A stretch of DNA of 64,000 nt from an uncultured Candidatus Saccharibacteria bacterium. Its GTDB lineage: Bacteria; Patescibacteriota; Saccharimonadia; Saccharimonadales; Saccharimonadaceae. Shown here in pieces: positions 1 through 64,000 of this stretch. Below the pieces are notes generated by a model. That model searched no databases, was not told the origin of the DNA, and was given only the letters and a program-made list of their open reading frames with translations. The DNA is taken from positions 1 through 64,000 of the forward strand of contig CANOTH010000001.1 of assembly GCA_947570505.1 (NCBI GenBank). The letters are read 5' to 3'. Both the position numbers and the translations under genes were made by a program. Within the stretch, counting starts at the first letter, position 1, and every line of letters begins with the position of its first letter.

Positions 1-120
1 TAGAAGAGTGGGTAGTTTTTGATGATTATAAAGCTTGACTTTGGATAGCTAGTTGTTGTAGGAGAGGCGAAAATCATAGCTTCACTATTTGAGAAAGTAT
101 GCTATAATATGGATAGTTCT

Positions 121-209
121 GCACCCGTGGTGGAATTGGTAGACACGCTACCTTGAGGTGGTAGTGGCGATTTTAAGCTGTGCTAGTTCAAATCTAGTCG
201 GGTGCACCA
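121..209 (+). tRNA. tRNA-Leu (anticodon GAG)
   Basis: A class II tRNA with an extra arm. The 7-bp acceptor stem pairs gcacccg (121-127) with cgggtgc (199-205), then discriminator A206 and an encoded CCA (207-209). The anticodon stem ctacc/ggtag encloses loop TTGAGGT, giving GAG. An extended -10 box, TGCTATAAT, ends at 108, which places transcription start a few bases before the tRNA. A variable cassette follows about 110 bases downstream. Confidence 0.95.
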
Positions 210-318
210 ATTGACAAATGACACCGATTGTGGTGTTATTTTTATTGAGGATAAACTGCATTATTGCAATACATATGTGTTTTTCTGAATTGCAGTAGAG
301 CATCTTTCTCGAGATGAC

Positions 319-537
319 TTCGTCCGTAGCGGGAATACGTTGATGAACAATAATGCCATGCGCGATGTTGGCAGTACAAGTTTTAATTGGTCACGTTCTG
401 CTGGGAGTTGGTCTAATAACGACACGTGGTCAGCTAATGCTTACTATCTAGGACTTTATTCTGGGGAGAGCTACCCATCACGCGGACCATTTGCTCGTTG
501 GCTCGGTCTCCCCGTCCGCTGTTTGGTAATACTAGTT
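319..537 (+). pseudogene. Variable C-terminal cassette 1 (FISUMP-like, no own start)
   Basis: One of five related stretches in the window that encode about 70 residues of the pattern VRSG...W(S)...R(W/Y)xG(F/L)PVRCLVILV. The open frame starts after a TGA near 286 and reads through the conserved start motif ttcgtccgtagcggg (319-333) to the conserved end ccgtccgctgtttggtaata (514-533), continuing actagtt. No convincing start codon or SD site precedes it, although a TTG/ATG pair occurs inside at 340/343. The motif resembles the C-terminal FISUMP/C-type-lectin-like variable domains found on surface proteins of Bacteroidetes and CPR bacteria (family resemblance, from knowledge). Here it is detached from any N-terminal domain. 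It could be a gene remnant, a silent donor for gene conversion, or the 3' end of a lost gene. Confidence 0.6.
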
Positions 538-606
538 ACAAGGAATGATGGAGTTTTAGCTTTAATATTATATTGCAAATGGTGTTAGGGAGCAGTGGAC
601 GAGAAA

Positions 607-629
607 ACCCCTAGCACAAAACTAGGGGT
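607..629 (-). terminator. Rho-independent terminator of the MFS gene
   Basis: A perfect 8-bp stem, acccctag/ctaggggt, with a 7-nt loop. On the minus strand it is followed by TTTT. It lies just past the stop of the exporter gene. Confidence 0.8.
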
Positions 630-639
630 CATTGTTTAC

Positions 640-1818
640 TTATTCCCTCTTGAGAGCGAAAATTATCCTAAGGCTAATCGGAACAAAGAGAACCATTGTC
701 ATAAGTGGCGCATAGTGCAAATCGTAATCAGCTGCCCACCCTGTTAAGAATACCGCTGGGATATAAATAATTTGTCCAACCACTTTCGCCAACGAGACCA
801 CAGAAGTTTGCTCTTCAGGCTGAGTATGCTCTTGCACCAAAGTCATCAGAGTAGCGCCGGTCCAGCCCTGTACTACACCCATTAAGAGATAGGTCCAGAC
901 TGTCCAGAGATTAATCTTAATTGATAGAGTGGTCATACTGCAAATCATCAAACCGACCGGCAAAGCTAAAATTTGCCAATCTTTCAGCTTGACGACTAAC
1001 TTAGAAGCTAATTTCGTACCCACAATACATGCTAGCGAATTTAGCGCCCAAGCACCCGACACGATGCTGAGCGGCACTCCAGCCATGATGAGAATCGGGG
1101 TAAAAACCCAAATGATGCCATGAGTCATTTCTCTCCCCACTGCATAAGCTAAGATGCGTCTGCGTAATGTTGGTTCCTTAAAACTAGAGTGCAAAATCCT
1201 CATCATATCCCGTAAGGGGTTAGATTGGACGGGTTGGAGCCGGCAGCTGTCATCTTGAATAAACAGGCTGATGATCCCAGCCACAAGTGATGGTAGACCA
1301 GATAGCAAAATAGCTAAGCGGAAATTGATTGCACCAATTGGGCCACCTAGAAGCACGAGAATTAAAGTGGCTGCATACTGCCAAAAAGACAATCGTACAC
1401 TTTGCCGCCGAAAATACTCATCCGTTGGACAAATTTTTTGAGAAAAGTGTCTAAGCAAACTAACGTCTACTCCTTGGCTAAAGGCCATGAAGAAGCCCAG
1501 GCTGCATTCACAGATTACTACTCCCGTGAAGCTGTTTACTCCAGCATAAATCCAGAAGCTGATAGCTACCCCAAAATCCCCAATCACATTAGCCCATTTG
1601 CGACTAAAACGATCTGCAATCCAGCCAGCCGGTAAGTTCAGAATTGATACTACAATGGTAAAGATAGCTTGCGAAAGGGCAATTTGTCGCTGATTGAGAC
1701 CAATGGAATTGAAGAAGGGAGTCATAATGGACATGGACAGCAGGCCAGCGGTCAGGATTGACTCAAGCATGACCAGTTTAAGGTTACGTTTAGGAAGATT
1801 TTTCTGCATAATTTTCAT
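640..1818 (-). CDS. MFS transporter (probable drug exporter)
   Basis: A 392-residue major facilitator with about twelve hydrophobic segments, a normal length for the family. The loop after TM2 reads GWIADRFSRKWANVIGD, a good match to the conserved MFS loop (G-x-x-x-D-R). The substrate cannot be read from sequence. A start at 1809 (second ATG) fits better than 1818, because the SD-like AGAAAGG lies 9 nt before the 1809 ATG and almost touches the one at 1818. A leader peptide frame and an intrinsic-terminator-like hairpin lie upstream, an arrangement known for antibiotic-inducible efflux and methylase genes, so export of a ribosome-targeting compound is a reasonable inference. The gene is monocistronic, with a terminator at 607-629. 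Confidence 0.85.
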   Translation of the reverse strand: MKIMQKNLPKRNLKLVMLESILTAGLLSMSIMTPFFNSIGLNQRQIALSQAIFTIVVSILNLPAGWIADRFSRKWANVIGDFGVAISFWIYAGVNSFTGVVICECSLGFFMAFSQGVDVSLLRHFSQKICPTDEYFRRQSVRLSFWQYAATLILVLLGGPIGAINFRLAILLSGLPSLVAGIISLFIQDDSCRLQPVQSNPLRDMMRILHSSFKEPTLRRRILAYAVGREMTHGIIWVFTPILIMAGVPLSIVSGAWALNSLACIVGTKLASKLVVKLKDWQILALPVGLMICSMTTLSIKINLWTVWTYLLMGVVQGWTGATLMTLVQEHTQPEEQTSVVSLAKVVGQIIYIPAVFLTGWAADYDLHYAPLMTMVLFVPISLRIIFALKRE

Positions 1819-1850
1819 CCTTTCTTGAGAAAATAATTGTTAAGTTACTC

Positions 1851-2000
1851 TGCCGATGGCAGACCGCCGCATCGGAATTTGCGGCTAGAAAAGACCCGAA
1901 ACCTGATATTTCGGGACTTATCTAGTTGTAGTTAAGAAAGAATTAGACTAAAATAACTCCCGCACATTCTGCAGCGCATGGCAAACCGAGGCCATCGGTT
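1851..2000 (-). promoter_or_regulatory. Alternative-pairing leader of the MFS gene
   Basis: In the minus-strand transcript, ACCGATGGC inside the leader peptide frame (plus 1991-1998) is complementary over 8 bp to GCCATCGG just upstream of the exporter's ribosome site (plus 1853-1860). The terminator-like hairpin (1895-1915) lies between them. A stalled ribosome on the leader frame would cover the first strand and change folding downstream. Complementarity is seen in the sequence; the regulatory role is inferred. Confidence 0.45.
1895..1915 (-). terminator. Attenuator-like terminator between leader peptide and MFS gene
   Basis: A 7-bp stem, cccgaaa/tttcggg, with a 7-nt loop. On the minus strand it is followed directly by TCTTTTC. 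It lies about 30 nt after the leader peptide stop and about 80 nt before the exporter start. Confidence 0.65.
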
Positions 2001-2053
2001 GACGATGTCCACATAGCCATCAAAAACTGGTGTGCGTAGTTATTTCTACTCAT
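1943..2053 (-). CDS. Putative 36-residue leader peptide
   Basis: An ATG frame of 36 codons ending in TAA, beginning MSRNNYAHQFLMAMW and ending AECAGVILV. GGAAG lies just before the ATG as a weak SD site. It precedes a terminator-like hairpin and an exporter gene, so it probably senses translation stalling. No known leader peptide is recognised. The alternative is a chance frame in a structured RNA leader; the coincidence of frame, terminator and complementary segments favours a leader. Confidence 0.5.
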   Translation of the reverse strand: MSRNNYAHQFLMAMWTSSTDGLGLPCAAECAGVILV

Positions 2054-2152
2054 ACTTCCATTGTATCACACTTTAACAAAAAAGTCAAGACCATTTTCAG
2101 ATCCCGACTCTTTTGTACCTAAATATATAATCAGCAGCGCGCCTAAATAATT

Positions 2153-2362
2153 TTATGCGGCTTTTTTCTTCAATGTGAGGAAGCCATTACGTGGGTTCTC
2201 ATTAACAACGCGATCTTCTGGCAAATCACATGGAGTACCTTTACCACCTTCAGCAGTCTTCGTGAAGAAGTAAATAGTTTGTGGTTTACCGCCGCGCAAA
2301 GTAACTTCAGATTTATGCAAGTAGTAGGTAATGCCTTTGCTGTTGGTATGTTCGTAGGCCAT
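2153..2362 (-). CDS. Small conserved hypothetical protein, 69 aa
   Basis: A short soluble, basic protein (MAYEHTNSKGITYYLHKSEV...) ending LTLKKKAA, with no membrane segment or known motif. A very strong SD, AAGGAGGG, lies 6-7 nt before the ATG, so it is translated well. It resembles small proteins annotated as hypothetical in Saccharibacteria (memory of the family, not searched). It sits alone between the MFS leader and the next gene. The function is unknown. Confidence 0.75.
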   Translation of the reverse strand: MAYEHTNSKGITYYLHKSEVTLRGGKPQTIYFFTKTAEGGKGTPCDLPEDRVVNENPRNGFLTLKKKAA

Positions 2363-2428
2363 GAGGTCCCTCCTTAAATTATTATATCTCTATCTTATGC
2401 TGTCTTTACCGGGGTGTCAAGGGTTTTC

Positions 2429-3136
2429 TTAATGCTTATCCAAGAAAAACAGCGCAATCCTTAGCACGCACCAGATTAAAATGCGAGTAATGATGACCAA
2501 GATTAAGAAAACGCACAGCAGAATCACCCAACCAGCCCAGGTAGGGGCCCAGATTGGTGAAGCATAATTATAGCGAAAGAGCTCCGTAGACGGCACATCG
2601 GCTTTGAGCTCGGTTTCTGCTAAACGATCCACAGTAGGATAAGCTTCTAGCTCTCGATTGAGACATTCGTAGTATTGTGTACTCAGCAAGGACCAACCAT
2701 GCGCGAGTGCTTGGGGTCGACAGCGAGCCATTGCTACCGCATAGGCATCGCTCTCAGGAGTGCCACTGTTTTTGAGCTTTTCTTCGGCGGTCTCAATCGC
2801 AGCATTAGCAGCTCGTAGATATTGATGCTCTAGATAGAATGGGCCAGTGCCAAAAGTAATCTTTTGAGTACCATTTTGCTCCACAATGTTAACTACGATG
2901 TGTGAAAAGACAAATTGTTGTAATGCCGTCAGCGAAGTCTTGATGGCCTCATCATCTTCATTTGCATCTGCCTCCAAAACAGCGGTACGTAGCTCTACCA
3001 TACGCAAATGATCAAACCGCAACAAAGTCGCCGCTACAAACAACAATGGTACGAGTATCAAAAACAACTGCCAATTACGTACTCCGCTAAACCTATGCAG
3101 AGCTTGTTTCAGATGATTCGATTTTTTGCCACCCAT
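2429..3136 (-). CDS. Hypothetical two-TM membrane protein, 235 aa
   Basis: A hydrophobic segment near residues 20-40 (NWQLFLILVPLLFVAATLL) and another near 200-228 (WAGWVILLCVFLILVIITRIL) flank a soluble domain of about 150 residues. That domain is presumably outside the membrane and contains two cysteines (MARCRP, YYECLN). The layout is like small CPR envelope proteins of unknown role. The promoter is TATAAT (complement of 3146-3151), 9 nt before the ATG, with no SD. It is divergent from the Mur ligase gene; the two -10 boxes lie within 40 bp of each other. No function is recognised. Confidence 0.75.
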   Translation of the reverse strand: MGGKKSNHLKQALHRFSGVRNWQLFLILVPLLFVAATLLRFDHLRMVELRTAVLEADANEDDEAIKTSLTALQQFVFSHIVVNIVEQNGTQKITFGTGPFYLEHQYLRAANAAIETAEEKLKNSGTPESDAYAVAMARCRPQALAHGWSLLSTQYYECLNRELEAYPTVDRLAETELKADVPSTELFRYNYASPIWAPTWAGWVILLCVFLILVIITRILIWCVLRIALFFLDKH

Positions 3137-3177
3137 CTTGGTTTAATTATAGCATAAGTTCGTCCGCTGCAGTGTGC

Positions 3178-3183
3178 TATAAT
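3178..3183 (+). promoter_or_regulatory. -10 box of the Mur ligase (TATAAT-N6-ATG)
   Basis: Extended -10, TGCTATAAT, ends exactly 6 nt before the ATG at 3190. With start sites normally 6-7 nt after the -10 box, the mRNA would begin at or next to the ATG. This decides the start at 3190 over an in-frame codon at 3172, which lies inside the promoter. Confidence 0.75.
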
Positions 3184-3189
3184 GAATCT

Positions 3190-4506
3190 ATGAAGGTATA
3201 TATTTCTGGAATATCTGGTACTGGGATGGGGCCGTTGGCTTTGATGGCTCAGGATGCGGGAATGACGGTCTTTGGGTCGGATCTAGCTGGCGGAGCAGTC
3301 ACAAATGAGTTGGTAAATCATGGAATTAAATTATGCTTAGGAGATCAAGATGGTGAGTTTTTAAAGGCTCGAGCGAAAAATGAAGGAGTGGACTGGTTCG
3401 TTCATACTTCGGCTTTGCCAGCTAATCATCCAGAGTTATTATTAGCGAAAAAGCTGAAGCTCAAGATTTCCAAACGCGATGAATTCTTAAATTATTTACT
3501 CAAGAGACTCAAATTAAAGCTAGTAGCGGTGGCAGGAACACATGGTAAGACTACGACTACAGCGATGATTGTTTGGGCGATGCAGCAGCTCGGTGTGCCA
3601 ATTTCGTATCTAATTGGCACTACGTTGCCTTTCGCGTCGGCTGGGCATTATGACCCCGAGTCTAAATACTTTGTCTATGAAGCTGATGAATATGATCGTA
3701 ATTTTTTAGCCTTTCGGCCGTGGTTAGCCGTAATCCCGATTGTTTCTTATGACCATCCAGATATCTACCCGACTGTGCAGGACTATCAGCAAGCTTTTGA
3801 GCAGTTTGAGCAACAAAGCGAAACCGTGTTACATGGTGACGAAATTGATGCTGCTTTGACTCTGGCGGGCGAAGCTCGGCGCTATGACGCAACCTTGGCG
3901 ATTGATGCGGTGGAGCATATGCTACCAAAACCGCGAGGTATTAAGCGCATCACCAAGTCCCAGCATCGTCAGTTGGTTAAGATTATGAATGAGTTCCCGG
4001 GTGTGGGGCGGAGGTTTGAGCAGGTTTCTGAGGGCTATTATTCAGATTATGCTCACCACCCCGAAGAGGTGAAAGCAACGGTCGAAATCGCTTTAGAGGA
4101 AGCGGATCGTCGTGGGTTGAAAGGTGTGGTAGCAGTTTATGAGCCACATCAGAATGTTAGACAGGCAGAGTTGGCCGATGATTATGTGGAAGTATTCCAG
4201 GGACTAACAAAGCTGTATTGGGTACCGACATATTTGACTCGCGAAGATCCCAAGCTGGAAGTTATGCAACCGGAGGGCTTTATCGACAAACTCCAGAACA
4301 AGAAGATAGCCGAAGCATCTGTGCTGGATGATGGGCTAGCAGAAAAAATTAAGGACTGGCACAAAAAAGGTTATTTGGTTTTGCTAATGTCGGCTGGACC
4401 AGCGGATGCTTGGATTCGTAAGTTGGTCTTTGCCGGCAATCAAGAGTCAGCCGCTACTAGAATAGTACACGCGCCACGTAGTGCTGCAGAAGGTAGTGAA
4501 CGATAG
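3190..4506 (+). CDS. murC: Mur ligase, UDP-N-acetylmuramate--L-alanine ligase type
   Basis: A cytoplasmic ATP-dependent peptidoglycan precursor ligase of 438 residues. The N-terminal Rossmann-like domain begins ISGISGTGMGPLALMAQDAG and includes GSDLAGG. The ATP loop is VAGTHGKTTTTAMI near residue 115-130, and the central-domain motif YEADEYDRNF is followed by the SYDHPDIYPT segment. The C-terminal domain contains the DYAHHPEEVKAT motif typical of MurC/Mpl. MurC adds L-Ala to UDP-MurNAc; Mpl, a recycling ligase, shares these motifs and cannot be fully excluded. It is single and leaderless, and divergent from the gene at 2429-3136. Confidence 0.85.
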   Translation: MKVYISGISGTGMGPLALMAQDAGMTVFGSDLAGGAVTNELVNHGIKLCLGDQDGEFLKARAKNEGVDWFVHTSALPANHPELLLAKKLKLKISKRDEFLNYLLKRLKLKLVAVAGTHGKTTTTAMIVWAMQQLGVPISYLIGTTLPFASAGHYDPESKYFVYEADEYDRNFLAFRPWLAVIPIVSYDHPDIYPTVQDYQQAFEQFEQQSETVLHGDEIDAALTLAGEARRYDATLAIDAVEHMLPKPRGIKRITKSQHRQLVKIMNEFPGVGRRFEQVSEGYYSDYAHHPEEVKATVEIALEEADRRGLKGVVAVYEPHQNVRQAELADDYVEVFQGLTKLYWVPTYLTREDPKLEVMQPEGFIDKLQNKKIAEASVLDDGLAEKIKDWHKKGYLVLLMSAGPADAWIRKLVFAGNQESAATRIVHAPRSAAEGSER

Positions 4507-4527
4507 CCGCTGTAGCAGGTTGCGTTG

Positions 4528-4905
4528 CTAGTTATTCCCGCTGATACCTTCCACACCTGGTGTTCCTTGTAGCTCACTTGGTATCCCCAATGACTCATTA
4601 GAAAGCGGTGCAGGAGAAAACGGATCAGCAAAATCTTTGAGACGGTTATTTACTAGTCTCAACTCCTTAAGATATTCGTCTAATTCTGAAGCATTAAGTT
4701 CGCCGTTTTCAGAAAAAGTATAATTAATCGGGCCGACTGATTCTTCTGTGGCCTCTTCACTGTCTGGTAAATACCCGGGGCGCGAACGATCAAGATAAAT
4801 ATCGCCCGAGCTACGATAAATCATTAAGCTGGCTGTAGTCGTCACCCCAGCCAAAAAGATTGCTCCGCAACCTAAAATCATTAAATTTCTACCACCTTGA
4901 CTCAT
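4528..4905 (-). CDS. Hypothetical single-TM protein, 125 aa
   Basis: A short cytoplasmic N-terminus is followed by a membrane segment near residues 9-28 (MILGCGAIFLAGVTTTASLM), then an acidic, Pro/Ser-rich tail ending GVEGISGNN. It looks like a secreted or anchored envelope protein with a disordered tail. Its ATG overlaps the stop of the upstream gene by 4 nt, so it is translationally coupled as the last gene of the operon 6465-4528. No family is recognised. Confidence 0.7.
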   Translation of the reverse strand: MSQGGRNLMILGCGAIFLAGVTTTASLMIYRSSGDIYLDRSRPGYLPDSEEATEESVGPINYTFSENGELNASELDEYLKELRLVNNRLKDFADPFSPAPLSNESLGIPSELQGTPGVEGISGNN

Positions 4906-5456
4906 AGTTTTTGCCTCAAGTCTAATACACTAGCATATTGTTCTTCCGCTAGCTGTGCTAATTCTTGGGTAATTTTGCGCAAACTGGAACGTTTTTTGCG
5001 TACAACTTCAAGCTGTTCGTAGAATTCATCTGGCAATTTTTGACAATCACGGCCCATTAATACTTCCATTTCGCGCATATATTCAGTATACGTGCTACGA
5101 AACTCTGACTGTTTCAGGGAAAAATCCGATTGAATATGCGGCAAAGTAGCGCGATTATTCTTTACCAAACGTAAATTGAGGGGCACAATAAATTTATTGA
5201 CCAAGGTCTCGTAAGTAGTTCCCAGGTAGTTGCGAGTCTTTGTGTCTACTCTTTGGAGCTGACTTAGGCTCTGTTTGATTGTAGAGCAATTTTGCGAAAT
5301 TGCTCCCCGTTGCTCTTCAGATAACCCGTCGGCCGGGGTGGAAAGCAAAACCGAAATTGCAATACTACAGACAATTACCAGAATCAGCCACTTAATGACC
5401 TTTAGCGGAAAGAGCAATAATCTAACGATAAATCCCATTATGTTTCTTTCCATCAT
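4902..5456 (-). CDS. Hypothetical membrane-anchored coiled-coil protein, 184 aa
   Basis: An N-terminal membrane segment (about residues 8-38, VRLLLFPLKVIKWLILVIVC) is followed by a helical, coiled-coil-prone region with two cysteines (SQNCSTIK and RDCQKL). They are well placed to form a disulphide outside the cell, which fits the Dsb-like protein encoded just upstream. The start could be the ATG at 5456 or the second ATG 18 nt later (MGFIV). The 5' end overlaps the end of the upstream gene and the 3' end overlaps the next by ATGA. It is part of a three-gene operon. The function is unknown. Confidence 0.7.
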   Translation of the reverse strand: MMERNIMGFIVRLLLFPLKVIKWLILVIVCSIAISVLLSTPADGLSEEQRGAISQNCSTIKQSLSQLQRVDTKTRNYLGTTYETLVNKFIVPLNLRLVKNNRATLPHIQSDFSLKQSEFRSTYTEYMREMEVLMGRDCQKLPDEFYEQLEVVRKKRSSLRKITQELAQLAEEQYASVLDLRQKL

Positions 5457-6465
5457 AGATTAAAGTCGGTATACCCTTGGCATGAATTTTATCTTCTACC
5501 ATATTCTTAACTGAATTTAGGATATTAGCCACTTGCTCGCCCTCGGCTAGCTGAGAGATCTCTTCAATGGTTGTTGGCTTCGCACCAAAATCTTGCAACC
5601 AGCTTCTTAACAGCTTCTCGGCCTCTTCACTCGACGCGTTCTGCATAACAGATTGATAATTAACTCCCGATTGATCTGATTCGGTAAAGAGTCGCTCGAT
5701 AATTTTCGCAGCATATTCTTGTTTGGTCAGAGCTGCGGCATAAATATAACGTGTAATTAGCTCGGAATTATTGAACTTATAGCCACCGTCTGGTAGGCTA
5801 ATTGGATAAACTATTAAGATGGTATTAAAACGGTCAAAGAAGCCGTCAGCCTTCTGATTACGATAAGAACGCAAACATACGGTACAACCTGGATCAAATA
5901 TATCCAGCGCTAATGGTTTGCCTTCCTGAAAATCTTGAGCATAAATTACAGGATCAACTCGGTAATCCTCGGCCTGCCAGCTATGAAAACGATCAGGGAT
6001 ATTAACGAAGATCTCACCCCACTCTGAGAACCAACGACCGGTCCATTCTAGAGGGTTAGTCGGTTCGGCAGCCTCGATTCCACAGACTTCTGCTCCTAGA
6101 GCACAGCTCTCGGGTTGAGATACGTTACAAGTACCAAAAACCCAGATTGCTAGCAAAGCCTTAATTGCCTCGACCAATGACCAAATAGTAACAATAACAA
6201 TCAGAACTGCACTAACCTCAATCGCTATGCCTAGAGGCTTCACCCATTTTGGATGTTTTAAAACTATCCGGCTAAGTAAGGTGTTTTTTACATCATCCTT
6301 AAAGTTAGTCTCGCATTTCTGCAGACGCACTTTTTTACCCACACAGCCCCAAGCTTTTTTGAAAACGGTCCAATATTTTTTACCAATATCGCGCCGAAAA
6401 ATACTAAGGAAGGCTACAAAAACCCCAACTAAGGCTAGGATAATAAATGCTGCAATACAAACCAT
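5422..6465 (-). CDS. Membrane protein with DsbA-like thioredoxin domain, 347 aa
   Basis: The N-terminus MVCIAAFIILALVGVFVAFL is one membrane segment; a second lies near residues 80-110 (VSAVLIVIVTIWSLVEAI). The remaining ~200 residues are predicted extracytoplasmic and carry GCTVCLRSYRN, a CxxC redox motif, plus KGIPTLIYDG, which fits the cis-Pro loop of thioredoxin folds. The likely role is disulphide formation or reduction in secreted proteins. The ATG at 6465 is chosen because TATAAT (complement of 6472-6477) lies exactly 6 nt upstream; an in-frame start further out would lie inside the promoter. It is the first gene of an operon with two small envelope genes. A cassette sits just upstream. 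Confidence 0.7.
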   Translation of the reverse strand: MVCIAAFIILALVGVFVAFLSIFRRDIGKKYWTVFKKAWGCVGKKVRLQKCETNFKDDVKNTLLSRIVLKHPKWVKPLGIAIEVSAVLIVIVTIWSLVEAIKALLAIWVFGTCNVSQPESCALGAEVCGIEAAEPTNPLEWTGRWFSEWGEIFVNIPDRFHSWQAEDYRVDPVIYAQDFQEGKPLALDIFDPGCTVCLRSYRNQKADGFFDRFNTILIVYPISLPDGGYKFNNSELITRYIYAAALTKQEYAAKIIERLFTESDQSGVNYQSVMQNASSEEAEKLLRSWLQDFGAKPTTIEEISQLAEGEQVANILNSVKNMVEDKIHAKGIPTLIYDGKKHNGIYR

Positions 6466-6520
6466 GGGACTATTATAGCATATCTTAACTAAGCACAGTG
6501 GTTCTGATCTTGCCATTACC

Positions 6521-6718
6521 CTCGTCCGTAGCGGAAATATTCATCCCAGATCTGGAGCACTAGCTAATTTCGGTGCTACCGGTTGGAAATGGTCATCTGT
6601 TGTCTCTGCTAGTGACTTGTATTCTTACTTCCTGGGTATTGTAGATGGCGAGGTCAAGCCATCACGCGCCGATGCTCGTTGGCTCGGTTTCCCCGTCCGC
6701 TGTTTGGTAATACTAGTT
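6521..6718 (+). pseudogene. Variable C-terminal cassette 2
   Basis: The frame begins at conserved ctcgtccgtagcgga (6521-6535) and ends at ccgtccgctgtttggtaata (6692-6711), continuing actagtt, with the last bases identical to cassettes 1 and 4. The middle differs strongly and is shorter: WKWSSVVSASDLYSYF then SRADARWLGFPVRC. It lies in the gap between the aspS 3' end and the promoter of the next gene, on the opposite strand to both, with no start signal. Confidence 0.6.
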
Positions 6719-6727
6719 CGTATAATG

Positions 6728-8482
6728 CTATTCGTCTTCCCGCACAATCTGCAAATGACTTTCTTCAAGCTGTTTCTCGTCTACGTCCGAAGGTGACTGC
6801 ATCATCAAATCAATACCAGATCCATTCTTCGGGAAAGCCACCACATCACGAATACTACCAGCATCCATAAGCTCCATAAACATGCGGTCGATTCCAAAAG
6901 CGCAACCCGCATGAGGAGGCGCGCCAAACTTAAAGGCGCTAAGCATACCACCAAAGCGCTGCGCCACCTCTTCGTGACCATAACCCAAAATCTCAAAAGC
7001 CTTATACATAATCTCAGGATTATAATTACGCACTGCACCAGAACAGATCTCATAGCCGTTCATTACCATATCATATTGATCAGCCATGATATCAAGTTTA
7101 TTCTCTGTCTCGCAGAGTGCCTTCAAACCGCCTTTAGGCATGGAGAATGGGTTATGACAAAAGTCCAACTTGTTGGCGCCATCATCCCATTCGTAAAATG
7201 GAAAGTCAACAATCCAACACAGGGCGACTTTTTGAGGATCCTTCAGTCCTAAACTATCCGCAAAGGCAATACGCATTTGTCCTAATACTTTATTAACCTT
7301 CTCGCGTTCATCCGCACCAAAGAATACTGCATCACCATCTTTGGCTCCGGTGAGTTCTTGAATGCTCTGTAATTCGCTATCCCTTAAAAACTTAGCGATC
7401 GGGCTCCTTACGGTTCCATTTTCATAGATCATATATGCTAAGCCACCAGCGCCGTTTTTGCGCGCTAGCTCAGTAAACTCATCAATTTGCTTACGAGTAA
7501 ACTTACTACCGCCAGATACGCAAATTGCTTTCACGCAGGGGCTCTGAAAGACCTTAAATTCACAATCTTTCAAGGCATCAGTCAACTCTATAAGTTCCAA
7601 GCCATACCTTAAATCCGGTTTATCAATGCCATACTTGTCCATGGCCTCTTGGTAAGGAATGCGCGGGATATCTTCACTCATAAGTTTCTTGCCAGCAAAT
7701 TCCGTCACTAGCTTTTTAATCAACGGTTCCAGAGTCTGGCGCACAGTCTCCCCGTCTTCTACAAAAGACATCTCGCAATCTAATTGATAAAAATCACCAT
7801 ACAGGCGGTCGGCGCGAGGGTCTTCATCACGAAAACAAGGTGCAATCTGATAATACCTCGGCACACCTCCCACCATCAGAAGTTGTTTAAACTGCTGAGG
7901 TGCCTGAGGCAAAGCATAAAACTGCCCTGGATGCAACCTAGATGGCACTAAGAAGTCTCGCGCACCTTCTGGAGACGAATTAGCTAGAATCGGGGTCGTG
8001 ATCTCAATAAAACCTTGCTCGTCCATATAATCCCTCATGAGGCGATAATACTCGGCTCGGCGGCGCAACATTCGTTGCATACTGGGGCGACGTAAATCCA
8101 AATAACGATATTTTAGCCTTAGGTCCTCACCAGAAGCATCGCCCTCATCATGCGTATTAACTGGCAATGGCTCAGATCTATTAATTAGATCAAGCTTCTC
8201 GACCACAATTTCAATTTCGCCTGTTTCAATATTAGGATTCTTAAGCTCGGGTGCACGTTCCCGTACTAGACCTTCAGCACTGATCACGAATTCATCCCTG
8301 AGACTTTCGGCCACTTGAAAAGCTTCCGCTACGTCCGGTGTAATCACTAGCTGGATGATTCCCTCGTGGTCTCTCAAATCAATAAAAATCAAGCCACCGT
8401 GGTCACGGCGCGAATTCACCCAACCTGCAACCTGAACTTTTTTGCCAACTGCTGTCTTTAGACTTCTCGATAAACTTCTCAT
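6728..8482 (-). CDS. aspS: Aspartyl-tRNA synthetase
   Basis: A class II aminoacyl-tRNA synthetase of 584 residues, the usual bacterial length. The OB-fold anticodon domain comes first (VQVAGWVNSRRDHGGLIFID), then motif 2 with CFRDEDPRADR, the bacterial GAD insertion domain (middle), and motif 3 GCAFGIDRMFMEL near the C-terminus. It charges tRNA-Asp in the cytoplasm; whether it also acts on Asn cannot be told. The promoter TATAAT (complement of 8489-8494) lies exactly 6 nt before the ATG with no SD, so the mRNA is probably leaderless. The 3' end abuts cassette 2 by 9 bases. Confidence 0.95.
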   Translation of the reverse strand: MRSLSRSLKTAVGKKVQVAGWVNSRRDHGGLIFIDLRDHEGIIQLVITPDVAEAFQVAESLRDEFVISAEGLVRERAPELKNPNIETGEIEIVVEKLDLINRSEPLPVNTHDEGDASGEDLRLKYRYLDLRRPSMQRMLRRRAEYYRLMRDYMDEQGFIEITTPILANSSPEGARDFLVPSRLHPGQFYALPQAPQQFKQLLMVGGVPRYYQIAPCFRDEDPRADRLYGDFYQLDCEMSFVEDGETVRQTLEPLIKKLVTEFAGKKLMSEDIPRIPYQEAMDKYGIDKPDLRYGLELIELTDALKDCEFKVFQSPCVKAICVSGGSKFTRKQIDEFTELARKNGAGGLAYMIYENGTVRSPIAKFLRDSELQSIQELTGAKDGDAVFFGADEREKVNKVLGQMRIAFADSLGLKDPQKVALCWIVDFPFYEWDDGANKLDFCHNPFSMPKGGLKALCETENKLDIMADQYDMVMNGYEICSGAVRNYNPEIMYKAFEILGYGHEEVAQRFGGMLSAFKFGAPPHAGCAFGIDRMFMELMDAGSIRDVVAFPKNGSGIDLMMQSPSDVDEKQLEESHLQIVREDE

Positions 8483-8590
8483 TCTCTAATTATAACACAG
8501 GTTTTGCGATTGTCGCCTCAAAAGCATACCCTTCGCAGGGTCTATACTACCATTGTACCACAGATGCTCAATTTTGTCAACCACTAACAG

Positions 8591-10321
8591 TTACGGGGTG
8601 CGGTTCTTTTGTGTCTTGTTGACTGCCCAATACTCTACATCTACGAAGCGATCCACAGGATACACTAACCGATCATCCTCAGAGAACGTACGTACATCCT
8701 TGTTGAAGAAATAAGTTAAGCTAGCTTGATAAATACCCAGCGCGGGAACGTCATTCACCCAGTGGCGCAAAAAAGCCTCATACTTGGCAACCCGCAAGTT
8801 TTCCTCCAGAGTACTACGTGCACCTAAGATCAAATCGTCTACAAGAGTATTACGATAATTTGACAAATTCCATCCCGAAGTCGAGGCTTGTGAAGAATGA
8901 TAATAGGCAAACAAATCTGGATCTGCCCCTAATTCGACCTCGTAAATCAAAATGTCATAATTACGCGGTCGAATAATGTTCATCAGAAATTCTTGACCAG
9001 GATTATAAACGGACAGCTCCACGTTAAATCCCAGTGTCTCAAGCTGTGCTTCCATTTCGTTGGCGATTTCTGGTAAGTACCCACTGCTAATAGTCATGAG
9101 ACGCAAAGTCTGCCCCGTCACACCAGTCTGTGCCAGTAGGGCTTTGGCTCCTTCAAGATCGTAAGCTGGCAGCTCAGGATAAGATGTTAGCTCAATCTCT
9201 GACCTCAAAATCGGATAGTCCAGGGGTTCTTCTCCATCCAGCACTGCCCGGACGCTACTCATGTTAATCCCCATTTGGATCGCGCGCCGAGTTTCGACAC
9301 TGGTCAGAAGTGGACTCATGGTATTAAGAAAAGCATAAACTCCACTAGCAATCGTGGTCTGCTTCTCGTAAACTAGGTCATTTGAGAGTAAATCGCTATC
9401 TAGCGGGGTAAGCTCCGCGGTGGCCGAAACCTCACCCATAGACAAGGCATCTACTAGATCGGCCGCTTGATTATAAGTGCGCACGGCAAAAGTATTGAGC
9501 ATGGGGGTAGTCTTGTAATAGTCTGGATTGGCCGTCAAATAAATAATCTTGTCGCCACTAGTAGCCACGTTTTGCGCAGCATTAAAACGAAACGGCCCCG
9601 ATGTAATTGGGTTCGTACTAAAACTATGTTCTAATAATTTATTAGCGGGGACTTGTGCCAAGATGTGCGATGGCAAAATCGGAATATTAAGAGTGGCGGC
9701 AAAATCAGCATAGGCTGCAGGCAGAGTAAAAATTAGTTTCTCGCCATCTTGCTCAACATCAATACCGGTGAAATTGGCCGAATATGAAGTACTGACGGTA
9801 TTATTTTGCATGAGCTCGACCGTATAAACTACGTCTTCAAGAGTAATTGGTTCTCCGTCTGACCATTTCAAGCCATCTTTAAGAGTGACAAACCAAGTCT
9901 TGCCAGTTTCGTCTGGTACGATTGAGCTAGCCAATCCTAACCCAACATGCCCCGAATAGTCGATAGTCGACAAAGTTGCAAACATTAGTTTCGAGAGTAC
10001 TTTCTCGCTATTAGTGCTGGCGAACAGCGGATTAAGAGAGCTGACGTTGCCGACCGTACCCTCAATGTAAGTACCGCCGTCAGTAAAAGCTTGAACACTG
10101 TAAGATTGTTTGTACCAAAAAACCTGAGTAAGTGCCAGTGAAGTAATGACAATTACGAGCAAAGCCCATTCCAGCATCAGTAAGCGCACTCGCCGAGCAT
10201 TAGGCAAACGACTGATCAAGTTTTCTTTGATATGTTCACTAGTACTTTCTTTAGCTTGGGCTGAAAAACGTTCCCACTTTTTAGTGATCTTTTGCCCACG
10301 CTTTTTGAAAGTTTGTTTCAT
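8591..10321 (-). CDS. Family 5 peptide-binding protein, membrane-anchored
   Basis: Extracytoplasmic solute-binding protein of the SBP_bac_5 (oligopeptide/dipeptide) type, 576 residues. A basic cytoplasmic N-terminus of ~45 residues precedes one membrane segment (LLMLEWALLVIVITSLALTQVFW). The binding domain follows, with GTVGNVSSLNPLFASTNSE and the family-typical LKDGLKWSDGEPITLEDVVYT. It is anchored by an uncleaved helix rather than as a lipoprotein. The permease and ATPase genes are not adjacent. It is probably co-transcribed downstream of secG (gap about 18 nt). Confidence 0.88.
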   Translation of the reverse strand: MKQTFKKRGQKITKKWERFSAQAKESTSEHIKENLISRLPNARRVRLLMLEWALLVIVITSLALTQVFWYKQSYSVQAFTDGGTYIEGTVGNVSSLNPLFASTNSEKVLSKLMFATLSTIDYSGHVGLGLASSIVPDETGKTWFVTLKDGLKWSDGEPITLEDVVYTVELMQNNTVSTSYSANFTGIDVEQDGEKLIFTLPAAYADFAATLNIPILPSHILAQVPANKLLEHSFSTNPITSGPFRFNAAQNVATSGDKIIYLTANPDYYKTTPMLNTFAVRTYNQAADLVDALSMGEVSATAELTPLDSDLLSNDLVYEKQTTIASGVYAFLNTMSPLLTSVETRRAIQMGINMSSVRAVLDGEEPLDYPILRSEIELTSYPELPAYDLEGAKALLAQTGVTGQTLRLMTISSGYLPEIANEMEAQLETLGFNVELSVYNPGQEFLMNIIRPRNYDILIYEVELGADPDLFAYYHSSQASTSGWNLSNYRNTLVDDLILGARSTLEENLRVAKYEAFLRHWVNDVPALGIYQASLTYFFNKDVRTFSEDDRLVYPVDRFVDVEYWAVNKTQKNRTP

Positions 10322-10339
10322 AACTGCTAGAAGTTAACC

Positions 10340-10567
10340 TTATGCTGGTATTAATAACAGGCACAAAATCGAAAGCACAAAAACTACCGAGCAGATAATC
10401 GTAGCATTGAATAGAGACTTTTCTAATCCGCGCCGAGTAGTATAAAGCTCACCGGAGCTACCAAAACCAGCTCCAAGCGAAGCGCCGCGCTGTTGCAATA
10501 AAATCAGCAATATCGTCAAGAAAGCTGACACAAAAGTTAAACTCTGAAAAATCGTTCCCAATTCCAT
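10340..10567 (-). CDS. secG: Preprotein translocase subunit SecG
   Basis: 75 residues with two membrane segments and, between them, the characteristic loop LLQQRGASLGAGFGSSGELYTTRRGLEK, which matches SecG (QxRGxGLGxxFGG-like). It assists SecYE-dependent secretion. It starts one base after the upstream holin-like gene stops, so the two are coupled. The upstream AAGAAG is at best a weak SD. Confidence 0.9.
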   Translation of the reverse strand: MELGTIFQSLTFVSAFLTILLILLQQRGASLGAGFGSSGELYTTRRGLEKSLFNATIICSVVFVLSILCLLLIPA

Positions 10568-10568
10568 A

Positions 10569-10997
10569 TTACTTCTTATTATACGGCAGAAGAAGTAAAT
10601 TTACAAGGCTGTTTATCAGGCTCATAATGAAACTGGAAATTAAAATTCCCCACCAGTCCATTTCAACACCGGGCAGAAGATAAATGGTGAGTGCCATCAT
10701 GCCAATATTAATAAGAAGGGTAGAAATACCCAAAGTCACGATAGCTAGTGGCAGAGCGAAAAGCTTGATTAGTGGCTTAACCACTGAGTTCACAATAGAA
10801 AAAATGACTCCGGCTACGATGAAGAGCATGCCTTCCATAGAGTTAGGAATATTAATGAGATCAAAATCACCAATGTTAACTCGGATGAAAGCATCACCAC
10901 TAGTACTGACATTAGCAAACCACGAAATACAGAGCCACATCCCGAAGACCGAAGCAACCGTGCGTAGAAGAAAGATAGAAATCTGTTTCCTGATCAT
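10569..10997 (-). CDS. Phage-holin-4_2 / YvlD-like membrane protein
   Basis: A small membrane protein of 142 residues with about four hydrophobic helices and the family-typical segments FSIVNSVVKPLIKLFALPL and FIMSLINSLVNLLLLPYN. This family (COG1950) is widespread and its role is unclear; the holin name is historical. The start at 10997 is set by TATAAT (complement of 11004-11009) exactly 6 nt upstream; an earlier in-frame codon at 11015 would lie across the promoter. It is first in an operon with secG and the binding protein. Confidence 0.85.
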   Translation of the reverse strand: MIRKQISIFLLRTVASVFGMWLCISWFANVSTSGDAFIRVNIGDFDLINIPNSMEGMLFIVAGVIFSIVNSVVKPLIKLFALPLAIVTLGISTLLINIGMMALTIYLLPGVEMDWWGILISSFIMSLINSLVNLLLLPYNKK

Positions 10998-11023
10998 GTC
11001 TTCATTATAGCACAACCGCTAGT

Positions 11024-12337
11024 CTACTTGAGCATGTTTTTGCGCTTGAGTAGGGTATGATAAGTAATTGCAAAGCGATGTGCCTCATCGTCGATGCGCG
11101 AAATAAGCTTGGCGATGTGTGAATTAGTCGACAGACTAAGGCTCTTGTAGCCGTCGAGCTGTGGCACAATAATTTCAACTGCGGCATTACGGTTATGATC
11201 TCCAGATTTATCACGACCGATGACCGGAATGTTATGTTTAGCTAATAAATCCTTCACGGTATTAACTTGGCCAATGCCTCCATCAAGAATAATGAGGTCA
11301 GGAAACGGCCACTCTTGATGTTTCAAGCGCCGCTCAATAATTTCGTGTAGGTTAGCCGTATCATCGTTCTTCTGGTTGCGTAACTTAAACTTACGATATT
11401 CAGAGCGGTCGGAAGCGCCATTACTGAAAACTACCATGGAGCCAACTACATTAGTGCCAGACTGGTGCGAAATGTCATACCCCTCAATGCGGCGAGGCGG
11501 ATCTGGTAAATGCAGCAACATCTGTAATTCGGTTAAAGCCTGATCAGAAGAGATATCAAGAAATTCTTTGTCCGAAAAAACAATCTTTTTCTGCAACTCC
11601 CTCAGCCCAAAAAGTTGACCCCGCAGCTCGGCGGCTTTCTCAAACTCCTGATCCTGAGCAGCCCGATTCATCTGTTTTTCTAAATCTTTAAGTAGTTTGT
11701 GGCGGCCGCCTTCAAGGTAGAGACGTAGTTTACGCAAGTTTTGTTTGTAGGCTTTGGCCGAAGTTTTACCAATTTCTATTCCCGGAGTGAGACCCAGATC
11801 AGTATTTAGAGTCTTTTTGCCGTCGTAGGGTTTATCATAATACGGAAAAACTTTGCGCAGAATTCGCAAGGCTTTCGCTATGGCTACTTTGCCATAGAAA
11901 GGCCCGATATAAGTCGCTCTATCATCTTGAGGAGTGCGAGTAAAGCTGACGTATGGTACTGGTGACTTCATATCAATGCGCACATAGCTGACAGTTTTAT
12001 CATCGCGCAGCAGAATATTCCATTTCGGTTTGTAGCGCTTAATCATTTCCGATTCTAGAAATAGTGCATCCATTTCTGTATCGACTACAATCCAGTCTGT
12101 ATCGGCAATTTCACGTACAAGTGCGGTAGTTTTTGGATCTTTGCCGGTCTTATGAAAATACTGGCGCACCCGGTTCTTCAGAACGGCAGCTTTACCGACA
12201 TAAATTACTTCGCCCTCTGCGTTTTTATGGAAATACACTCCGGGCGCAGCGGGCAAAGTTTTGAGTTTCTCTAAGAGTTGCTCGCGCATTTCCGGTGTCA
12301 CAGTGGGATCGAGATCGTAAATTGGTGTTTTGTCCAT
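11024..12337 (-). CDS. uvrC: Excinuclease ABC subunit C, short form
   Basis: Nucleotide excision repair nuclease. The N-terminal GIY-YIG domain (PAAPGVYFHK... IYVGKAAVLKNRVRQYF) makes the 3' incision. A UVR motif lies near residues 205-240 (NRAAQDQEFEKAAELRGQL). The RNase H-like 5' nuclease domain follows (IEGYDISHQSG ... FPDLIILDGGIGQVN ... RIDDEAHRFAITYH). At 437 residues it is much shorter than the usual ~600, ending just after the RNase H-like domain, so the C-terminal helix-hairpin-helix domain is missing. The end is a clean stop followed by the next gene. TATAAT lies 3 nt before the ATG, with a second copy 15 nt upstream. Confidence 0.92.
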   Translation of the reverse strand: MDKTPIYDLDPTVTPEMREQLLEKLKTLPAAPGVYFHKNAEGEVIYVGKAAVLKNRVRQYFHKTGKDPKTTALVREIADTDWIVVDTEMDALFLESEMIKRYKPKWNILLRDDKTVSYVRIDMKSPVPYVSFTRTPQDDRATYIGPFYGKVAIAKALRILRKVFPYYDKPYDGKKTLNTDLGLTPGIEIGKTSAKAYKQNLRKLRLYLEGGRHKLLKDLEKQMNRAAQDQEFEKAAELRGQLFGLRELQKKIVFSDKEFLDISSDQALTELQMLLHLPDPPRRIEGYDISHQSGTNVVGSMVVFSNGASDRSEYRKFKLRNQKNDDTANLHEIIERRLKHQEWPFPDLIILDGGIGQVNTVKDLLAKHNIPVIGRDKSGDHNRNAAVEIIVPQLDGYKSLSLSTNSHIAKLISRIDDEAHRFAITYHTLLKRKNMLK

Positions 12338-12383
12338 AATATTATATCTGAGATTATAACATATATACTATACATGGGCAATT

Positions 12384-12683
12384 CTAATGGATGATAAACT
12401 GATATTTAGTGAGGTCAACCCGATTATCATGCACTTTAATTCCCTCGGCTTCTAGCCTAGCTTGTTGCTCGAGAATTCCGCCAAACGCAAAACGTCCCGA
12501 CAATTCACCACGACTATTAACCACCTTGTAGCAGGGATACCGGTCACCATCAGGATTCTTATGCAAAGCATTTCCTACCGCCCGTGCCGCGCCTGGGTAG
12601 CCAATTGCCTCAGCAATTTGACTATAAGTCACTACTTTGCCTCTGGGTATGGTAGTAAGAAATTCAAGAACTTTTGGTGTCAT
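12384..12683 (-). CDS. MGMT-family DNA-binding protein (alkyltransferase or ATL-like), 99 aa
   Basis: The conserved C-terminal domain of O6-alkylguanine-DNA alkyltransferase: IPRGKVVTYSQIAEAIGYPGAARAVGNAL, then PCYKVV with the cysteine at the catalytic position (canonical PCHRV), then RFAFGG. The protein starts at ATG 12683, which overlaps the end of the Nudix gene by 20 nt. It therefore lacks the N-terminal domain of full MGMT, as ATL proteins do; ATLs usually replace the cysteine, which here is kept. The His next to Cys is Tyr. It may be a minimal repair enzyme or a damage-recognition protein feeding nucleotide excision repair; uvrC is the next gene. Confidence 0.8.
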   Translation of the reverse strand: MTPKVLEFLTTIPRGKVVTYSQIAEAIGYPGAARAVGNALHKNPDGDRYPCYKVVNSRGELSGRFAFGGILEQQARLEAEGIKVHDNRVDLTKYQFIIH

Positions 12684-13041
12684 CGGAATCCGCCCAGAGC
12701 AGCCCTCCATATTTATCTGGCTCACACACCCTTGGCTCACCAATCCAGCTAGATGCCGTAAAGAATCCTTTCAAATACCCCTCTTCTGGCGCATCAATCA
12801 GAATTAGGAATTCAAGAGCTCTCTCGGGGACGTCAATGCCAATTTCTTCCTTAACTTCGCGCCTCACAGTTTGCTTCATGCTTTCGCCTGCTTTAACGTG
12901 GCCACTGAAGGCAAAATCATACTTGCCGTCCATATAGCCAGTGTTCTGTCTTAGTTGCAAGAGAATTTGAGTCTTATGCGTAATCTCATGTTCACGAGTC
13001 AGATATAGAAATGTACATGCCTTGAATTTGCCTCTCATCAT
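12664..13041 (-). CDS. Nudix hydrolase
   Basis: 125 residues. The Nudix box GHVKAGESMKQTVRREVKEEIGI fits GX5EX7REUXEEXGU closely, with the metal-binding glutamates present. It hydrolyses a nucleoside diphosphate derivative; house-cleaning of damaged nucleotides would fit its overlap with the alkyltransferase-like gene and the nearby uvrC, but the substrate cannot be read. A strong SD, AGGAGGG, lies 5 nt before the ATG at 13041. The last codons overlap the next gene. Confidence 0.9.
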   Translation of the reverse strand: MMRGKFKACTFLYLTREHEITHKTQILLQLRQNTGYMDGKYDFAFSGHVKAGESMKQTVRREVKEEIGIDVPERALEFLILIDAPEEGYLKGFFTASSWIGEPRVCEPDKYGGLLWADSDDTKSS

Positions 13042-13130
13042 TTTTCCCTCCTTTTGAAAGACGGTTTTTGCTCGGTTTTTAGCTCACCTAAACATCTATG
13101 TTATACCACAAAAATCCTTTTATAAACGAA

Positions 13131-13152
13131 AAACCACCCGTTGAGGTGGTTT
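13131..13152 (-). terminator. Terminator of the rRNA unit
   Basis: Stem aaaccacc/ggtggttt (8 bp) with a short loop. On the minus strand it is followed by a T-run (TTTTTCG). It lies about 10 bases past the 5S 3' end. Confidence 0.8.
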
Positions 13153-13161
13153 ACTCGTATA

Positions 13162-13272
13162 ATTTGGCACCTTGCTAGTTTCCCGCTTGTGGCAGTATAA
13201 TCGCCGCTACTGGGCTTGACTTCTGTGTTCGGAATGGGAACAGGTATTTCCCCAGCGCTATGGGCACCAAAC
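13162..13272 (-). rRNA. rrf: 5S ribosomal RNA
   Basis: On the minus strand TTTGGTGCC (5' end, near 13271) pairs with GGTGCCAAA at the 3' end (near 13163). Inside are the conserved 5S segments CCATTCCGAACACAGAAG and the GGGAAAC region near the 3' half. The length is about 110 nt. It lies 210 nt after the 23S gene in the same transcription unit. Confidence 0.92.
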
Positions 13273-13479
13273 AAACGTCTCACTATTTCTCGAAGAAACG
13301 TCCATTGATGTCCATACAACTTGCATTGTGCTGAAACAATGATGAAATTGTAAAACTTCATGCGGTGTTAGTGCGGACTATTCGCCTACGGCTCGCCCGA
13401 ATCTCAAACACCGATTGCTAGCTAAGTATACCAAGTCACCACGGTTCTTGTCAAGATAAATCTCAACACAAACCCGATG

Positions 13480-16605
<3,126 letters not shown>

Positions 16606-17033
16606 ACTAGCAATCGAAGTTCAAAACTTGATTACTAATGTCGTCTTACAATTGATTCTTCATTTCTGAAAAATCACTTTCATCGTTGTCTCAAATTGTT
16701 AAATGAAACTCTCGCTTGATAAAACTAAGTGATAGATTACCTCGCATGATTTCTATCTTAATTCAGAGGTTGCTCTTCTGCAACTTGCTTAACTGTTCCT
16801 CATTATATAGCATGGTTTTCTATAAGTCAACACCTTTTTTGAAGATTTTTTGACTTTTTTATTAATGTCATGGAGAACAGGGGTAAGATATTTGCTACAA
16901 GGGGAGAATTTGCCGCCCCTATACTTTTATAGTAGCACACATCTTGGAAAAAGTCAATACTTTTTATGGCTATTTCTCGGGATTTTGTCAATAGCTTTAG
17001 ATTAAAACACCGATTACGGCAATCGATTTGAAA
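16606..17033 (-). promoter_or_regulatory. 23S-5S leader and promoters; no 16S or tRNA in it
   Basis: Two strong sigma-70-type promoters read toward the 23S gene: TTGACT (complement of 16825-16830), 17-nt spacer, TATAAT (complement of 16802-16807); and further up TTGACT (complement of 16952-16957), 17-nt spacer, TACTAT (complement of 16929-16934). Between them and the 23S lie about 190 nt of leader with the 5' strand of the processing stem. No SSU rRNA sequence or tRNA is present, so the 23S-5S unit is transcribed separately from 16S. Confidence 0.8.
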
Positions 17034-17573
17034 TTAAATCTCATACTCATACACTTCCCCGTTCTGAAAATTAGGTGTTTCCTCTGGTATAACGCCAGAA
17101 ATAAGCATATGTAATTGTTTCATTAGGCCATTTGAGCTCACTACTAAAATCTCGGCATCTTGATCATGGGATCTTTTGAGATCCTGCAAGAAAGCATCAG
17201 CTCGAGCTCGAAAATCTCGAATTGGTTCCACATCATGAGCTCCTGAATTTAGCTTAGGATCCAAAAAGTCAATTTCAAAGTCAAAGAATTCCCTGCATGA
17301 CCTTCCCTCAAGTTCCCCTACATTTCGCTCCATTAATCTCTCGTCAATGATAATCTGCTGCTTTCCATCCGTAATAATCTTAGCAGTACTGCGAACTCTT
17401 TGGAGCGGCGAAGCATAAACTTTATCAGGTATAATATTCTTCTTGTGCAGCTGGTCGCGCAACCGCTCAGCCTGCTTAATGCCAGCATCATTGAGAGGCA
17501 CATCGGCCCAACCCTGAATCTTATCCTGCAAGTTCCAATCCGTCTGGCCGTGACGCACAAGGTAAAGTTTCAT
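17034..17573 (-). CDS. Histidine phosphatase (phosphoglycerate mutase-like)
   Basis: 179 residues. The catalytic signature LVRHGQTDWN is at the N-terminus; the second histidine region is weaker (VSSNGLMKQL, where GHG is usual), and the acidic residue region ERNVGELEGRS is conserved. Members act on phosphoglycerate, sugar phosphates or nucleotides; the substrate here is unknown. The loss of the usual second His (S-N-G in place of x-H-G) is worth noting. It is the third gene of an operon; its ATG follows directly after the peptidase E stop. Confidence 0.8.
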   Translation of the reverse strand: MKLYLVRHGQTDWNLQDKIQGWADVPLNDAGIKQAERLRDQLHKKNIIPDKVYASPLQRVRSTAKIITDGKQQIIIDERLMERNVGELEGRSCREFFDFEIDFLDPKLNSGAHDVEPIRDFRARADAFLQDLKRSHDQDAEILVVSSNGLMKQLHMLISGVIPEETPNFQNGEVYEYEI

Positions 17574-18227
17574 CTACTCTTGCCTTAGGGTGTGGTGATG
17601 ACCATTAATAATATAGGCATCATCTTCACCAAGCAGTATCACGTCGTCTCCAGTCTTAGCGAATTGCCGTTCGTAAAACTGAGTGATTTTCGCTTTGTCG
17701 GATTGATCGGCATGTGGAATAATATATTGATCAATCAAACCTAGGCCACTAGTTATGGCTTCCATGCCATAATAGGCATCGACCTCCTCGATTTTCAAAT
17801 CATCGCGCTCGTAAGTCTCAATATCGTGACCAGTCACCATGGCACCTGCACTATTACCACCATAGACCATAATATCTTCTTCGAGGCGACGGCGAATGAT
17901 ATTATCTAGACCACTAATCACTAAAGCGGTTGCCAGCAAAAAGACATCACCACCAATACAAAAAATCAGACCAGGGTTATAATCATGCACAAATTGTTCG
18001 AGCTCGGCCGGATCCTTAGGAAAATACTCACGCAGATCAAGCTCTTCCGCTTGAAACCCTTCCTTACGAAAAACCTCCAGCTTCTCAGCTACTTTGGCTC
18101 GGCGCTTAGCCTCATCATAGTAGTCCCGAGCATTAGCAACCACTAGAGTTCGACGATTATCGCCGACGAGCTCGCGCAGATCTTCGGCATATTTACCAAA
18201 ATTGTGGCTGCTGAGAAAGATTTTCAT
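17574..18227 (-). CDS. Peptidase E-like (S51, class I glutamine amidotransferase-like fold)
   Basis: 217 residues. FCIGGDVFLLATAL and VYGGNSAGAMV give the S51 nucleophile elbow, with Ser in GNSAGA. This family cleaves Asp-X dipeptides (PepE) or handles cyanophycin dipeptides. A cytoplasmic role in amino-acid salvage fits the M1 aminopeptidase directly upstream: its stop and this start overlap (TAATG), with SD AAGGAG before it. No signal peptide. Confidence 0.82.
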   Translation of the reverse strand: MKIFLSSHNFGKYAEDLRELVGDNRRTLVVANARDYYDEAKRRAKVAEKLEVFRKEGFQAEELDLREYFPKDPAELEQFVHDYNPGLIFCIGGDVFLLATALVISGLDNIIRRRLEEDIMVYGGNSAGAMVTGHDIETYERDDLKIEEVDAYYGMEAITSGLGLIDQYIIPHADQSDKAKITQFYERQFAKTGDDVILLGEDDAYIINGHHHTLRQE

Positions 18228-20728
18228 TATTTATTCTCCTTCAATTCTTTCAGTTTAGTATCGACTTCGGTGCTTTGGCTTTTGATTAGTGCTAAGCGAG
18301 CATCAATTTCGGTATGTGAGATCTCAAGTGTGCGCTTCAGGATTGGATCGTCTTTCTTAGTATTAAAGAAAGTATAAAACTTCTCAGCCTCGGCCTCAGT
18401 ACGCAGGGTGTTGGCAGTATATCGTGGATAGTCTTCAATTGATTTATCGCCAGTCAACTCTATGACATAGGACCAATTTTCAATTAACCAGGCTAAAGCC
18501 TGATCGCGACTACGATAATTGCGAATCAAATAAATATATAAGAATAAGTGGTCTTGCGGGCGCACGATCTCAGGCTCATGGAGCAGTCGAACAAGCCGCT
18601 CTATATGCTCAGGATTCTTACTGTAAGCCGCGAGACTATATAATATATCAACCTTAATCTCGGCATCGCAAGTCTTGGCATATTGGCTCAACCACTCCTC
18701 AAACACCTCACTCTCATTAAAATGCATCTTGGCCGCCATGATGTATCCACGCAGCTCCGCATCCATTGTAGCTAAGTCTGTCTGATAGAGGTCTGCTAGC
18801 TTCCGCAAGACTTCTTCATCCTGGTCATAGCAGGCTATACCAAGCAGGATATTACGCAACTCAGTATCATTCGGGCCCAACTTTTCCTTTAGACCCAGCT
18901 CCATAATCAGCTCATGGGTTAGCTGACGCAGTAAGGCTTGGTAATTTTGTTCAGCTTCGCTCTCGGGTGGGCAGAAGAGTTTGAGATCCCCAACAATATT
19001 GGCCACAATACTCCAGACTGCGCTAGACCGTTCATTAGTAAATTTAGCTAGCAAATCGAGTAATGAAGCACTCGTAACATTCCCCGCCTTTGCGAGCAAC
19101 ATTCGGTCAATCAGCAGACGGAGCTTTCGCTCCTCTGACAAGTCATCAAACTCTTTTAGCTTTGCCTGAAATTCTGACTCACCTAAATCAATCAGATAAT
19201 GTCCGGACATATCATCATTTACTTCCGGTAAAGGCCATTTAGTATCGTCCGTGGTGCCATCCAAGAGGAAACGTTGCTGTTCCCACCAAGTCTGGCTACC
19301 ATTATGCGCCGTTTGCAAAGCGGGATAGCCCGGCTGCGATATCCAAGCATGCATAAATTCGCGTACATCAAAATCGGCAAAGACTTGTAAAGAATTCCAA
19401 AGGTCGTCACCAACTGTATTCTGATACTTATGTTTATCAAAATAATAACTTAGACCACGATAAAAAGCCGTGTCACCCATTCGGCGCATGAGCATGAGCA
19501 TGAGGTGAGCACCCTTGGCATAAACAATTGCCGCATCAAACAACGTAGCAATTTCGGCAGGATGATGAACTTCTTGCTGGACAGCCTGTACACCCCTCAG
19601 GGCATCACGTCGCAGTGCCGCTAGACAATCACCGGTGAAGAAATCTTCCCAAACATTGAGCTCTGGATAAATTGCATCGGCAGCACAATATTCAATCATT
19701 GTTGCAAAAGATTCATTGAGCCAGAGATCATCCCACCAGGTCATCGTAACTAGATCGCCAAACCACTGGTGTGAAAGCTCGTGGGTCACAGTGGTAGCGA
19801 CCGTCTTTTTGGTGTCTAGTGCAGCAGTCGAATCAGCCAACATCATAGATTCACGATAGGTTACCAAACCCCAATTCTCCATGGCACCCGCTTCAAAATC
19901 TGGTAAGGCGACTTGATCAAGTTTGGGCAAAGGATAGCTAATGCCAAATTTCTCGTCGTAGTAGTCTAAGGCCCGAGCGGCTGTCTCATTAGCAAAAATC
20001 AGAGATTCAGTACTCTGGTTCAGTGGAGCATAGGAGGTAACTTTCACTCCGTGGTGGTTCACAGTAGAGACACCACGAAACGGCCCGATTACCCAGGCCA
20101 AAAGATAAGTCGACATAGGAGGAGTCTCTTCAAAAACAAAACGGTTACTGTATCTAGAATAACAAGGGGTATTAGCTAACACAGTATCTTCCGACTTAAT
20201 ATCATCAAGGTTGATACTAAGGCGAAACCTAGCTTTGGCGGCAGGTTCGTCTATACAAGGAAAAGCTTCCCGGGCATAGTGAGATTCAAACTGCGTAGCA
20301 ACAATCTTCTTCTCTTCTCCATTATACTTATATGTAGAAATATAACAGCCCTGCATATCATGCTTCAGGCGAGATTCAAATTCAATAATGATGGTACAGC
20401 CAAAGTCATATTCTTGTAATTCAGGGTTCTTCAGTCGATCAGTACGATAAAAATTCGGAACCATATCAGGTGTAATTGGTACGGTAATTAGATTATCTTG
20501 ATATTTGTACGCACATTTAATCCCATCATAAGTGTCGAAATTGTAGTCCATGTCATTCTTACGATAGCGCACAGACTTGATATTCATATTCACGGCATGG
20601 AACTTAGCATACTCAGCATAAACAATGCCCCTAATCGCTACTCGACCAATCATTACCTCGTGTTTGCGGTCAATTTTAACATCTAATTTGTAATCTCTAG
20701 GGTCAAAGTATTGCTGTAGTCTTTCCAT
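18227..20728 (-). CDS. M1 family aminopeptidase (PepN-like)
   Basis: 833 residues. The exopeptidase motif GAMENWG, then the zinc site HELSHQWFGDLVTMTW and WLNESFATMIEY (HExxH-x18-E), are followed by a helical C-terminal domain of about 350 residues. No signal peptide, so probably cytoplasmic: it trims N-terminal residues from imported peptides. Together with the peptide-binding protein at 8591-10321 and peptidase E this suggests reliance on host-derived peptides (inference). The start at 20728 is set by TATAAT (complement of 20735-20740) 6 nt upstream; an earlier in-frame codon falls in the promoter. First gene of the operon. Confidence 0.92.
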   Translation of the reverse strand: MERLQQYFDPRDYKLDVKIDRKHEVMIGRVAIRGIVYAEYAKFHAVNMNIKSVRYRKNDMDYNFDTYDGIKCAYKYQDNLITVPITPDMVPNFYRTDRLKNPELQEYDFGCTIIIEFESRLKHDMQGCYISTYKYNGEEKKIVATQFESHYAREAFPCIDEPAAKARFRLSINLDDIKSEDTVLANTPCYSRYSNRFVFEETPPMSTYLLAWVIGPFRGVSTVNHHGVKVTSYAPLNQSTESLIFANETAARALDYYDEKFGISYPLPKLDQVALPDFEAGAMENWGLVTYRESMMLADSTAALDTKKTVATTVTHELSHQWFGDLVTMTWWDDLWLNESFATMIEYCAADAIYPELNVWEDFFTGDCLAALRRDALRGVQAVQQEVHHPAEIATLFDAAIVYAKGAHLMLMLMRRMGDTAFYRGLSYYFDKHKYQNTVGDDLWNSLQVFADFDVREFMHAWISQPGYPALQTAHNGSQTWWEQQRFLLDGTTDDTKWPLPEVNDDMSGHYLIDLGESEFQAKLKEFDDLSEERKLRLLIDRMLLAKAGNVTSASLLDLLAKFTNERSSAVWSIVANIVGDLKLFCPPESEAEQNYQALLRQLTHELIMELGLKEKLGPNDTELRNILLGIACYDQDEEVLRKLADLYQTDLATMDAELRGYIMAAKMHFNESEVFEEWLSQYAKTCDAEIKVDILYSLAAYSKNPEHIERLVRLLHEPEIVRPQDHLFLYIYLIRNYRSRDQALAWLIENWSYVIELTGDKSIEDYPRYTANTLRTEAEAEKFYTFFNTKKDDPILKRTLEISHTEIDARLALIKSQSTEVDTKLKELKENK

Positions 20729-20773
20729 GTCTTCATTATAACATGGCAAACAATTTGTTTCTTAGAAAAAGTA

Positions 20774-20802
20774 TTGACTTATCATATTTTACGTGATAAA
20801 AT
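20774..20802 (+). promoter_or_regulatory. Promoter with overlapping palindrome, TetR-like gene
   Basis: TTGACT (20774-20779), 17-nt spacer, TAAAAT (20797-20802). An inverted repeat, TTATCA-N9-TGATAA (20779-20799), spans the spacer, a typical place for an autoregulating repressor. The transcript would have a leader of about 110 nt. Confidence 0.6.
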
Positions 20803-20921
20803 CATTGATGTTTTTCAGAAATATTACGCGATTTTGGTTGTGCAAGAAGCATTTCATGGATTGCGAGAAAGGGATTCATGGGAAAGCTAAAAAATTCGCG
20901 TGAACATTTAATAAAATTTTA

Positions 20922-21470
20922 ATGACAGTTCCAACAGTTACTATTTTAAAAGAACATGCCACTTACCGCAAAAATGAGCTTCTGATTCAGTACGAGCTAG
21001 TGCGAGCAATTGAGGAGAGGCGGATTGGACTGCGGGCCACAGAGATTTACACGAGAGCGAAATTATCACGCCCAACTTTTTATCTCCATTGTCGAAATTG
21101 TGACGATGCTTTGCGACAATATGAAGCAAATCTCTTATATGAGTTTCAAAATCTTTCGGCTCTGAATTATGTCGGGTCACCAAGTGTATCTAGCGATGTG
21201 AGTTTTACAGTTTTGATGAGTTTTATTGGCAAGCATCAATCTTATTTCTCAGCCAACTTCAAGAATTATAATTTTTATTTATTAACTATTCTGGTCGAAA
21301 AAGTTTTGCCTGATTCTCCACTCTTAATTAAAGATACTCAGAGTCGAGCCGCCTACCTCGCGATCATTGAATCATTAATCTTGCACTGGGGGAAACATGA
21401 TAACTTTGATACGCAGCTAATTCCGCGCTATGTCCATACATTGCAACATCCCCCGCACTTTAGATGGTAG
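20922..21470 (+). CDS. TetR/AcrR-like transcriptional regulator
   Basis: 182 residues. The N-terminal helix-turn-helix region reads LRATEIYTRAKLSRPTFYLHCRNCDDAL, matching the TetR pattern (T...IA..AGVS..TFY.HF.sKd.L) with deviations. The C-terminal domain is divergent and its ligand is unknown. No good SD: TAAAAT-like sequence lies just before the ATG. A palindrome in its promoter suggests self-repression. Divergent from the aminopeptidase operon; convergent with the FtsA-like gene, with a gap of 4 nt. Confidence 0.7.
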   Translation: MTVPTVTILKEHATYRKNELLIQYELVRAIEERRIGLRATEIYTRAKLSRPTFYLHCRNCDDALRQYEANLLYEFQNLSALNYVGSPSVSSDVSFTVLMSFIGKHQSYFSANFKNYNFYLLTILVEKVLPDSPLLIKDTQSRAAYLAIIESLILHWGKHDNFDTQLIPRYVHTLQHPPHFRW

Positions 21471-21474
21471 GAAG

Positions 21475-22866
21475 TTAGTTTTGCAAAATCTTAGCTAACT
21501 TAGCCTTGAGGCCAGACTCTTCAGGAGAGCCGGCTAGAGTATCTAGTGCAACTCTAAGTAAACCGAGAGCTGTAACGTATGAATGGTCTAAATTAACTCG
21601 TGTCAGATTATTGATGCCTGGGATATCAGCTGACTCCACTAAGTGCACAATTGGTCTCCTGGCAAAGGGCAAACTCTTGAACCAATCGGTTGTCGCTAAG
21701 ACGTCTTGGAGCTCGGTCAACCCAGCACCACCACCACAAAGCAAAATCTTATTTGGTAGCATATCACTGAGGTTAAATTCTTCAAGAGTAATCTCCACAC
21801 CTGATAGCCATACGGCTAAATTGCGCTGAATAGCTATCATCATGCGCTCTTTAAGATCAGCGGGAACTTTCGCAGGATTCTTAATAGCCAGCTTATAATG
21901 CTCTGCAGTCTCAAAATCTACATCTAGAACTTCTGCGATTTGGTGAGTAAAACTCCGACCACCGATACTAAACATTTTTGTGCCTTCCACACCGCCATCA
22001 TCAATTACTGCTATATCAGTCGTCCCGCCACCGATGTCCATCACGATGCCAGAAAAGCCGCTTTCAACATCATCGCCTAGACAAGCCCGACAAACTGCAA
22101 ACGGCTCTACGGCCACCGCCAATAAATCTAACGATAACTCAGCGCAGACTTTCTCGATTGCCGAAATATGAACTAGCGGCGCAAAAGCAGTGTAAAACTG
22201 GATAACGATATCCGTGCCTTTAAAACCAATCGGATTGGAAATTTTGTAACCATCAATGCTAATGCTAACGATAGCCGAATTAATTAAACGGACCTGAACA
22301 TTGGGATTATTAGTCTCATCCGCGATAGCCTTACGGGCTTGCTCACCAGCTCGATCTTGGACTCTCTTAATAATCAGGGCCATTTCTTGCTCAGTTAATG
22401 GCTTATTGCCGCTTTTACGACGATAGCGCACAGTACTAGTATTGCCCTTAATTAGTTCACCAGCAATACCAACAACTGCTAATTTGCTAGTCGTACCGGA
22501 TTGCTTCTCCGCTTGGCTGAGAGCACGTTCGCAGACCGAGATTACAGCTGGGATGTCAGCAATAGCTCCAGCATACATATTGTTTGCTCCTTGTCTCGCT
22601 CGTCCTACACCAATCACATCAAGACCATTTTTCTGGTCATTCTGTTTAGCAATCACTGCTTTAACATATTCTGTACCTATATCCAGAGCCAAGATTGTGT
22701 CTTCGTTATGTGCATTAGCTTGTTCTTGCTCTTTATAAATCTCTGGTAGATCGTCCAATTGCGCAGGCTGCTCGTCATCATCTTCGGGTACTGTCCGCTT
22801 AGCCATCTTACTTAATTGATTGGCCTTGGCAGATGCGGCAGATTTTACGTTATTGAAAAATCCCAT
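21475..22866 (-). CDS. FtsA/PilM-like actin-fold ATPase
   Basis: 463 residues. Actin-superfamily phosphate-1 motif LALDIGTEYVKAVI near residue 60, phosphate-2 motif GIVMDIGGGTTDIAVID in the middle and adenosine motif ILLCGGGAGL near the C-terminus. An SHS2/1C-type insertion is present (region with VSISIDGYKISNPIGF). A basic, helical N-terminus of ~50 residues precedes it. It may be a cell-division FtsA homologue or the PilM partner of a type IV pilus; no ftsZ or pilNO is nearby, so neither is proven. SD GGAGG lies before the ATG. It follows the acidic TM gene by 7 nt and is probably co-transcribed. Confidence 0.8.
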   Translation of the reverse strand: MGFFNNVKSAASAKANQLSKMAKRTVPEDDDEQPAQLDDLPEIYKEQEQANAHNEDTILALDIGTEYVKAVIAKQNDQKNGLDVIGVGRARQGANNMYAGAIADIPAVISVCERALSQAEKQSGTTSKLAVVGIAGELIKGNTSTVRYRRKSGNKPLTEQEMALIIKRVQDRAGEQARKAIADETNNPNVQVRLINSAIVSISIDGYKISNPIGFKGTDIVIQFYTAFAPLVHISAIEKVCAELSLDLLAVAVEPFAVCRACLGDDVESGFSGIVMDIGGGTTDIAVIDDGGVEGTKMFSIGGRSFTHQIAEVLDVDFETAEHYKLAIKNPAKVPADLKERMMIAIQRNLAVWLSGVEITLEEFNLSDMLPNKILLCGGGAGLTELQDVLATTDWFKSLPFARRPIVHLVESADIPGINNLTRVNLDHSYVTALGLLRVALDTLAGSPEESGLKAKLAKILQN

Positions 22867-22873
22867 TTTGGTC

Positions 22874-24388
22874 TTATACCTCCATAGTTATATCATCTAG
22901 ATTAAATTCTGGGTCTATGTCATCAGGATAATAATTATTAATATCAAGCGAGCCATCATACATATCCATTAGGATTTCTTCGATCAACTCGGTAATTGGA
23001 CGATAGTTGCTCGGAGCAGAAACGTCTGGTGCAGCATCATATTTGAATAAAACACCGAAACTAAAGTCGACTACTTCATTATTCGTGTTGTCGTCATAAC
23101 TACCCTGGATACTACGGAGCTCATGGCCAAACTGGGAAATCTCAAGGTATAGTTTGAGATTTTCAGGAACATCAATATCACTCGCTGAAACATTTTCGGA
23201 AGTAATTTCAAAACTACCATCGTAATATTCTTCAAAAACGTCATTGAGGCAGTTTGAGACATCTTTTACATTATCAAGATTAGGGATACCATTAATGTAA
23301 CTAGCAAGATTTTCCTTGTCGAGACTAACTTCATAATATTTGTAGCCTGACTCAGGCTGGGTGCTTACAGCACCTTTGCGAATCTCTTTGATTGGGTCAA
23401 CCTTGATAAAACGATTTTGATCATAGAGTTTAGCTAGCTCACTAGAATTGTTCTTATTGGCAGCATTCACAACACAGGTATATGCTTCTTTAATACCATC
23501 ACCGAATTCGCCTAGCTCAAATTCGTCGACGATTTCTGGTATAGAAATTTTCCACCATTCTCCCTCAAACTCCTCCAAATACTCAATTAAAATCGCATTA
23601 TCTTCGTCACTCTCATCAATGCCAGCTTCTTTAAGAGAATCCAAAATTCCACTAACTTGCAAATAGATGTCACCATCCTTCATTTGAATTGATCCAACAT
23701 CTAGGTTAATACTGAAGGCATCTTCTGTGTCGTTTCGCGGTGTAATTACAGCTTTGACTGCACTGGAATTTGGCAGTTTATTTGAAGTAGAATCGATGTC
23801 GACGATGATTTGCAGATCATCCGATGAAGCAACTAATCCACCGTCAATTGCTACATTGTCTGCCGTAATCAATTTATTGATGGCATCGTAAGCTACTTTA
23901 TCAGGATTGTTATAGAAAACGAAATACCAAATTGCAGCACCGCAGATGCTCAGGAACAAAACGGCCGCAATAATAACTCCAATTAACCAGCTTTTACCCT
24001 TCTTCTGGGTTTTAGGCACTTCAGTAGCAGTATCCTCGACGACCACTACTGGTTGTTCTACGACTGCCCCTACTTTTGTTTTGTTAGTAATCTCTTGTGG
24101 TTCACCGGTGAAGTCCCCCAGCTCCGCCACAGCTTGAGCTACAGCAGCATTAGTCGGTTGCGGATCAGGCTCGGCATCAGTCGATTCGACGGTCTCAGTG
24201 ACTTCTTCAGAGACCTCAGAAGCTTTTGAATTATCTTGAGATTGCTCAGACTGTGTTTCGCTAAAGCTAATTACTTCAACATTATCTGATGTATCAGCCT
24301 TAGTAACTTCATCACTCGTCGCAACATTCTCGGGCACTAGATCATTACGGTTGTCTTCTGTGTCTCCGGTTAAATTTGGTTGCGGCAT
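22874..24388 (-). CDS. Hypothetical single-TM surface protein with acidic ends, 504 aa
   Basis: Residues 1-130 are acidic, Ser/Thr/Glu-rich and probably disordered in the cytoplasm. A membrane segment lies near 133-158 (SWLIGVIIAAVLFLSICGAAIWYFVFY). The ~345-residue outer domain begins DAINKLITADNVAIDGGL and contains repeated beta-like stretches, four cysteines and acidic segments; it ends FNLDDITMEV. No family is recognised. It is upstream of and probably co-transcribed with the FtsA/PilM-like gene, so it might be its membrane partner (inference). SD AAGGAGG lies before the ATG. Confidence 0.75.
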   Translation of the reverse strand: MPQPNLTGDTEDNRNDLVPENVATSDEVTKADTSDNVEVISFSETQSEQSQDNSKASEVSEEVTETVESTDAEPDPQPTNAAVAQAVAELGDFTGEPQEITNKTKVGAVVEQPVVVVEDTATEVPKTQKKGKSWLIGVIIAAVLFLSICGAAIWYFVFYNNPDKVAYDAINKLITADNVAIDGGLVASSDDLQIIVDIDSTSNKLPNSSAVKAVITPRNDTEDAFSINLDVGSIQMKDGDIYLQVSGILDSLKEAGIDESDEDNAILIEYLEEFEGEWWKISIPEIVDEFELGEFGDGIKEAYTCVVNAANKNNSSELAKLYDQNRFIKVDPIKEIRKGAVSTQPESGYKYYEVSLDKENLASYINGIPNLDNVKDVSNCLNDVFEEYYDGSFEITSENVSASDIDVPENLKLYLEISQFGHELRSIQGSYDDNTNNEVVDFSFGVLFKYDAAPDVSAPSNYRPITELIEEILMDMYDGSLDINNYYPDDIDPEFNLDDITMEV

Positions 24389-24454
24389 TTACCTCCTTGC
24401 TTAAGCTTTACTGTTATTGTAACACATAAACATAAAAAGGAAGAGAAAATGTGA

Positions 24455-25738
<1,284 letters not shown>

Positions 25739-25744
25739 TATAAT
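25739..25744 (+). promoter_or_regulatory. -10 box of the serpin gene
   Basis: TATAAT directly follows the eno stop codon. An SD, AAGGAG, precedes the ATG at 25774, so this gene has a normal leader, unlike eno. Confidence 0.6.
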
Positions 25745-25773
25745 CCGTATATTATATACATAAGGAGTATTTC

Positions 25774-27496
25774 ATGAGTAAAACTGGAGCACAGCCAACC
25801 TTAACTGAGTCCAATCCTCCAGAGCCAGAAGGTGAGCTCCAAGCGGATACAGTCCCGTCACAAGTCGAACCGCAAGAATCATCAATGCCTCAACCAGAAT
25901 CTCAACCTACTCCTAGTAAGTCTACAAAATCTCCTAAAAAATTAATCCTGGTTATCGTCATTATCCTAGCTATTCTCGGCATCGCTGGTACTGTGGTTGC
26001 ATGTGTGGCCCTCCAAGATAAAAACGACACTAGTCAGGATCACCCGAATGCTGACCAGGACGATGATCAGTCTTCTGCTAGCCCCCTTCCTCAGCAAATT
26101 TCCGATTTTGATCTCGCTTTCTTAAACAGAGACAATGCTAGTGCTAACCAACTCTATAGCCCACTTTCCATTAAGTATGCTCTTGGCATGCTTGAAGTTG
26201 GTGCGGCCAATAATTCTGAGCAACAGATTAGAAGTGCTATCGGCTCGCTCACCCCTCAGAAATACCCCAACAACAAAAACATATGCGCTCTTTGTTAATG
26301 ACAGGCTCCCCGACGATGCTATTAAAACATCTTATACTACTGAACTCCGCAATCAATTTGGCGCTGAAGTTTTGCGTGTACCTTTTACTTCGGCTAGCTC
26401 CATTAATAATTGGGTGAAAGACAAGACTTTCGGTCTTATCAGTGATCTTCTTGATGACGAGATGCTTGCTCCCAAAGGTGGACCAGAACAGACTTTCGCT
26501 CTGGTCAATGCTCTTGCTATTGATATGGAATGGGTGAATAAGATCCAGCCTCTGCGCGAGGATTATAGTGTTTACTTCTCATACATTAATTACAGTTCCT
26601 ATATTAATCCGTTTGAACTTACTGGTTTTACTAAACAGCCTTTTGATAATTCCACCATTGACGTTAATTCCCTCAGAATCGCTGCCACTATCCATAAATA
26701 TAATTTATTAAATGAACTCGGTGTAGACAACATACGTCAGATTATCACCGATGAATATACTCAGTGGCTCGGAACTGAAGATGCTAAAATTTGTGCCGAA
26801 TATCGTGACGAACCATTTCCTTCTACTGACGAATATGCTGATGATTATCTAGAGGTACTTGGTAATGGTGGCTATGAAACTGTCAAAAGTTCCACTGATT
26901 TTTCTTTCTATGATGACAGTGAGATTAAGATCTTTGCTAAAGACCTTAAGACTTATGATGGTATTACTTTGCAATACATTGGCATAATGCCAAAATCTAC
27001 TTCGCTCCAGGACTATATCAAGACTCTTAATAGCGACAAGCTAGCTACTACTATTGGTCATCTCAAGCCTATTGCCCTGGATAGTTTTCCTGACGGTGTT
27101 ATCACCGATATTACTGGCAATATTCCGGTTTTCAAATTCCAAGATAAGCTCGACTTGGTTGGAGCGCTCCAAGGCCTAGGTATTACCGATGTCTTCAGCG
27201 AATCGCTGGCCAACCTTTCTAATCTTTCTAATAATCCTACCGGGCTCTATATTGGCAATGCAGTCCACCAAGCTACGGTTGATTTTAGTAATGATGGCAT
27301 TAAGGCTTCTGCTGCCACTGCTCTTGTTGGTGGCTATGGCGCTGGTGGTGATTGTCTTTACTACCATACTTTCGATGTCCCTGTTGAAAAAATCGATCTT
27401 ACTTTCAGCGAACCTTACCTCTTCCTGATTCGTGATAAGGATTCTGGTACGATTTGGTTTGTTGGTACTGTGTATCAGCCTACTCTCTATGAGTAG
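25774..27496 (+). pseudogene. Membrane-anchored serpin, split by a one-base frameshift
   Basis: The first frame (25774 to about 26280) encodes a Pro/Glu/Ser-rich cytoplasmic tail, a membrane helix (KLILVIVIILAILGIAG), a linker and the start of a serpin domain (NQLYSPLSIKYALGMLEVGA). The second frame continues from about 26276 to the stop at 27496. It carries the breach/hinge DGIKASAATALVGGYG, a reactive loop of about 17 residues and the serpin C-terminal signature SEPYLFLIRDKDSGTIWFVGTV. The junction lies at CAAAAAC (near 26272); one A fewer would join the frames as ...PNNKTYALFVND. Serpins are suicide inhibitors of serine/cysteine proteases; this one would face outside. It could be a true mutation, phase variation or a sequencing error. 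Confidence 0.8.
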
Positions 27497-27504
27497 TTAA
27501 CGAC

Positions 27505-27532
27505 AAAAAGACCCTGACGTCAGGGTCTTTTT
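27505..27532. terminator. Bidirectional terminator
   Basis: A perfect 14-bp inverted repeat with A-run and T-run ends: aaaaagaccctgac/gtcagggtcttttt. A second hairpin, ttttctggg/cccagaaaa, follows at 27530-27549 and would end the minus-strand gene at 27551. Confidence 0.85.
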
Positions 27533-27550
27533 CTGGGCACCCAGAAAAAA

Positions 27551-28318
27551 CTAGGAAGGCGCAGATGGGACAAAATCAATGGCGAGTTGACGCAAGACGT
27601 CCAACATACCAATCACTTCGACTCGATTGCGATATTGACACCTAGCCCGCTTTAAGGTATTACCAAACTCCATATTACAAAACATGATATGCGTAGGAGG
27701 ATCCGGTAACCGCAACAAGCTATCAGCTTGATTGAGGCACTGGGTTTCCAACTCTGTCTGAAAAGATTTTCCTTTGAGCTTGATGCTATGCTGAAGAGCC
27801 TGGTCAAGTTGGCTAATCGTACCCTTCTCTGGAAATATAACTTTGATGTTATACTGCTTAGTAAAACCATCCGCAGCTTCTGGATTGAGATCGAAACTAG
27901 TGCCCACAAGACCCAGTTTACATACCGGTACACCACTGCGGCATATGCTAGCCAGGGCGGAGCTGGGTTTTAAGAGGGGTACATTTATCTGTTTCTGCAA
28001 ATAGTCAAAGTACTTTTCGTACCCTAAGAGCGATAGGGCAACTGCCCGACTCTCTTGCTCAGCGACAGCACTCTGGGCTTCTTGCACCAAAATGCGTCGA
28101 AGCAATTCTTGATCTCTTTTTCCGTCCGTAATCAAGTCTATCGCACCTTTCTGGCTTTCCACTCCAGTAGTACCATAGCTGCAATGCCCAAATTTACTAA
28201 GAGTGCCGTCCACAGATTCTTTGGATAAATTACCAATGAAGCAGATATTCTTCTCAGCAAAATTACAAGCATTTTGGACTGCCTCAGGGTCAATTTTCGT
28301 GGTTCCTTCTGAAACCAT
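27551..28318 (-). CDS. Aspartate/glutamate racemase-like protein
   Basis: 255 residues from the ATG at 28318, which has SD AAAGGAAG 7 nt upstream. The central KLGLVGTSFDLNPEAAD and IKVIFPEKGTISQLDQAL follow the Asp/Glu racemase pattern (GLLGTxFT...xVxxP...). The C-terminal THIMFCNMEFGNTL occupies the place of the second catalytic Cys motif (GCTELP). The first catalytic Cys motif (PCNTAH) appears replaced by LSLLGYEKYF. It is therefore probably inactive as a two-base racemase or has a changed reaction. An outer in-frame start at 28393 is less likely. Confidence 0.6.
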   Translation of the reverse strand: MVSEGTTKIDPEAVQNACNFAEKNICFIGNLSKESVDGTLSKFGHCSYGTTGVESQKGAIDLITDGKRDQELLRRILVQEAQSAVAEQESRAVALSLLGYEKYFDYLQKQINVPLLKPSSALASICRSGVPVCKLGLVGTSFDLNPEAADGFTKQYNIKVIFPEKGTISQLDQALQHSIKLKGKSFQTELETQCLNQADSLLRLPDPPTHIMFCNMEFGNTLKRARCQYRNRVEVIGMLDVLRQLAIDFVPSAPS

Positions 28319-28471
28319 TTTATCACTTCCTTTCAATGTGCTATATGGATTATAATCCATAAATATAGTAAGATTGCAATCAAAAACCTGCACGAGGTTT
28401 TCTCTCGCATACTACCATATTAGCATACATTGTTGAAAATGTCAAGAGCAGCGAATGTACCCAACTCGCGC

Positions 28472-31400
28472 CTACTGCACCTTAACGCATTCACTGCCCA
28501 ATAGTTCCCTGAGTGGACCCATCAAATCGTCATTGACATCAATACGGAACGGCAATTTTAATGGCCGTTTCCCCTCACCATCCTTGATGACCATAATTAT
28601 CTCTTGCACTCCTGGATTCAGCTCGCAAAGGTGGCGAATTTCACTCAGTGCTTCGGTATTATCCGGATCTTCAATTAATACATACAGCTTTTCACCGCGT
28701 GGATCTTTAGGGGGAGTCACTGGTACATGTGGCTCTTCCATCGCGGAGCTACTAGGTGCACCGCCGTATCCTGTACCCACACTCGCCGCGCGACTTCTGC
28801 GACTTGGTCGGGGAGCTGCTGCTTTAGGTACGGGCAACTTTTGACCAGTTGGCTCGTACTGCTCTAGCACTTCATCTGCGATAATTTCTACTTTATCGGC
28901 AATAATTTTTGCATCGCTACTGATATTACCATCTTTGTCCTTAGCATTGACACGACCTGTGACCTTAATCACATTATCTTGCTCTAGTTTCCCGCCGACT
29001 TCAGCATATAGACTAGGAAAAATAATGACTTCCTGCTCGGCAATTTTGTTTTCTAGCTTGACAAAGGCCATTTTTGTACCACTCTTAGTCATAATAGTGC
29101 GAACAGAACTAATAAGCCCACCGATACTGAGCATTTTGCTGTCATTTTCGGGCGAGACTAAATCATAACTATGGGTCTGCTCACTGAAGTAAGTCTCATA
29201 ACGATCGAGCGGATGACTGGAAACATACAGCCCCATGAGGTCGCGCTCCCAAAGTAATCGCTCCTTTTCGGGAAACTTGGTGGGGGCAGGCTTGATTTCG
29301 GGCTCTGGTACGACACCAGCTTCGCCCATGGCGCCAAACAAGTCGGTTTGGCCGCTGGCTGCATCCTTCTGGCGCTTGGCACCATAAGCCTGAATACTTT
29401 CGAGATTAAATAACAGATCGCTGCGGTCTGCGAAACAATCAAAGCTTCCCGTCTTAATAGCCGCTTCCCAAGATTTTTTATTAAATTTACTTGAACTTAC
29501 CCGAGCGGCAAAATCACAGACACTAGTGAAGGGGCCGTTCTTGTCGCGCTCGGGGATAACGTATTCTTCTACCAAAGCCTTACCCATATTCTTGATGCCG
29601 GAGAGGCCAAAGCGAATAGTCTTTTCCCCGCCTACGATACCAAAATCACCATAAGACTCGTTGATATCTGGTCCTAGCACCCGGAGGCCCATGCGTTTAC
29701 ATTCGGTAATTTCGATAGCCAGGCGGTCGGTCCAACGCATGTCGGCAGTCATCAAAGCCGCCATAAAGGCATCAGGATAATGAGCCTTGAGGTATGCGGT
29801 CCAGTAAGCTACCAATCCATAACACGCGGCATGGCTCTTATTAAAACAATAGTTCGCAAAATCCAATAGCTCGGTCCAGAATTGCTCAGCAATCTCTTCA
29901 GTGGCTCCGCCAACCTCTACCGCACCTTTGATGAACTCGGGCTTGACTTTGTTCATCAGGTCAACTTTCTTTTTACCCACTGCCTTACGCAGAGTATCAG
30001 CCTGACCACCGGTAAAGCCACACCATTCGCGAGAGATCTGCATGAACTGCTCTTGATAAATCATAATACCGTAAGTATTCTTCAGAGAGCTCTCGAGTCC
30101 AGGATGTAAATAAGTAATCGGCTCTTCGCCGTGTTTGCGACGAATAAAGCTGTCGATGAATTGCATAGGCCCCGGACGATAAAGAGCCACCATAGCGATA
30201 ATATCCTCAAAACAGTTGGCCTTGAGGTCGCGCAAATAACGTTTCATACCGGCAGACTCCAGCTGGAAGACACCCGTCGTCTCTGCTCGCTGCAATAGCT
30301 CGTAGGTTTTTTGATCGTCGAGTGGTAAATGCACCAGATCAACATCATCATGATAAACTTTGCGGATCATTCTGAGGGCATTATTAATCACCGAAAGGTT
30401 GCTCAGACCCAAGAAGTCCATCTTGAGCAAGCCCATCTCTTCAATTTGACCCATCGGGAACTGTGCAGCAATCGGCCCTTTGGCGGAAACTTCGAGAGGA
30501 ACAATCTTTTCTAGATCATCTGGCGCAATAATCACACCGCAGGCATGTACCCCGTGGTTACGAATCGTACCCTCCATTTTGCTAGCAAAATCCAACACCT
30601 CCTTAGAGACTGGATTGGTCTGGTACTCATTACGGAGGTCCGGTACGTCTTTGATTGCATCTACCAAATGCACGTGATGGCCCTGCACTGGGTCTGGCAC
30701 TAGCTTGGCCAGACGGTCAGCATCCGCATATGGCACCTCTAGCACCCGCGCGACATCACGCACGGCATTTTTGGCCATCATTTTACCAAAAGTAGCAATA
30801 TTGGAGACACGTTCACTGCCATATTTGCGAGCGCAATATTCAATTACTTCGTCGCGACGAGTATCCTGAATGTCGGTATCAATATCGGGCATGGAAATAC
30901 GATCAGGATTCAAGAAGCGCTCAAAGAGCAAATCATACTTTAATGGGTCAAGCTCGGTAATCCTCAGAGCATAGGCCAAAATACTACCAGCTGCCGAACC
31001 ACGACCAGGACCAAAGACGATCCGCTGGCTCTTACCCCAGTTAATGAAATCCTGCACAATCAAGAAATAACCATTATAACCCATTTTATCTACCACACCT
31101 AGCTCATAATCAATTCTGGGGAGAACCTTCATTTTTTCTTCGGCCCGCTCGGGTGTTTTGTCAACCGCCTCAAGGATTTTGCGGCACTCCTCTACGGTCA
31201 GATCAGTCGTTTCCTCCAGGCTCTTGTCACCATAGCGATACACCAGACCCTGAAAAACCAGCTTATCGAGATAGCTTTTTTCATTCTCACCTTCTGGTAG
31301 AGGAAACTTCGGGATCAAAATTCGCCCGAGCTGTAGATCGACATTGCAACGATCGGCAATGCGGCGAGTGTTACGAATGGCCTCGGGGAAATCCTTACCC

Positions 31401-32218
31401 CAACGGGCCAGAATGTCTTTGGGCGGTATCACATGAAGCTCGAATTCTTTCAGGCTCATGCGGTTTGGATTAGACAAATTCGAAGCCGTACCCACACAGA
31501 GCAGCACCTCGTGCGTATCTTGATCCTCATGGTGCAAGTAGTGAGCATCGCAAGTCACTACTAACGGCAGGCCCGTTTCCTTGGAGATTTCTTGAAGCTT
31601 GAGGTTAATTTGGTTCTGTACGTCCCAATGAGTCGGCGAATCAGGATGACCATGGTCTTGCATCTCAAGGTAAAATCGCCCGTCGTAGATCTTGGAATAC
31701 CATTCTACCAGCTCTTTGGTGCGCTTTTCGTCGTTCGCCCGAATGGCTTCGGAAATTTCTGAGCCAGCACAACCAGACAGGCAGATAATTCCCTCACGGT
31801 ATTTTTCCATAATTTCGTGGTCGATGCGCGGCTTATAATAGCGGCCATTAATCTCGGCCTGAGACATCAGATGACAAAGGTTCTCAAAACCCTTATTATT
31901 CATGGCTAACAAAGTGATATGGAAGCGCTGCTTATCATGTGCCGGATCGTGATCGGTCATCTTGCGGGCGGCAACATAAGCCTCAAGACCAAGCACAGGT
32001 TTAATCCCAGCATCATTACAAGTCTTGTAAAGCTCCACTAGACCACTCATGGTGCCATGATCGGTCACGGCTACTCCTTCCATGCCCTGCTCTTTGACGA
32101 AATCGACTAGCTCTGGGATCTTGGTCAGCCCGTCTAGTAAAGAATAATGAGTATGGTTATGCAAATGCACAAAATCACTGGGTTTTAGTGGCTCAGAATC
32201 TTTAGTTACCTCCGTCAT
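28472..32218 (-). CDS. dnaE: DNA polymerase III subunit alpha
   Basis: Replicative polymerase of 1248 residues. The PHP domain is at the N-terminus (FVHLHNHTHYSLLDGLTKIPEL), with ITDHGTMSGL-type metal residues. The polymerase core has FGPGRGSAAGS, the catalytic PDIDTDIQDTRRDEVI and MDFLGLSNL. HhH and OB domains lie toward the C-terminus (SIGGLISSVRTIMTKSGTKM), then a low-complexity Pro/Ser-rich linker and a short end domain (LYVLIEDPDNTEALSEI). The start at 32218 is set by TATAAT (complement of 32225-32230) 6 nt upstream; an open frame extends further but without a plausible signal. Confidence 0.96.
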   Translation of the reverse strand: MTEVTKDSEPLKPSDFVHLHNHTHYSLLDGLTKIPELVDFVKEQGMEGVAVTDHGTMSGLVELYKTCNDAGIKPVLGLEAYVAARKMTDHDPAHDKQRFHITLLAMNNKGFENLCHLMSQAEINGRYYKPRIDHEIMEKYREGIICLSGCAGSEISEAIRANDEKRTKELVEWYSKIYDGRFYLEMQDHGHPDSPTHWDVQNQINLKLQEISKETGLPLVVTCDAHYLHHEDQDTHEVLLCVGTASNLSNPNRMSLKEFELHVIPPKDILARWGKDFPEAIRNTRRIADRCNVDLQLGRILIPKFPLPEGENEKSYLDKLVFQGLVYRYGDKSLEETTDLTVEECRKILEAVDKTPERAEEKMKVLPRIDYELGVVDKMGYNGYFLIVQDFINWGKSQRIVFGPGRGSAAGSILAYALRITELDPLKYDLLFERFLNPDRISMPDIDTDIQDTRRDEVIEYCARKYGSERVSNIATFGKMMAKNAVRDVARVLEVPYADADRLAKLVPDPVQGHHVHLVDAIKDVPDLRNEYQTNPVSKEVLDFASKMEGTIRNHGVHACGVIIAPDDLEKIVPLEVSAKGPIAAQFPMGQIEEMGLLKMDFLGLSNLSVINNALRMIRKVYHDDVDLVHLPLDDQKTYELLQRAETTGVFQLESAGMKRYLRDLKANCFEDIIAMVALYRPGPMQFIDSFIRRKHGEEPITYLHPGLESSLKNTYGIMIYQEQFMQISREWCGFTGGQADTLRKAVGKKKVDLMNKVKPEFIKGAVEVGGATEEIAEQFWTELLDFANYCFNKSHAACYGLVAYWTAYLKAHYPDAFMAALMTADMRWTDRLAIEITECKRMGLRVLGPDINESYGDFGIVGGEKTIRFGLSGIKNMGKALVEEYVIPERDKNGPFTSVCDFAARVSSSKFNKKSWEAAIKTGSFDCFADRSDLLFNLESIQAYGAKRQKDAASGQTDLFGAMGEAGVVPEPEIKPAPTKFPEKERLLWERDLMGLYVSSHPLDRYETYFSEQTHSYDLVSPENDSKMLSIGGLISSVRTIMTKSGTKMAFVKLENKIAEQEVIIFPSLYAEVGGKLEQDNVIKVTGRVNAKDKDGNISSDAKIIADKVEIIADEVLEQYEPTGQKLPVPKAAAPRPSRRSRAASVGTGYGGAPSSSAMEEPHVPVTPPKDPRGEKLYVLIEDPDNTEALSEIRHLCELNPGVQEIIMVIKDGEGKRPLKLPFRIDVNDDLMGPLRELLGSECVKVQ

Positions 32219-32304
32219 AGGATGATTATAGCATGAAATTAGGGCTTTTGGCAGTGGTTTCTGGCAAAATACTTGCTTTAACGTATAACTTGTGGCAAGA
32301 TATA

Positions 32305-32333
32305 TTGACAAAATTAAGAATCTGTGCTACAAT
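32305..32333 (+). promoter_or_regulatory. Sigma-70-type promoter
   Basis: TTGACA (32305-32310), 17-nt spacer, TACAAT (32328-32333). It drives the membrane protein gene at 32399 with a leader of about 60 nt and SD GGGGGAAA near 32385. Confidence 0.75.
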
Positions 32334-32398
32334 AGAGATATGGGGTATTCACCCTATAGTAACTTAAGGTCTTTTCAGAAAAGATTGGGGGAAATTTT

Positions 32399-32962
32399 AT
32401 GAATGAAACGAAAAAAATAAATGCAACTCGAGCAGATTATGTGCTCTATTATGGCTGCCTGGCCATGTCAATAGTCACTGGATTTGCGACATTGACCGCG
32501 GAGCTGGGTTTGGTGATAGTAAGTATCGGTGTGTGCCGCCTGATGGATGTTAGCGCAATTCAAAAAACTGTCTCCATCATATCTATCTACTTTGTCATGT
32601 TGTTTACTGCCGGGGTGCTCACACCGACTTTGCGTCAACTGGACAATATCTACAACACTATAGATTTTAATCCTAAGCGAATTGCCCTCGGCACAACCGG
32701 CGCATGCTGCGGTATGTTACTTTTACCACTTCTAGCTCTCGTGAGTTGCGCAGCCTATTGTGCTGAATTGGAAGCGATAATAGCCGCCATCGATTTGAGA
32801 AAACTTCTTCTTGGCTGCTGTCTCGCGATTACAGTGGGAGTAAACCTGTTGTTCGATTTAACAGTGAAATTAATCAAGAAGCATTACGAGCGGCAGGGGT
32901 TCCGTTTCGATGACAAAGACAGCAAAAAGACCAAGAAAACAATCAGTAGGTCACCGCGGTGA
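32399..32962 (+). CDS. Hypothetical membrane protein, 187 aa
   Basis: Four or so membrane segments: near residues 13-55, 58-75, 95-120 and 133-150, with a lysine-rich cytoplasmic tail ending KTKKTISRSPR. Several cysteines lie in or near the membrane (GACCGMLLL, LVSCAAYC, LLGCCLAI). No family is recognised. It has its own canonical promoter (32305-32333) and terminator (32966-32989), so it is monocistronic. The end of the frame overlaps a perfect 16-bp palindrome (ggtcaccg/cggtgacc, 32949-32964). Confidence 0.75.
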   Translation: MNETKKINATRADYVLYYGCLAMSIVTGFATLTAELGLVIVSIGVCRLMDVSAIQKTVSIISIYFVMLFTAGVLTPTLRQLDNIYNTIDFNPKRIALGTTGACCGMLLLPLLALVSCAAYCAELEAIIAAIDLRKLLLGCCLAITVGVNLLFDLTVKLIKKHYERQGFRFDDKDSKKTKKTISRSPR

Positions 32963-32965
32963 CCT

Positions 32966-32989
32966 AGGTGCCTTCCGGGGCACCTTTTC
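32966..32989 (+). terminator. Rho-independent terminator
   Basis: Stem aggtgcc/ggcacct with loop ttccgg, followed by TTTTCT. Confidence 0.85.
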
Positions 32990-32991
32990 TA

Positions 32992-33022
32992 TTGACTTTT
33001 TTAGTAGATATGCTATCATAAT
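32992..33022 (+). promoter_or_regulatory. Promoter of the telA operon
   Basis: TTGACT (32992-32997) followed by TATCAT (33014-33019, spacer 16) or CATAAT (33017-33022, spacer 19). The leader to telA is about 70 nt with SD GAAAGGATGG-like sequence. Confidence 0.6.
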
Positions 33023-33093
33023 AGTGTAACAAGGCCGATTATGATCGGCCTATATGTTGGCATGCCCAGAAAAAATGAAAGGATGGTGGGTAA

Positions 33094-34257
33094 ATGGGTA
33101 TAACATTAGAGTTGCCAAACACAGCACCAAAAGCTGATACAGAGGTGATCGAAGCAACACTGCCGGTTAGCACGATGACGGCTGAAGCCGTACAGGAAGA
33201 GGTGAAGACCGAGCTAACACAGGTCGAAAAACTGTCTCCGGAAGAACAGCAAGAAGTCGACAATTTCGCCCGGCAAATTAACCTTCATGATAGCGAGATG
33301 ATTCTGCGCTATGGTGAATCTACTCAGCAAAAGCTGGAAAAATTCACTGACGGTGCTTTGCAGGGTGTAGTAGGACGAGATGTGGGTGAAATTGGAAAGT
33401 TGCTCACAGAAATGACTACAAACATTAAAGACTTCAACGAGAAGGCCGAGAGCAAAGTCATTATGTTCGTGCGCAGTCTCAAGAAGAAAACCGATCTCTT
33501 GATCGTGAAGTATTCTGAAGTTTCTGATACTTTGGAAAAAGTCAAGAAAGAGCTCATCGGTCAGCGCACGACTTTGCTGGTGGATATCAAGATGTTGGAC
33601 AAAATGTATGACGACAATCTTGAATACTACAAAGAGTTGACGATGTACATCTTGGCCGGACACCAGGCTTTGAAAGAGACCCGGGAAGGTGAGCTGTGCG
33701 AACTAAGGCAAAAAGCCGAGGCTTCTGGAGCACAGGAAGATGCTCTGCTGTACAGTGATCTCAAGGATCATTGCGAGAACTTTGAGAAGCAGCTGTTTGA
33801 TTTGGAGCTGACGCGATCGGTATGCTTGCAAACCGCTCCGCAGATTCGTCTGGTTCAAAAAACCGATGAGCAGTTGGTACGCAAGATTCAGAGTAGTATT
33901 AATAATACTATCCCGATTTGGAAGCAGAAGATTGCCATCGCTTTAGCAATTCAGCATAATGAGGAAGCGGCTAAAGTGCAGAAAGGCATCACCGATCTAA
34001 CCAGCCAGATGCTGGAAGATAATGCTCGGCAGTTGCACACCAGTGTGGCGGCCGCAGCGAGAGAAGCGGAACGCGGAGTGATTGATGTACAATCAATTAT
34101 TGTGAGCAACACAGAACTTTTGGCAACTTTCGACGATATCTGGGCTATACAGGAAGAAGGTTGTAAAGCCAGAACGGAAGCCAGAGTTGAGCTGCGGAAA
34201 GCTGAGGAGAGTCTGAAGCAAAAATTACTGCAAGCTAGCCAGCGCGCAAAAAGTTAA
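33094..34257 (+). CDS. telA: TelA/KlaA family protein (toxic anion resistance)
   Basis: 387 residues, helical and soluble. Features of TelA: central VVGRDVGEIGKLLTEMTTNIKDFN, then KVKKELIGQRTTLLVDIKMLDKMYDDN, and the C-terminal VQSIIVSNTELLATFDDIWAI. The family is linked to tellurite and cell-envelope stress tolerance, although the mechanism is unsettled. It heads a three-gene operon with an XpaC-like and a VWA lipoprotein gene, a known neighbourhood of the family. Confidence 0.88.
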   Translation: MGITLELPNTAPKADTEVIEATLPVSTMTAEAVQEEVKTELTQVEKLSPEEQQEVDNFARQINLHDSEMILRYGESTQQKLEKFTDGALQGVVGRDVGEIGKLLTEMTTNIKDFNEKAESKVIMFVRSLKKKTDLLIVKYSEVSDTLEKVKKELIGQRTTLLVDIKMLDKMYDDNLEYYKELTMYILAGHQALKETREGELCELRQKAEASGAQEDALLYSDLKDHCENFEKQLFDLELTRSVCLQTAPQIRLVQKTDEQLVRKIQSSINNTIPIWKQKIAIALAIQHNEEAAKVQKGITDLTSQMLEDNARQLHTSVAAAAREAERGVIDVQSIIVSNTELLATFDDIWAIQEEGCKARTEARVELRKAEESLKQKLLQASQRAKS

Positions 34258-34285
34258 GTACTTTGACAATTAGGAGGTGAAGAAA

Positions 34286-35044
34286 TTGAAAGAGTCTGAA
34301 AGTAAGTTAGCATTTTGGACTTTGGTAACAGATGCAATAGCCTTGGTTATAGGCATCATGTTACTAATTCTATCCAGAACAGTCTTGAAAGATCAATTAA
34401 TTATTCGGTTTGGGGTGCGAGCGATCAAGCATATCTATACTTTTGAGTTCAGCTTTTCTGTAATCATAGCAATCTTTACAGTGCGGCGCGCTGTGCGTTT
34501 TTGGAGATTACAATCCCAAAATAAACGCAGGCAAGCACAAAAACATGAACAAGCGAAGCAGCAAGCTAAAGTCGTAACAGATTATGCTGAAGATAGTAGT
34601 AATCCAATTTTTACGCGCAGAAGGTTGCAACAAATTGCACAGGAAATGCCGGACTTAGAAGAATTGATTGGTCAATGCTTAGACCAAATGGACCGAATGG
34701 ACAAACTGCAAATGAAGCAGGAGATCTTAATTGAAACCAATGATGCACGTTATCTGAAGGATACTGTAGTGGTCTTGGAAAATGTGGAGAGTAGAATCTG
34801 CCGAAACTTTCGCAATGTGATTAATTTATGCATTGCGGCGGAAGATTTAAAACATCTGGACATGAAAAAGATCCAAAAGAGTCTTGACGATAATGAAAAG
34901 AAACTTAGTGACACGCAGGAACTCCTAAAAGCTTCGGTAGATTGGATTAATCAGTATAATACTGATAGTCAGAACAGTGACCGAAGTGAGGTGGAGAATT
35001 GGATCGCGGTGATTCGCGATTCTTTGAAGGAGGATGAAAGATGA
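34286..35044 (+). CDS. XpaC-like membrane coiled-coil protein
   Basis: About 252 residues: two membrane segments at the N-terminus (FWTLVTDAIALVIGIMLLIL and FSFSVIIAIFTV), then a basic coiled-coil region and helices typical of the '5-bromo-4-chloroindolyl phosphate hydrolysis' (XpaC) family that pairs with TelA. The TTG at 34286 is the better start, because SD AGGAGG (34272-34277) overlaps the alternative GTG at 34277. The gene ends in an ATGA overlap with the next gene. Function in envelope stress is inferred from context. Confidence 0.68.
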   Translation: MKESESKLAFWTLVTDAIALVIGIMLLILSRTVLKDQLIIRFGVRAIKHIYTFEFSFSVIIAIFTVRRAVRFWRLQSQNKRRQAQKHEQAKQQAKVVTDYAEDSSNPIFTRRRLQQIAQEMPDLEELIGQCLDQMDRMDKLQMKQEILIETNDARYLKDTVVVLENVESRICRNFRNVINLCIAAEDLKHLDMKKIQKSLDDNEKKLSDTQELLKASVDWINQYNTDSQNSDRSEVENWIAVIRDSLKEDER

Positions 35045-36705
35045 AAAAGACATTGAGTAAAATAATGACTTTTGTGCTGATCGTAACGTGCTTATTAAGC
35101 GGGTGTGGCGCGACCGGTTACGAAGAAAACCAGACATTGACCTATAATGAAGCGGTACAGGAACTTTCGTCAAAGCTGACGAAAGTTCACTCATCAACAG
35201 TTGATGCACCCTTGGATATTTATGACTTGGACACACCGACCAAAACTCTGGCCGACATTAACACTTACCCCATCACGGTACAGGGGACTGGCGCAATTGA
35301 TATTGAAATTGCGGCCGCTACAGAGCTTTCTGCAGAGGCACCGGATGATTTGATTAATGTTTTGGCTAAAAACTTTAATCGGGATAAGTTCGAAATCAAT
35401 GGCAAGACAATTAGTGTGTCGATCCGCAAAATTACTTCTGGTGAGGTATTAACCTACATGACGGAGGGCGACTACAAACCCGATGTTTATATCCCCTCTT
35501 CCTATGCTTGGGGCGAGATGCTGAAAGCCAAAGGAGTCGGAACGATAAAATTAACCGACCGGATGGCTGGCAATACAGCGGGGATCTTAATGGAGGAGCA
35601 GACGCATAAAGATTTCATAGAAAAGTATCATGAAGTAACCGTTGACAAAGTATTGGAAGCTAGTCTGGCAGGAGATTTAACTTTTGCTTACACTAATCCT
35701 TACACATCATCAACGGGCCTAAATATTCTGGCCACCATGTTGCATAGTTTTGATGCGGACAATCCCTTATCGGATACCGCTTCAGCAAAACTGTTGGATT
35801 ATCAAAAACAGTCACCGCCGGTAGCATATACAACTGCAGTACTACGTAGTCAGGCTTCTAAAGGTATCATTAAATCTATGGTCATGGAAGAACAGGCCTA
35901 CAGAAATGCACCGGAGCTGAAGGACTACGTATACATTCCGGCCGGGATTAGACATGATCATCCGGTATACACCTTTGATTATGTCGAAACCGAGAAGCAG
36001 CAGGCGGCAAAAAAGTTCGTCGAATATTGCCTGAGTAATGAAGCGCAGAAAATTGCCACTGAGAAGGGTTTTAATCTGCACGATGATTACAAAGAGCAAA
36101 GTGCCGGACTGGATGGAGCAGGCTATTTGGCAGTTCAGAAAATCTGGAAGGCTAATAAAGATGGCGGGAAGCCGATTATTGCTGTATTTGTAGCAGATGT
36201 GTCGGGCTCAATGGATGGAGAACCGCTGAATGCTTTGAAGGATTCCCTGATTTCGACCGCAAGTTATATCAGCAGCGACAATTACATTGGTCTTGTGTCC
36301 TATGCAGACACGGTTTACATTAATTTGGACATTGACCAGTTTGATGAGACGCAGCGGGCATACTTTTCTGGGGCAGTTAAATCATTGACTGCGAATGGTG
36401 GTACGGCAACTTATGATGCTGTGCTGGTGGCCTTGAATATGCTACAGGAAAAAGCTCAGGAAGTGCCGGATGCAAAGCTGATGCTGTTTGTGTTGTCAGA
36501 TGGCGAGCAAAACCGCGGATACGGGCTTAATAAAATCACGGATGTTGTTGGCGGTATGAAGGTGCCGGTCTATACAATTGGCTATAACTTGCAAAATTCA
36601 AATGCCTTGAAGCAGTTAAGCGAAATTAATGAAGCCGCACTGATTAATGCTCAGACGGATGATATCGTGAACCAGCTGCGCAATCTCTTTAATGTGCAGC
36701 TGTAA
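35041..36705 (+). CDS. Lipoprotein with substrate-binding and VWA domains
   Basis: 554 residues. Signal peptide with lipobox LLSGCGA (Cys near residue 22). The first ~330 residues resemble a type 2 periplasmic binding fold (VLAKNFNRDKFEINGKTISV ... DVYIPSSYAWGEML). The C-terminal von Willebrand A domain has a complete MIDAS: DVSGSMDG, a TATYDA threonine region and LSDGEQNRG. It is probably anchored outside and binds a ligand or protein partner in a metal-dependent way. Last gene of the telA operon, with SD GGAGGATGAAAG overlapping the stop of the previous gene. Confidence 0.88.
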   Translation: MKKTLSKIMTFVLIVTCLLSGCGATGYEENQTLTYNEAVQELSSKLTKVHSSTVDAPLDIYDLDTPTKTLADINTYPITVQGTGAIDIEIAAATELSAEAPDDLINVLAKNFNRDKFEINGKTISVSIRKITSGEVLTYMTEGDYKPDVYIPSSYAWGEMLKAKGVGTIKLTDRMAGNTAGILMEEQTHKDFIEKYHEVTVDKVLEASLAGDLTFAYTNPYTSSTGLNILATMLHSFDADNPLSDTASAKLLDYQKQSPPVAYTTAVLRSQASKGIIKSMVMEEQAYRNAPELKDYVYIPAGIRHDHPVYTFDYVETEKQQAAKKFVEYCLSNEAQKIATEKGFNLHDDYKEQSAGLDGAGYLAVQKIWKANKDGGKPIIAVFVADVSGSMDGEPLNALKDSLISTASYISSDNYIGLVSYADTVYINLDIDQFDETQRAYFSGAVKSLTANGGTATYDAVLVALNMLQEKAQEVPDAKLMLFVLSDGEQNRGYGLNKITDVVGGMKVPVYTIGYNLQNSNALKQLSEINEAALINAQTDDIVNQLRNLFNVQL

Positions 36706-36745
36706 CTTGCTCGGCTGGCTCTGTGATTTCTCACTTCCCTGATTA

Positions 36746-36770
36746 GGACGGTCTGATGGCCGTCCTTTTC
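36746..36770 (+). terminator. Terminator of the telA operon
   Basis: Stem ggacgg/ccgtcc with a 7-nt loop followed by TTTTCT. It abuts the 3' end of the convergent gene. Confidence 0.8.
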
Positions 36771-37198
36771 TATTCTTCAACTTTCTTAGCAGCCTCGGCA
36801 CCACGTTCGACTGCTTCAGCCCCGCGCTCCATGGCATCGGCTTCTCTTTCCATCGCGCTGGCGGTACGTTCAGCATTATAAGCAGCATCTTCAGCCCGAT
36901 CGGCTTCTTTGCTAGCTTGCTCAGCATCGCGAGCATGAGCCTGCTCAGCATATTTGCGAGCTTGGTTTTCCATGACATGATTCGCAAAAGTCTTCACAAT
37001 GCCACCTACCGAAGTCATACCTTTGACATTATCAACGATATCATCAGCCTTAGCGGCAATTCCCTGTCCGGTCTGGACAATCTTACCGGCTTCGTCAGCT
37101 AAGTGGATTAACTTTACTACTAAAATAATTGCCAAAATCAAAAATGTTAACAAGGTAATTGATAATATTCCGACTAAAATCCATTCTGCAACGTTCAT
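36770..37198 (-). CDS. Membrane-anchored Ala/Glu-rich coiled-coil protein, 142 aa
   Basis: Starts at ATG 37198 with SD TGGAGG 5 nt upstream. A hydrophobic helix (ILVGILSITLLTFLILAIILVV) is followed by DUF948-like helix sequence (LADEAGKIVQTGQGIAAKADDIVDNVK) and a repetitive, highly charged tail rich in A-E-x-x-x-R motifs, with EREADAMERGAEAVERGAEA near-repeats. It is probably a structural envelope protein. It may be co-transcribed with galU upstream (gap 22 nt). Confidence 0.7.
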   Translation of the reverse strand: MNVAEWILVGILSITLLTFLILAIILVVKLIHLADEAGKIVQTGQGIAAKADDIVDNVKGMTSVGGIVKTFANHVMENQARKYAEQAHARDAEQASKEADRAEDAAYNAERTASAMEREADAMERGAEAVERGAEAAKKVEE

Positions 37199-37220
37199 TG
37201 TAACCTCCATAATATTTTAA

Positions 37221-38060
37221 TTAAAAATTTTCATATTCCACGGCATATTTTTGCTGGGCCATAAAATAATTCTTTGGATCACCGGTAGTCATCCATTCCC
37301 CGGCCGTGCGCTCGACATACACTGCGCCCGCACTGGCCATCTTAGTAATTGCATCCACCGTCCAAAGTTCTCCATCCAGACCCGTATTACGAGGATCAAG
37401 ATAATCAAAAACCTCCGGAGTAAGCAAATACCGACCGTAGCTAGTCAGATTAGAAGGCGCGTCTTCTACCTTTGGTTTTTCAACGATGTTATCCAGCTGG
37501 TTGTCTTGGGCTAGTTTGATCACACCATATTTATTCAGTACTTCGCGGGGCATTTCCTGGGCAATAATAATCGCCTTCGCATCAGGATGCTGCGCATACG
37601 AGTCCATCAAGGTCTTCACGTCGGAACTACCAAATACTACATCATCCGAATAAGCTACAATAAAAGCTTCGTCATCATCAATAAACTTGCGGGCCGAAGC
37701 AATCGGCGAGCCATTGCCATATGGATAGGCTAGATCTTGCTCAATCACGGTAATCTTGGGCAATTCTAACACCCGACGCACTGGCTCATAGCGGTCTTCC
37801 TTGCCTTGCTGACGCATCAGCTTAAAAATATGATTAGCGCAATTATTAAAATAATCTTCGTAAATTACTTTGCCCTCGTGCGTAGCCACAATGATAATCT
37901 CTTTAATGCCGGCTGCCGCACACTCTTCTACGACAAATTGCATAATGGGACGATTACCTAAAGGCAACATGGCCTTAGGAACAGTCTTAGTGATCGGTAA
38001 AAAACGACTAGCACATCCCGCATCGGTAATGATGGCTTTGGTTGGCTGACGATAATTCAT
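37221..38060 (-). CDS. galU: UTP--glucose-1-phosphate uridylyltransferase
   Basis: 279 residues making UDP-glucose. Nucleotide-binding start AGCASRFLPITKTVPKAMLPL, then IIIVATHEGKVIYEDYF, YPYGNGSPI, the FIVAYSDDVVFG metal site and VEKPKVEDAPSN. The length and motifs are typical. SD AAAGGAG lies about 8 nt before the ATG; TATAAT lies about 20 nt upstream. UDP-glucose would serve surface glycans, since CPR envelopes are glycan-rich (general knowledge). Confidence 0.93.
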   Translation of the reverse strand: MNYRQPTKAIITDAGCASRFLPITKTVPKAMLPLGNRPIMQFVVEECAAAGIKEIIIVATHEGKVIYEDYFNNCANHIFKLMRQQGKEDRYEPVRRVLELPKITVIEQDLAYPYGNGSPIASARKFIDDDEAFIVAYSDDVVFGSSDVKTLMDSYAQHPDAKAIIIAQEMPREVLNKYGVIKLAQDNQLDNIVEKPKVEDAPSNLTSYGRYLLTPEVFDYLDPRNTGLDGELWTVDAITKMASAGAVYVERTAGEWMTTGDPKNYFMAQQKYAVEYENF

Positions 38061-38092
38061 AAAATCTCCTTTGAAATCCCATTATAGCACAT

Positions 38093-38737
38093 TTAGGCCT
38101 TTTTAGAGAGTTTTGGAACTTTGGCGCTATGAGACGGCGCTTTGACCTTGCGAGTCTTCTGGGCGGCTGCTGAGCGCGCCTGGCGGTCTTCGCGCTGTTG
38201 CTCACGGTTATCAAAGCTATAAATTAAGCTACAGACCCCCAGAATCAGCATATAAGCCCCAAAGAAGCGCACAAAATCGACATTGGCCAAGTGACCAGAG
38301 TTAAAGATTACGATACCAAAAACTAGCCCACAGACACCACAGAGGCACCAAATAAAGCGATCGGTCGGATCAATAGTAGTGCGAAATCCGATTAAAAGCT
38401 CAAAAATCCCTCGCAGAATAGTGTAAATCGTCATAATGACTAGATGCCAAGTCATTCCCTCGTTAATCGCAAAGAGCATCAGAAGACCGAAAATAGCATC
38501 AAACACGGCGACAGCGGTCGAAACTAGCCAGCCTTCTTGGTTATAGCTACGGTAGACCGAATTAGCAAATTCGATGACGGCCAGCGAAAGCAAGAAGATA
38601 CCAATCATCGGGATTAGTCCACGAGAATTCTCGCTACCAGTAAATAAAGTCAGACAGCCAAAAAGTAGAGCTACCATCCCTTGAAAAACGAAGACTAGCC
38701 AATGGCTATCAATGTATTTTCGCTTAATCTGCGCCAT
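38093..38737 (-). CDS. DUF308/HdeD-like membrane protein
   Basis: 214 residues with about six short hydrophobic helices (FVFQGMVALLFGCLTLFTG ... GLIPMIGIFLLSLAVIEF ... LMLFAINEGMTWHLVIMTIY ... LILGVCSLIYSF), the repeated layout of DUF308/HdeD proteins. A basic cytoplasmic tail follows. HdeD is acid-stress related in enterobacteria, but the role of this relative is unknown. SD AGGAGG lies before the ATG. It is close upstream of galU (gap 32 nt). Confidence 0.8.
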   Translation of the reverse strand: MAQIKRKYIDSHWLVFVFQGMVALLFGCLTLFTGSENSRGLIPMIGIFLLSLAVIEFANSVYRSYNQEGWLVSTAVAVFDAIFGLLMLFAINEGMTWHLVIMTIYTILRGIFELLIGFRTTIDPTDRFIWCLCGVCGLVFGIVIFNSGHLANVDFVRFFGAYMLILGVCSLIYSFDNREQQREDRQARSAAAQKTRKVKAPSHSAKVPKLSKKA

Positions 38738-38827
38738 AAAAACCTCCTAATTTGTATTAGCATTATAGCATACCAGAGCTTGGCGAGCAATATGGTATAA
38801 TCGAAACATAAGCTGCTAAAAAATATG

Positions 38828-39604
38828 CTACTTGAGTTTCTGATCGATCAGATTTCGTATCTTTTTACTGTAGTCTCGTGGTGAGAGATCGTTCTCATCA
38901 TTGTCATCACTTTTGTTACTAATCCACTCACCGTCCAAATAGAGCCATGGTGTACCGCCGATCTGAAGTTTTTCACCGATCCCACGATCAAAGGCGATTT
39001 TCTTTGCCACTTTCTCGCTTTTCATATCCTCGCGAAATTTCGTCAAATCGCCCTTTCCGTCCGAGGCCTTTTCAAAGTAAGTCTCTAGCTGCTGTTGTAA
39101 TTCATTGCCAGTCGAATAAAACCAATCACTCTGATTCGCAAAGAGTAAATCTTTGTAAGGTTTCCAGTATCCCTGCAAAGCTGCAGCATTAGCCGCCGAA
39201 GCAGCAGCCACTCCACTCACATCGTGATATTCTAGTACATATGATCGAAAGACGATAGCCACCTTGCCCTTATAATCCTCGACGATTTTATCTAGTAGAA
39301 CGTTCATCTGTGCGCAGTATCCGCACTGGTAGTCGGCATACTCATAAATTATGATCGGCGAATCGTTTTTGCCTGAGATGTTCTCCGAGATATTACCACT
39401 AGCTTCGCCTGCGGGAATAATACTGTGCAAATCAAGCGAATCATAATTATTTTGAGCAGATAGCTCTTTAATTGCGGAGACTTTAAATTTACCATAATCG
39501 ATATTGGCCGGTGCCTGGTTATTCTTCTGCCACAACGAAATTCCAACTAGTGCGGCAAAAGCCGCGACAATACCTAAAATTATAAATCCAGTCTTTTTAT
39601 TCAT
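38828..39604 (-). CDS. DsbA-family thiol-disulphide oxidoreductase, membrane-anchored
   Basis: 258 residues. An N-terminal anchor (GFIILGIVAAFAALVGISLW) is followed by a linker and a thioredoxin-like domain with the redox motif YADYQCGYCAQMN (CxxC), ending in the cis-Pro region IGGTPWLYLDGEW. The alpha-helical insertion between them is of DsbA type. It would oxidise or isomerise cysteines in secreted proteins. It is the second Dsb-like protein in the window (the other is at 5422-6465) but is not in the same operon. An upstream gap of ~300 nt contains only a hairpin. Confidence 0.88.
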   Translation of the reverse strand: MNKKTGFIILGIVAAFAALVGISLWQKNNQAPANIDYGKFKVSAIKELSAQNNYDSLDLHSIIPAGEASGNISENISGKNDSPIIIYEYADYQCGYCAQMNVLLDKIVEDYKGKVAIVFRSYVLEYHDVSGVAAASAANAAALQGYWKPYKDLLFANQSDWFYSTGNELQQQLETYFEKASDGKGDLTKFREDMKSEKVAKKIAFDRGIGEKLQIGGTPWLYLDGEWISNKSDDNDENDLSPRDYSKKIRNLIDQKLK

Positions 39605-39899
39605 ATATACGTAATCTCCATTTTTAAACTTTAGAATTATCGGCTAGTTCGCTTTATTATACCATCATAAATAATTTTTACACGACAAATTCAAATAAGA
39701 CGGTAGACTATGACTATCGTAGCGAAAACACACTTTTGTGAGGCCTATTGTGGGCCTTTTTTGGTATTAGTGAAAATTGAGCTATATTGCGATTCTGCGA
39801 CGAACAAAATGGAGTGGGTGGAGCGAGAAACGTACGGCAAATTGGTATTCCATCATTGTATTTTGGAGAAGTAGGAAGAAATCGCCAAGACTAGACTTA
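39605..39899. other. Intergenic stretch with a plus-strand hairpin
   Basis: About 295 nt with no convincing gene. It holds a hairpin aggcc/ggcct (39741-39757) followed by T6 on the plus strand, which looks like a terminator but follows no plus-strand gene; a short non-coding RNA is possible. A 116-codon plus frame from 39777 overlaps two better minus-strand genes and is not believed. Confidence 0.4.
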
Positions 39900-40073
39900 T
39901 TAGGTGAAATACCAAATACAAGCCGCAATAAGACCACCAAACAAGATAAGGGAGAGAATAAAACAAATTACAATCACCACGAAAGCACCAGTACTGATTT
40001 CCTGATTGGGGTGTTTGGCATCATCTTTGCCCATCTCGTAATACCACCAAGGACTGAAAGGACTACCACTCAT
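39900..40073 (-). CDS. Small single-TM protein, 57 aa
   Basis: Starts at ATG 40073, which overlaps the end of the acidic gene upstream (...gATGagtggTAG). The N-terminus is MSGSPFSPWWYYEMGKDD, followed by a membrane helix near residues 32-54 (FVVIVICFILSLILFGGLIA) at the C-terminus. It looks tail-anchored. It is coupled to the acidic gene. Unknown function; no family recognised. Confidence 0.55.
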   Translation of the reverse strand: MSGSPFSPWWYYEMGKDDAKHPNQEISTGAFVVIVICFILSLILFGGLIAACIWYFT

Positions 40074-40260
40074 CGTTGTCGTCCATTTCGTCCAAAGTGT
40101 CACCAAGCACATCTTCCATCTCCGTGATGCCGAACTTTCTACTTCCTAGGACTTCATCTTCATCGATATCATCGCAACCGAATATATCCATTGCATCACC
40201 CAATATATCCTCGAGTGCAGTAAAATCAGAATCTTGCGTGCTAATATGTCTACTCATCAT
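40063..40260 (-). CDS. Small acidic protein, 65 aa
   Basis: Very acidic: 20 Asp/Glu among 65 residues, including DIDEDEVLG and DTLDEMDDNDEW at the end, and two near-repeats (LEDILGDAMD and MEDVLGDTLD). The cytoplasmic acidic peptide and the coupled tail-anchored peptide could form a pair. No toxin, antitoxin or other family is recognised. It lies just outside the mobile element, 60 nt from tRNA-Arg. Confidence 0.55.
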   Translation of the reverse strand: MMSRHISTQDSDFTALEDILGDAMDIFGCDDIDEDEVLGSRKFGITEMEDVLGDTLDEMDDNDEW

Positions 40261-40323
40261 AACTAGATAATTTCTGCGTTTTTACAGAGGTCAGAAGACC
40301 TCAAACGCACCTTAATTTCAACC

Positions 40324-40400
40324 TGGTACACCGGATAGGATTCGAACCTACGACCCTCTGTTCCGAAGACAGATGCTCTGATCCACTGAGCTACCGGTGC
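40324..40400 (-). tRNA. tRNA-Arg (anticodon TCG)
   Basis: Minus strand. Acceptor strand gcaccgg (from 40400) pairs with ccggtgt at the 3' end, followed by A and an encoded CCA (40326-40324). D-arm GCTCAGTGGATCAGAGC; anticodon arm TCTGT-CTTCGGA-ACAGA gives TCG; T-arm TTCGAATCC. Its first 46 nt are duplicated at 56112-56157, marking the integration site. The sequence upstream of its 5' end now belongs to the element, with a TATAAA 10 nt before G1. Confidence 0.95.
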
Positions 40401-40403
40401 ATG
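40355..40403. repeat. attL, 49-bp direct repeat in tRNA-Arg
   Basis: 49 bases identical to 56112-56160, covering nucleotides 1-46 of the tRNA plus 3 bases upstream. It includes the anticodon arm, a common crossover place for tyrosine recombinases. Confidence 0.92.
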
Positions 40404-40535
40404 GGTGTTTTTTATAGAGGTAAATTAGGATTGGAATGTTTTTGAAGTCTCGATTATATTCAAAATACACACTTTATTTACGCACTTTGAGAATAAAATA
40501 TCTTTTAATTTACCTATACATAGAATGATACCATA

Positions 40536-40563
40536 AATTCCCCCATATTGCTATGGGGGAATT
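40536..40563. terminator. Hairpin at the left end of the element (integrase terminator)
   Basis: A perfect 12-bp stem, aattcccccata/tatgggggaatt, with loop ttgc, 16 nt past the integrase stop. On the minus strand it ends in AATTTATGG, a weak T-tract. Confidence 0.65.
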
Positions 40564-40578
40564 GGAACCGATGTCTGG

Positions 40579-41730
40579 TTAATAGCTAATACCTAGCTTT
40601 GAGCCTCTGAGTTCAGCGATCATTCTGCTGGCATCAATTTTGTTTTGCTGGCTAACGTGTTGATATACCTTCATCGTGACATTTGGATCGGAGTGTCCCA
40701 TCAAAACTTGATTGGTTTTTAGATCGACTCCACTATGGCACAAGTCAGTACAGAAGCTATGCCTTAAGGAATGTGGTGGCAAATATCTTATATTAGCTTT
40801 CTTAACTACTGCTTTATATGTGCGTTCAAAGTTTCTTGGAGAAATTGGGGCATTGCTAGTAGTGTGGAATACTAACTCACAATTACTGGTGTCTTCGTTA
40901 ATGAATTTCTGTAGCAAACAGCTCAAACTTTTTGTAATGGGGATATCACGAATACTAGACGAGGTTTTAGGAGTAGTAATCATTGGTTTATTATTAATAA
41001 TCACTACTTGTTGTCTAATATGGATAAAATTATTCTTAAAATCGCAATCAGATTTGCGTAAACCTAGTGCTTCCCCTCTCCGTAGACCGCAAGTTACAAT
41101 TAGAAGATATAAAGGCCGTAATTTTTCGTCTTTAGTTGCCTGAATAGAAGTTTTTAGTTCTTGATCACTCCAAATCTCTTTCTCTTTCCTGGTGTATTTA
41201 GGTAGAATCACCCCAAGTGCGGGGTTATCAGAAATTTTTTCTTCTTCAATAGCTAGCTTCATAACTGCAGAGATTGCGTCCCTACTAATTTGACATTGCC
41301 TAGTATTACCGAATCTATTATTAACTCGCTGAATGCTAAGTCTAATATCTCGTTTAGTGATCTGATTAATGCGTTGATTCCCTAATTCTGGTAATAATAC
41401 ACGTCGTAGAGCATACATATAAGTTTCGATGGTATGCAATTTGTAGTTAGTGGGATCATCTGGATACATTTCTTGGCATTTGATCATTAAGCTCTCCCAG
41501 TAATTAGCATAGTCCTTTAGCGTTTCACACTTTCGAAAACTAAATGCTTTATCTTTAGCTTCAACAATACACTTCATGAGCTTTTCATCAGCTTCTTTCT
41601 TAGTCTTAGCGGTAACCGTCTTAATGTGTTTTACCCCAAGCTCATCATAAACTGAATATCTACCCTCCCAACGTTTAGTTGAAGCCCTATATACTAGAGA
41701 GCCAGTTCCGCTAGAACGTCGCTTACTCAT
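40579..41730 (-). CDS. int: Tyrosine recombinase / integrase
   Basis: 383 residues. The N-terminal arm-binding type domain (GSLVYRASTKRWEGRYSVYDELG) is followed by a SAM-like core domain and the catalytic domain, with Arg in TCGLRRGEALGLRKSD, HSLRHSF (HxxR), GHSDPNVTMKVYQHV (His and Tyr nucleophile). All catalytic residues are present, so it should be active. It ends 176 nt from the left repeat. Its ATG overlaps the stop of the excisionase (TAATG). Confidence 0.95.
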   Translation of the reverse strand: MSKRRSSGTGSLVYRASTKRWEGRYSVYDELGVKHIKTVTAKTKKEADEKLMKCIVEAKDKAFSFRKCETLKDYANYWESLMIKCQEMYPDDPTNYKLHTIETYMYALRRVLLPELGNQRINQITKRDIRLSIQRVNNRFGNTRQCQISRDAISAVMKLAIEEEKISDNPALGVILPKYTRKEKEIWSDQELKTSIQATKDEKLRPLYLLIVTCGLRRGEALGLRKSDCDFKNNFIHIRQQVVIINNKPMITTPKTSSSIRDIPITKSLSCLLQKFINEDTSNCELVFHTTSNAPISPRNFERTYKAVVKKANIRYLPPHSLRHSFCTDLCHSGVDLKTNQVLMGHSDPNVTMKVYQHVSQQNKIDASRMIAELRGSKLGISY

Positions 41731-41990
41731 TATTCGCTCTCCTCTCTTTCTTTAATAAAATCATTAATAGCATTCATAGAAACAAATCGTCGTCGACCAA
41801 TATGAAAGCTACGTAGGAGCTTTTGATCAAATAACCTGTAAATCTGTTTCCGTGAAATTTGAAGAAATACTGTTGTTTGATTAATAGTTAGTGGTTGTCC
41901 CACAATATTATTCTGTCGCGTTTCTTCCAATTTGTCCGCCCCTAATTTTTCTTGAAACCGCAAATCCGCATTACTATATATACTAGACAT
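41730..41990 (-). CDS. Excisionase-type HTH protein (AlpA/MerR-like), 86 aa
   Basis: Starts at ATG 41990, overlapping the end of the RepA frame (aATGtcTAG). The N-terminal ~35 residues are followed by a winged HTH: LTINQTTVFLQISRKQIYRLFDQ, then SFHIGRRRFVSMNAINDFIKE. This is the 'helix-turn-helix domain / excisionase' pattern. It probably directs excision and may regulate rep. Tightly coupled to the integrase. Confidence 0.82.
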   Translation of the reverse strand: MSSIYSNADLRFQEKLGADKLEETRQNNIVGQPLTINQTTVFLQISRKQIYRLFDQKLLRSFHIGRRRFVSMNAINDFIKEREESE

Positions 41991-43038
41991 TTTGCGGTTT
42001 CTCGTTAGGTTGGTTAGTAGTAAAGTATAGATTTTCGTTACGATCACCTTTTCTTCTTGTAATTCTACCCGTTACTTCTAAATTTCTGAGAATTTTTCGA
42101 ATAGGCTTATCATTATTTAGCCCATTACTGCCACTAAATTCTTCTATAATACTCTTCTGATTTACTCCGGGATTTTTCCTGATAAAATCACTGACAGCTA
42201 CAAGCCTTTAATTAATAATATCTGCTTTAGTCGTAGTAAACTCAATGAAATGCCATTTGCTACTAGAGTCTGATTCCTTTAACAACTTCGCCCTGAATGG
42301 ATTAAGTTCTTCATCAAATCTATTTTTAGGTTGAGAAACAGTGACTTCGTTATTTCATTCTGACCTATTAATAGAGAGACACAGATCACAAGAAGCTGCT
42401 ATATCACTTGAGCCACGGATAGAGTCCATACTGCGTGCAAATCCAAGGTTATTACCTTTGCGGGTATGACAAATAATCAGACTTGTAATGCCATGATGTT
42501 TTAAGAATGAGAAGGATTCAAAGACTGCACTCATTTCTTTAGTGTCGTTTTCGTTAGCATTGTGGAATCGCACCAATGAATCAAAGATAATTAATTTAAT
42601 ATCTTTATCCCAGCATTCCGTCTCAAGCTTAGTTACAAAATCTTTATCTAAATAAGATCCGTTACAGCAATGGTAGTATACCTCAGATTCTGGATTAACG
42701 TTCAATTTAGCAAGATGATCATAAAGTTGACGCTCCCCAGATTCTGCATCCATAATGAGTACGTTAGTTGGTTTAGTATTAAATTGTCCTAGAAACTTTT
42801 CGCTAGCAGTAATACTTTTTGTCATTTCTAAAGCAAACCATGTCTTAAGACTGGCTGGTGCTCCAGATAATAATACTACGGCATCTTCCGGGATTAGCCC
42901 ATCTACTAGCCATTCAATGGGCGGAAAGTTTTGTGCCATAAGGTGTGAAAGTGGTAATAGTTGTATATCTTGTTGTACACCCGTGTCCGCAGGAGTGTTT
43001 AAGTTTTCCTTGTTATATGTTTGATTGTTTTGTTCCAT
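41983..43038 (-). pseudogene. RepA-like AAA ATPase with two in-frame stops
   Basis: One continuous frame of about 351 codons interrupted by TGA at 42355-42357 and TAA at 42208-42210. Before the first stop: a RecA-like ATPase (AAA_25/RepA) with Walker A LLSGAPASLKTWFALEM, Walker B KLIIFDSLVRFHN and LIICHTRKGNN. Between and after the stops the frame still reads sensibly (VTVSQPKNRFDEELNPF, then a winged-helix end VSDFIRKNPGVNQKSIIEEF ... ILRNLEVTGRITRRKGD). It is a replication initiator or helicase of the element, probably inactivated. A 227-residue ATPase fragment could still be made. SD AAAGGA precedes the start. Confidence 0.8.
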
Positions 43039-43062
43039 TTTTTGGAATCCTTTCTTTTGGAC

Positions 43063-43078
43063 TCCATACCGGTATGGA
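43063..43078. promoter_or_regulatory. Palindrome upstream of repA
   Basis: A perfect 16-bp palindrome, tccataccggtatgga, 25 nt before the repA start. Likely an operator or initiator-binding site. Confidence 0.5.
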
Positions 43079-43161
43079 AAATTAGTAATGATTAAGAATC
43101 TTTGTTGATTCTTACTGTCATTATCCGGGATAAAATAATGCGCTAATAGGGAGACAAAAAT

Positions 43162-44271
43162 TTAATTATGCAAAATGTCATCCTTTATGTCGTCATACTG
43201 TCGAGATTTCTCATCAGATATAATATGAAAAAGCTTGTTTTGACTATCACGATCGTCTAAGCCTTCATCCATATACCCATATTTATGCCCTACATCTTGA
43301 ATAGACATACCACTTTTATAATCGTTGTATATTCTTCCACTGAGTGTTGAAATACTACTAGAAAAGTTTTGGCTACTTTTTTCGTGGCTCAAGAACGGTT
43401 TTAATGCTTTCCATGAATCTTTGTACTCATTACCACTAATACCGCATCTAAACTTAACTACTATTCCCTCTTCATCTATATCCACAATATCAATACCGCC
43501 ATTAGCTGAAATCGTATTAACAATATACTCCAAATCTGGTATTTCATCGGGTATGACAATCATGGCTATTATTAGTTTTAGCCACTCATCTCTTAGTTGA
43601 TGAATGCTTGAGATTCTTGAGGCATGCAAACTTAAATTCCCTATTGCAAATGCAGTACGTTTTTCATATTCTACTGTATTTTGACATTGGTAGTTAAGTT
43701 CAATTAGAAATGCTTCAATAACGTCGTCATAGGTTTTACAGACTATATCCGGTATGTCGCTGTTGCCTATACCAATCTGCATACGTGCGTCCCGAATATC
43801 ACCTACAAAGGATTCATCTCTTAGTAGGCTCTCTAAAGTTCTTACACAGGTTTCTATATAATTCGGTTTTGATGAGTTGCTTTTAACTGTTCCGTATGTA
43901 ATCCCATTCTTCGTTTTATCTATAACCTTGTTTTGTTTACCAATTCTCAGTCTTTGTTGTAATAGAGCAATAATCTTTCTTTTAGATAGCAGTCTTGCTT
44001 GGTCCATTTGTTGACTGCATGCTTGGTCTTGATGGGATTGTGCGACCTCTTCCAAGGTCAATGTATTCCTAATCTGATCCAAATTATATGCAATATATGC
44101 TCCTGGTAGTTCATCATCAATAGCTTGTTCATCTGTGATAATGCCAGAAATTGTTACATCTTTTATACTACCATGCTGGGTATAATGTTGCTTAATAACA
44201 TCGTTTTCTTTTTCTAGGATGGTTTTTATAGTAGATACTATTTTTTCTCTCGGGGTTATTCTTTTTGGCAT
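43162..44271 (-). CDS. Hypothetical protein of the element, 369 aa
   Basis: The start at 44271 is chosen because TATAAT (complement of 44278-44283) lies exactly 6 nt upstream; the frame stays open further (to 44391) without signals. The N-terminus MPKRITPREKIVSTIK is basic and helical, with a glutamine-rich helical stretch near 100-130 (SQQMDQARLLSKRKIIALLQQ). The C-terminus has an HTH-like segment (IYNDYKSGMSIQDVGHKYGYMDEG). It could be a regulator of the element. No family recognised. Confidence 0.6.
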   Translation of the reverse strand: MPKRITPREKIVSTIKTILEKENDVIKQHYTQHGSIKDVTISGIITDEQAIDDELPGAYIAYNLDQIRNTLTLEEVAQSHQDQACSQQMDQARLLSKRKIIALLQQRLRIGKQNKVIDKTKNGITYGTVKSNSSKPNYIETCVRTLESLLRDESFVGDIRDARMQIGIGNSDIPDIVCKTYDDVIEAFLIELNYQCQNTVEYEKRTAFAIGNLSLHASRISSIHQLRDEWLKLIIAMIVIPDEIPDLEYIVNTISANGGIDIVDIDEEGIVVKFRCGISGNEYKDSWKALKPFLSHEKSSQNFSSSISTLSGRIYNDYKSGMSIQDVGHKYGYMDEGLDDRDSQNKLFHIISDEKSRQYDDIKDDILHN

Positions 44272-44411
44272 GCCAATATTATATCCTATACATAGCCAAA
44301 AAACTATCAGTATCGGATGCGTTGCTTGCAGATAGGCGTAGATTCTATCATATCTTCTTATCTGGTTTTTTGGCTGTTTTGTAATAAACATCCTCTGGGC
44401 AATACCCGGTC

Positions 44412-44830
44412 TTAGTCTCGGTTATTAAACCTATAACCCCTATTCCTACCTACAGAAGCAATAGTGTTTATATTTTTAGATGTCCCTGATTCTATGACCG
44501 CCTTACTAATAGCTTGGTTTGCTTGGCTTTTCATGATGCTTAGCCTATTTAATAAGTGCTGGCTATTCCTAATGGTGTCATTTATACCTTTAACCAATAT
44601 ATGACTGGCTGGCCACATTTTGATAATTCAAGACGTAGTTCAGTATTCTTTATTGCTTGGCCTACTTTTCCATCAAAAATACGTGTTAGGTGTAGTGCCT
44701 GAGAATGCTCAAATATACCATCGATGTCCTCGTAAAAAATATGCTGGTAGTTATAGGAAAATTGTGAATCCTCTATTCTAGACAGCCTCAGCGATGTTGC
44801 TATGGTTCGTATTCGGTTATCACCCACCAT
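44412..44830 (-). pseudogene. Broken small gene of the element (frameshift)
   Basis: Two frames join around 44590: an upstream part (from MVGDNRIRTIATSLRLSRIED, ending CGQPVIYWLKV) and a downstream part (GINDTIRNSQHLLNRLSIM ... GRNRGYRF). One missing A in the AAA of ttaaaggt would fuse them as ...YWLKGINDT. The total is about 139 codons. No family recognised. Confidence 0.45.
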
Positions 44831-44856
44831 AGCCCTATTATCGAGTATTTCGATTG

Positions 44857-45083
44857 CTACTTGCAGTCTACCAAAAAATTCGTTAGCTCCTTACTATCTC
44901 GAGAGAAGAAGATAACCTTTTGGCGCAATGCGACTATAAAACCTAGGGAAGTTATAGTAAAAACATATATAATTGGCAGTTCAAGATTCCTAGCCAGCTC
45001 GTTAACATCGCTTCATTCATGCCTTGAACGGTAAATGTGCTGGCATTATTATGCTCGGAAATATACCGAGAAATAGTCATCAT
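44857..45083 (-). pseudogene. Second broken small gene of the element (frameshift)
   Basis: From ATG 45083 the frame reads MMTISRYISEHNNASTFTVQ...; one base shift near 45000 gives LARNLELPIIYVFTITSLGF and ends NFLVDCK. The length is 227 nt, one base short of a whole number of codons plus frame. It would encode about 75 residues. The rest of 44391-45158 holds nothing else recognisable. Confidence 0.35.
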
Positions 45084-45158
45084 ATTGCCAGATGAGGGAT
45101 ATTCCGTATATCCATATTATTATTTTCTTGTCACTATATCATGAAACTATAGCAGTAA

Positions 45159-47590
45159 CTAGATTATGAGCCCATTCCAGTTGCTTGGGTCGTAATTGAC
45201 TTCTGGCAGCTCTACTTCTTTTCCATGGAGTTGTGCGCATGCCATTTCTTGCGTAATAGCATCTCCTTGCAGTTCGAAGTGTCCATCTGCAGCCATATTA
45301 ACAATTCCTCCCCATAGCCCAGTCATATCTGTGATGTCAAAACCCCACTTTGGGTCTCTGTAGAGTTTAGCGATTTCATTGTAATCACGGAAGAAGGCCT
45401 GAAGGCCATCAGCCTTTTCGTCGACCGAGCCACCCAGTGTAGTGCCAGGCTTAGCAGTGTCACCTGACTTCGTGTCAAATATTCCCAGTGTGCCATCTGT
45501 GAACCTGACGATATAGTCGGGGTAGAAGATCGATTCTTCTATACCTTTATCATCGTTCTTGTAGTATGGAACCCCGAAATACTTCGGTTCGCTCGTTCCA
45601 TTCCTATACCACCACACGACATTATCAGATGAGTCTAGTAGTGCCTCGAACTTCTCCTCTGTCTTCCATCTGTTTTCGGTAGGACGATAGTATGGCTGCA
45701 GAGCGTGTTTCCTCATTGGATAGGCCTCATATTTTTCACCGAATTCTTGCTCATCTGGTATCTTAAAATCCGTATAGGTAAGTTCCGTTTCCTTATCCAT
45801 TGTTTTGGCGAATTCTTCCTTCGCATCGTCAACGACTGAGTTTAGGATCTCCTGATTGGCTACAGAGCAAGCCACGATTCGCTGCACTTCTGATTCATTA
45901 TCGATACCATTATCGGAGAACCATTTGTAAATTGCATCCTTAAGCACTCGACTGGAGTCGTGTGGAGCGTATGGTGAGGATGCAGATTTAAGGAACAGAT
46001 TAAATATTCGTTCAATATAAGGTTTGTCAGCAGTTAATTTGACTTGTCGGCTTTGCTCGAACAATTCCTGGTCTATCGTATCTAAATGGCCAAAACTCAC
46101 ATCAGCAAGCACTGGTATCGTCAACTCGTTAGGTGCTATCTCTAGCAGGGCATCAAGTTTTTGGAGTCGGACGTCCTTGCTATCTTCCTTACTAATTTGG
46201 AATTTCTCCTTGAGTTTTGGGAAGAACTTCTTACGAAAGTTTCGGTTGAGACGATGACGTTGCCCGACTACACGTTTGCGGTAGATGTTTGGCATACAGA
46301 AGTCATCCCTGAACTCTGGGGTTTTATGGTTAAACCTAGTCTTGAAGAAGGTTTGCGTGTCAGTGTCCTCTTGCAATGCAATCTGGTTGATATTTGTGTA
46401 GACGTAAGCCGTATTGAGTGCTGAATCGTCATAATGCTTGAGTTCTGGCATACGCAGGATGCGGCCTACGGTCTGGATTTCGAAGGTGACGGATTTTATG
46501 TCTCGGAGCATCACTAGGATAGAGGCTCTTGGACAATCCCAGCCCGTGGCGATGGCTTGTTTGAAGATAAGGACTTCGATGGGCGAATCATTTTTAACTA
46601 CTGACGTTTTCACATCTTCAGGGTAGTGGTCACCAGACACCCAAATTGCTAATTTTCCGTTGTCGTAGTTTATGCCGTTCTCGTCCATGAACTTTTCGAC
46701 TGTCTCACGAGTAGTTTGGTCGATTTCACTCATTTTTTCACTCGAATCGGTTGGTAACTGAACTAACACCAAGGGGCTGATGTTTGTTCCTTGGTGGCGA
46801 TATTTTTCCGCAAGGGTCTCTCGTTGTCTGAGTGCGGCGGCTAGCACAGCTGTATCGGCTGAGTTCTTGTCTACTGCTCCAGCAATATCATTGTTAATGA
46901 CGGTGTTGTTTTTGATTAGGCCACTTTCGATGACATCACGAATCGGAACTTTGACATATCTACCAGTATTATTTTCGTAGTAACCTTGTTCAAATTTTGT
47001 GCTCGGAGTGGCCGACACCTCAATAACTAGATCAGGTTTAATAACCTCTTGGACCAATCTTTGAGAATTAGGCCCAAGATAAGTTTTGTGTGCCTCATCC
47101 ACAATGAGCACGATTTTACGGCCAGCCTCACGGGTTTTTCTAACACCTCTTGAAGATTGCGACCATCTTCTCCGATACGAACAAAAACGTTGGTAAAAAT
47201 CTCGACTTGATTCCCCTCGTCATCAGTCTCCTTGCCTCGTCTGAACATCTTCTCCCAGTTGCAGAACAGGACAGTATTTTCCTCTAGTGCTTCGGCTGAT
47301 AGATTCTCCAACTCCTGAAAATCGTATTCGCTGTCAGGAAGATAGGTATATTTGAGTTTGAGGTAACTTTGGTGCGATAAATCACCAACGCTGGCCCAGA
47401 TAAACACAAATTCATCGTTGAGGTTTTCGGCTAGTAGTTGCTCAAGCATCGCTGCTGTCATTACAGTTTTTCCTGAGCCTGTTGGAGCGTGTAAAATCAT
47501 TGCAGCATTAGGTTTCGCTGCCATTATGAGTTCTTTGAATCCCTGGACTAGTCTTTCGACAGCCTCGCTTTGGTATTGGACTAGGTTCAT
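45159..47590 (-). pseudogene. res: Type III restriction enzyme Res subunit, frameshifted
   Basis: Start 47590 (ATG overlapping the mod stop). The helicase begins LVQYQSEAVERLVQGF with Walker A HAPTGSGKTVMTAAML; after the frameshift it continues IVDEAHKTYLGP (DEAH box), SATPSTKFEQGYY, GWDCPRASILVMLRD and QTVGRILRMPE (motif VI). The C-terminal nuclease has YPDYIVRFTDGTLGIFDTKSG, a PD-D-x-K site. The frames split at an A5 run (near 47139) that would need A6 to read EKTREAGRKIVLIVDEAH. With one base added it is about 810 residues. It would cleave DNA with Mod; as given, restriction should be off. Confidence 0.85.
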
Positions 47591-49287
47591 CTCTTACCTC
47601 CTTTGTTAAAGATGCGTTTATAGATTTCCAAAACTCCTTCGGGGATAGGCTGGCTTTCGTAGGTGTGCCTGAGATCGTCTGATAGTTCATCTAGTCGTCC
47701 ATAGTTAGTGTATGAGAATACATAGAGGTGAACTGGTGTATCCGTCTCCAGTTCCTCGATTCGCGCGATGTAGTCGGCTAATTCAAAGCGGTCAAATATC
47801 ACAGCGGTTAGGCCACGAGAGTTCTTGTAAACCTTGAACTTGTCTTCGTCGATTACCTTGTCAAACGCACCTTCACGGATCCGAATCATATCCTCGCAAG
47901 CTGGGGAGAGTTTACGGCGAAGTTTATCGAGCGTTTCGTCCTTCTCAACAAAATCAGTCTTAAAATAGCGAACATTGGCTGGGATACCTTCAGTATCGCT
48001 ATAGCCCTCAACTACGGCCTTGATGCGTGGATATGTAACTTCTTCGGCAATCTTATTTTCGTTATTAGTGCAAAGGATAAATTGTCTATGTCCACCATCT
48101 TCTTTATTGAGTTCCAATACAGCCTGACCAGTGGTGCCTGAGCCAGCGAAGAAATCTAGGATTATTGAGTCCTTTATGCTAGCGATTTGTTGGATCCACT
48201 TCATCATAGCAACCGACTTTGGACTTTTGAACTTGTTTTGTCCTATTACTGAGCGTAATTCAACCGTGCCAGTCGTAAAATTCTGCACATTTCTTGGTGG
48301 ATTAAATCCCTTCTGAATAAATTCAGCAACATACCTACCTGCATTATTTTTCCTAATGTTAACCTCTTGTTGCCGCTGCCTGAAAGTCTCGATCCCCCAT
48401 CTCCACCTCCAAACAACTCCGTTACGAAATCCTGCTCGAACAGGAATATACCCTTGCGAAATTAGCGACATATCGTCTTGATAGATTTGCTCTACGTCAT
48501 TGGTATCAACTTTCGTCTGATCGTAATCGAATACAGGGATTATGTCGTTATTCTTCTCGTTATAATAAATTGTATACCCCATACTTAACCTAGTAGATAG
48601 TCCAGTCGGTGCATCGTTTAGCGACCTTGCGACCTGCTTAACTTCATCGATACGATTAATCTTGGCTTTAGTAATGTCTTTGGCATAAACTAACAACGAT
48701 TCCTTGTTATTCTGGAATAAAACCCCGTCATTAGACTCATTTGCTGTTCCAACGACGGATATATCTGTAATAAAGTTTCCAGCAAAAATCTCATCGCACA
48801 ATAATTTCAAGTAGTGCTGCTCGTGATTGTCAATGGATATAAAAATAACCCCACTATCGGACAGAAGACTCTTCGCAAGTTCAAGCCTTTTTGACATAAA
48901 TGAGAGCCATTTACTATGTCTGTAACAGTCTTCTTTGTCGACAAATCTGTCGTTATAGATAAAACCACCATCACGGGCTTTTTCACCAGTATTATAAGGC
49001 GGATCAATATAAATTACATCAATCTTCCCTGCGTGAGTGTAATTTAAGACCGACAAAGCGTGGTAATTATCTCCCTCGATAATGAGGTTTGTGGGCTCTA
49101 CGATACCAGCATCACTAATGGCTTTATCCGTTTCCTCCTTCACTACTGGTAGTTTCTGTCTGCACTCCGTAGCAACTTTTTCGGGCTTATCCTCCCAGAC
49201 TAGGCCGAATTTCTTCTGTTTCTTAAGGGAGCCAATGATGCCTATTAGCTCCTCTTTCGTGTATTCATTGAGAGTTTTATTATTCAT
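47587..49287 (-). CDS. mod: Type III DNA methyltransferase Mod subunit
   Basis: 566 residues from ATG 49287 (SD AGAGG 6 nt upstream; an in-frame TTG lies 6 nt earlier). Beta-class N6-adenine methyltransferase: catalytic motif IYIDPPYNTGEKARDGGFIY comes before the AdoMet motif ILDFFAGSGTTGQAVLELN. The target recognition region lies between them (VVWRWRWGIETFRQRQQEV). Intact, so the element may still methylate DNA while Res is broken. The leader upstream can form a pseudoknot. Confidence 0.92.
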   Translation of the reverse strand: MNNKTLNEYTKEELIGIIGSLKKQKKFGLVWEDKPEKVATECRQKLPVVKEETDKAISDAGIVEPTNLIIEGDNYHALSVLNYTHAGKIDVIYIDPPYNTGEKARDGGFIYNDRFVDKEDCYRHSKWLSFMSKRLELAKSLLSDSGVIFISIDNHEQHYLKLLCDEIFAGNFITDISVVGTANESNDGVLFQNNKESLLVYAKDITKAKINRIDEVKQVARSLNDAPTGLSTRLSMGYTIYYNEKNNDIIPVFDYDQTKVDTNDVEQIYQDDMSLISQGYIPVRAGFRNGVVWRWRWGIETFRQRQQEVNIRKNNAGRYVAEFIQKGFNPPRNVQNFTTGTVELRSVIGQNKFKSPKSVAMMKWIQQIASIKDSIILDFFAGSGTTGQAVLELNKEDGGHRQFILCTNNENKIAEEVTYPRIKAVVEGYSDTEGIPANVRYFKTDFVEKDETLDKLRRKLSPACEDMIRIREGAFDKVIDEDKFKVYKNSRGLTAVIFDRFELADYIARIEELETDTPVHLYVFSYTNYGRLDELSDDLRHTYESQPIPEGVLEIYKRIFNKGGKR

Positions 49288-49338
49288 TAGCAACCTCTTA
49301 GTTAAAGTCGCTAAATTTGGGCTCTCGGCACAAAAGAA

Positions 49339-49452
49339 GCGGCTATTTACTTCCTGATTGCTAAATCATAATCCTAATTCAAAAGGATTGCTGGTCGTAA
49401 ATAACCGCATTCTACTCCCTTTGAATAGGATTATTATGGATTATGATTTAGC
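49339..49452 (-). promoter_or_regulatory. Pseudoknot-like leader of mod-res
   Basis: Two interleaved inverted repeats: 49339-49350 with 49397-49408 (12 bp, one G-T), and 49360-49374 with 49438-49452 (15 bp perfect), extended by 49377-49386 with 49418-49426. The order A-B-A'-B' is that of an H-type pseudoknot. TACAAT on the minus strand (complement of 49459-49464) would start the transcript at about 49452, the first base of the long stem. The leader to mod is about 160 nt. Confidence 0.6.
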
Positions 49453-49525
49453 ATTTTTATTGTATCATATAATTTCGGTTATGTTTCTAGATTACCTACT
49501 GTCGCCTCCTGACTACCGTATTAAT

Positions 49526-49554
49526 TTGACGATTCTTATGGAATAACATAAAAT
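49526..49554 (+). promoter_or_regulatory. Promoter of the unknown operon
   Basis: TTGACG (49526-49531), 17-nt spacer, TAAAAT (49549-49554), reading toward the plus-strand genes 49607-52609. It is divergent from mod. Confidence 0.65.
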
Positions 49555-49606
49555 TGGTTTTAACGTGGGCCAGAGAAAACGGGACACAATGGAGAGAAGG
49601 AGGCGC

Positions 49607-49755
49607 ATGAATAAAGAAACGGGATCAAATTCTATCAGGTAAAAAATGACAGCATTGGTCTCCCCATTACAACGCGACGCAAACAGTGGCTAAAAGATCA
49701 TACACGTATTGATGGCCCGATGTCAGATAAGTGGTGGGGAGAGGAAAATAAGTAA
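49607..49755 (+). pseudogene. Small gene, about 49 aa, with a one-base frameshift
   Basis: ATG 49607 follows the strong SD GAAGGAGG. The frame reads MNKETG then shifts at a GGG run; the other frame continues IKFYQVKNDSIGLPITTRRK and ends KWWGEENK before TAA at 49753. One extra G would fuse them. First gene of the unknown operon. No family recognised. Confidence 0.45.
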
Positions 49756-49765
49756 TCATAGGGAT

Positions 49766-49885
49766 ATGGGGCGGTTAGATGGGTCAGGTGTATCAGATTT
49801 TATTAAAATGGTTAGTAAAATTTTCGCCAGCAAGAACCCTGATAAGGCGATTCAGGATAGAACGCTGATAATAAATGAGTTTTAG
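49766..49885 (+). CDS. Possible small protein, 39 aa
   Basis: ATG 49766 to TAG 49885: MGRLDGSGVSDFIKMVSKIF, then ASKNPDKAIQDRT and an end IINEF. Weak SD (ATAGGGAT). It fills the gap between the broken first gene and the next gene of the operon. It could also be non-coding. Confidence 0.35.
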   Translation: MGRLDGSGVSDFIKMVSKIFASKNPDKAIQDRTLIINEF

Positions 49886-49908
49886 ACCTGTTAATGATAG
49901 GAGATATT

Positions 49909-50148
49909 ATGAAAAACAGTAAACAAGTAGCAGTTAAGCTACCAGAATGGTTAAAAGAAGAAAACGATAAGGTTTTTTCTATCGTAGCTTCTTTAATGTT
50001 CGGTTGGGCTTTTTATGGAGAAGAAGCGGGCAAAAGTTTAAGGCAAGAGATGTCAGAAACTTATGATGATACGTCTGAAGAAGATTTAGACCGAGCTTAT
50101 AGCTTACTAGTTGAACATGGGATAGTTAAGGTTGATGAACGAAAATAA
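49909..50148 (+). CDS. Hypothetical small protein, 79 aa
   Basis: Start at ATG 49909 with SD ATAGGAGATATT; an earlier ATG at 49894 lacks an SD. Acidic and helical: KLPEWLKEENDKVFSIVASLMFGWAFYG, then EEDLDRAYSLLVEHGIVKV, a winged-helix-like C-terminal segment. It precedes the zinc-ribbon gene by 11 nt in an operon. Unknown function; it may be a regulator or small partner of the large protein. Confidence 0.6.
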   Translation: MKNSKQVAVKLPEWLKEENDKVFSIVASLMFGWAFYGEEAGKSLRQEMSETYDDTSEEDLDRAYSLLVEHGIVKVDERK

Positions 50149-50159
50149 GAAAGGAGCAA

Positions 50160-50597
50160 TTGAAGACCACTATGGGAGTAATAATAACAACTAAATGCAA
50201 AAATTGTAGTTTGGAAAAAACATTTTGCTATGGTGGTGGTTTCGACAGCGTTAATAGTAATGATAAGGAAACTATCAACGAATATCGTGAGAGCTTTTCT
50301 GGAGAAGCTAGAAAAGCGGTGCTTGCAGCTATATCAGCAGGGACGGCAAAAATAAGCATATTTCATGATATATATAAATGTTATAAGTGTGGTAATTATC
50401 AGCATAAAACATGCAGACTCGTTAAAATCACGAATACTGAAGAAGAATACAGGTCAGATGGGCTAGCTTGCGATCGATGTGGAACCACAATGAAAAATCT
50501 AGGCGATTTACCTATGATAGAGCTACAGACAGAACTCAATAAGTGCCCACTGTGTGGTCATAATAATGAAGTATATGAGAGCGGTTTATGGGATTAG
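50160..50597 (+). CDS. Hypothetical zinc-ribbon protein, 145 aa
   Basis: Three cysteine pairs: TKCKNCSLEK near the start, YKCYKCGNYQHKTC in the middle and LACDRCGTTM ... NKCPLCGHNNE at the end. These look like two or three zinc ribbons. The start is either TTG 50160 (close to SD AAAGGAG) or ATG 50172. Its last codons overlap the start of the large gene that follows. No family recognised; zinc ribbons would suit RNA, DNA or protein binding. Confidence 0.6.
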   Translation: MKTTMGVIITTKCKNCSLEKTFCYGGGFDSVNSNDKETINEYRESFSGEARKAVLAAISAGTAKISIFHDIYKCYKCGNYQHKTCRLVKITNTEEEYRSDGLACDRCGTTMKNLGDLPMIELQTELNKCPLCGHNNEVYESGLWD

Positions 50598-52609
50598 GGG
50601 GAAATATTTTTGGCGACGCAAAGCAAACCTTAGATAAATTAAAAAGCGAGGGTACGATTAATTTTGCCAGGTTTCAAAAAATACTCAAAGATTCAGACAT
50701 TGATTACTGCCGACGAGCTTACGAGCTACTTTATGTCATGGAATATATTGATCCAGTAGATAACCAGACTAGCTATTACCTTGATGCAAAAATAAATTCT
50801 AATGAATATCGCGATGATTCAGCATGGCTTATATACTACCTGCCAGATAAATTTTATGACTATATGACTGTAGAGCAAGGGTTCGAAGTTTTATTAAAGA
50901 ACTCCGCTAATGATGATTCTGAGTTGTTACTAAATCGAGCAATGAAGGTGATATATCGTCTTGCTGAAGAGAAAACAAAATATCTTGCGGAGTGCGTAAA
51001 AAATCCATGTGATAATGCTTACTATAAATCGTACGTTGAGGAGCTTTTGCATGATTTATGCTATGGAAATAGAAGTATTACTCGTGACGATGTAAGTGCT
51101 AGCGATTGGCAAGATGCGATGATCTATCTGCGATACAAGAATCTACGTATTTTAGATTTAGGCGACGATTTGTTTGAACGAGGAGGTAAAGCATTACAAA
51201 ATTATCAAATTCTTTATATACTTGAAACATATGGGGAAGAAAAGGTTAAATTACTTGCAGATGAGTATTTCCGTAAATACTATTATTGCGAGGATATAAG
51301 CATTCTCGGTTTTATCGGCGAAGAATTAGGGGAGGATTTTAGTCAAAAGTTTGTAAAACAACAAGAACCACGATCTATCAATGAATCCGATTTGGAAAAA
51401 ACGAGTTTCCTGAACTTCTATAAATATCCAGAATGGATTAGATTTTCTCCGGATGCTAATATGAAAATTATCTCGAAAATTCTACATGATGAATTGGCGG
51501 GCGAAGAAGTAAATTACTATCTTGGTACAAATGAAACACTTGAAGATTGTACTAAAATATATCCAGCAATTAAACATATTCTGCAAACTACTAATAGCTA
51601 CAAGCTATTTCATGTGGCTGGAAGTGCCCTGAATACAATTTGGGGCAGTTTACTAGAAGATAATGAAAAATTAGAAGAGTGGTTGCAGGGGGAAATTTAT
51701 AATATTTTTTGGCCAAGAATAAGAAGTATCAGAAGGCTTCAAAATAGTAAAGAACTTAAATTTATCAACTCTGATGAAGAAGATATATTTAATAATGAAG
51801 TAGATTGGGTATTAGGCCTTAATGACAAGACTTTGCAAAGATGCAACCCTAGTCTATGGAAATCTCTAAAGCAAGAGGCTGACCGTGGTATTGATGGTAT
51901 GCTTGAAAAAATCACTCAGGATATACCTAGTAGAGCTTTCGCCGTGAAGTGTTCCAAAATGAGTGCAAAGGAGATTATGAATTTGGCAAATATCCGTTAT
52001 GGCAATGGAGTCCTCAAGCATGGCCTATATATTTCTTTATGTAATTACGTTGGAGTAACTCATGAAGGAGTAGAGGAGATTTTTAACCTGATACTTTCAA
52101 GCGGTGATGAGGATAATGATAGTATATGCAAGATTAAGATCGATGATGTTCCGAAAGTCATGTACCAATTAGTGAGCAGTAACGGCTATTGTGCTTCTAA
52201 ACAATTTCGTACTTGTATTATGGAATCAATGATAAAGAATTTTGACGAATTAGTAAAATATATTTGCAAGGCGGATTTTGCGGCTATTTTTATGGCGGCA
52301 TGTGAAGGGGTTAAGCAACAAGATGAAATTCCACTCTTAGAGAACTTAGCTGATGCCATTAAGAAACAAACCAGCTATAGAGTTGAACAAGAAGACGATA
52401 AAGGTAGATTAGATACAGCATGGTTTGTGATTGCCTATACAGCCAAACATAAAATTCTAGAACAGGAACGGCGACAAATCGCTTCTATTAAAAATTTTGA
52501 TTTGGCATTAGCAAAAGTAAGACAAAAAGTTGTTGAATATGAACAGTGGGTTGAGGAATTACAAAAAAAATTAATAGCATACAGTCAAAAGGCAACCCTA
52601 CAAGATTGA
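50588..52609 (+). CDS. Large hypothetical helical protein, 673 aa
   Basis: Soluble, largely helical, acidic, without membrane segments, nucleotide-binding loops or known nuclease motifs that could be seen. The N-terminus (GDAKQTLDKLKSEGTINFARFQKILK) could be a small winged-helix domain. The body contains tandem helical stretches, and the C-terminus is a coiled coil (LALAKVRQKVVEYEQWVEELQKKL). The start overlaps the zinc-ribbon gene by 10 nt. As the largest gene of a cargo operon next to restriction-modification genes it is a candidate for an undescribed defence or satellite function (inference). Confidence 0.65.
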   Translation: MGLGGNIFGDAKQTLDKLKSEGTINFARFQKILKDSDIDYCRRAYELLYVMEYIDPVDNQTSYYLDAKINSNEYRDDSAWLIYYLPDKFYDYMTVEQGFEVLLKNSANDDSELLLNRAMKVIYRLAEEKTKYLAECVKNPCDNAYYKSYVEELLHDLCYGNRSITRDDVSASDWQDAMIYLRYKNLRILDLGDDLFERGGKALQNYQILYILETYGEEKVKLLADEYFRKYYYCEDISILGFIGEELGEDFSQKFVKQQEPRSINESDLEKTSFLNFYKYPEWIRFSPDANMKIISKILHDELAGEEVNYYLGTNETLEDCTKIYPAIKHILQTTNSYKLFHVAGSALNTIWGSLLEDNEKLEEWLQGEIYNIFWPRIRSIRRLQNSKELKFINSDEEDIFNNEVDWVLGLNDKTLQRCNPSLWKSLKQEADRGIDGMLEKITQDIPSRAFAVKCSKMSAKEIMNLANIRYGNGVLKHGLYISLCNYVGVTHEGVEEIFNLILSSGDEDNDSICKIKIDDVPKVMYQLVSSNGYCASKQFRTCIMESMIKNFDELVKYICKADFAAIFMAACEGVKQQDEIPLLENLADAIKKQTSYRVEQEDDKGRLDTAWFVIAYTAKHKILEQERRQIASIKNFDLALAKVRQKVVEYEQWVEELQKKLIAYSQKATLQD

Positions 52610-52650
52610 AAGTATTAGCGACTTATCAAATGTTGTTTTTCTCTCCAAAA

Positions 52651-53103
52651 TCACTCTAGATTTGCGGATGTTGGTTTCTGTTCTCTCATTTCTTGCTTGA
52701 ACTGTTGCCACTGCTTAAATTCAGCATACTTTTCTGGATCAGTATGGGGGCTTGGTACAACCTGGAAAACTATCTCTGGTTGATTGAAGAAGCCATCAGA
52801 ATCATCAATGTTGAGTTTTTCGCTTCTCTCAAATATTAGTCTAGCGGCTCCAGTATCTCCGTTAATCGCTTTAATAATCATAGCTAGAGTGATTGCCTCC
52901 ATATAGGAATAGTCACTATTACTGGATAGATAGTTTTTCGTATCCTCATTAATAGGAAGCATTAGATCTACTTCCTTTTCTAAGAGTTCATGAGTAATGG
53001 TCTTAATGTTTTTACTACCAGCTTTCCTGCCGTTTTGTCGTCTAGGATCATCTTGGCCAGTGAAGGGCTGAAGGTTGCTGATGGAAGTAGGGTTATAGGG
53101 CAT
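52651..53103 (-). CDS. Terminase-small-subunit-like (DUF5681-type) protein, 150 aa
   Basis: The basic N-terminal segment QNGRKAGSKNIKTITHELLEK resembles the G-x-P-x-G-S-x-N motif at the start of DUF5681/terminase-associated phage proteins. The middle helix EAITLAMIIKAINGDTGAARLIFERSEK also fits. It ends in a Gln-rich helix. SD GGAGAG lies 7 nt before the ATG. It is the only packaging-related gene in the element, as expected for a satellite that hijacks a helper phage; the assignment rests on short motifs. Confidence 0.5.
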   Translation of the reverse strand: MPYNPTSISNLQPFTGQDDPRRQNGRKAGSKNIKTITHELLEKEVDLMLPINEDTKNYLSSNSDYSYMEAITLAMIIKAINGDTGAARLIFERSEKLNIDDSDGFFNQPEIVFQVVPSPHTDPEKYAEFKQWQQFKQEMREQKPTSANLE

Positions 53104-53250
53104 TTAGAGGCTCTCCACGGCGTTTTTAACTGCTGGATTAGTGTTTTATGTAGTGTTGGCATAGTACTCTTGCAGAAAGGCTTAAATCGTCCAATGTCGG
53201 ATATTCTGTACTTATCATTGTTCTTTTCCTTGTTGTTCGTTGTAGATGAC

Positions 53251-54123
53251 TTAAAATAAAGCTAGAAATACTGCTCGCATCATGGAGACGCAGACAGCAT
53301 TACCACACATACGGTAGCGTTGACTATCAGAGATGAGCTCGTTATCTTTACCAAACTTAGTCCAGTTATCTGGGAACATCTGGCAATGCTCACATTCTAC
53401 GGGTGTTAGTCTTCTGATTTTATTACCTTCAATTACTCCAGGAGCACCGTCACTACCTATGCCATGATAGCTAGCAATGATAGTATTAACGGAGTTATGT
53501 TTTGTGGCTCTAGTTCGATTCTTAGAATAAGCTACTATACATTCAGAAGCGAGAACAGTTTTGTACTTCTCTCCTCGGATAGATAATACTTCTGATCGAC
53601 ACTTGTCTCGAAGAAATCCGACAAGTATAACTCTCTCACGATGTTGCGGGGTTCTGAAGTATTGGGCATCAAGTACTCCCCACTGGACGTCATAACCCAA
53701 GTCATCAAGGATCTGTAAGATTTGTTTAAAGTCTTCTCCTTTATTGGAGCTGAGTAAACCTTTGATATTCTCGAAGACAAAGTATTTTGGCTGTTTGGCT
53801 TTAAGGATTCTGGCGAGTTCATAAAATAATCCTGTTCTTTCTCCAGCTAAGCCTGCTCGTTTACCAATTATGCTGGCGTCTTGACATGGAAATCCCCCAA
53901 CTAGTAAATCAAAATCAGGTAGCTCGTTAGTATTAATTTGTTTAATATCTCCATAATTATTAGTATTGGGGAAATGCCGTTCGTAAACCGAGCTAGCGAA
54001 CTTGTTAATCTCGGAATAGCCTATACATTTAGTGGCTATGCCTAGTTCCCTTGCCGCTTCTTCGATCCCTAGTTCAAAACCACCAATACCAGAAAAAGTA
54101 GAGAAGTAAGTTAATTTCTACAT
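53251..54123 (-). pseudogene. C5 cytosine DNA methyltransferase with stop at codon 2
   Basis: An open frame from 54117 to 53251 encodes 288 residues with the full motif set: FSGIGGFELGIEEA (I), GGFPCQDASIIGKRAGL (IV, catalytic PCQ), FENIKGLLSS (VI), QHRERVILVGF (VIII), RRLTPVECEHCQMFPDNW (IX) and RYRMCGNAVCVSMM (X). The only ATG at the natural start (54121-54123) is followed at once by TAG, then AAATTAACT..., and there is no other ATG, GTG or TTG before a TTG at 53700. The expected N-terminus would be M-KLTYFSTF. It is probably inactivated by a small insertion or mutation. Confidence 0.8.
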
Positions 54124-54228
54124 TAGAATGATTAATCCTAATTAGTTTTTGTATTTCTATATCCCCCAAGACCTCTTTTCTTACTACCATTGTAGCATAT
54201 TGGAGTTAGAGGATACTTGGTACAAAAA

Positions 54229-54254
54229 AGCTCAGGAGTTTGGATCACTGAGCT
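54229..54254 (-). terminator. Terminator of the DUF4238-like gene
   Basis: Stem agctcag/ctgagct with a 12-nt loop. On the minus strand it is followed by TTTTTTT (complement of 54222-54229). Confidence 0.75.
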
Positions 54255-54270
54255 TGAAACCGTAAAAACG

Positions 54271-55128
54271 CTACTTATATAAGGTAAGCGGTTTTGCGGG
54301 ATATTTCGGGTTTAGTTCCAGACTAGCACATTCAGCCGACGTTATTGCTTGTTGTAGCTTTTCTTCCGAATCAGAAATGACGTACCCGAACCTAATCTGT
54401 TGACCCAAGCCAATGGTTTGCCTATTAATTTTTGCGACTTGATCTGTCTCTAAGATTTTCCAAACTTTGTGCGTATATTTAGCTACTAAATTTACTTTGT
54501 TAAGTTTCTTCTGATATACCAAAACAAATAGTATGTTGGGGGATAAGGCTAGAGCCCCCATACTGCACCATTCATCATTTTTAAGTCCTATAACAAAATT
54601 ACTGCCAAGAAGACCAGCGTTAGGATCTATAGCAATGATTAGTTCATGATCTGCGAAAACATCACCTGCATAATGTCGGCGGAATTCTTCCATAATAAAG
54701 AAATTTTTGATTTCTGTGATGTCTTTTTGATTAAAATTTTTTAATGCTTTAGCCGATGGCGACTCAAAATACCTTTCTATATCATACATTATTTCTTGAA
54801 TAAAAGTATCGTCTCTCCAGCATTGGTACATAAAATATTTTTTTATTATGTCTAGGTTAAAGTCAGGTGCGTGTAAAGTATGCGTAGTCCTTAACTCTTT
54901 TCTGACCTTTGCGCTTAAATCGCCCAAATAAGTTTCAAATTCGGAACTCATGATATTTTCATTTTCGTCAGTGTAGGCTCCCAATCGTGTATTAAAGATT
55001 TTGATGTCTCCGTGATGAATTCTGGTCTGTGGCAACTTAATATATTTGACAGCACGTTTATTACCGCCATCACTAAATGAGAAATTTCTGAGTATCGTTT
55101 TTGAAATATATTCGTGTGACTTAACCAT
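54271..55128 (-). CDS. DUF4238-like protein, 285 aa
   Basis: The N-terminus HEYISKTILRNFSFSDGG matches the H-x-h-P/S-x-x-hLRxFS start of DUF4238 proteins. The central FMYQCWRDDTFIQEIMYDI and the helical, basic character also agree. These proteins are common in accessory regions; some act beside defence systems, but their activity is unknown. Own terminator at 54229-54254. No clear SD at ATG 55128. Confidence 0.65.
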   Translation of the reverse strand: MVKSHEYISKTILRNFSFSDGGNKRAVKYIKLPQTRIHHGDIKIFNTRLGAYTDENENIMSSEFETYLGDLSAKVRKELRTTHTLHAPDFNLDIIKKYFMYQCWRDDTFIQEIMYDIERYFESPSAKALKNFNQKDITEIKNFFIMEEFRRHYAGDVFADHELIIAIDPNAGLLGSNFVIGLKNDEWCSMGALALSPNILFVLVYQKKLNKVNLVAKYTHKVWKILETDQVAKINRQTIGLGQQIRFGYVISDSEEKLQQAITSAECASLELNPKYPAKPLTLYK

Positions 55129-55204
55129 TATTTGTAAAAAATCTTTTGTGATTGAATTTAATAGCTTCGAATAAATACCGTAATCTTTAGCTATGTTTTT
55201 ATTT

Positions 55205-55840
55205 TTACATTATTCTATCAAACATCCTCCTATAAGCCTCAACGACTTCATTACTCCTAATGACATGCGTAGAATCTGCCAGTGACGATAATAATCTAGT
55301 TATCTGGTTGTCGAACCCAACGTAAGTAATTAGTTTACCTGCTTCCTTAGCAACCTTGACTGCAGGTACTAAGTCTGTATCGGAGCTGATTAAAACAATG
55401 TGATCAACTTGATTCCTTAGTGAATCGGAAACCATGTCAACAGCAAGTCCAACATCCACGCCTTTTTCTTGAAATTTATAATCTGTTGCTCCACATTTCT
55501 TACATTCATCTCGATCACGAACTTTAAGCACTCCAGTGGCTCGAAACTCAATGCCAGTCTTAGCCAAACAACTTCGCATTCGACGCAAATTGTCGGCAAA
55601 TTGAATGGACTTTTTTTGAATCTCTTCGCCATAATCCTTTTGTTGACGTATCTTAGCGACACCGTAGTAACGAATTTCTAACCGTTCATCTGAAAAAATC
55701 CGACTCAGTAGATATGGAATATCAACAAAGCTAACTTCTTGTTTATTAGTAGCTAGGCCAGAAGCGACTACTCGCTCTGCGATTTTATAGAGAAAGTTCT
55801 GCCCGTCAATATATACTATAGTCTTTATGATTACCTCCAA
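55205..55840 (-). CDS. NYN-domain protein (LabA/DUF88-like ribonuclease)
   Basis: About 207-211 residues. The PIN-like NYN fold is seen from TIVYIDGQNFLYKIAERV (first Asp and Asn), QEKGVDVGLAVDMVSDSL, and HIVLISSDTDLVPAVKVAKEAGKLITYVG (acidic DTD). A CKKCGATDYKFQ zinc-knuckle-like insert has two Cys. NYN proteins are metal-dependent RNases. The start is odd: GGAGG overlaps the only standard start (TTG 55840) and points instead at an ATA/ATC about 5 nt further on, which would give (M)KTIVYIDGQN. Promoter with operator at 55891-55919. Confidence 0.8.
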   Translation of the reverse strand: MEVIIKTIVYIDGQNFLYKIAERVVASGLATNKQEVSFVDIPYLLSRIFSDERLEIRYYGVAKIRQQKDYGEEIQKKSIQFADNLRRMRSCLAKTGIEFRATGVLKVRDRDECKKCGATDYKFQEKGVDVGLAVDMVSDSLRNQVDHIVLISSDTDLVPAVKVAKEAGKLITYVGFDNQITRLLSSLADSTHVIRSNEVVEAYRRMFDRIM

Positions 55841-55890
55841 TACTTAAAATCCCTGGCGGGAACGAATCCAAACCAGGGGGCTATGTCTTT

Positions 55891-55919
55891 ATATTAGCAT
55901 ACATGCTAATATTCGTCAA
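55891..55919 (-). promoter_or_regulatory. Promoter with palindromic operator, NYN gene
   Basis: Minus strand: TTGACG (complement of 55914-55919), 17-nt spacer, TAATAT (complement of 55891-55896). A perfect palindrome with 10-bp arms, atattagcat-ac-atgctaatat (55891-55912), fills the spacer and the -10 box. This is the classic position for a repressor site. Confidence 0.7.
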
Positions 55920-55943
55920 TTGGAGAACCTTACACCAATATCG

Positions 55944-55970
55944 AAAGGTTTATATTATGTAAACCTTTTT
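55944..55970. terminator. Hairpin at the right end of the element
   Basis: Stem aaaggttta/taaaccttt, 9 bp, loop tattatg, with T5 on the plus strand and TTTCGA on the minus strand. From here to the right repeat (55971-56111) nothing further is recognised apart from short repeats of acacact/tgtgt. Confidence 0.6.
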
Positions 55971-56111
55971 GGCTCTTTACATACACACTTTTATACACAC
56001 TCTGGCAGGCACAATTAGGATACATAGGGAAACATTCAGACACAATCATAAAACTGCATTAAGAGTAAAGTGTGTATTTACAGATACAAAAATGAGTAAT
56101 TTTTAGTTCCA

Positions 56112-56160
56112 CCTCTGTTCCGAAGACAGATGCTCTGATCCACTGAGCTACCGGTGCATG
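56112..56160. repeat. attR, 49-bp repeat (5' half of tRNA-Arg)
   Basis: Identical to 40355-40403. The minus strand carries TATAAT (complement of 56166-56171) 8 nt before the tRNA-half start, which looks like the original tRNA promoter left behind on this side. Confidence 0.92.
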
Positions 56161-56202
56161 CAGTAATTATAACACAAAATATCAAACTGGGCCGGCTAAA
56201 CC

Positions 56203-56823
56203 TCAGTCTTCTTGCCCAGCTCGAATCAACTGACGAATAGCATCAAATAAATATGGTTTGTACACGGCCAACTCCAATGGCTCATTGTATAAAATGCAGG
56301 AAAAACAAGTTGAGCTAGTCAGCTCGATGATCATATATAGTAATATTCCAGGATTTTTTAGATGGACTCCGTTTTTTTCTGCGGCAGCTATTAACATCTT
56401 CAGCACATCAACATCGTTGGCAGCAAAAATTTTACTAAGCCCTTGATCAAATAGTCCAGAAGACAAGTTTTTGGCGATAAGGCGCAGAATTTCTTTGTTT
56501 TGAGCTAGGACATCCACCACGTAGCCAATCACAAAGACAATCTGATCCTCAAAGTTTACAAAATCGGTCTGGTGCAGAGCATTGAGAGCGCGCTGAAAAA
56601 TCTCGTTGGACTTCTTGGCGATCACCCGATCTTTGAGCTCATCTTTATCACGAAAGTATAAATAAAATGTGCCCTTGGCAACACCAGAACGAGTGGCAAT
56701 TTCTTGAATTGAAACTTCATCATAGCCTTGCTCCAGAAAAAGCTGGTAAGCTGCATCCAAAATTCGGTCATATTTGTTAGTTTTTTTATTATGGCGCACG
56801 AGGCTACGTTCTAAGATCTTCAT
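56203..56823 (-). CDS. TetR family regulator
   Basis: 206 residues. HTH at the N-terminus: ILDAAYQLFLEQGYDEVSIQEIATRSGVAKGTFYLYFRDKDEL, a textbook TetR domain. The ligand domain is helical and unassigned. TATAAT (complement of 56830-56835) lies 6 nt before the ATG, so it is leaderless. Divergent from the MMPL exporter; two copies of an AAAAATGACC-type palindrome lie in the shared region, so it very likely represses both. Confidence 0.93.
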   Translation of the reverse strand: MKILERSLVRHNKKTNKYDRILDAAYQLFLEQGYDEVSIQEIATRSGVAKGTFYLYFRDKDELKDRVIAKKSNEIFQRALNALHQTDFVNFEDQIVFVIGYVVDVLAQNKEILRLIAKNLSSGLFDQGLSKIFAANDVDVLKMLIAAAEKNGVHLKNPGILLYMIIELTSSTCFSCILYNEPLELAVYKPYLFDAIRQLIRAGQED

Positions 56824-56865
56824 AGCTATATTATACAGGTTAAATAGTCAAGATACAAGTGACAG

Positions 56866-56953
56866 AAAAATGACCATTAGTCATAAAGTATCTTGACATC
56901 AGATTTTTATAGAGGTAAAATGTCTTTAGAAAAAATGACCGCTGGTCATTTTT
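56866..56953. promoter_or_regulatory. TetR operators around the MMPL promoter
   Basis: Box 2 is a perfect palindrome, AAAAATGACC-GCT-GGTCATTTTT (56931-56953), and sits at the start of the transcript. Box 1 (about 56866-56887) is an imperfect copy, AAAAATGACC-ATT-AGTCATAAA. Between them is the promoter TTGACA (56893-56898), 17-nt spacer, TAAAAT (56916-56921). Confidence 0.85.
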
Positions 56954-57027
56954 ATCAAAGTGTGGTAAGTCTGTTCCGCTACGCAAGGCGGGTAACTTAT
57001 CTTAAAATTAATTAAAATAGGAGAGCT

Positions 57028-59115
57028 ATGAAAAAGTTTAGCGAGTTTATCTGCAAACAACGCTGGCTAATTGTCATTATCTCAGGGATTTTGATGATAC
57101 CAGCTTTGTTTGGCTATCTCGCCACGCGAATCAATTATGATTTGCTGGTCTATCTACCTTCCGACATTGAGACTTTGGAAGGTCAGGAAATTTTGACCGA
57201 AGAGTTCGGTATGGGTGCCTTCTCGGTCGCAGTCGTCGAAAACATGCCCCAGAAAGAGTTATTGGAGCTGGAGAATAAGATTAGTGGAGTTGAGAGCATC
57301 AACCAAGTTTTGAGCTTGGCGGATTTGGCTGGTACTGCGGTGCCGTTAGACTTCTTACCAACAGCCGTGCGGGAGAAGGCTATGCGCGAGGGTAGCCAGC
57401 TAATGCTGATTACTTTTAGTGAAGGTACCAGCGACGAGCAGACCCTGAATGCTGTAGAAGAAATTCGGAGAATTGCGGGCCAGAGTTGCTTGATTGGTGG
57501 CATGAGCGCCATGGTCCTGGATACTAAAATTCTGTTTAATAGCGAGACTGTACTATATGTTTCAATCGCGGTTGGCTTGTCACTTATCGTACTACTTCTA
57601 GCCTTGGATTCGTTCGTCGTGCCTTTCTTGATGATTGGCAGTATTGGTGTGGCTCTATTATTTAATATGGGGACCAATATTTTCTTAGGAGAAATCTCTT
57701 ACATTACTAAAGCGATTAGTGCTGTTTTGCAGCTGGGGGTGACGATGGATTTCTCGATTTTCTTGTACCATAAATACGAGGCGGCCAAGCGGCAAGAAAA
57801 AGACAAACTGAAAGCAATGGCCGGAGCGATTACGGAAACTGCGACTTCGGTGCTAGGCAGTGCTTTGACAACTTTTGCGGGATTCTTGGCGCTTTGCACC
57901 ATGAGTCTCACTCTAGGTACGGACATCGGCATCGTAATGGCTAAAGGTGTGGTGCTGGGGGTGGTTTGTGCGATCACAACTTTCCCGGCCTTGCTGCTGG
58001 TCTGTGATCGTTGGATCGAGAAAACCAAGCATAAAGAATTGTTGCCGAAATTTACGGCCGTGCAGAATTTCATCGTGAAGCTAAGGGTGCCGATTTTAGT
58101 TATCTTTGCGGTTTTGTTAGTGCCAGCATATATTATCCAAGGTAAGACTGAAGTTTATTATAAGCTCGATTCTTCGATTCCAGAAAGTTACGATTATACA
58201 AAAGCTATGACTATCCTCCGCGAAGAATATGGTATGGAGTCACAGATGATGGTGTTAGTACGTCGAGAAACAAGTACGGCTGATGTAAATAATATGGCAC
58301 GGGAAATTTCTAATGTTGAGGGGGTGGATGCAGCTTTGAGCTTGGCGATGTTGGCAAATTATGGTCTATCCGAAGATATTTTGAGCGAACAGGTGCGTAC
58401 TATTGCCGAGACGGAGAACTATACTATGCTGCTAGTTTTATCCGACTATAGCATTGCATCAAATGAACTAAACGATCAAATTGCCAAAATTAATGAAATC
58501 GTTGATCGTTATGACGAGGGTGCGATTGTGGCAGGCGAGGGGCCGCTGATGAAAGATTTGGTGGAAATCTCGGATCGAGATTTTACGAATGTGAATATGG
58601 TTTCGATTGGTGTGATTTTTGTGATTATGGCAATTGTGCTAAAGTCGATTTCTCTGCCGGTTCTACTGATGGCGGCGATTGAATTTGCAATTTTCTTAAA
58701 CTTAGGCGCAGCTTTTGTGACCAGTACGGAGATTCCGTTCATTGCTTCGATCGTGATCGGTACGATTCAGCTAGGTGCAACGATTGACTACGCGATTTTG
58801 CTCACTACAAAATATCTAGAAGAGCGACAAAAGGGATCGGACAAAATCAAATCAGCCCATCAAGCACTTAGTAGCTCTATGCAATCAATCTTTGTCAGTG
58901 CAATGTGCTTCTTTGGCGCAACGATTGGTGTGGGTGTGATTTCGCAAATTGATATGATCGGATCGCTCTGTACCTTAATCGCGCGTGGGGCCATTATCAG
59001 CATGGTGGTCGTGGTGACTGTAGTACCGGCACTTCTAGTAGTTTGTGATCCAATTATTCGCAAAACGACACTAGGATTCAACAAAACTAAAGTAATCGAA
59101 GCCAAAAATAATTAG
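57028..59115 (+). CDS. MMPL/RND-family exporter
   Basis: 695 residues with 12 predicted helices in two halves, each having a large outer loop after the first helix. The membrane motifs LGVTMDFSIFLYHKYEAAKR and LGATIDYAILLTTKYLEERQKG are the paired Asp-containing TM4/TM10 motifs of MMPL proteins. It exports lipids or hydrophobic compounds by proton motive force. SD TAGGAGAG lies before the ATG. First gene of an operon with the secreted protein below, under TetR control. Confidence 0.92.
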   Translation: MKKFSEFICKQRWLIVIISGILMIPALFGYLATRINYDLLVYLPSDIETLEGQEILTEEFGMGAFSVAVVENMPQKELLELENKISGVESINQVLSLADLAGTAVPLDFLPTAVREKAMREGSQLMLITFSEGTSDEQTLNAVEEIRRIAGQSCLIGGMSAMVLDTKILFNSETVLYVSIAVGLSLIVLLLALDSFVVPFLMIGSIGVALLFNMGTNIFLGEISYITKAISAVLQLGVTMDFSIFLYHKYEAAKRQEKDKLKAMAGAITETATSVLGSALTTFAGFLALCTMSLTLGTDIGIVMAKGVVLGVVCAITTFPALLLVCDRWIEKTKHKELLPKFTAVQNFIVKLRVPILVIFAVLLVPAYIIQGKTEVYYKLDSSIPESYDYTKAMTILREEYGMESQMMVLVRRETSTADVNNMAREISNVEGVDAALSLAMLANYGLSEDILSEQVRTIAETENYTMLLVLSDYSIASNELNDQIAKINEIVDRYDEGAIVAGEGPLMKDLVEISDRDFTNVNMVSIGVIFVIMAIVLKSISLPVLLMAAIEFAIFLNLGAAFVTSTEIPFIASIVIGTIQLGATIDYAILLTTKYLEERQKGSDKIKSAHQALSSSMQSIFVSAMCFFGATIGVGVISQIDMIGSLCTLIARGAIISMVVVVTVVPALLVVCDPIIRKTTLGFNKTKVIEAKNN

Positions 59116-59125
59116 AAAGGATAAT

Positions 59126-60619
59126 ATGAAAAAAGTTTATCAAAATATGTTTGCACTCTTTACCGCTGGGATAATTGCGGCAATGCCGTGTTATTCAGTA
59201 GCAGCATTGAGCCAGGACGAAACTGTCTATGCTAAGCTACAGACATCGGGTGAGGCGCGAAGTATTGCCGTAACTAAACATTTAATTAATGATGCTAAGG
59301 AAGCGCAACTGCAAGATATATCGGTGTTGGAAAATATTGAGAATCTGAATGGTTCCGAATCCTTCGCCATGGTGGATGGTCAGGTAGTCTGGACAGCTAA
59401 TGGTAAAGATATTTATTATCGGGGTACAACTACCAAAGAGCTACCAGTGCAGCTAGAGATAAGCTATTTCCTGAATGGTGAAGCCAAAACTCCAGATGAA
59501 ATGTTAGGCCAGGAGGGTAAAGTAGAAATACGTTTGCATTATATTAATAAGGCTCGGGTTGGCGACATGTATGTTCCATTTGTAGCGGCGATTGCGACTA
59601 CTTTGGATGAAACACAGGTCTCAAATGTGGTCGTGAGTAATGGTAAGTCTACTAGCAATGGCCGAAAAATTGCCGTGGCAGCCGTAGCAACACCAGGTTT
59701 ATACGAAAGTTTGGGCCTGGAAGAACTAAAAGGTTCTGATACCGTGACAGTGAACTATGAGACGAAGAAGTTTGAGCTCAATGATATCTATACTATTATC
59801 ACACCAAAATTAATCGACAATGATGACTTAAAAACTTTTGCTGAGCTAGATCAACTTTATGACAAAATGAACACTCTATCTTACAGCAGTCAACAGTTGG
59901 TGGCTGGGGCAAACGAACTGGCGACGGGAAGTAAAGAACTGCAAACCGCGGTCAATGGTATTGCACAGAAGCTAGAAGTGCCAGCTCTAATGATCGGCGA
60001 GGATAAATTGACGGAAATCAAAGCTACAGCCAAGTTAGCTGCTGAACAACAGGTGGAAGCTCAACGACCAACTATCACCGCAACGATTAAGCGACAGGTG
60101 GAAGGTAATGCTATCCTAAGCAATGCACTGAAGCTGCCGGCCACGGAAATGTGCCAAGCTGATTTAGGATTGAATTGTAGTGCTGCGGCAATCCAACAGT
60201 ACGTAGCAAAATTAATGGCAGGTGTCGAACAAGAATTAGTTGAGAGCTCGATGAATCTGGCAAAAATGACCGCTGGTCAGACAGCAGTACAAACAGCCGA
60301 AACTGTAGCTCTTGGTATTATTGATACAATGCAAAAGAGTTTGGCGCCACTCGTCAAGAATTCTTTGGCTTCCCTGACGGCCGGAGTAAATAAATTAGCC
60401 GCTGGAGCAAACGAGCTTAGTACCGGCATGGCTAAATTTGATCGCGAAGGCATTCAGCCCCTTAATAATCTCGTGAACGGGAAAATCAGGACCACAGCTC
60501 ACCAGCTAGAGAATTTGACTAAACTAGCAGATGAATATGATAATTATGCTGGCATCGCTGAAGGGGCGAAGGGGACAACTAAATTCGTACTCATGATCGA
60601 AGGCAAAAAGGCCAACTAA
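59126..60619 (+). CDS. Secreted protein with YhgE-like repeats, MMPL partner, 497 aa
   Basis: Signal peptide MKKVYQNMFALFTAGIIAAM ending near VAALS. A beta-rich N-terminal domain of about 230 residues is followed by helices with heptad-like LVAGANELATGSKELQTAVNG and LAAGANELSTGMAKFD, the motif seen in YhgE/Pip proteins that pair with MMPL transporters. It has a basic C-terminus with no clear anchor. It starts 10 nt after the exporter, with SD GAAAGGATAAT. Its stop overlaps that of the convergent ABC-F gene. Confidence 0.7.
   Translation: MKKVYQNMFALFTAGIIAAMPCYSVAALSQDETVYAKLQTSGEARSIAVTKHLINDAKEAQLQDISVLENIENLNGSESFAMVDGQVVWTANGKDIYYRGTTTKELPVQLEISYFLNGEAKTPDEMLGQEGKVEIRLHYINKARVGDMYVPFVAAIATTLDETQVSNVVVSNGKSTSNGRKIAVAAVATPGLYESLGLEELKGSDTVTVNYETKKFELNDIYTIITPKLIDNDDLKTFAELDQLYDKMNTLSYSSQQLVAGANELATGSKELQTAVNGIAQKLEVPALMIGEDKLTEIKATAKLAAEQQVEAQRPTITATIKRQVEGNAILSNALKLPATEMCQADLGLNCSAAAIQQYVAKLMAGVEQELVESSMNLAKMTAGQTAVQTAETVALGIIDTMQKSLAPLVKNSLASLTAGVNKLAAGANELSTGMAKFDREGIQPLNNLVNGKIRTTAHQLENLTKLADEYDNYAGIAEGAKGTTKFVLMIEGKKAN
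60262..60279. promoter_or_regulatory. Intragenic copy of the TetR operator
   Basis: AAAAATGACCGCTGGTCA inside the coding sequence (encoding AKMTAGQ) is identical over 18 bases to the operator at 56931-56948. Confidence 0.5.
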
Positions 60620-62274
60620 ACCAAGTCGGAATTTAGATAGTAATAATACTCAAGCAACTCGCGGGAATAGTTTTTAATCACCGCGAGTTGTGAGTTTTGT
60701 TTGCTTGAATCCAAAGTCTGTCGTGATGGTACAATTAACATACGAGTAATTCCCACTTGTTCGACAAAGGCGGGGTTATGGCTTACCATAATAATTGTGC
60801 CAGTATAATCTTTGAGATTCTCACCGATGATTTTTTGAGTCTCTGGATCAAAATGGTTAGTGGGTTCGTCTAAAATCACTAAATTTGCCCTCTGCAGAAG
60901 AATTTTACAAAGAGCCACCCGGGCCTTTTCTCCCGGAGACAAAACCTCAACTTTCTTATACACGTCATCATCATAAAATAAGAAATTTGACAGCATACTA
61001 CGTAGCTCAGTATCACTAAAATCATAGCTATTAATATTCTCCAGAATCGTGCGGCGCTCATCCAGAATTTCTAATTCTTGAGCATAATAGGCAATAGTAG
61101 TGTTTTGGCTTAAAATCACCGAGCCGCTTTGAGGCTGCAATTCGCCGACAATTAATTTTAGCAAGGTAGATTTGCCTGCACCGTTTTCGCCTACGATGAG
61201 AAATTTTTCGCCACGAGTTAAGCTGAAAGAAAGCCGCTCGTGTAAAAGAGGCTCGTTGGGATAACCAAAAGATAAATTCTGAACTTCGAGCGGAGTTTTG
61301 CCGCTAGCTTTGGCGGGAGTGATATTCATGGCGACCCGAGCATATTCTTGTTCACGAGTGCCTAGCTCTTCAAGCTTTTTAGCTAAGACCTTTTCGCGCT
61401 GATGACCCATGCCAATCAGAGCCGTATTAGATCGTTTTGCGGCCCGAGCTCGAGCTACAAATTCACTGAGGCGCTTGATCTCGCGCTCCTGTTCCGTAAT
61501 GCGGGCATCCTCGGCAGCTTTTTCTTCGGCATATTGACGACGAAAATCATTGTAATTGCCACGATAAACTTTCATCTTGTGCGTAGTTTTATTGATGAAA
61601 AGAGTTTTATTGGTTACTTGGTTCAAAAAATCCACATCGTGCGAAATGACCAGAACTGTGCCTTGATAATTACGCAGGAAATTCGCCACAAAATTTCTAG
61701 TCTCCACGTCAAGATGGTTAGTAGGTTCATCCAAAAGCAGCAGGCTAGCATTCTCAAACAGCACTCGGGCAAAAGCCACTTTGGATTTTTGGCCACCAGA
61801 CAAATCAGACATTTTGTGATCCATCAAATCCGCAAGTTGCATTTTTTCCAAAATTCTTAGCAGCTCATAATCGAAATTTGCCATGTCGTAAGAGTCGATC
61901 GAATCTTGAAGGTCATTAATTCGTCCTAAAATAGCTTGGCTGTCTGGATATTTAGCTAATTTTTCGTATTCTAGGTTCAGTTGTTCTTGCAAATCATCAA
62001 CCGGACGGCCCGCGGCGACATATTCCCAAACCGTCATGGCATCGTGCGCGGGCGGAGTAGTAATCTCTTGCGGTAAATAGCCTAAACGATGGTTGGGCAA
62101 ATCAATTTTGCCGCTATCAAGCTGCTGTTCGCCTAAAATAATGCGGAAAAGGGTGGTTTTACCCGCACCATTCACTCCCACTATGCCTACTTTATCATGA
62201 TTTTCTAAAATAAAATCGCAGTCATCGTAGATGATTTTCGTACCGTAAGCTAGGTGAAGATGTGATGCTTTCAT
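60616..62274 (-). CDS. ABC-F family ATPase (ribosome-associated)
   Basis: 552 residues, two ABC domains in one chain and no membrane part. Domain 1: Walker A GVNGAGKTTL, signature LSGGQKSKVAFAR, Walker B LLLLDEPTNHLDVETR. Then the charged linker with coiled coil (EKAAEDARITEQEREIKRL). Domain 2: GENGAGKSTL, LSPGEKARVALCK and LVILDEPTNHFDPETQ. ABC-F proteins act on the ribosome in translation quality control or antibiotic protection. TATAAT (complement of 62281-62286) lies exactly 6 nt before the ATG: leaderless. Confidence 0.93.
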   Translation of the reverse strand: MKASHLHLAYGTKIIYDDCDFILENHDKVGIVGVNGAGKTTLFRIILGEQQLDSGKIDLPNHRLGYLPQEITTPPAHDAMTVWEYVAAGRPVDDLQEQLNLEYEKLAKYPDSQAILGRINDLQDSIDSYDMANFDYELLRILEKMQLADLMDHKMSDLSGGQKSKVAFARVLFENASLLLLDEPTNHLDVETRNFVANFLRNYQGTVLVISHDVDFLNQVTNKTLFINKTTHKMKVYRGNYNDFRRQYAEEKAAEDARITEQEREIKRLSEFVARARAAKRSNTALIGMGHQREKVLAKKLEELGTREQEYARVAMNITPAKASGKTPLEVQNLSFGYPNEPLLHERLSFSLTRGEKFLIVGENGAGKSTLLKLIVGELQPQSGSVILSQNTTIAYYAQELEILDERRTILENINSYDFSDTELRSMLSNFLFYDDDVYKKVEVLSPGEKARVALCKILLQRANLVILDEPTNHFDPETQKIIGENLKDYTGTIIMVSHNPAFVEQVGITRMLIVPSRQTLDSSKQNSQLAVIKNYSRELLEYYYYLNSDLV

Positions 62275-62329
62275 TCAGATATTATAACATATTTGTTGAA
62301 AATTAATTCTGAGGTTATATGCTAGAATT

Positions 62330-62515
62330 AAACAGTAAGCTCAATGCTTATGGGACCCAAAGGGGCTATTTTGAGGTTTTGGCTCCAGCTACCCGCGGTT
62401 CTCCATGATAAAAGATCGTGAGGCTGCCCTCTGAACTCTGTAAGAGGAGGAATGAGGCTAGCAGGAAGTGGGGTCAAGATCTCCACTATAAAAAGACAGC
62501 TTCTATACTATCGTC
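62330..62515 (+). ncRNA. Possible structured RNA upstream of cassette 3
   Basis: An extended -10, TATGCTAGAAT (ending at 62328), is followed by about 185 GC-richer bases with local hairpins such as cctct/agagg (around 62435-62455) and agtgg/ccact (around 62469-62489). No frame covers it well. It does not match the core motifs of RNase P RNA, tmRNA or SRP RNA as far as can be told by eye. It could be a 6S-like RNA, or the decayed 5' part of a gene ending in cassette 3. Confidence 0.3.
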
Positions 62516-62524
62516 TGTGCCTGA

Positions 62525-62789
62525 CTTCGTCCGTAGCGGGAATGTCAACTTGAACAACGGTGCTTTGCGGGGCTATGGTGAGTCTGGCTGGGGTTGGTCG
62601 CGCTCGGCGGTGGCTTATGGTTCTGCTACCTCGGCTAATGCCTACCAACTATACTTTAATCCTTCCGTCGTCCATCCATCCAACGGCCCGAACAATCGTT
62701 ACAACGGTTTCCCCGTCCGCCTGTTTTGTCGCGGTTCGGTGCCGATCTTTTTATATCTAGTTCTTCGCTCAAGGGCGCAGAACAGTTGA
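62525..62789 (+). pseudogene. Variable C-terminal cassette 3
   Basis: Begins at ttcgtccgtagcggg (62525-62539); reads VRSGNVNLNNGALRGYGESG, then WGWSRSAVAYGS, YQLYFNPSVV and NNRYNGFPVRL. It keeps ccccgtccgc near 62711 but then diverges (cctgttttgtcgc) and runs to a TGA at 62787. The frame is open upstream to a GTG at 62418 but that stretch looks non-coding. The N-rich pattern is the closest of the five to a FISUMP-type consensus. Confidence 0.6.
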
Positions 62790-62814
62790 ACTTGTAATAT
62801 CATTACAAGTTCAA
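62786..62814. terminator. Perfect hairpin between cassettes 3 and 4
   Basis: 13-bp perfect arms, ttgaacttgtaat/attacaagttcaa, with a 3-nt loop. No T-run follows on the plus strand, so it may be a structural or protein-binding site rather than a terminator. Confidence 0.5.
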
Positions 62815-62858
62815 CCTATGGTTTACAGAGGTAAATTCATATTAATCCCGGCTTAATT

Positions 62859-63071
62859 ACCGTCCGTAGCGGGCTCGTCAACTTAAACCTCGGCTCACTG
62901 GGATACTCGGGCAACTTTGGCTACGACTGGTCGCGTACTGCTATCTCTTACTCGTCACCGACCTCTGCTCGCTCTTACTGGTTTGAGTTTAATGCCTCAG
63001 TGTCTCGCCCGTCCCTCGGCCCGAACGGTCGTTACATCGGTCTCCCCGTCCGCTGTTTGGTAATACTAGTT
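62859..63071 (+). pseudogene. Variable C-terminal cassette 4
   Basis: Begins accgtccgtagcggg; reads VRSGLVNLNLGSLGYSGNFG, then YDWSRTAISYSS, SVSRPSLGPNGRY and IGLPVRCLVILV. It ends in the same bases as cassettes 1 and 2 (ccgtccgctgtttggtaata, then actagtt). No start codon or ribosome site precedes it. A short hairpin, aacc/ggtt, with a T-rich tail follows near 63099. Confidence 0.6.
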
Positions 63072-63172
63072 GATGTCTTACAACTCTAACTATACAACCT
63101 CAAGGGGTTATTTTGTTTAAGTAATTCTCATATGTTTGTTGAGCTAACACAAGCTTAGAATTGGCCTTTTCG

Positions 63173-63367
63173 TAATTAGTATACCAGACAGCGGACGGGG
63201 AAACCTTGCCAACGAGAATCGTCAGTCGAAGTACCGACATACTGTAGCATAACCCCAAGACGATGAGCTACCCCTATTTGCATAGCGACACTCGACCAAT
63301 TATTCCCCACTGTACTCAGACGTCTTACTGAGCTATGGCTTATAGCCACAAGCCCGCTACGGACGAA
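63173..63367 (-). pseudogene. Variable C-terminal cassette 5 (opposite strand)
   Basis: Minus strand, beginning ttcgtccgtagcggg (complement of 63353-63367). Reads FVRSGLVAISHSSVRRLSTV, then GNNWSSVAMQIG, DSRWQGFPVRCLVY and stop. The 3' end is slightly decayed (ccgtccgctgtctggtatac). It is convergent with cassette 4. Confidence 0.55.
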
Positions 63368-63395
63368 GTTTCTTCTAAGCTACAAAAACAGCAAA

Positions 63396-63419
63396 AAGAC
63401 CCAACCGCAGTCAGGTCTT
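63396..63419 (-). terminator. Terminator of the last gene
   Basis: Stem aagacc/ggtctt with a 12-nt loop, followed on the minus strand by TTTTTGCTG; it lies 12 nt past the stop. Confidence 0.7.
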
Positions 63420-63430
63420 AGGTGCCACTT

Positions 63431-64000
63431 CTAGTTGCGAAATTCTTGCCAGTGGCGAATTTGGGTCCTTTTGGTATTATAATGTACGAGATGCAGATCG
63501 CCGATTTCTGCCCGGATGCCATATTGCTTACCGTTAGAAGTTTCTTTGGAGAATGTTTGCCACTCCGCCAAGATTTCTTGGCCTAACCAGCGCTCACCGA
63601 CTTGTCCAGCATCATCAAGTTCAATCGCAAGAGTTGGCACTAGTTGTACCACATTTCTACTATCAGTGCGGCGCCATTTGTAAACGGAGTGGTGTTTCCA
63701 ATCAATAAAACCACTGCGCGCCAACGGATCGATATCCGCAATGTAGACGTGTTTCCCAATGACCAAAAGCGGCATATCGTCATCAACCACCAAGAGCCGT
63801 CCCACATTTTCCTCACCAAACGGCGCACTAGTCATCTTAATACCAAGATGTTCCAAAGTAATGCGGAGCTGGCATTCAACATCCTGCAGATTATTGCCGT
63901 TACAGCTCGCTAGGATTGCTCGGGCATACCTAAACGGAATTTGAAATTGGTAGGCTTCACTACAGGCCAAGGACAAGCGCTCATCAAGTGCTAGTTTATA
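63431..64000 (-). CDS. Hypothetical protein, 5' part outside the window
   Basis: The frame is open from 64000 to the stop at 63431, at least 189 residues, so the true start lies beyond the edge (an in-frame TTG at 63976 has no supporting signal). It is a soluble mixed protein with GRLLVVDDDMPLLVIGKHVYIADIDPLA and a C-terminal DLHLVHYNTKRTQIRHWQEF. No family recognised. It has its own terminator downstream and is followed by cassette 5 on the same strand. Confidence 0.6.
   Translation of the reverse strand, partial: YKLALDERLSLACSEAYQFQIPFRYARAILASCNGNNLQDVECQLRITLEHLGIKMTSAPFGEENVGRLLVVDDDMPLLVIGKHVYIADIDPLARSGFIDWKHHSVYKWRRTDSRNVVQLVPTLAIELDDAGQVGERWLGQEILAEWQTFSKETSNGKQYGIRAEIGDLHLVHYNTKRTQIRHWQEFRN

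Follow-up and report, generated by a model that had tools for sequence, protein, structure and literature searches.

What are short cassettes with conserved ends and unlike centres doing between the genes of a Saccharibacteria genome, and where does their variety come from? The question arises from the window, i.e., the whole analysed stretch of 64,000 nt on contig CANOTH010000001.1, in which the original prediction had described five stretches as like, promoterless members of a silent reservoir of surface-protein variants, with relics of a diversity-generating retroelement (DGR) or decayed gene ends as alternatives.

Results

All five stretches are present where they had been placed and four of them are cassettes of the variable repeat (VR) kind, but the stretch at 62525-62789 is of another kind: it holds a template repeat (TR), has a different 3' end and is preceded by a promoter-like box and a conserved leader. 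The elements of the window are as follows.

319..537, + strand: lone VR cassette with the 5' motif, a variable body and a 3' end that includes TACTAGTT
6521..6718, + strand: lone VR cassette in a gap between two genes
62318..62328, + strand: extended -10-like box TATGCTAGAAT preceding the TR RNA leader, a putative promoter
62331..62468, + strand: conserved structured leader of the TR RNA, carrying AAAGATCG, which is able to pair with CGATCTTT 3' of the TR
62526..62720, + strand: Asn-rich TR, the third "cassette" of the original prediction
62721..62750, + strand: TR-specific 3' tail ending in GTGCCGATCTTT
62786..62814, no strand assigned: terminator-like palindrome TTGAACTTGTAAT...ATTACAAGTTCAA
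62859..63071, + strand: lone VR cassette, closest to the TR on contig C9, with 32 differences, of which 16 fall on TR adenines
63173..63367, - strand: lone VR cassette, convergent with the cassette at 62859..63071

The first cassette starts about 110 nt past a tRNA gene (121-206); the TR closest to it is 59 non-A or gap differences away, which points to an old or foreign lineage. Palindromes resembling the one at 62786..62814 also precede or separate some other cassettes.

The conservation of the dispersed ends was confirmed: all five stretches carry the 12-base start motif CGTCCGTAGCGG without a mismatch, and three copies have exactly the same 27-base end, CCCGTCCGCTGTTTGGTAATACTAGTT, with 0 expected. 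With up to two mismatches the start motif occurs at 7 places in the window against 1.69 expected, a number reached in 0 of 100 shuffles. The genome-wide search (1.23 Mb) for which the original prediction had called returned 119 exact places, 61 on the + and 58 on the - strand, and none for the reversed pattern, and each of the 198 other genomes of the family that were searched has 0 or 1 exact place. The analysis covered one 72-contig draft assembly with 6.5% estimated contamination; 105 VRs were counted within the portion of the genome that was read and five TRs genome-wide, and because copies were located by their end motifs, decayed ones are under-counted in these numbers. Eight copies have the start motif and neither a VR nor a TR end, about four being cut by contig ends and four apparently broken or ending differently. 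When two public collections, from which records of this genome itself may be missing, were searched with the VR end, 4 and 1 exact matches came up; they fall in named but unrelated records and in a single viral contig and were taken as chance.

As predicted, the cassettes lie between genes: only 7 of the 105 VRs are overlapped over at least 60 nt by an ORF of at least 120 aa in another frame, whereas of 1000 random windows of 195 nt, with any frame counted, 814 are. The lone copies also lack an N-terminal domain, as had been claimed. Among 118 copies tabulated, the in-frame stretch upstream is 549 codons long at one gene on contig C27, 141 at the next longest and 16 at the median. This C27 gene, of surface type and 609 aa long with the VR at its C-terminal end, is the sole full-length gene found beside the 105 VRs read, and it supplies the gene sharing the cassette 3' end on which the original prediction had been staked. 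A further VR ends a short 3' fragment of the same gene (C24), and the remaining VRs have no N-terminal part. Contig C27 stops about 30 nt past the VR of the gene, and several contigs break inside VRs, so other target genes could have been cut. A search for solved relatives of the target protein gave none up to E 1, and the one sign bearing on a C-type lectin fold of the VR domain is a match in part to the FISUMP model TIGR02145 (residues 254-284, E 3.2e-8, below the cut-off). The 3' end of a target gene is the likeliest source of the VR units now found between genes.

Inverted-repeat stems of at least 12 were present in 20% of the 150-nt stretches downstream of VRs (n=101), 11% of those upstream (n=102) and 2% of random ones (n=300), so long inverted repeats are at most part of the story. 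An upstream palindrome was considered as part of every unit and dropped, for it was found at 13 places and with some cassettes only. The genome encodes eight tyrosine recombinases, compared with 0-3 in 11 other genomes of the genus that were checked, and none was linked to the cassette ends.

The TR of the window belongs to a free-standing structured RNA gene. TRs and VRs differ in their 3' ends (IMH* and IMH, respectively), and the TR-type end, searched with up to three mismatches, occurs at 5 places in the genome and at 1 place in the reversed control. Each of the five TR RNA genes is composed of a promoter-like box, a structured leader, an Asn-rich TR and a conserved tail, and among the leaders listed, boxes like TATGCTAGAAT precede other TR leaders as well. 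The leader fold is backed by compensatory changes at 14 of 20 consensus pairs (22 sequences from 4 genomes), and AAAGATCG together with the tail was found in 19 of 19 TRs from 4 genomes. Two relatives, G360 and G363, contribute 27 further leader-tail pairs, 22 of which enclose a VRSG-type frame. The tail end GTGCCGATCTTT is retained 3' of the TRs in five other genomes too, and no VR was found to have it. Three of the leaders are followed by VR-type cassettes, not TRs, and a ninth leader match, a weak one, lies at C4:14888.

The reverse transcriptase (RT) whose presence was to be sought was found, on contigs C3 and C22. The C3 enzyme matches PF00078; its best solved match is 8ub7 (E 7.8e-21), which we take to be the Bordetella phage DGR RT, and it holds the motifs IGNLTSQ and YVDD, which presumably also support a DGR-like RT. 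Its best NCBIfam match is a group II intron RT, below the cut-off, and PADLOC likewise named another RT class; we class it as DGR-like on the solved match. A conserved 331-aa partner ORF lies upstream of it, both frames being open, and no match to Avd was found in this ORF, relaxed thresholds included. Contig C3 carries no TR, the five lying on other contigs, and the second RT, on C22, has a TR and a VR of its own, so the pairing of the RT with the TRs rests on relatives. In G236 and G285, an RT homologue (72% and 76% identity) is directly followed by the leader and TR; besides these two genomes in which the same RNA adjoins the RT, three relatives have 10-19 leader matches. A model (R1) built only from this genome's own copies matches 3 of 98 other genomes of the genus, all of them among the 4 others with at least 61 VR matches.

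The differences between VRs and TRs are concentrated at adenines. In the 14 VRs of TR length with at most 30 differences from the TR nearest by total differences, 168 of 527 TR adenines were changed (32%) as compared to 66 of 802 C, 31 of 677 G and 33 of 724 T (5-8%), and 168 adenines were lost for 48 gained. The same bias is seen in the single-TR relatives, with 41.5% of A against 4.8-8.0% of the other bases in 25 VRs of G236 (at most 40 differences) and 51.4% against 4.1-6.7% in 13 VRs of G285. It shrinks with distance, to 40% against 18.5-22% over 40 VRs with at most 90 differences and, in G236, to 45% against 12-17% over all 38 same-length VRs; some excess at A is also present between nearest VR-VR pairs (20% against 8-10.5%). 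The closest VR-TR pair differs at 7 positions, and about half of the listed VRs stand at 57-80 non-A or gap differences from all five TRs, so the adenine-based case for DGR action does not extend to those VRs. That the near-TR VRs differ mainly at TR adenines demonstrates, at the level of sequence comparison, that adenine-mutagenic reverse transcription copies, or once copied, TR RNA into these VRs or into the sequences from which they descend.

VR bodies are also shared between places. In 18 VR pairs the bodies are at least 90% identical, and the 60 nt upstream are alike in 1 of 18 and those downstream in 1 of 17 testable pairs. Near-identical bodies extend from the 5' motif as far as the IMH-like end amid unrelated flanks, one mosaic pair is identical over about its last 78 nt, and a lone VR on C19 has 100% body identity to the VR of the C27 gene, a sharing that carries no direction. 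Insertion of whole mobile cassettes was considered and rejected, for the flanks right past the IMH-like end differ while the bodies nearly match. In the 12 pairs listed, the bases within 14 nt past that end differ, which is better explained by replacement at a place that already existed. The frame is open in 103 of 105 VRs, and the median pN/pS over 209 VR pairs is 0.65. None of the 21 VRs lying far from all TRs contains a stop, whereas a neutral simulation gave 18.0 of 21, with a minimum of 13. The open frames of near-TR VRs could arise by re-copying alone.

Discussion

The core of our explanation, a DGR, is well supported. We consider it probable that this DGR has been taken apart and multiplied and writes variants into a genome-wide stock of cassettes, whose bodies are exchanged with that of a surface-protein gene. 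Any VR having both end motifs would receive fresh variants from the DGR, homologous conversion would exchange VR bodies, and selection would test those variants that reach the expressed gene and so keep bodies open and in frame. The lone VRs would then form a silent archive for the surface-protein gene. The reservoir first proposed gains from the full-length gene and from bodies common to several places, one of them exactly that of C27, although one of its five members is a template. The more specific version, a two-stage engine in which an adenine-mutating RT and many template RNA genes fill a library of about 100 silent cassettes from which the surface gene draws by conversion, so that variants made by the retroelement would be stored, recombined and tested in the cell, has about even chances.

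The DGR might instead work on lone VRs as accidental targets, spread by chance or selfishly and overwritten, with no backflow to the gene. The adenine bias of lone VRs, the open frame that re-copying of a TR restores by itself, and the inverted repeats commoner near VRs than in random windows all agree with such retrohoming sinks, and a stem-loop 3' of the IMH is reported to aid retrohoming in a reconstituted system (PMC12875486, a study in which the BPP-1 DGR was rebuilt in a laboratory E. coli strain). Yet the VRs far from every TR are still open, the median pN/pS is 0.65, and one lone body is identical to that of the full-length gene; we regard this account as unlikely. Gene conversion among silent cassettes without any retroelement, the five odd copies being mere variants, would accommodate the single full-length gene beside many silent copies and the sharp ends of body sharing, but it is set aside because of the strong one-directional adenine bias relative to those five copies; the structured leader and tail conserved across genomes, adjoining an RT in two, also speak against it, and it is the least probable reading. 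Hardly better placed is the view that the cassettes are gene ends in decay, or what is left of a dead DGR, persisting by chance. The lack of N-terminal parts, the many VRs far from every TR and the few broken copies are what decay would leave, but decay is set aside because the VR frames are open, as are those of the RT and its partner ORF, while one VR is only 7 differences away from its TR and the system is also present in relatives. Of the two alternatives in the original prediction, the DGR family was rightly named and only the relic part fits badly, while the open frames speak against decayed gene ends.

DGRs have mostly been described as having a single template, a single enzyme and one or few target genes, and a TR adjoining the RT is usual in them without being defining. 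The present system resembles BPP-1-type DGRs in its DGR-like RT, in a TR that is copied with adenine errors into the C-terminal VR of a surface-type gene, in differing TR and VR ends and in a TR placed in a structured RNA. It differs from them in that its five TR genes are free-standing and away from the RT, about a hundred VRs lie nearly all outside target genes, and the 331-aa partner ORF is not recognisable as Avd. In Borrelia vls and Neisseria pilS, one expression place is accompanied by many promoterless partial copies and bodies are exchanged between conserved ends. The present system, with one full-length gene, many copies lacking an N-terminal part and bodies common to several places, may resemble them in these traits, but its cassettes are dispersed genome-wide and a retroelement mutates them. 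Partial DGRs of Nanoarchaeota similarly have VRs that are remote from an RT and show traces of adenine mutagenesis, but they are two fragments with the target gene still on each (PMC4372165). DiGReF gives up to four VRs per DGR within a region of about 11 kb surrounding the RT (PMC3521204). MetaCSST gives several VRs in 271 of 948 DGRs, a possible dozen to hundreds of VR copies per single TR, one DGR with 6 TRs and 91 TR-VR pairs with few A-to-N changes, and ORF overlap for 92.6% of VRs (PMC6642488).

In the present genome the templates as well as the targets have multiplied and lie apart, most targets are outside genes, and bodies are common to several places. Surveys confined to RT neighbourhoods would miss such a system, and one large survey states that remote VRs are invisible to its approach (PMC8144416). 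If the archive reading is true, it unites targeted hypermutation and silent-cassette conversion, strategies considered apart, and it bears on how the small-genome bacteria of the Saccharibacteria group change their surface.

Dispersed cassettes with conserved ends

All five stretches reported for the window, the first 64 kb of contig C1, were present as described:

319-537, forward strand, cassette with conserved ends
6521-6718, forward strand, cassette with conserved ends
62525-62789, forward strand, odd copy holding a template repeat at 62526-62720
62859-63071, forward strand, cassette with conserved ends
63173-63367, complement strand, cassette with conserved ends

The data were a single draft assembly of one strain (1.23 Mb, 72 contigs, 95.9% complete, 6.5% contamination), whose small size, together with a FISUMP-like surface gene, would suit a patescibacterium such as Saccharibacteria. 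The genome-wide search for the start motif proposed in the original prediction revealed a dispersed family: CGTCCGTAGCGG occurred at 119 exact sites, split 61 to 58 between the strands, the reversed pattern at 0, and 198 other genomes of the family held 0 or 1 site each. Reading 430,639 bases around the listed motif sites gave 118 copies, 110 with the exact start motif and eight with 1-2 mismatches and a 3' motif. Variable repeats (VRs), with a 3' end (IMH-like end) resembling CCCGTCCGCTGTTTGGTA, made up 105 copies, and five template repeats (TRs) carried a tail with CGCGGTTCGGTGCCGATC in its place. Allowing up to 3 mismatches, this tail was found genome-wide at exactly those five TR sites (reversed control, 1 site). 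The eight copies with neither end are excluded from the VR counts; judged by eye, about four of them run into a contig end (C9 twice, C23, C26) and four appear broken or differently ended (C3:23119, C4:42558, C11:21055, C14:1218). Upstream the VRs had nothing in common beyond a weak AC, and downstream conservation dropped after TACTAGTT. In two genomes of the genus, the conserved 3' end was slightly longer (G236) and the upstream 24 nt were partly conserved too, fading outward (G285).

Templates and adenine bias

On their sequence features the five odd copies are templates of a diversity-generating retroelement (DGR): Asn codons abound in them, and every one lies 3' of a -10-like box and a structured leader RNA starting about 195-280 nt before the TR. 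The prediction of five cassettes of one family thus has to be amended for 62526-62720, which is one of these TRs. Among 14 TR-length VRs with up to 30 differences from the nearest TR, changed template positions were 168/527 for A, 66/802 for C, 31/677 for G and 33/724 for T, and losses of A (168) outnumbered gains (48). The bias was weaker at distance (40 VRs with up to 90 differences, A 40% vs 18.5-22% for other bases), and nearest VR-VR pairs, used as control, had a smaller A excess (20% vs 8-10.5%); therefore many VRs come from other or lost templates, or are old. The VR at 62859 has its nearest TR on C9, and 16 of the 32 differences between the two fall at A. Among VRs with up to 40 differences from the TR of their genome, A was changed at 467/1125 positions in G236 (25 VRs; other bases 4.8-8.0%) and at 247/481 in G285 (13 VRs; 4.1-6.7%); for all same-length VRs the values were 45% vs 12-17% (38 VRs) and 52% vs 15-20.5% (20 VRs).

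Reverse transcriptases and leader RNA

The suggested search for a reverse transcriptase (RT) yielded two, on C3 and C22. The C3 RT (430 aa) has as its best match among solved structures 8ub7, which we take to be the Bordetella phage DGR enzyme; in NCBIfam a group II intron RT was best, far under the cut-off, and PADLOC returned its general RT model. An adjoining partner ORF of 331 aa, for which family searches returned no recognisable family, recurs with 70-74% identity near the RTs of G233, G236 and G285. The C22 RT is accompanied by its own TR, its own VR and a weakly Avd-like ORF (stretches L031 and L048); this looks like an ordinary, separate, canonical DGR, and C22 may be a contaminant contig.

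A VR-protein profile run over 99 genus genomes gave at least 61 matches each in our genome (G000), G210, G233, G236 and G285, and 36-44 in three further genomes; among the matches listed, the majority lay in short open frames. A first leader model, built from our own copies only, matched among the same 99 genomes G000 (9, one weak), G233 (12), G236 (1) and G285 (1) and no others. All three outside genomes are among the four others with at least 61 VR matches, an overlap with a hand-calculated chance of about 2.6e-5 (4 in 152,096). A second model, to which the outside matches had been added, found leaders in 10 of 174 genomes, G210 among them this time; the counts per genome were at least 19 in one and 12, 10, 9, 3, 2, 1, 1, 1 and 1 in the others. 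In G236 and G285 the sole leader and TR lie directly 3' of the RT, and therefore this kind of RT is tied to the leader RNA.

The leader hairpins covary, with compensatory changes at 14 of 20 pairs. All 19 TRs from four genomes have AAAGATCG in the leader and GTGCCGATCTT in the tail (one mismatch allowed), so that a helix can enclose the TR; it is almost invariant in the 19 TRs and hence offers no covariation proof. Leader and tail motifs occurred at the expected spacing in 27 of 34 further stretches (17 in G360, 10 in G363), 22 of the 27 pairs with a VRSG-type frame between them; the seven stretches with no such pair include those of G210, G211, G234 and G362. Three leaders precede VR-type cassettes (C11:406, C28:3784, C14:25620), an arrangement suggesting that TR places also exchange with VR places. 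On C28 an IS3-type transposase-like gene (L049:3980-4600, by eye) lies 3' of a VR with a TR-type leader, and on C11 an orphan TR-type tail (L072:900-960) without a TR lies ~300 nt behind a leader and VR-type cassette.

The target gene and the open cassettes

A full-length gene ending in the same cassette, which the original prediction had said to look for, was found once in our genome: the 609-aa C27 gene, whose last 71 residues are the VR. This count is a lower bound because several contigs break in VRs. The protein has a hydrophobic N-terminal stretch (by eye) and a partial FISUMP match under the cut-off. Its first 537 residues had just two matches in our genome, the gene itself and a C24 fragment of 54 residues with another VR at its end. 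The other VRs lack an N-terminal part, in line with the original prediction. The same residues matched 5, 5 and 7 places in G233, G236 and G285, not individually checked for VRs. In G236 a full-length target gene (L236, contig C20) has a VR that runs off the contig end and is close to the single TR of that genome. The original prediction placed the five stretches in gaps between genes; the VRs found here are mostly intergenic, with 7 of 105 overlapping an ORF of at least 120 aa in another frame (814 of 1000 random windows, any frame counted). At least 4 bases just upstream matched the full-length gene in 20% of lone VRs vs 1.4% of controls, a hint that lone VRs originated as the 3' end of a gene.

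No stop or frame shift interrupted the body in 103 of 105 VRs, a count in which decayed copies are under-represented because copies were located by their end motifs. Of 21 TR-length VRs lying 40 or more differences away from all TRs, 0 had a stop, vs a mean of 18.0 of 21 (minimum 13 in 200 runs) under random change of equal amount, a rough yardstick without the adenine bias, which alone makes fewer stops. The median pN/pS was 0.65 (209 pairs). Such open bodies were probably translated at some time, and this is our main argument that lone and expressed places would exchange bodies.

Shared bodies and flanking repeats

Eighteen VR pairs shared their bodies (at least 90% identity, length difference up to 3), with upstream flanks alike in 1 of 18 and downstream flanks in 1 of 17 testable. 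The lone VR C19:7840 has a body identical to that of the C27 gene, with unrelated flanks; the predicted swapping between copies and a full-length gene agrees with this sharing, which does not give its direction. In the 12 pairs printed, bases up to 14 nt past the IMH-like end differed, and the body therefore seems to have been replaced inside a standing end frame. Some pairs are mosaics; C11:25206 and C11:28945, for example, are alike for roughly their final 78 nt and differ before that.

Inverted repeats with a stem of at least 12 occurred downstream of 20% and upstream of 11% of VRs (2% of random stretches), so that the majority of VRs have none within the 150 nt covered. The downstream flanks formed 12 clusters, one of tandem cassettes and one of TR leaders, with 36 of 105 unclustered; several repeat families, by eye MITE-like and with long hairpins, recur in these flanks (e.g. 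L073, L042, L043, L044, L062, L066). Our genome has eight tyrosine recombinases (C1, C9, C14, C16, C36, C39, C44, C62), the C16 one ~200 nt ahead of a lone VR; each of 11 further genomes of the genus that were compared has 0-3. In the window (40327-40403, 40579-41730, 56112-56160) a tyrosine recombinase gene adjoins a tRNA, and a 49-nt tRNA-overlapping stretch is repeated exactly 15.8 kb away, possibly marking an integrated element.

Comparison with known DGRs and proposed working

In the accessible parts of the literature, DGRs mostly have few VRs, no more than four in PMC3521204, and an ORF overlap is given for 92.6% of the VRs in PMC6642488, whereas our genome has 105 VRs, mostly between genes. 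High VR numbers as such are already in print, because the portions available of PMC6642488 state that the VR copies of a single TR can number from a dozen into the hundreds, and name one case in which 6 TRs make up 91 TR-VR pairs and A-to-N changes are few; the present anatomy was not found in the parts seen of PMC6642488, PMC3521204 and similar sources. Excerpts of other papers name remote VRs as a blind spot (PMC8144416), describe nine DGRs in one bacterium, some multi-target (PMC10907252), or merely list a DGR in a table (PMC9948471). Nanoarchaeota have two VR-bearing fragments without an RT (PMC4372165, in part). No like system was found in literature on DGRs with Saccharibacteria, Patescibacteria, orphan VRs, multiple templates or VRs, or gene conversion (most subscription journals outside), and we file this one as a DGR variant not previously described in the literature searched.

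In the rebuilt Bordetella DGR, as far as the excerpted source goes, a homologous target takes up cDNA, and the IMH end is followed by an inverted repeat that assists the process (PMC12875486). Our genome itself displays the apparent TR RNA genes, the RT, the adenine-biased VRs and the sharing of bodies. We propose that the RT and partner ORF would copy TR RNA into mutated cDNA, which would replace the body of any VR carrying both ends, that VRs would also swap bodies by homologous conversion, and that the expressed gene would display one body at a time.

Follow-up and report, generated by a model that had tools for sequence, protein, structure and literature searches.

A lineage-restricted helical protein resembling M1 aminopeptidases in the cargo of a tRNA-Arg-integrated Saccharibacteria island

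Restriction-modification (R-M) islands integrated at tRNA genes have in common a tyrosine integrase, an excisionase-like gene, tRNA-derived direct repeats, and R-M cargo, and M1 aminopeptidases (i.e., ERAP1/2, APN, and PepN) carry an N-terminal beta domain and a zinc site with the HExxH motif ahead of their C-terminal part. Here we compare with both a three-gene operon in a stretch of 64,000 nt (the window) from a Candidatus Saccharibacteria MAG (1.23 Mb, 72 contigs), which an initial annotation, made from the sequence alone, had proposed to be a candidate new defence or satellite system. At a probability of roughly 60%, we read the operon as mosaic cargo of a tRNA-integrating island and its 673-aa product as an M1-like, non-catalytic helical scaffold. 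A literature search at the level of titles and abstracts returned no description of the 673-aa family or of these islands.

Table 1. Positions of the operon, the island that carries it, and the canonical M1 enzyme of the same genome.
Feature	Position	Strand	Evidence or remark
Canonical M1 aminopeptidase of same genome	18227-20749		HELSH
tRNA-Arg(tcg)	40324-40400	-	ARAGORN and Rfam
49-bp direct repeat, copy 1	40355-40403		100% identical to copy 2; overlaps 5' half of tRNA-Arg
Tyrosine integrase	40579-41730	-	Phage_integrase PF00589, E 6e-29; adjoins tRNA
Excisionase-like HTH protein	41730-42047	-	HTH_17, E 3e-8
AAA_25 ATPase	42355-43038	-	PF13481, E 2e-26
Type III restriction subunit (res)	45159-47590	-	Broken frame (650 + 187 aa), read as two ORFs that overlap in different frames; weak ResIII match
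Type III DNA methyltransferase (mod)	47587-49293	-	Open frame, 568 aa; PADLOC MTase_III, E 9e-86
Imperfect long hairpin, mod/operon gap	49359-49453		16-bp perfect arms; fold z -3.1
39-aa ORF, probably no gene	49766-49885	+	No match to 67-aa partner profile
79-aa acidic protein	49909-50148	+	ATG start, GGAG 5 nt upstream
145-aa protein, zinc-ribbon type	TTG 50160 or ATG 50172 to 50597	+	Four CxxC pairs
673-aa helical protein	50588-52609	+	Saccharibacteria-restricted family; M1-aminopeptidase-like body, no HExxH
DUF5681-like protein	52651-53103	-	PF18932, E 3e-5, just under cut-off
C5-cytosine methyltransferase, C-terminal fragment	53251-53700	-	PF00145; best stretch profile 242-321 of 324
49-bp direct repeat, copy 2	56112-56160		Far end of island

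An integrative island inserted at tRNA-Arg carries the operon as cargo. Two tRNA-derived direct repeats, spaced 15,757 bp apart, enclose a 15.8-kb segment with its own integrase (Table 1), and G+C content is 38% within this segment versus 44% elsewhere in the window. In a related genome (G014), TetR/MMPL, the flanking genes of the window's island, adjoin an intact tRNA-Arg(tcg) with no integrase match, on a contig that stops before the other flank. It is because of the repeats, the integrase, the HTH protein, the AAA_25 ATPase, the low G+C content, and the G014 comparison that we read the operon as island cargo, a status that the initial annotation had already given it. R-M genes adjoin the operon. 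A further island protein of 409 aa (43162-44391) had no Pfam match.

The flanks described initially, i.e., mod-res on one side and a methyltransferase on the other, are both present; what did not survive is their integrity and, on the latter side, their adjacency. The res gene is frameshifted, the methyltransferase gene encodes only the C-terminal part of a C5 enzyme, and a DUF5681-like gene, found also in the related island L069 (45% identity), separates this fragment from the operon. For the broken res frame beside an open mod, gene decay and assembly error are both possible. An ORF in another frame overlaps the C5-methyltransferase fragment (region 53251-53822), and the hairpin in the gap between mod and the operon occurs as one copy in the genome.

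The three genes for proteins of 79, 145, and 673 aa are real, all lying on the + strand, overlapping or closely spaced. The 145-aa and 673-aa genes overlap by 10 nt, so that, judged from the reading frames, translation of the former is probably coupled to that of the latter. The promoter assigned at 49526-49554 fared less well: it scores 10/12, and the region holds 14 promoter-like sites against 14.0 expected from shuffles. Likewise, the small frameshifted gene and the 39-aa peptide placed upstream exist as a broken frame and an ORF, respectively, and both look like decayed sequence, because neither has relatives in the relatives' loci compared and a 40-aa fragment gave weak plasmid matches alone (Streptomyces, tail-fibre-type, E 0.02). 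We also considered the 39-aa ORF as a shortened form of the 67-68-aa partner gene of L044, L045, and L069, and rejected this on finding no profile match. Consistent with the observation that familiar motifs are missing, none of the three proteins matched Pfam, PADLOC, or NCBIfam above cut-off, and their matches to PHROGs were weak (best E 0.03).

A small acidic partner, a zinc-binding protein, and a large helical protein had been put forward as a plausible multi-part system, with conserved co-occurrence as the test named beforehand. Among the loci compared, relatives of the small and 673-aa genes are adjacent in the window alone, and none of the 79-aa relatives in seven genomes has a relative of either other gene next to it. 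The several zinc ribbons reported for the 145-aa protein are borne out by CxxC pairs at residues 13/16, 74/77, 104/107, and 129/132; a search of 150 related genomes at E 0.001 found no relative of this protein, searches of plasmids, phages, and viral contigs likewise found none, and 295 class genomes gave weak partial matches alone. One conserved three-part defence machine is thus not supported, and the 145-aa product would be an orphan zinc-ribbon protein coupled translationally to the 673-aa gene.

With a pI of 4.7, the 79-aa protein is acidic, as first described; its ORF is also listed as 84 aa from position 49894. A profile search recovered its family in 8 of 174 genus genomes, including the window's (i.e., 7 others), and no relative was found in plasmids or viral contigs. 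Six of the seven relatives adjoin R-M-type genes, and three lie in tRNA-bounded islands. More specifically, (i) in L044 and L069 the small gene follows a DUF262-type restriction enzyme gene (PADLOC REase_II, E 1e-135 and 1e-122, respectively), with a 64-68-aa acidic gene in between; (ii) in L045, L046, L066, and L067 its neighbours are a C5-methyltransferase gene (motifs FAGVGG and PCQDYS) and a conserved gene of 264-271 aa, presumably the restriction partner of that methyltransferase, with an HSDR_N-type protein additionally encoded in L045 and an internal stop in the small gene of L066 and L067; and (iii) in L068 none of the adjoining genes was recognised as R-M. L044, L045, and L069 have tRNA-derived repeats at their borders and carry relatives of the window's integrase. 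These three are related islands bounded by tRNA-Ser or tRNA-Leu, with integrase and R-M cargo, and L045 looks like two tandem islands at tRNA-Leu(caa). A single-sequence model of the 79-aa protein is predicted to be helical (pLDDT 80), with weak winged-helix similarity (Z < 6). The protein is thus a recurrent companion of R-M-type genes in this lineage. From position and charge, we infer that it probably tunes R-M activity or shields against it, as a protein of the regulator or anti-restriction type.

Single-sequence search found the 673-aa family in 18 of 150 related genomes, including the window's; a profile search recovered it in 27 of 295 class genomes (a few of these members being partial), all within one Saccharibacteria family and two genera. 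Single-sequence searches of phages, plasmids, viral contigs, and genome contigs gave no match, and the family is apparently undescribed and lineage-specific. According to their titles, the source MAGs of members come from sheep ileum, jejunum, and duodenum, yak reticulum, water-buffalo rumen, and others. Members range from ~320 to 800 aa and have in common the part corresponding to residues ~140-413 of the window protein, with terminal domains that differ between members. One member (L075) carries a C-terminal FtsK_gamma domain (E 2.5e-9), and the N-termini of the L080 member and of the window protein resemble FtsK-gamma by eye alone. An FtsK-gamma assignment for the N-terminus of the window protein was rejected, Pfam being negative.

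The genomic company of the family bears on whether the window's island could instead be a phage satellite or remnant, its operon serving the island through regulation or by interfering with a helper phage. The integrase, the excisionase-like gene, and the AAA_25 ATPase, which is of replication type and has relatives in L045 and in the region of L055 that also contains a 673-aa family member, would suit such an element, as would the identification of no structural gene. In L080, moreover, the gene for a family member (4277-6163) comes immediately after an HD-type gene, with a phage portal gene ~2 kb upstream; the portal gene shares 35% identity with Streptococcus phage portals, and L080 is possibly a Saccharibacteria phage contig. 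We nevertheless regard a satellite as improbable: the island genes that could be assigned, several having no assignment, include no terminase, capsid, or packaging gene, the L080 member ranks among the family's most divergent, and the related islands carry R-M cargo, not phage genes.

A defence role of the 673-aa protein is possible. Four independent members directly adjoin defence genes at distances of 8-43 nt, the neighbours being UzuA (L057/L074), GmrSD/HEC-06 (L071), GmrSD-type HEC-05 (L075), and a type II REase (L059). Together with the overlap of the 145-aa and 673-aa genes and the type III R-M genes adjoining the cargo, this would fit a new anti-phage module of the two proteins, in which the scaffold would be the sensor and the effector would be either the zinc protein or a nuclease from a neighbouring gene. 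Such a module appears unlikely, since PADLOC gave no clear excess of defence matches among the direct neighbours of the family relative to control genes from those loci (a coarse control, in which tallies are matches per family model), family members also occupy ordinary chromosomal places (e.g., beside ruvC), most 640-aa members lying among such genes, the zinc protein has no relative in the genomes searched, and PADLOC matched none of the three proteins.

AF2 predicts an all-helical 673-aa protein, in line with the original description, with a core pLDDT of about 80; the model is confident only over residues ~150-430, the N-terminal 140 residues and much of the chain after 440 being of low confidence. 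All of the best 50 VIA matches to this model were M1 aminopeptidases, mostly with 410-435 residues aligned and at Z 12.4-14.8, values that helical models can reach by chance. The alignment pairs residues ~142-633 with the M1 part that is C-terminal to the zinc site, as placed by the position that we take this site to have in ERAP2. Foldseek gave a borderline result (best E 1e-3), a viral structure library contained no meaningful match, and a PDB sequence search returned nothing significant.

Sequence profiles point in the same direction at the level of the family. An hhalign comparison of 34 family members with 21 Saccharibacteria M1 enzymes gave an E value of 6.8e-7 and a score of 65.6 over ~362 columns, in the same chain order as the structural match, whereas reversed and 10 shuffled controls scored 13-17, and 25 other natural families from the same loci scored 15-28 against M1. 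This signal comes mainly from the 640-aa branch, the window-like subgroup alone gave no significant match to M1 (E 0.12), an M1 profile searched against single family sequences found no significant member, and the window protein has no Pfam match to the ERAP1_C-type region. A generic HEAT/ARM-type solenoid of independent origin, whose M1 likeness would reflect convergence or helical bias, is an alternative that we consider doubtful. Importins, CRM1, and designed armadillo proteins in the Foldseek list agree with it, as does the absence of a significant match in the search with an M1 profile, but the family-level score is far above those of the natural families and above the reversed and shuffled controls, and the shared chain order and the uniformly M1 composition of the best VIA matches argue against it.

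The window protein lacks HExxH and with it the zinc motif that marks M1 enzymes. By comparison, HELxH is present in 21 of 21 canonical M1 enzymes, and across the 673-aa family we found one isolated HEIIH (L070) and otherwise no HExxH. A separate canonical M1 enzyme is encoded by the same genome (Table 1), as in 55 of the 60 Saccharibacteria genomes searched. On the basis of the fold and profile similarity, the missing HExxH, and this separate canonical enzyme, the 673-aa body is called M1-like and non-catalytic, a designation drawn from sequence and predicted structure, and its descent from M1 is probable.

The scaffold body would then correspond to the tail of the M1 catalytic domain together with a HEAT/ARM-like domain. 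Because the family has differing N- or C-terminal modules, one of which is the FtsK-gamma winged helix, the most likely role of the 673-aa protein would be that of an adaptor or regulator whose helical surface holds a partner, either a protein or a nucleic acid. The protein may thereby assist the R-M or defence cargo of the island, or the element itself. A wider proposal, that inactivated M1-derived scaffolds of Saccharibacteria, with exchangeable winged-helix or other termini, have been recruited as sensor or adaptor subunits of systems that serve defence or are encoded by mobile elements, the zinc-ribbon and 673-aa pair being one such system, strikes us as quite improbable. That very small Saccharibacteria genomes keep an apparently non-catalytic peptidase-like family suggests a lineage-specific job for it, and R-M islands with a recurrent small acidic protein give a concrete starting point for asking how epibionts with tiny genomes take up restriction systems and keep them in check.

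Set against described systems, the locus differs from the defence systems modelled in PADLOC in that its three proteins match 0 models and belong to no conserved gene set, the point of contact being the UzuA, GmrSD-type, or type II restriction genes beside some 673-aa relatives. With tRNA-integrated R-M islands, the window's island shares the integrase, the excisionase-like gene, the tRNA-derived repeats, and the R-M cargo, and it is set apart by lineage-specific cargo and by a repeat that falls in the 5' half of the tRNA gene. Compared with M1 aminopeptidases, the 673-aa protein is without HExxH, N-terminal beta domain, and zinc site, and its body resembles the C-terminal part of these enzymes in both fold and profile, in the same order along the chain.
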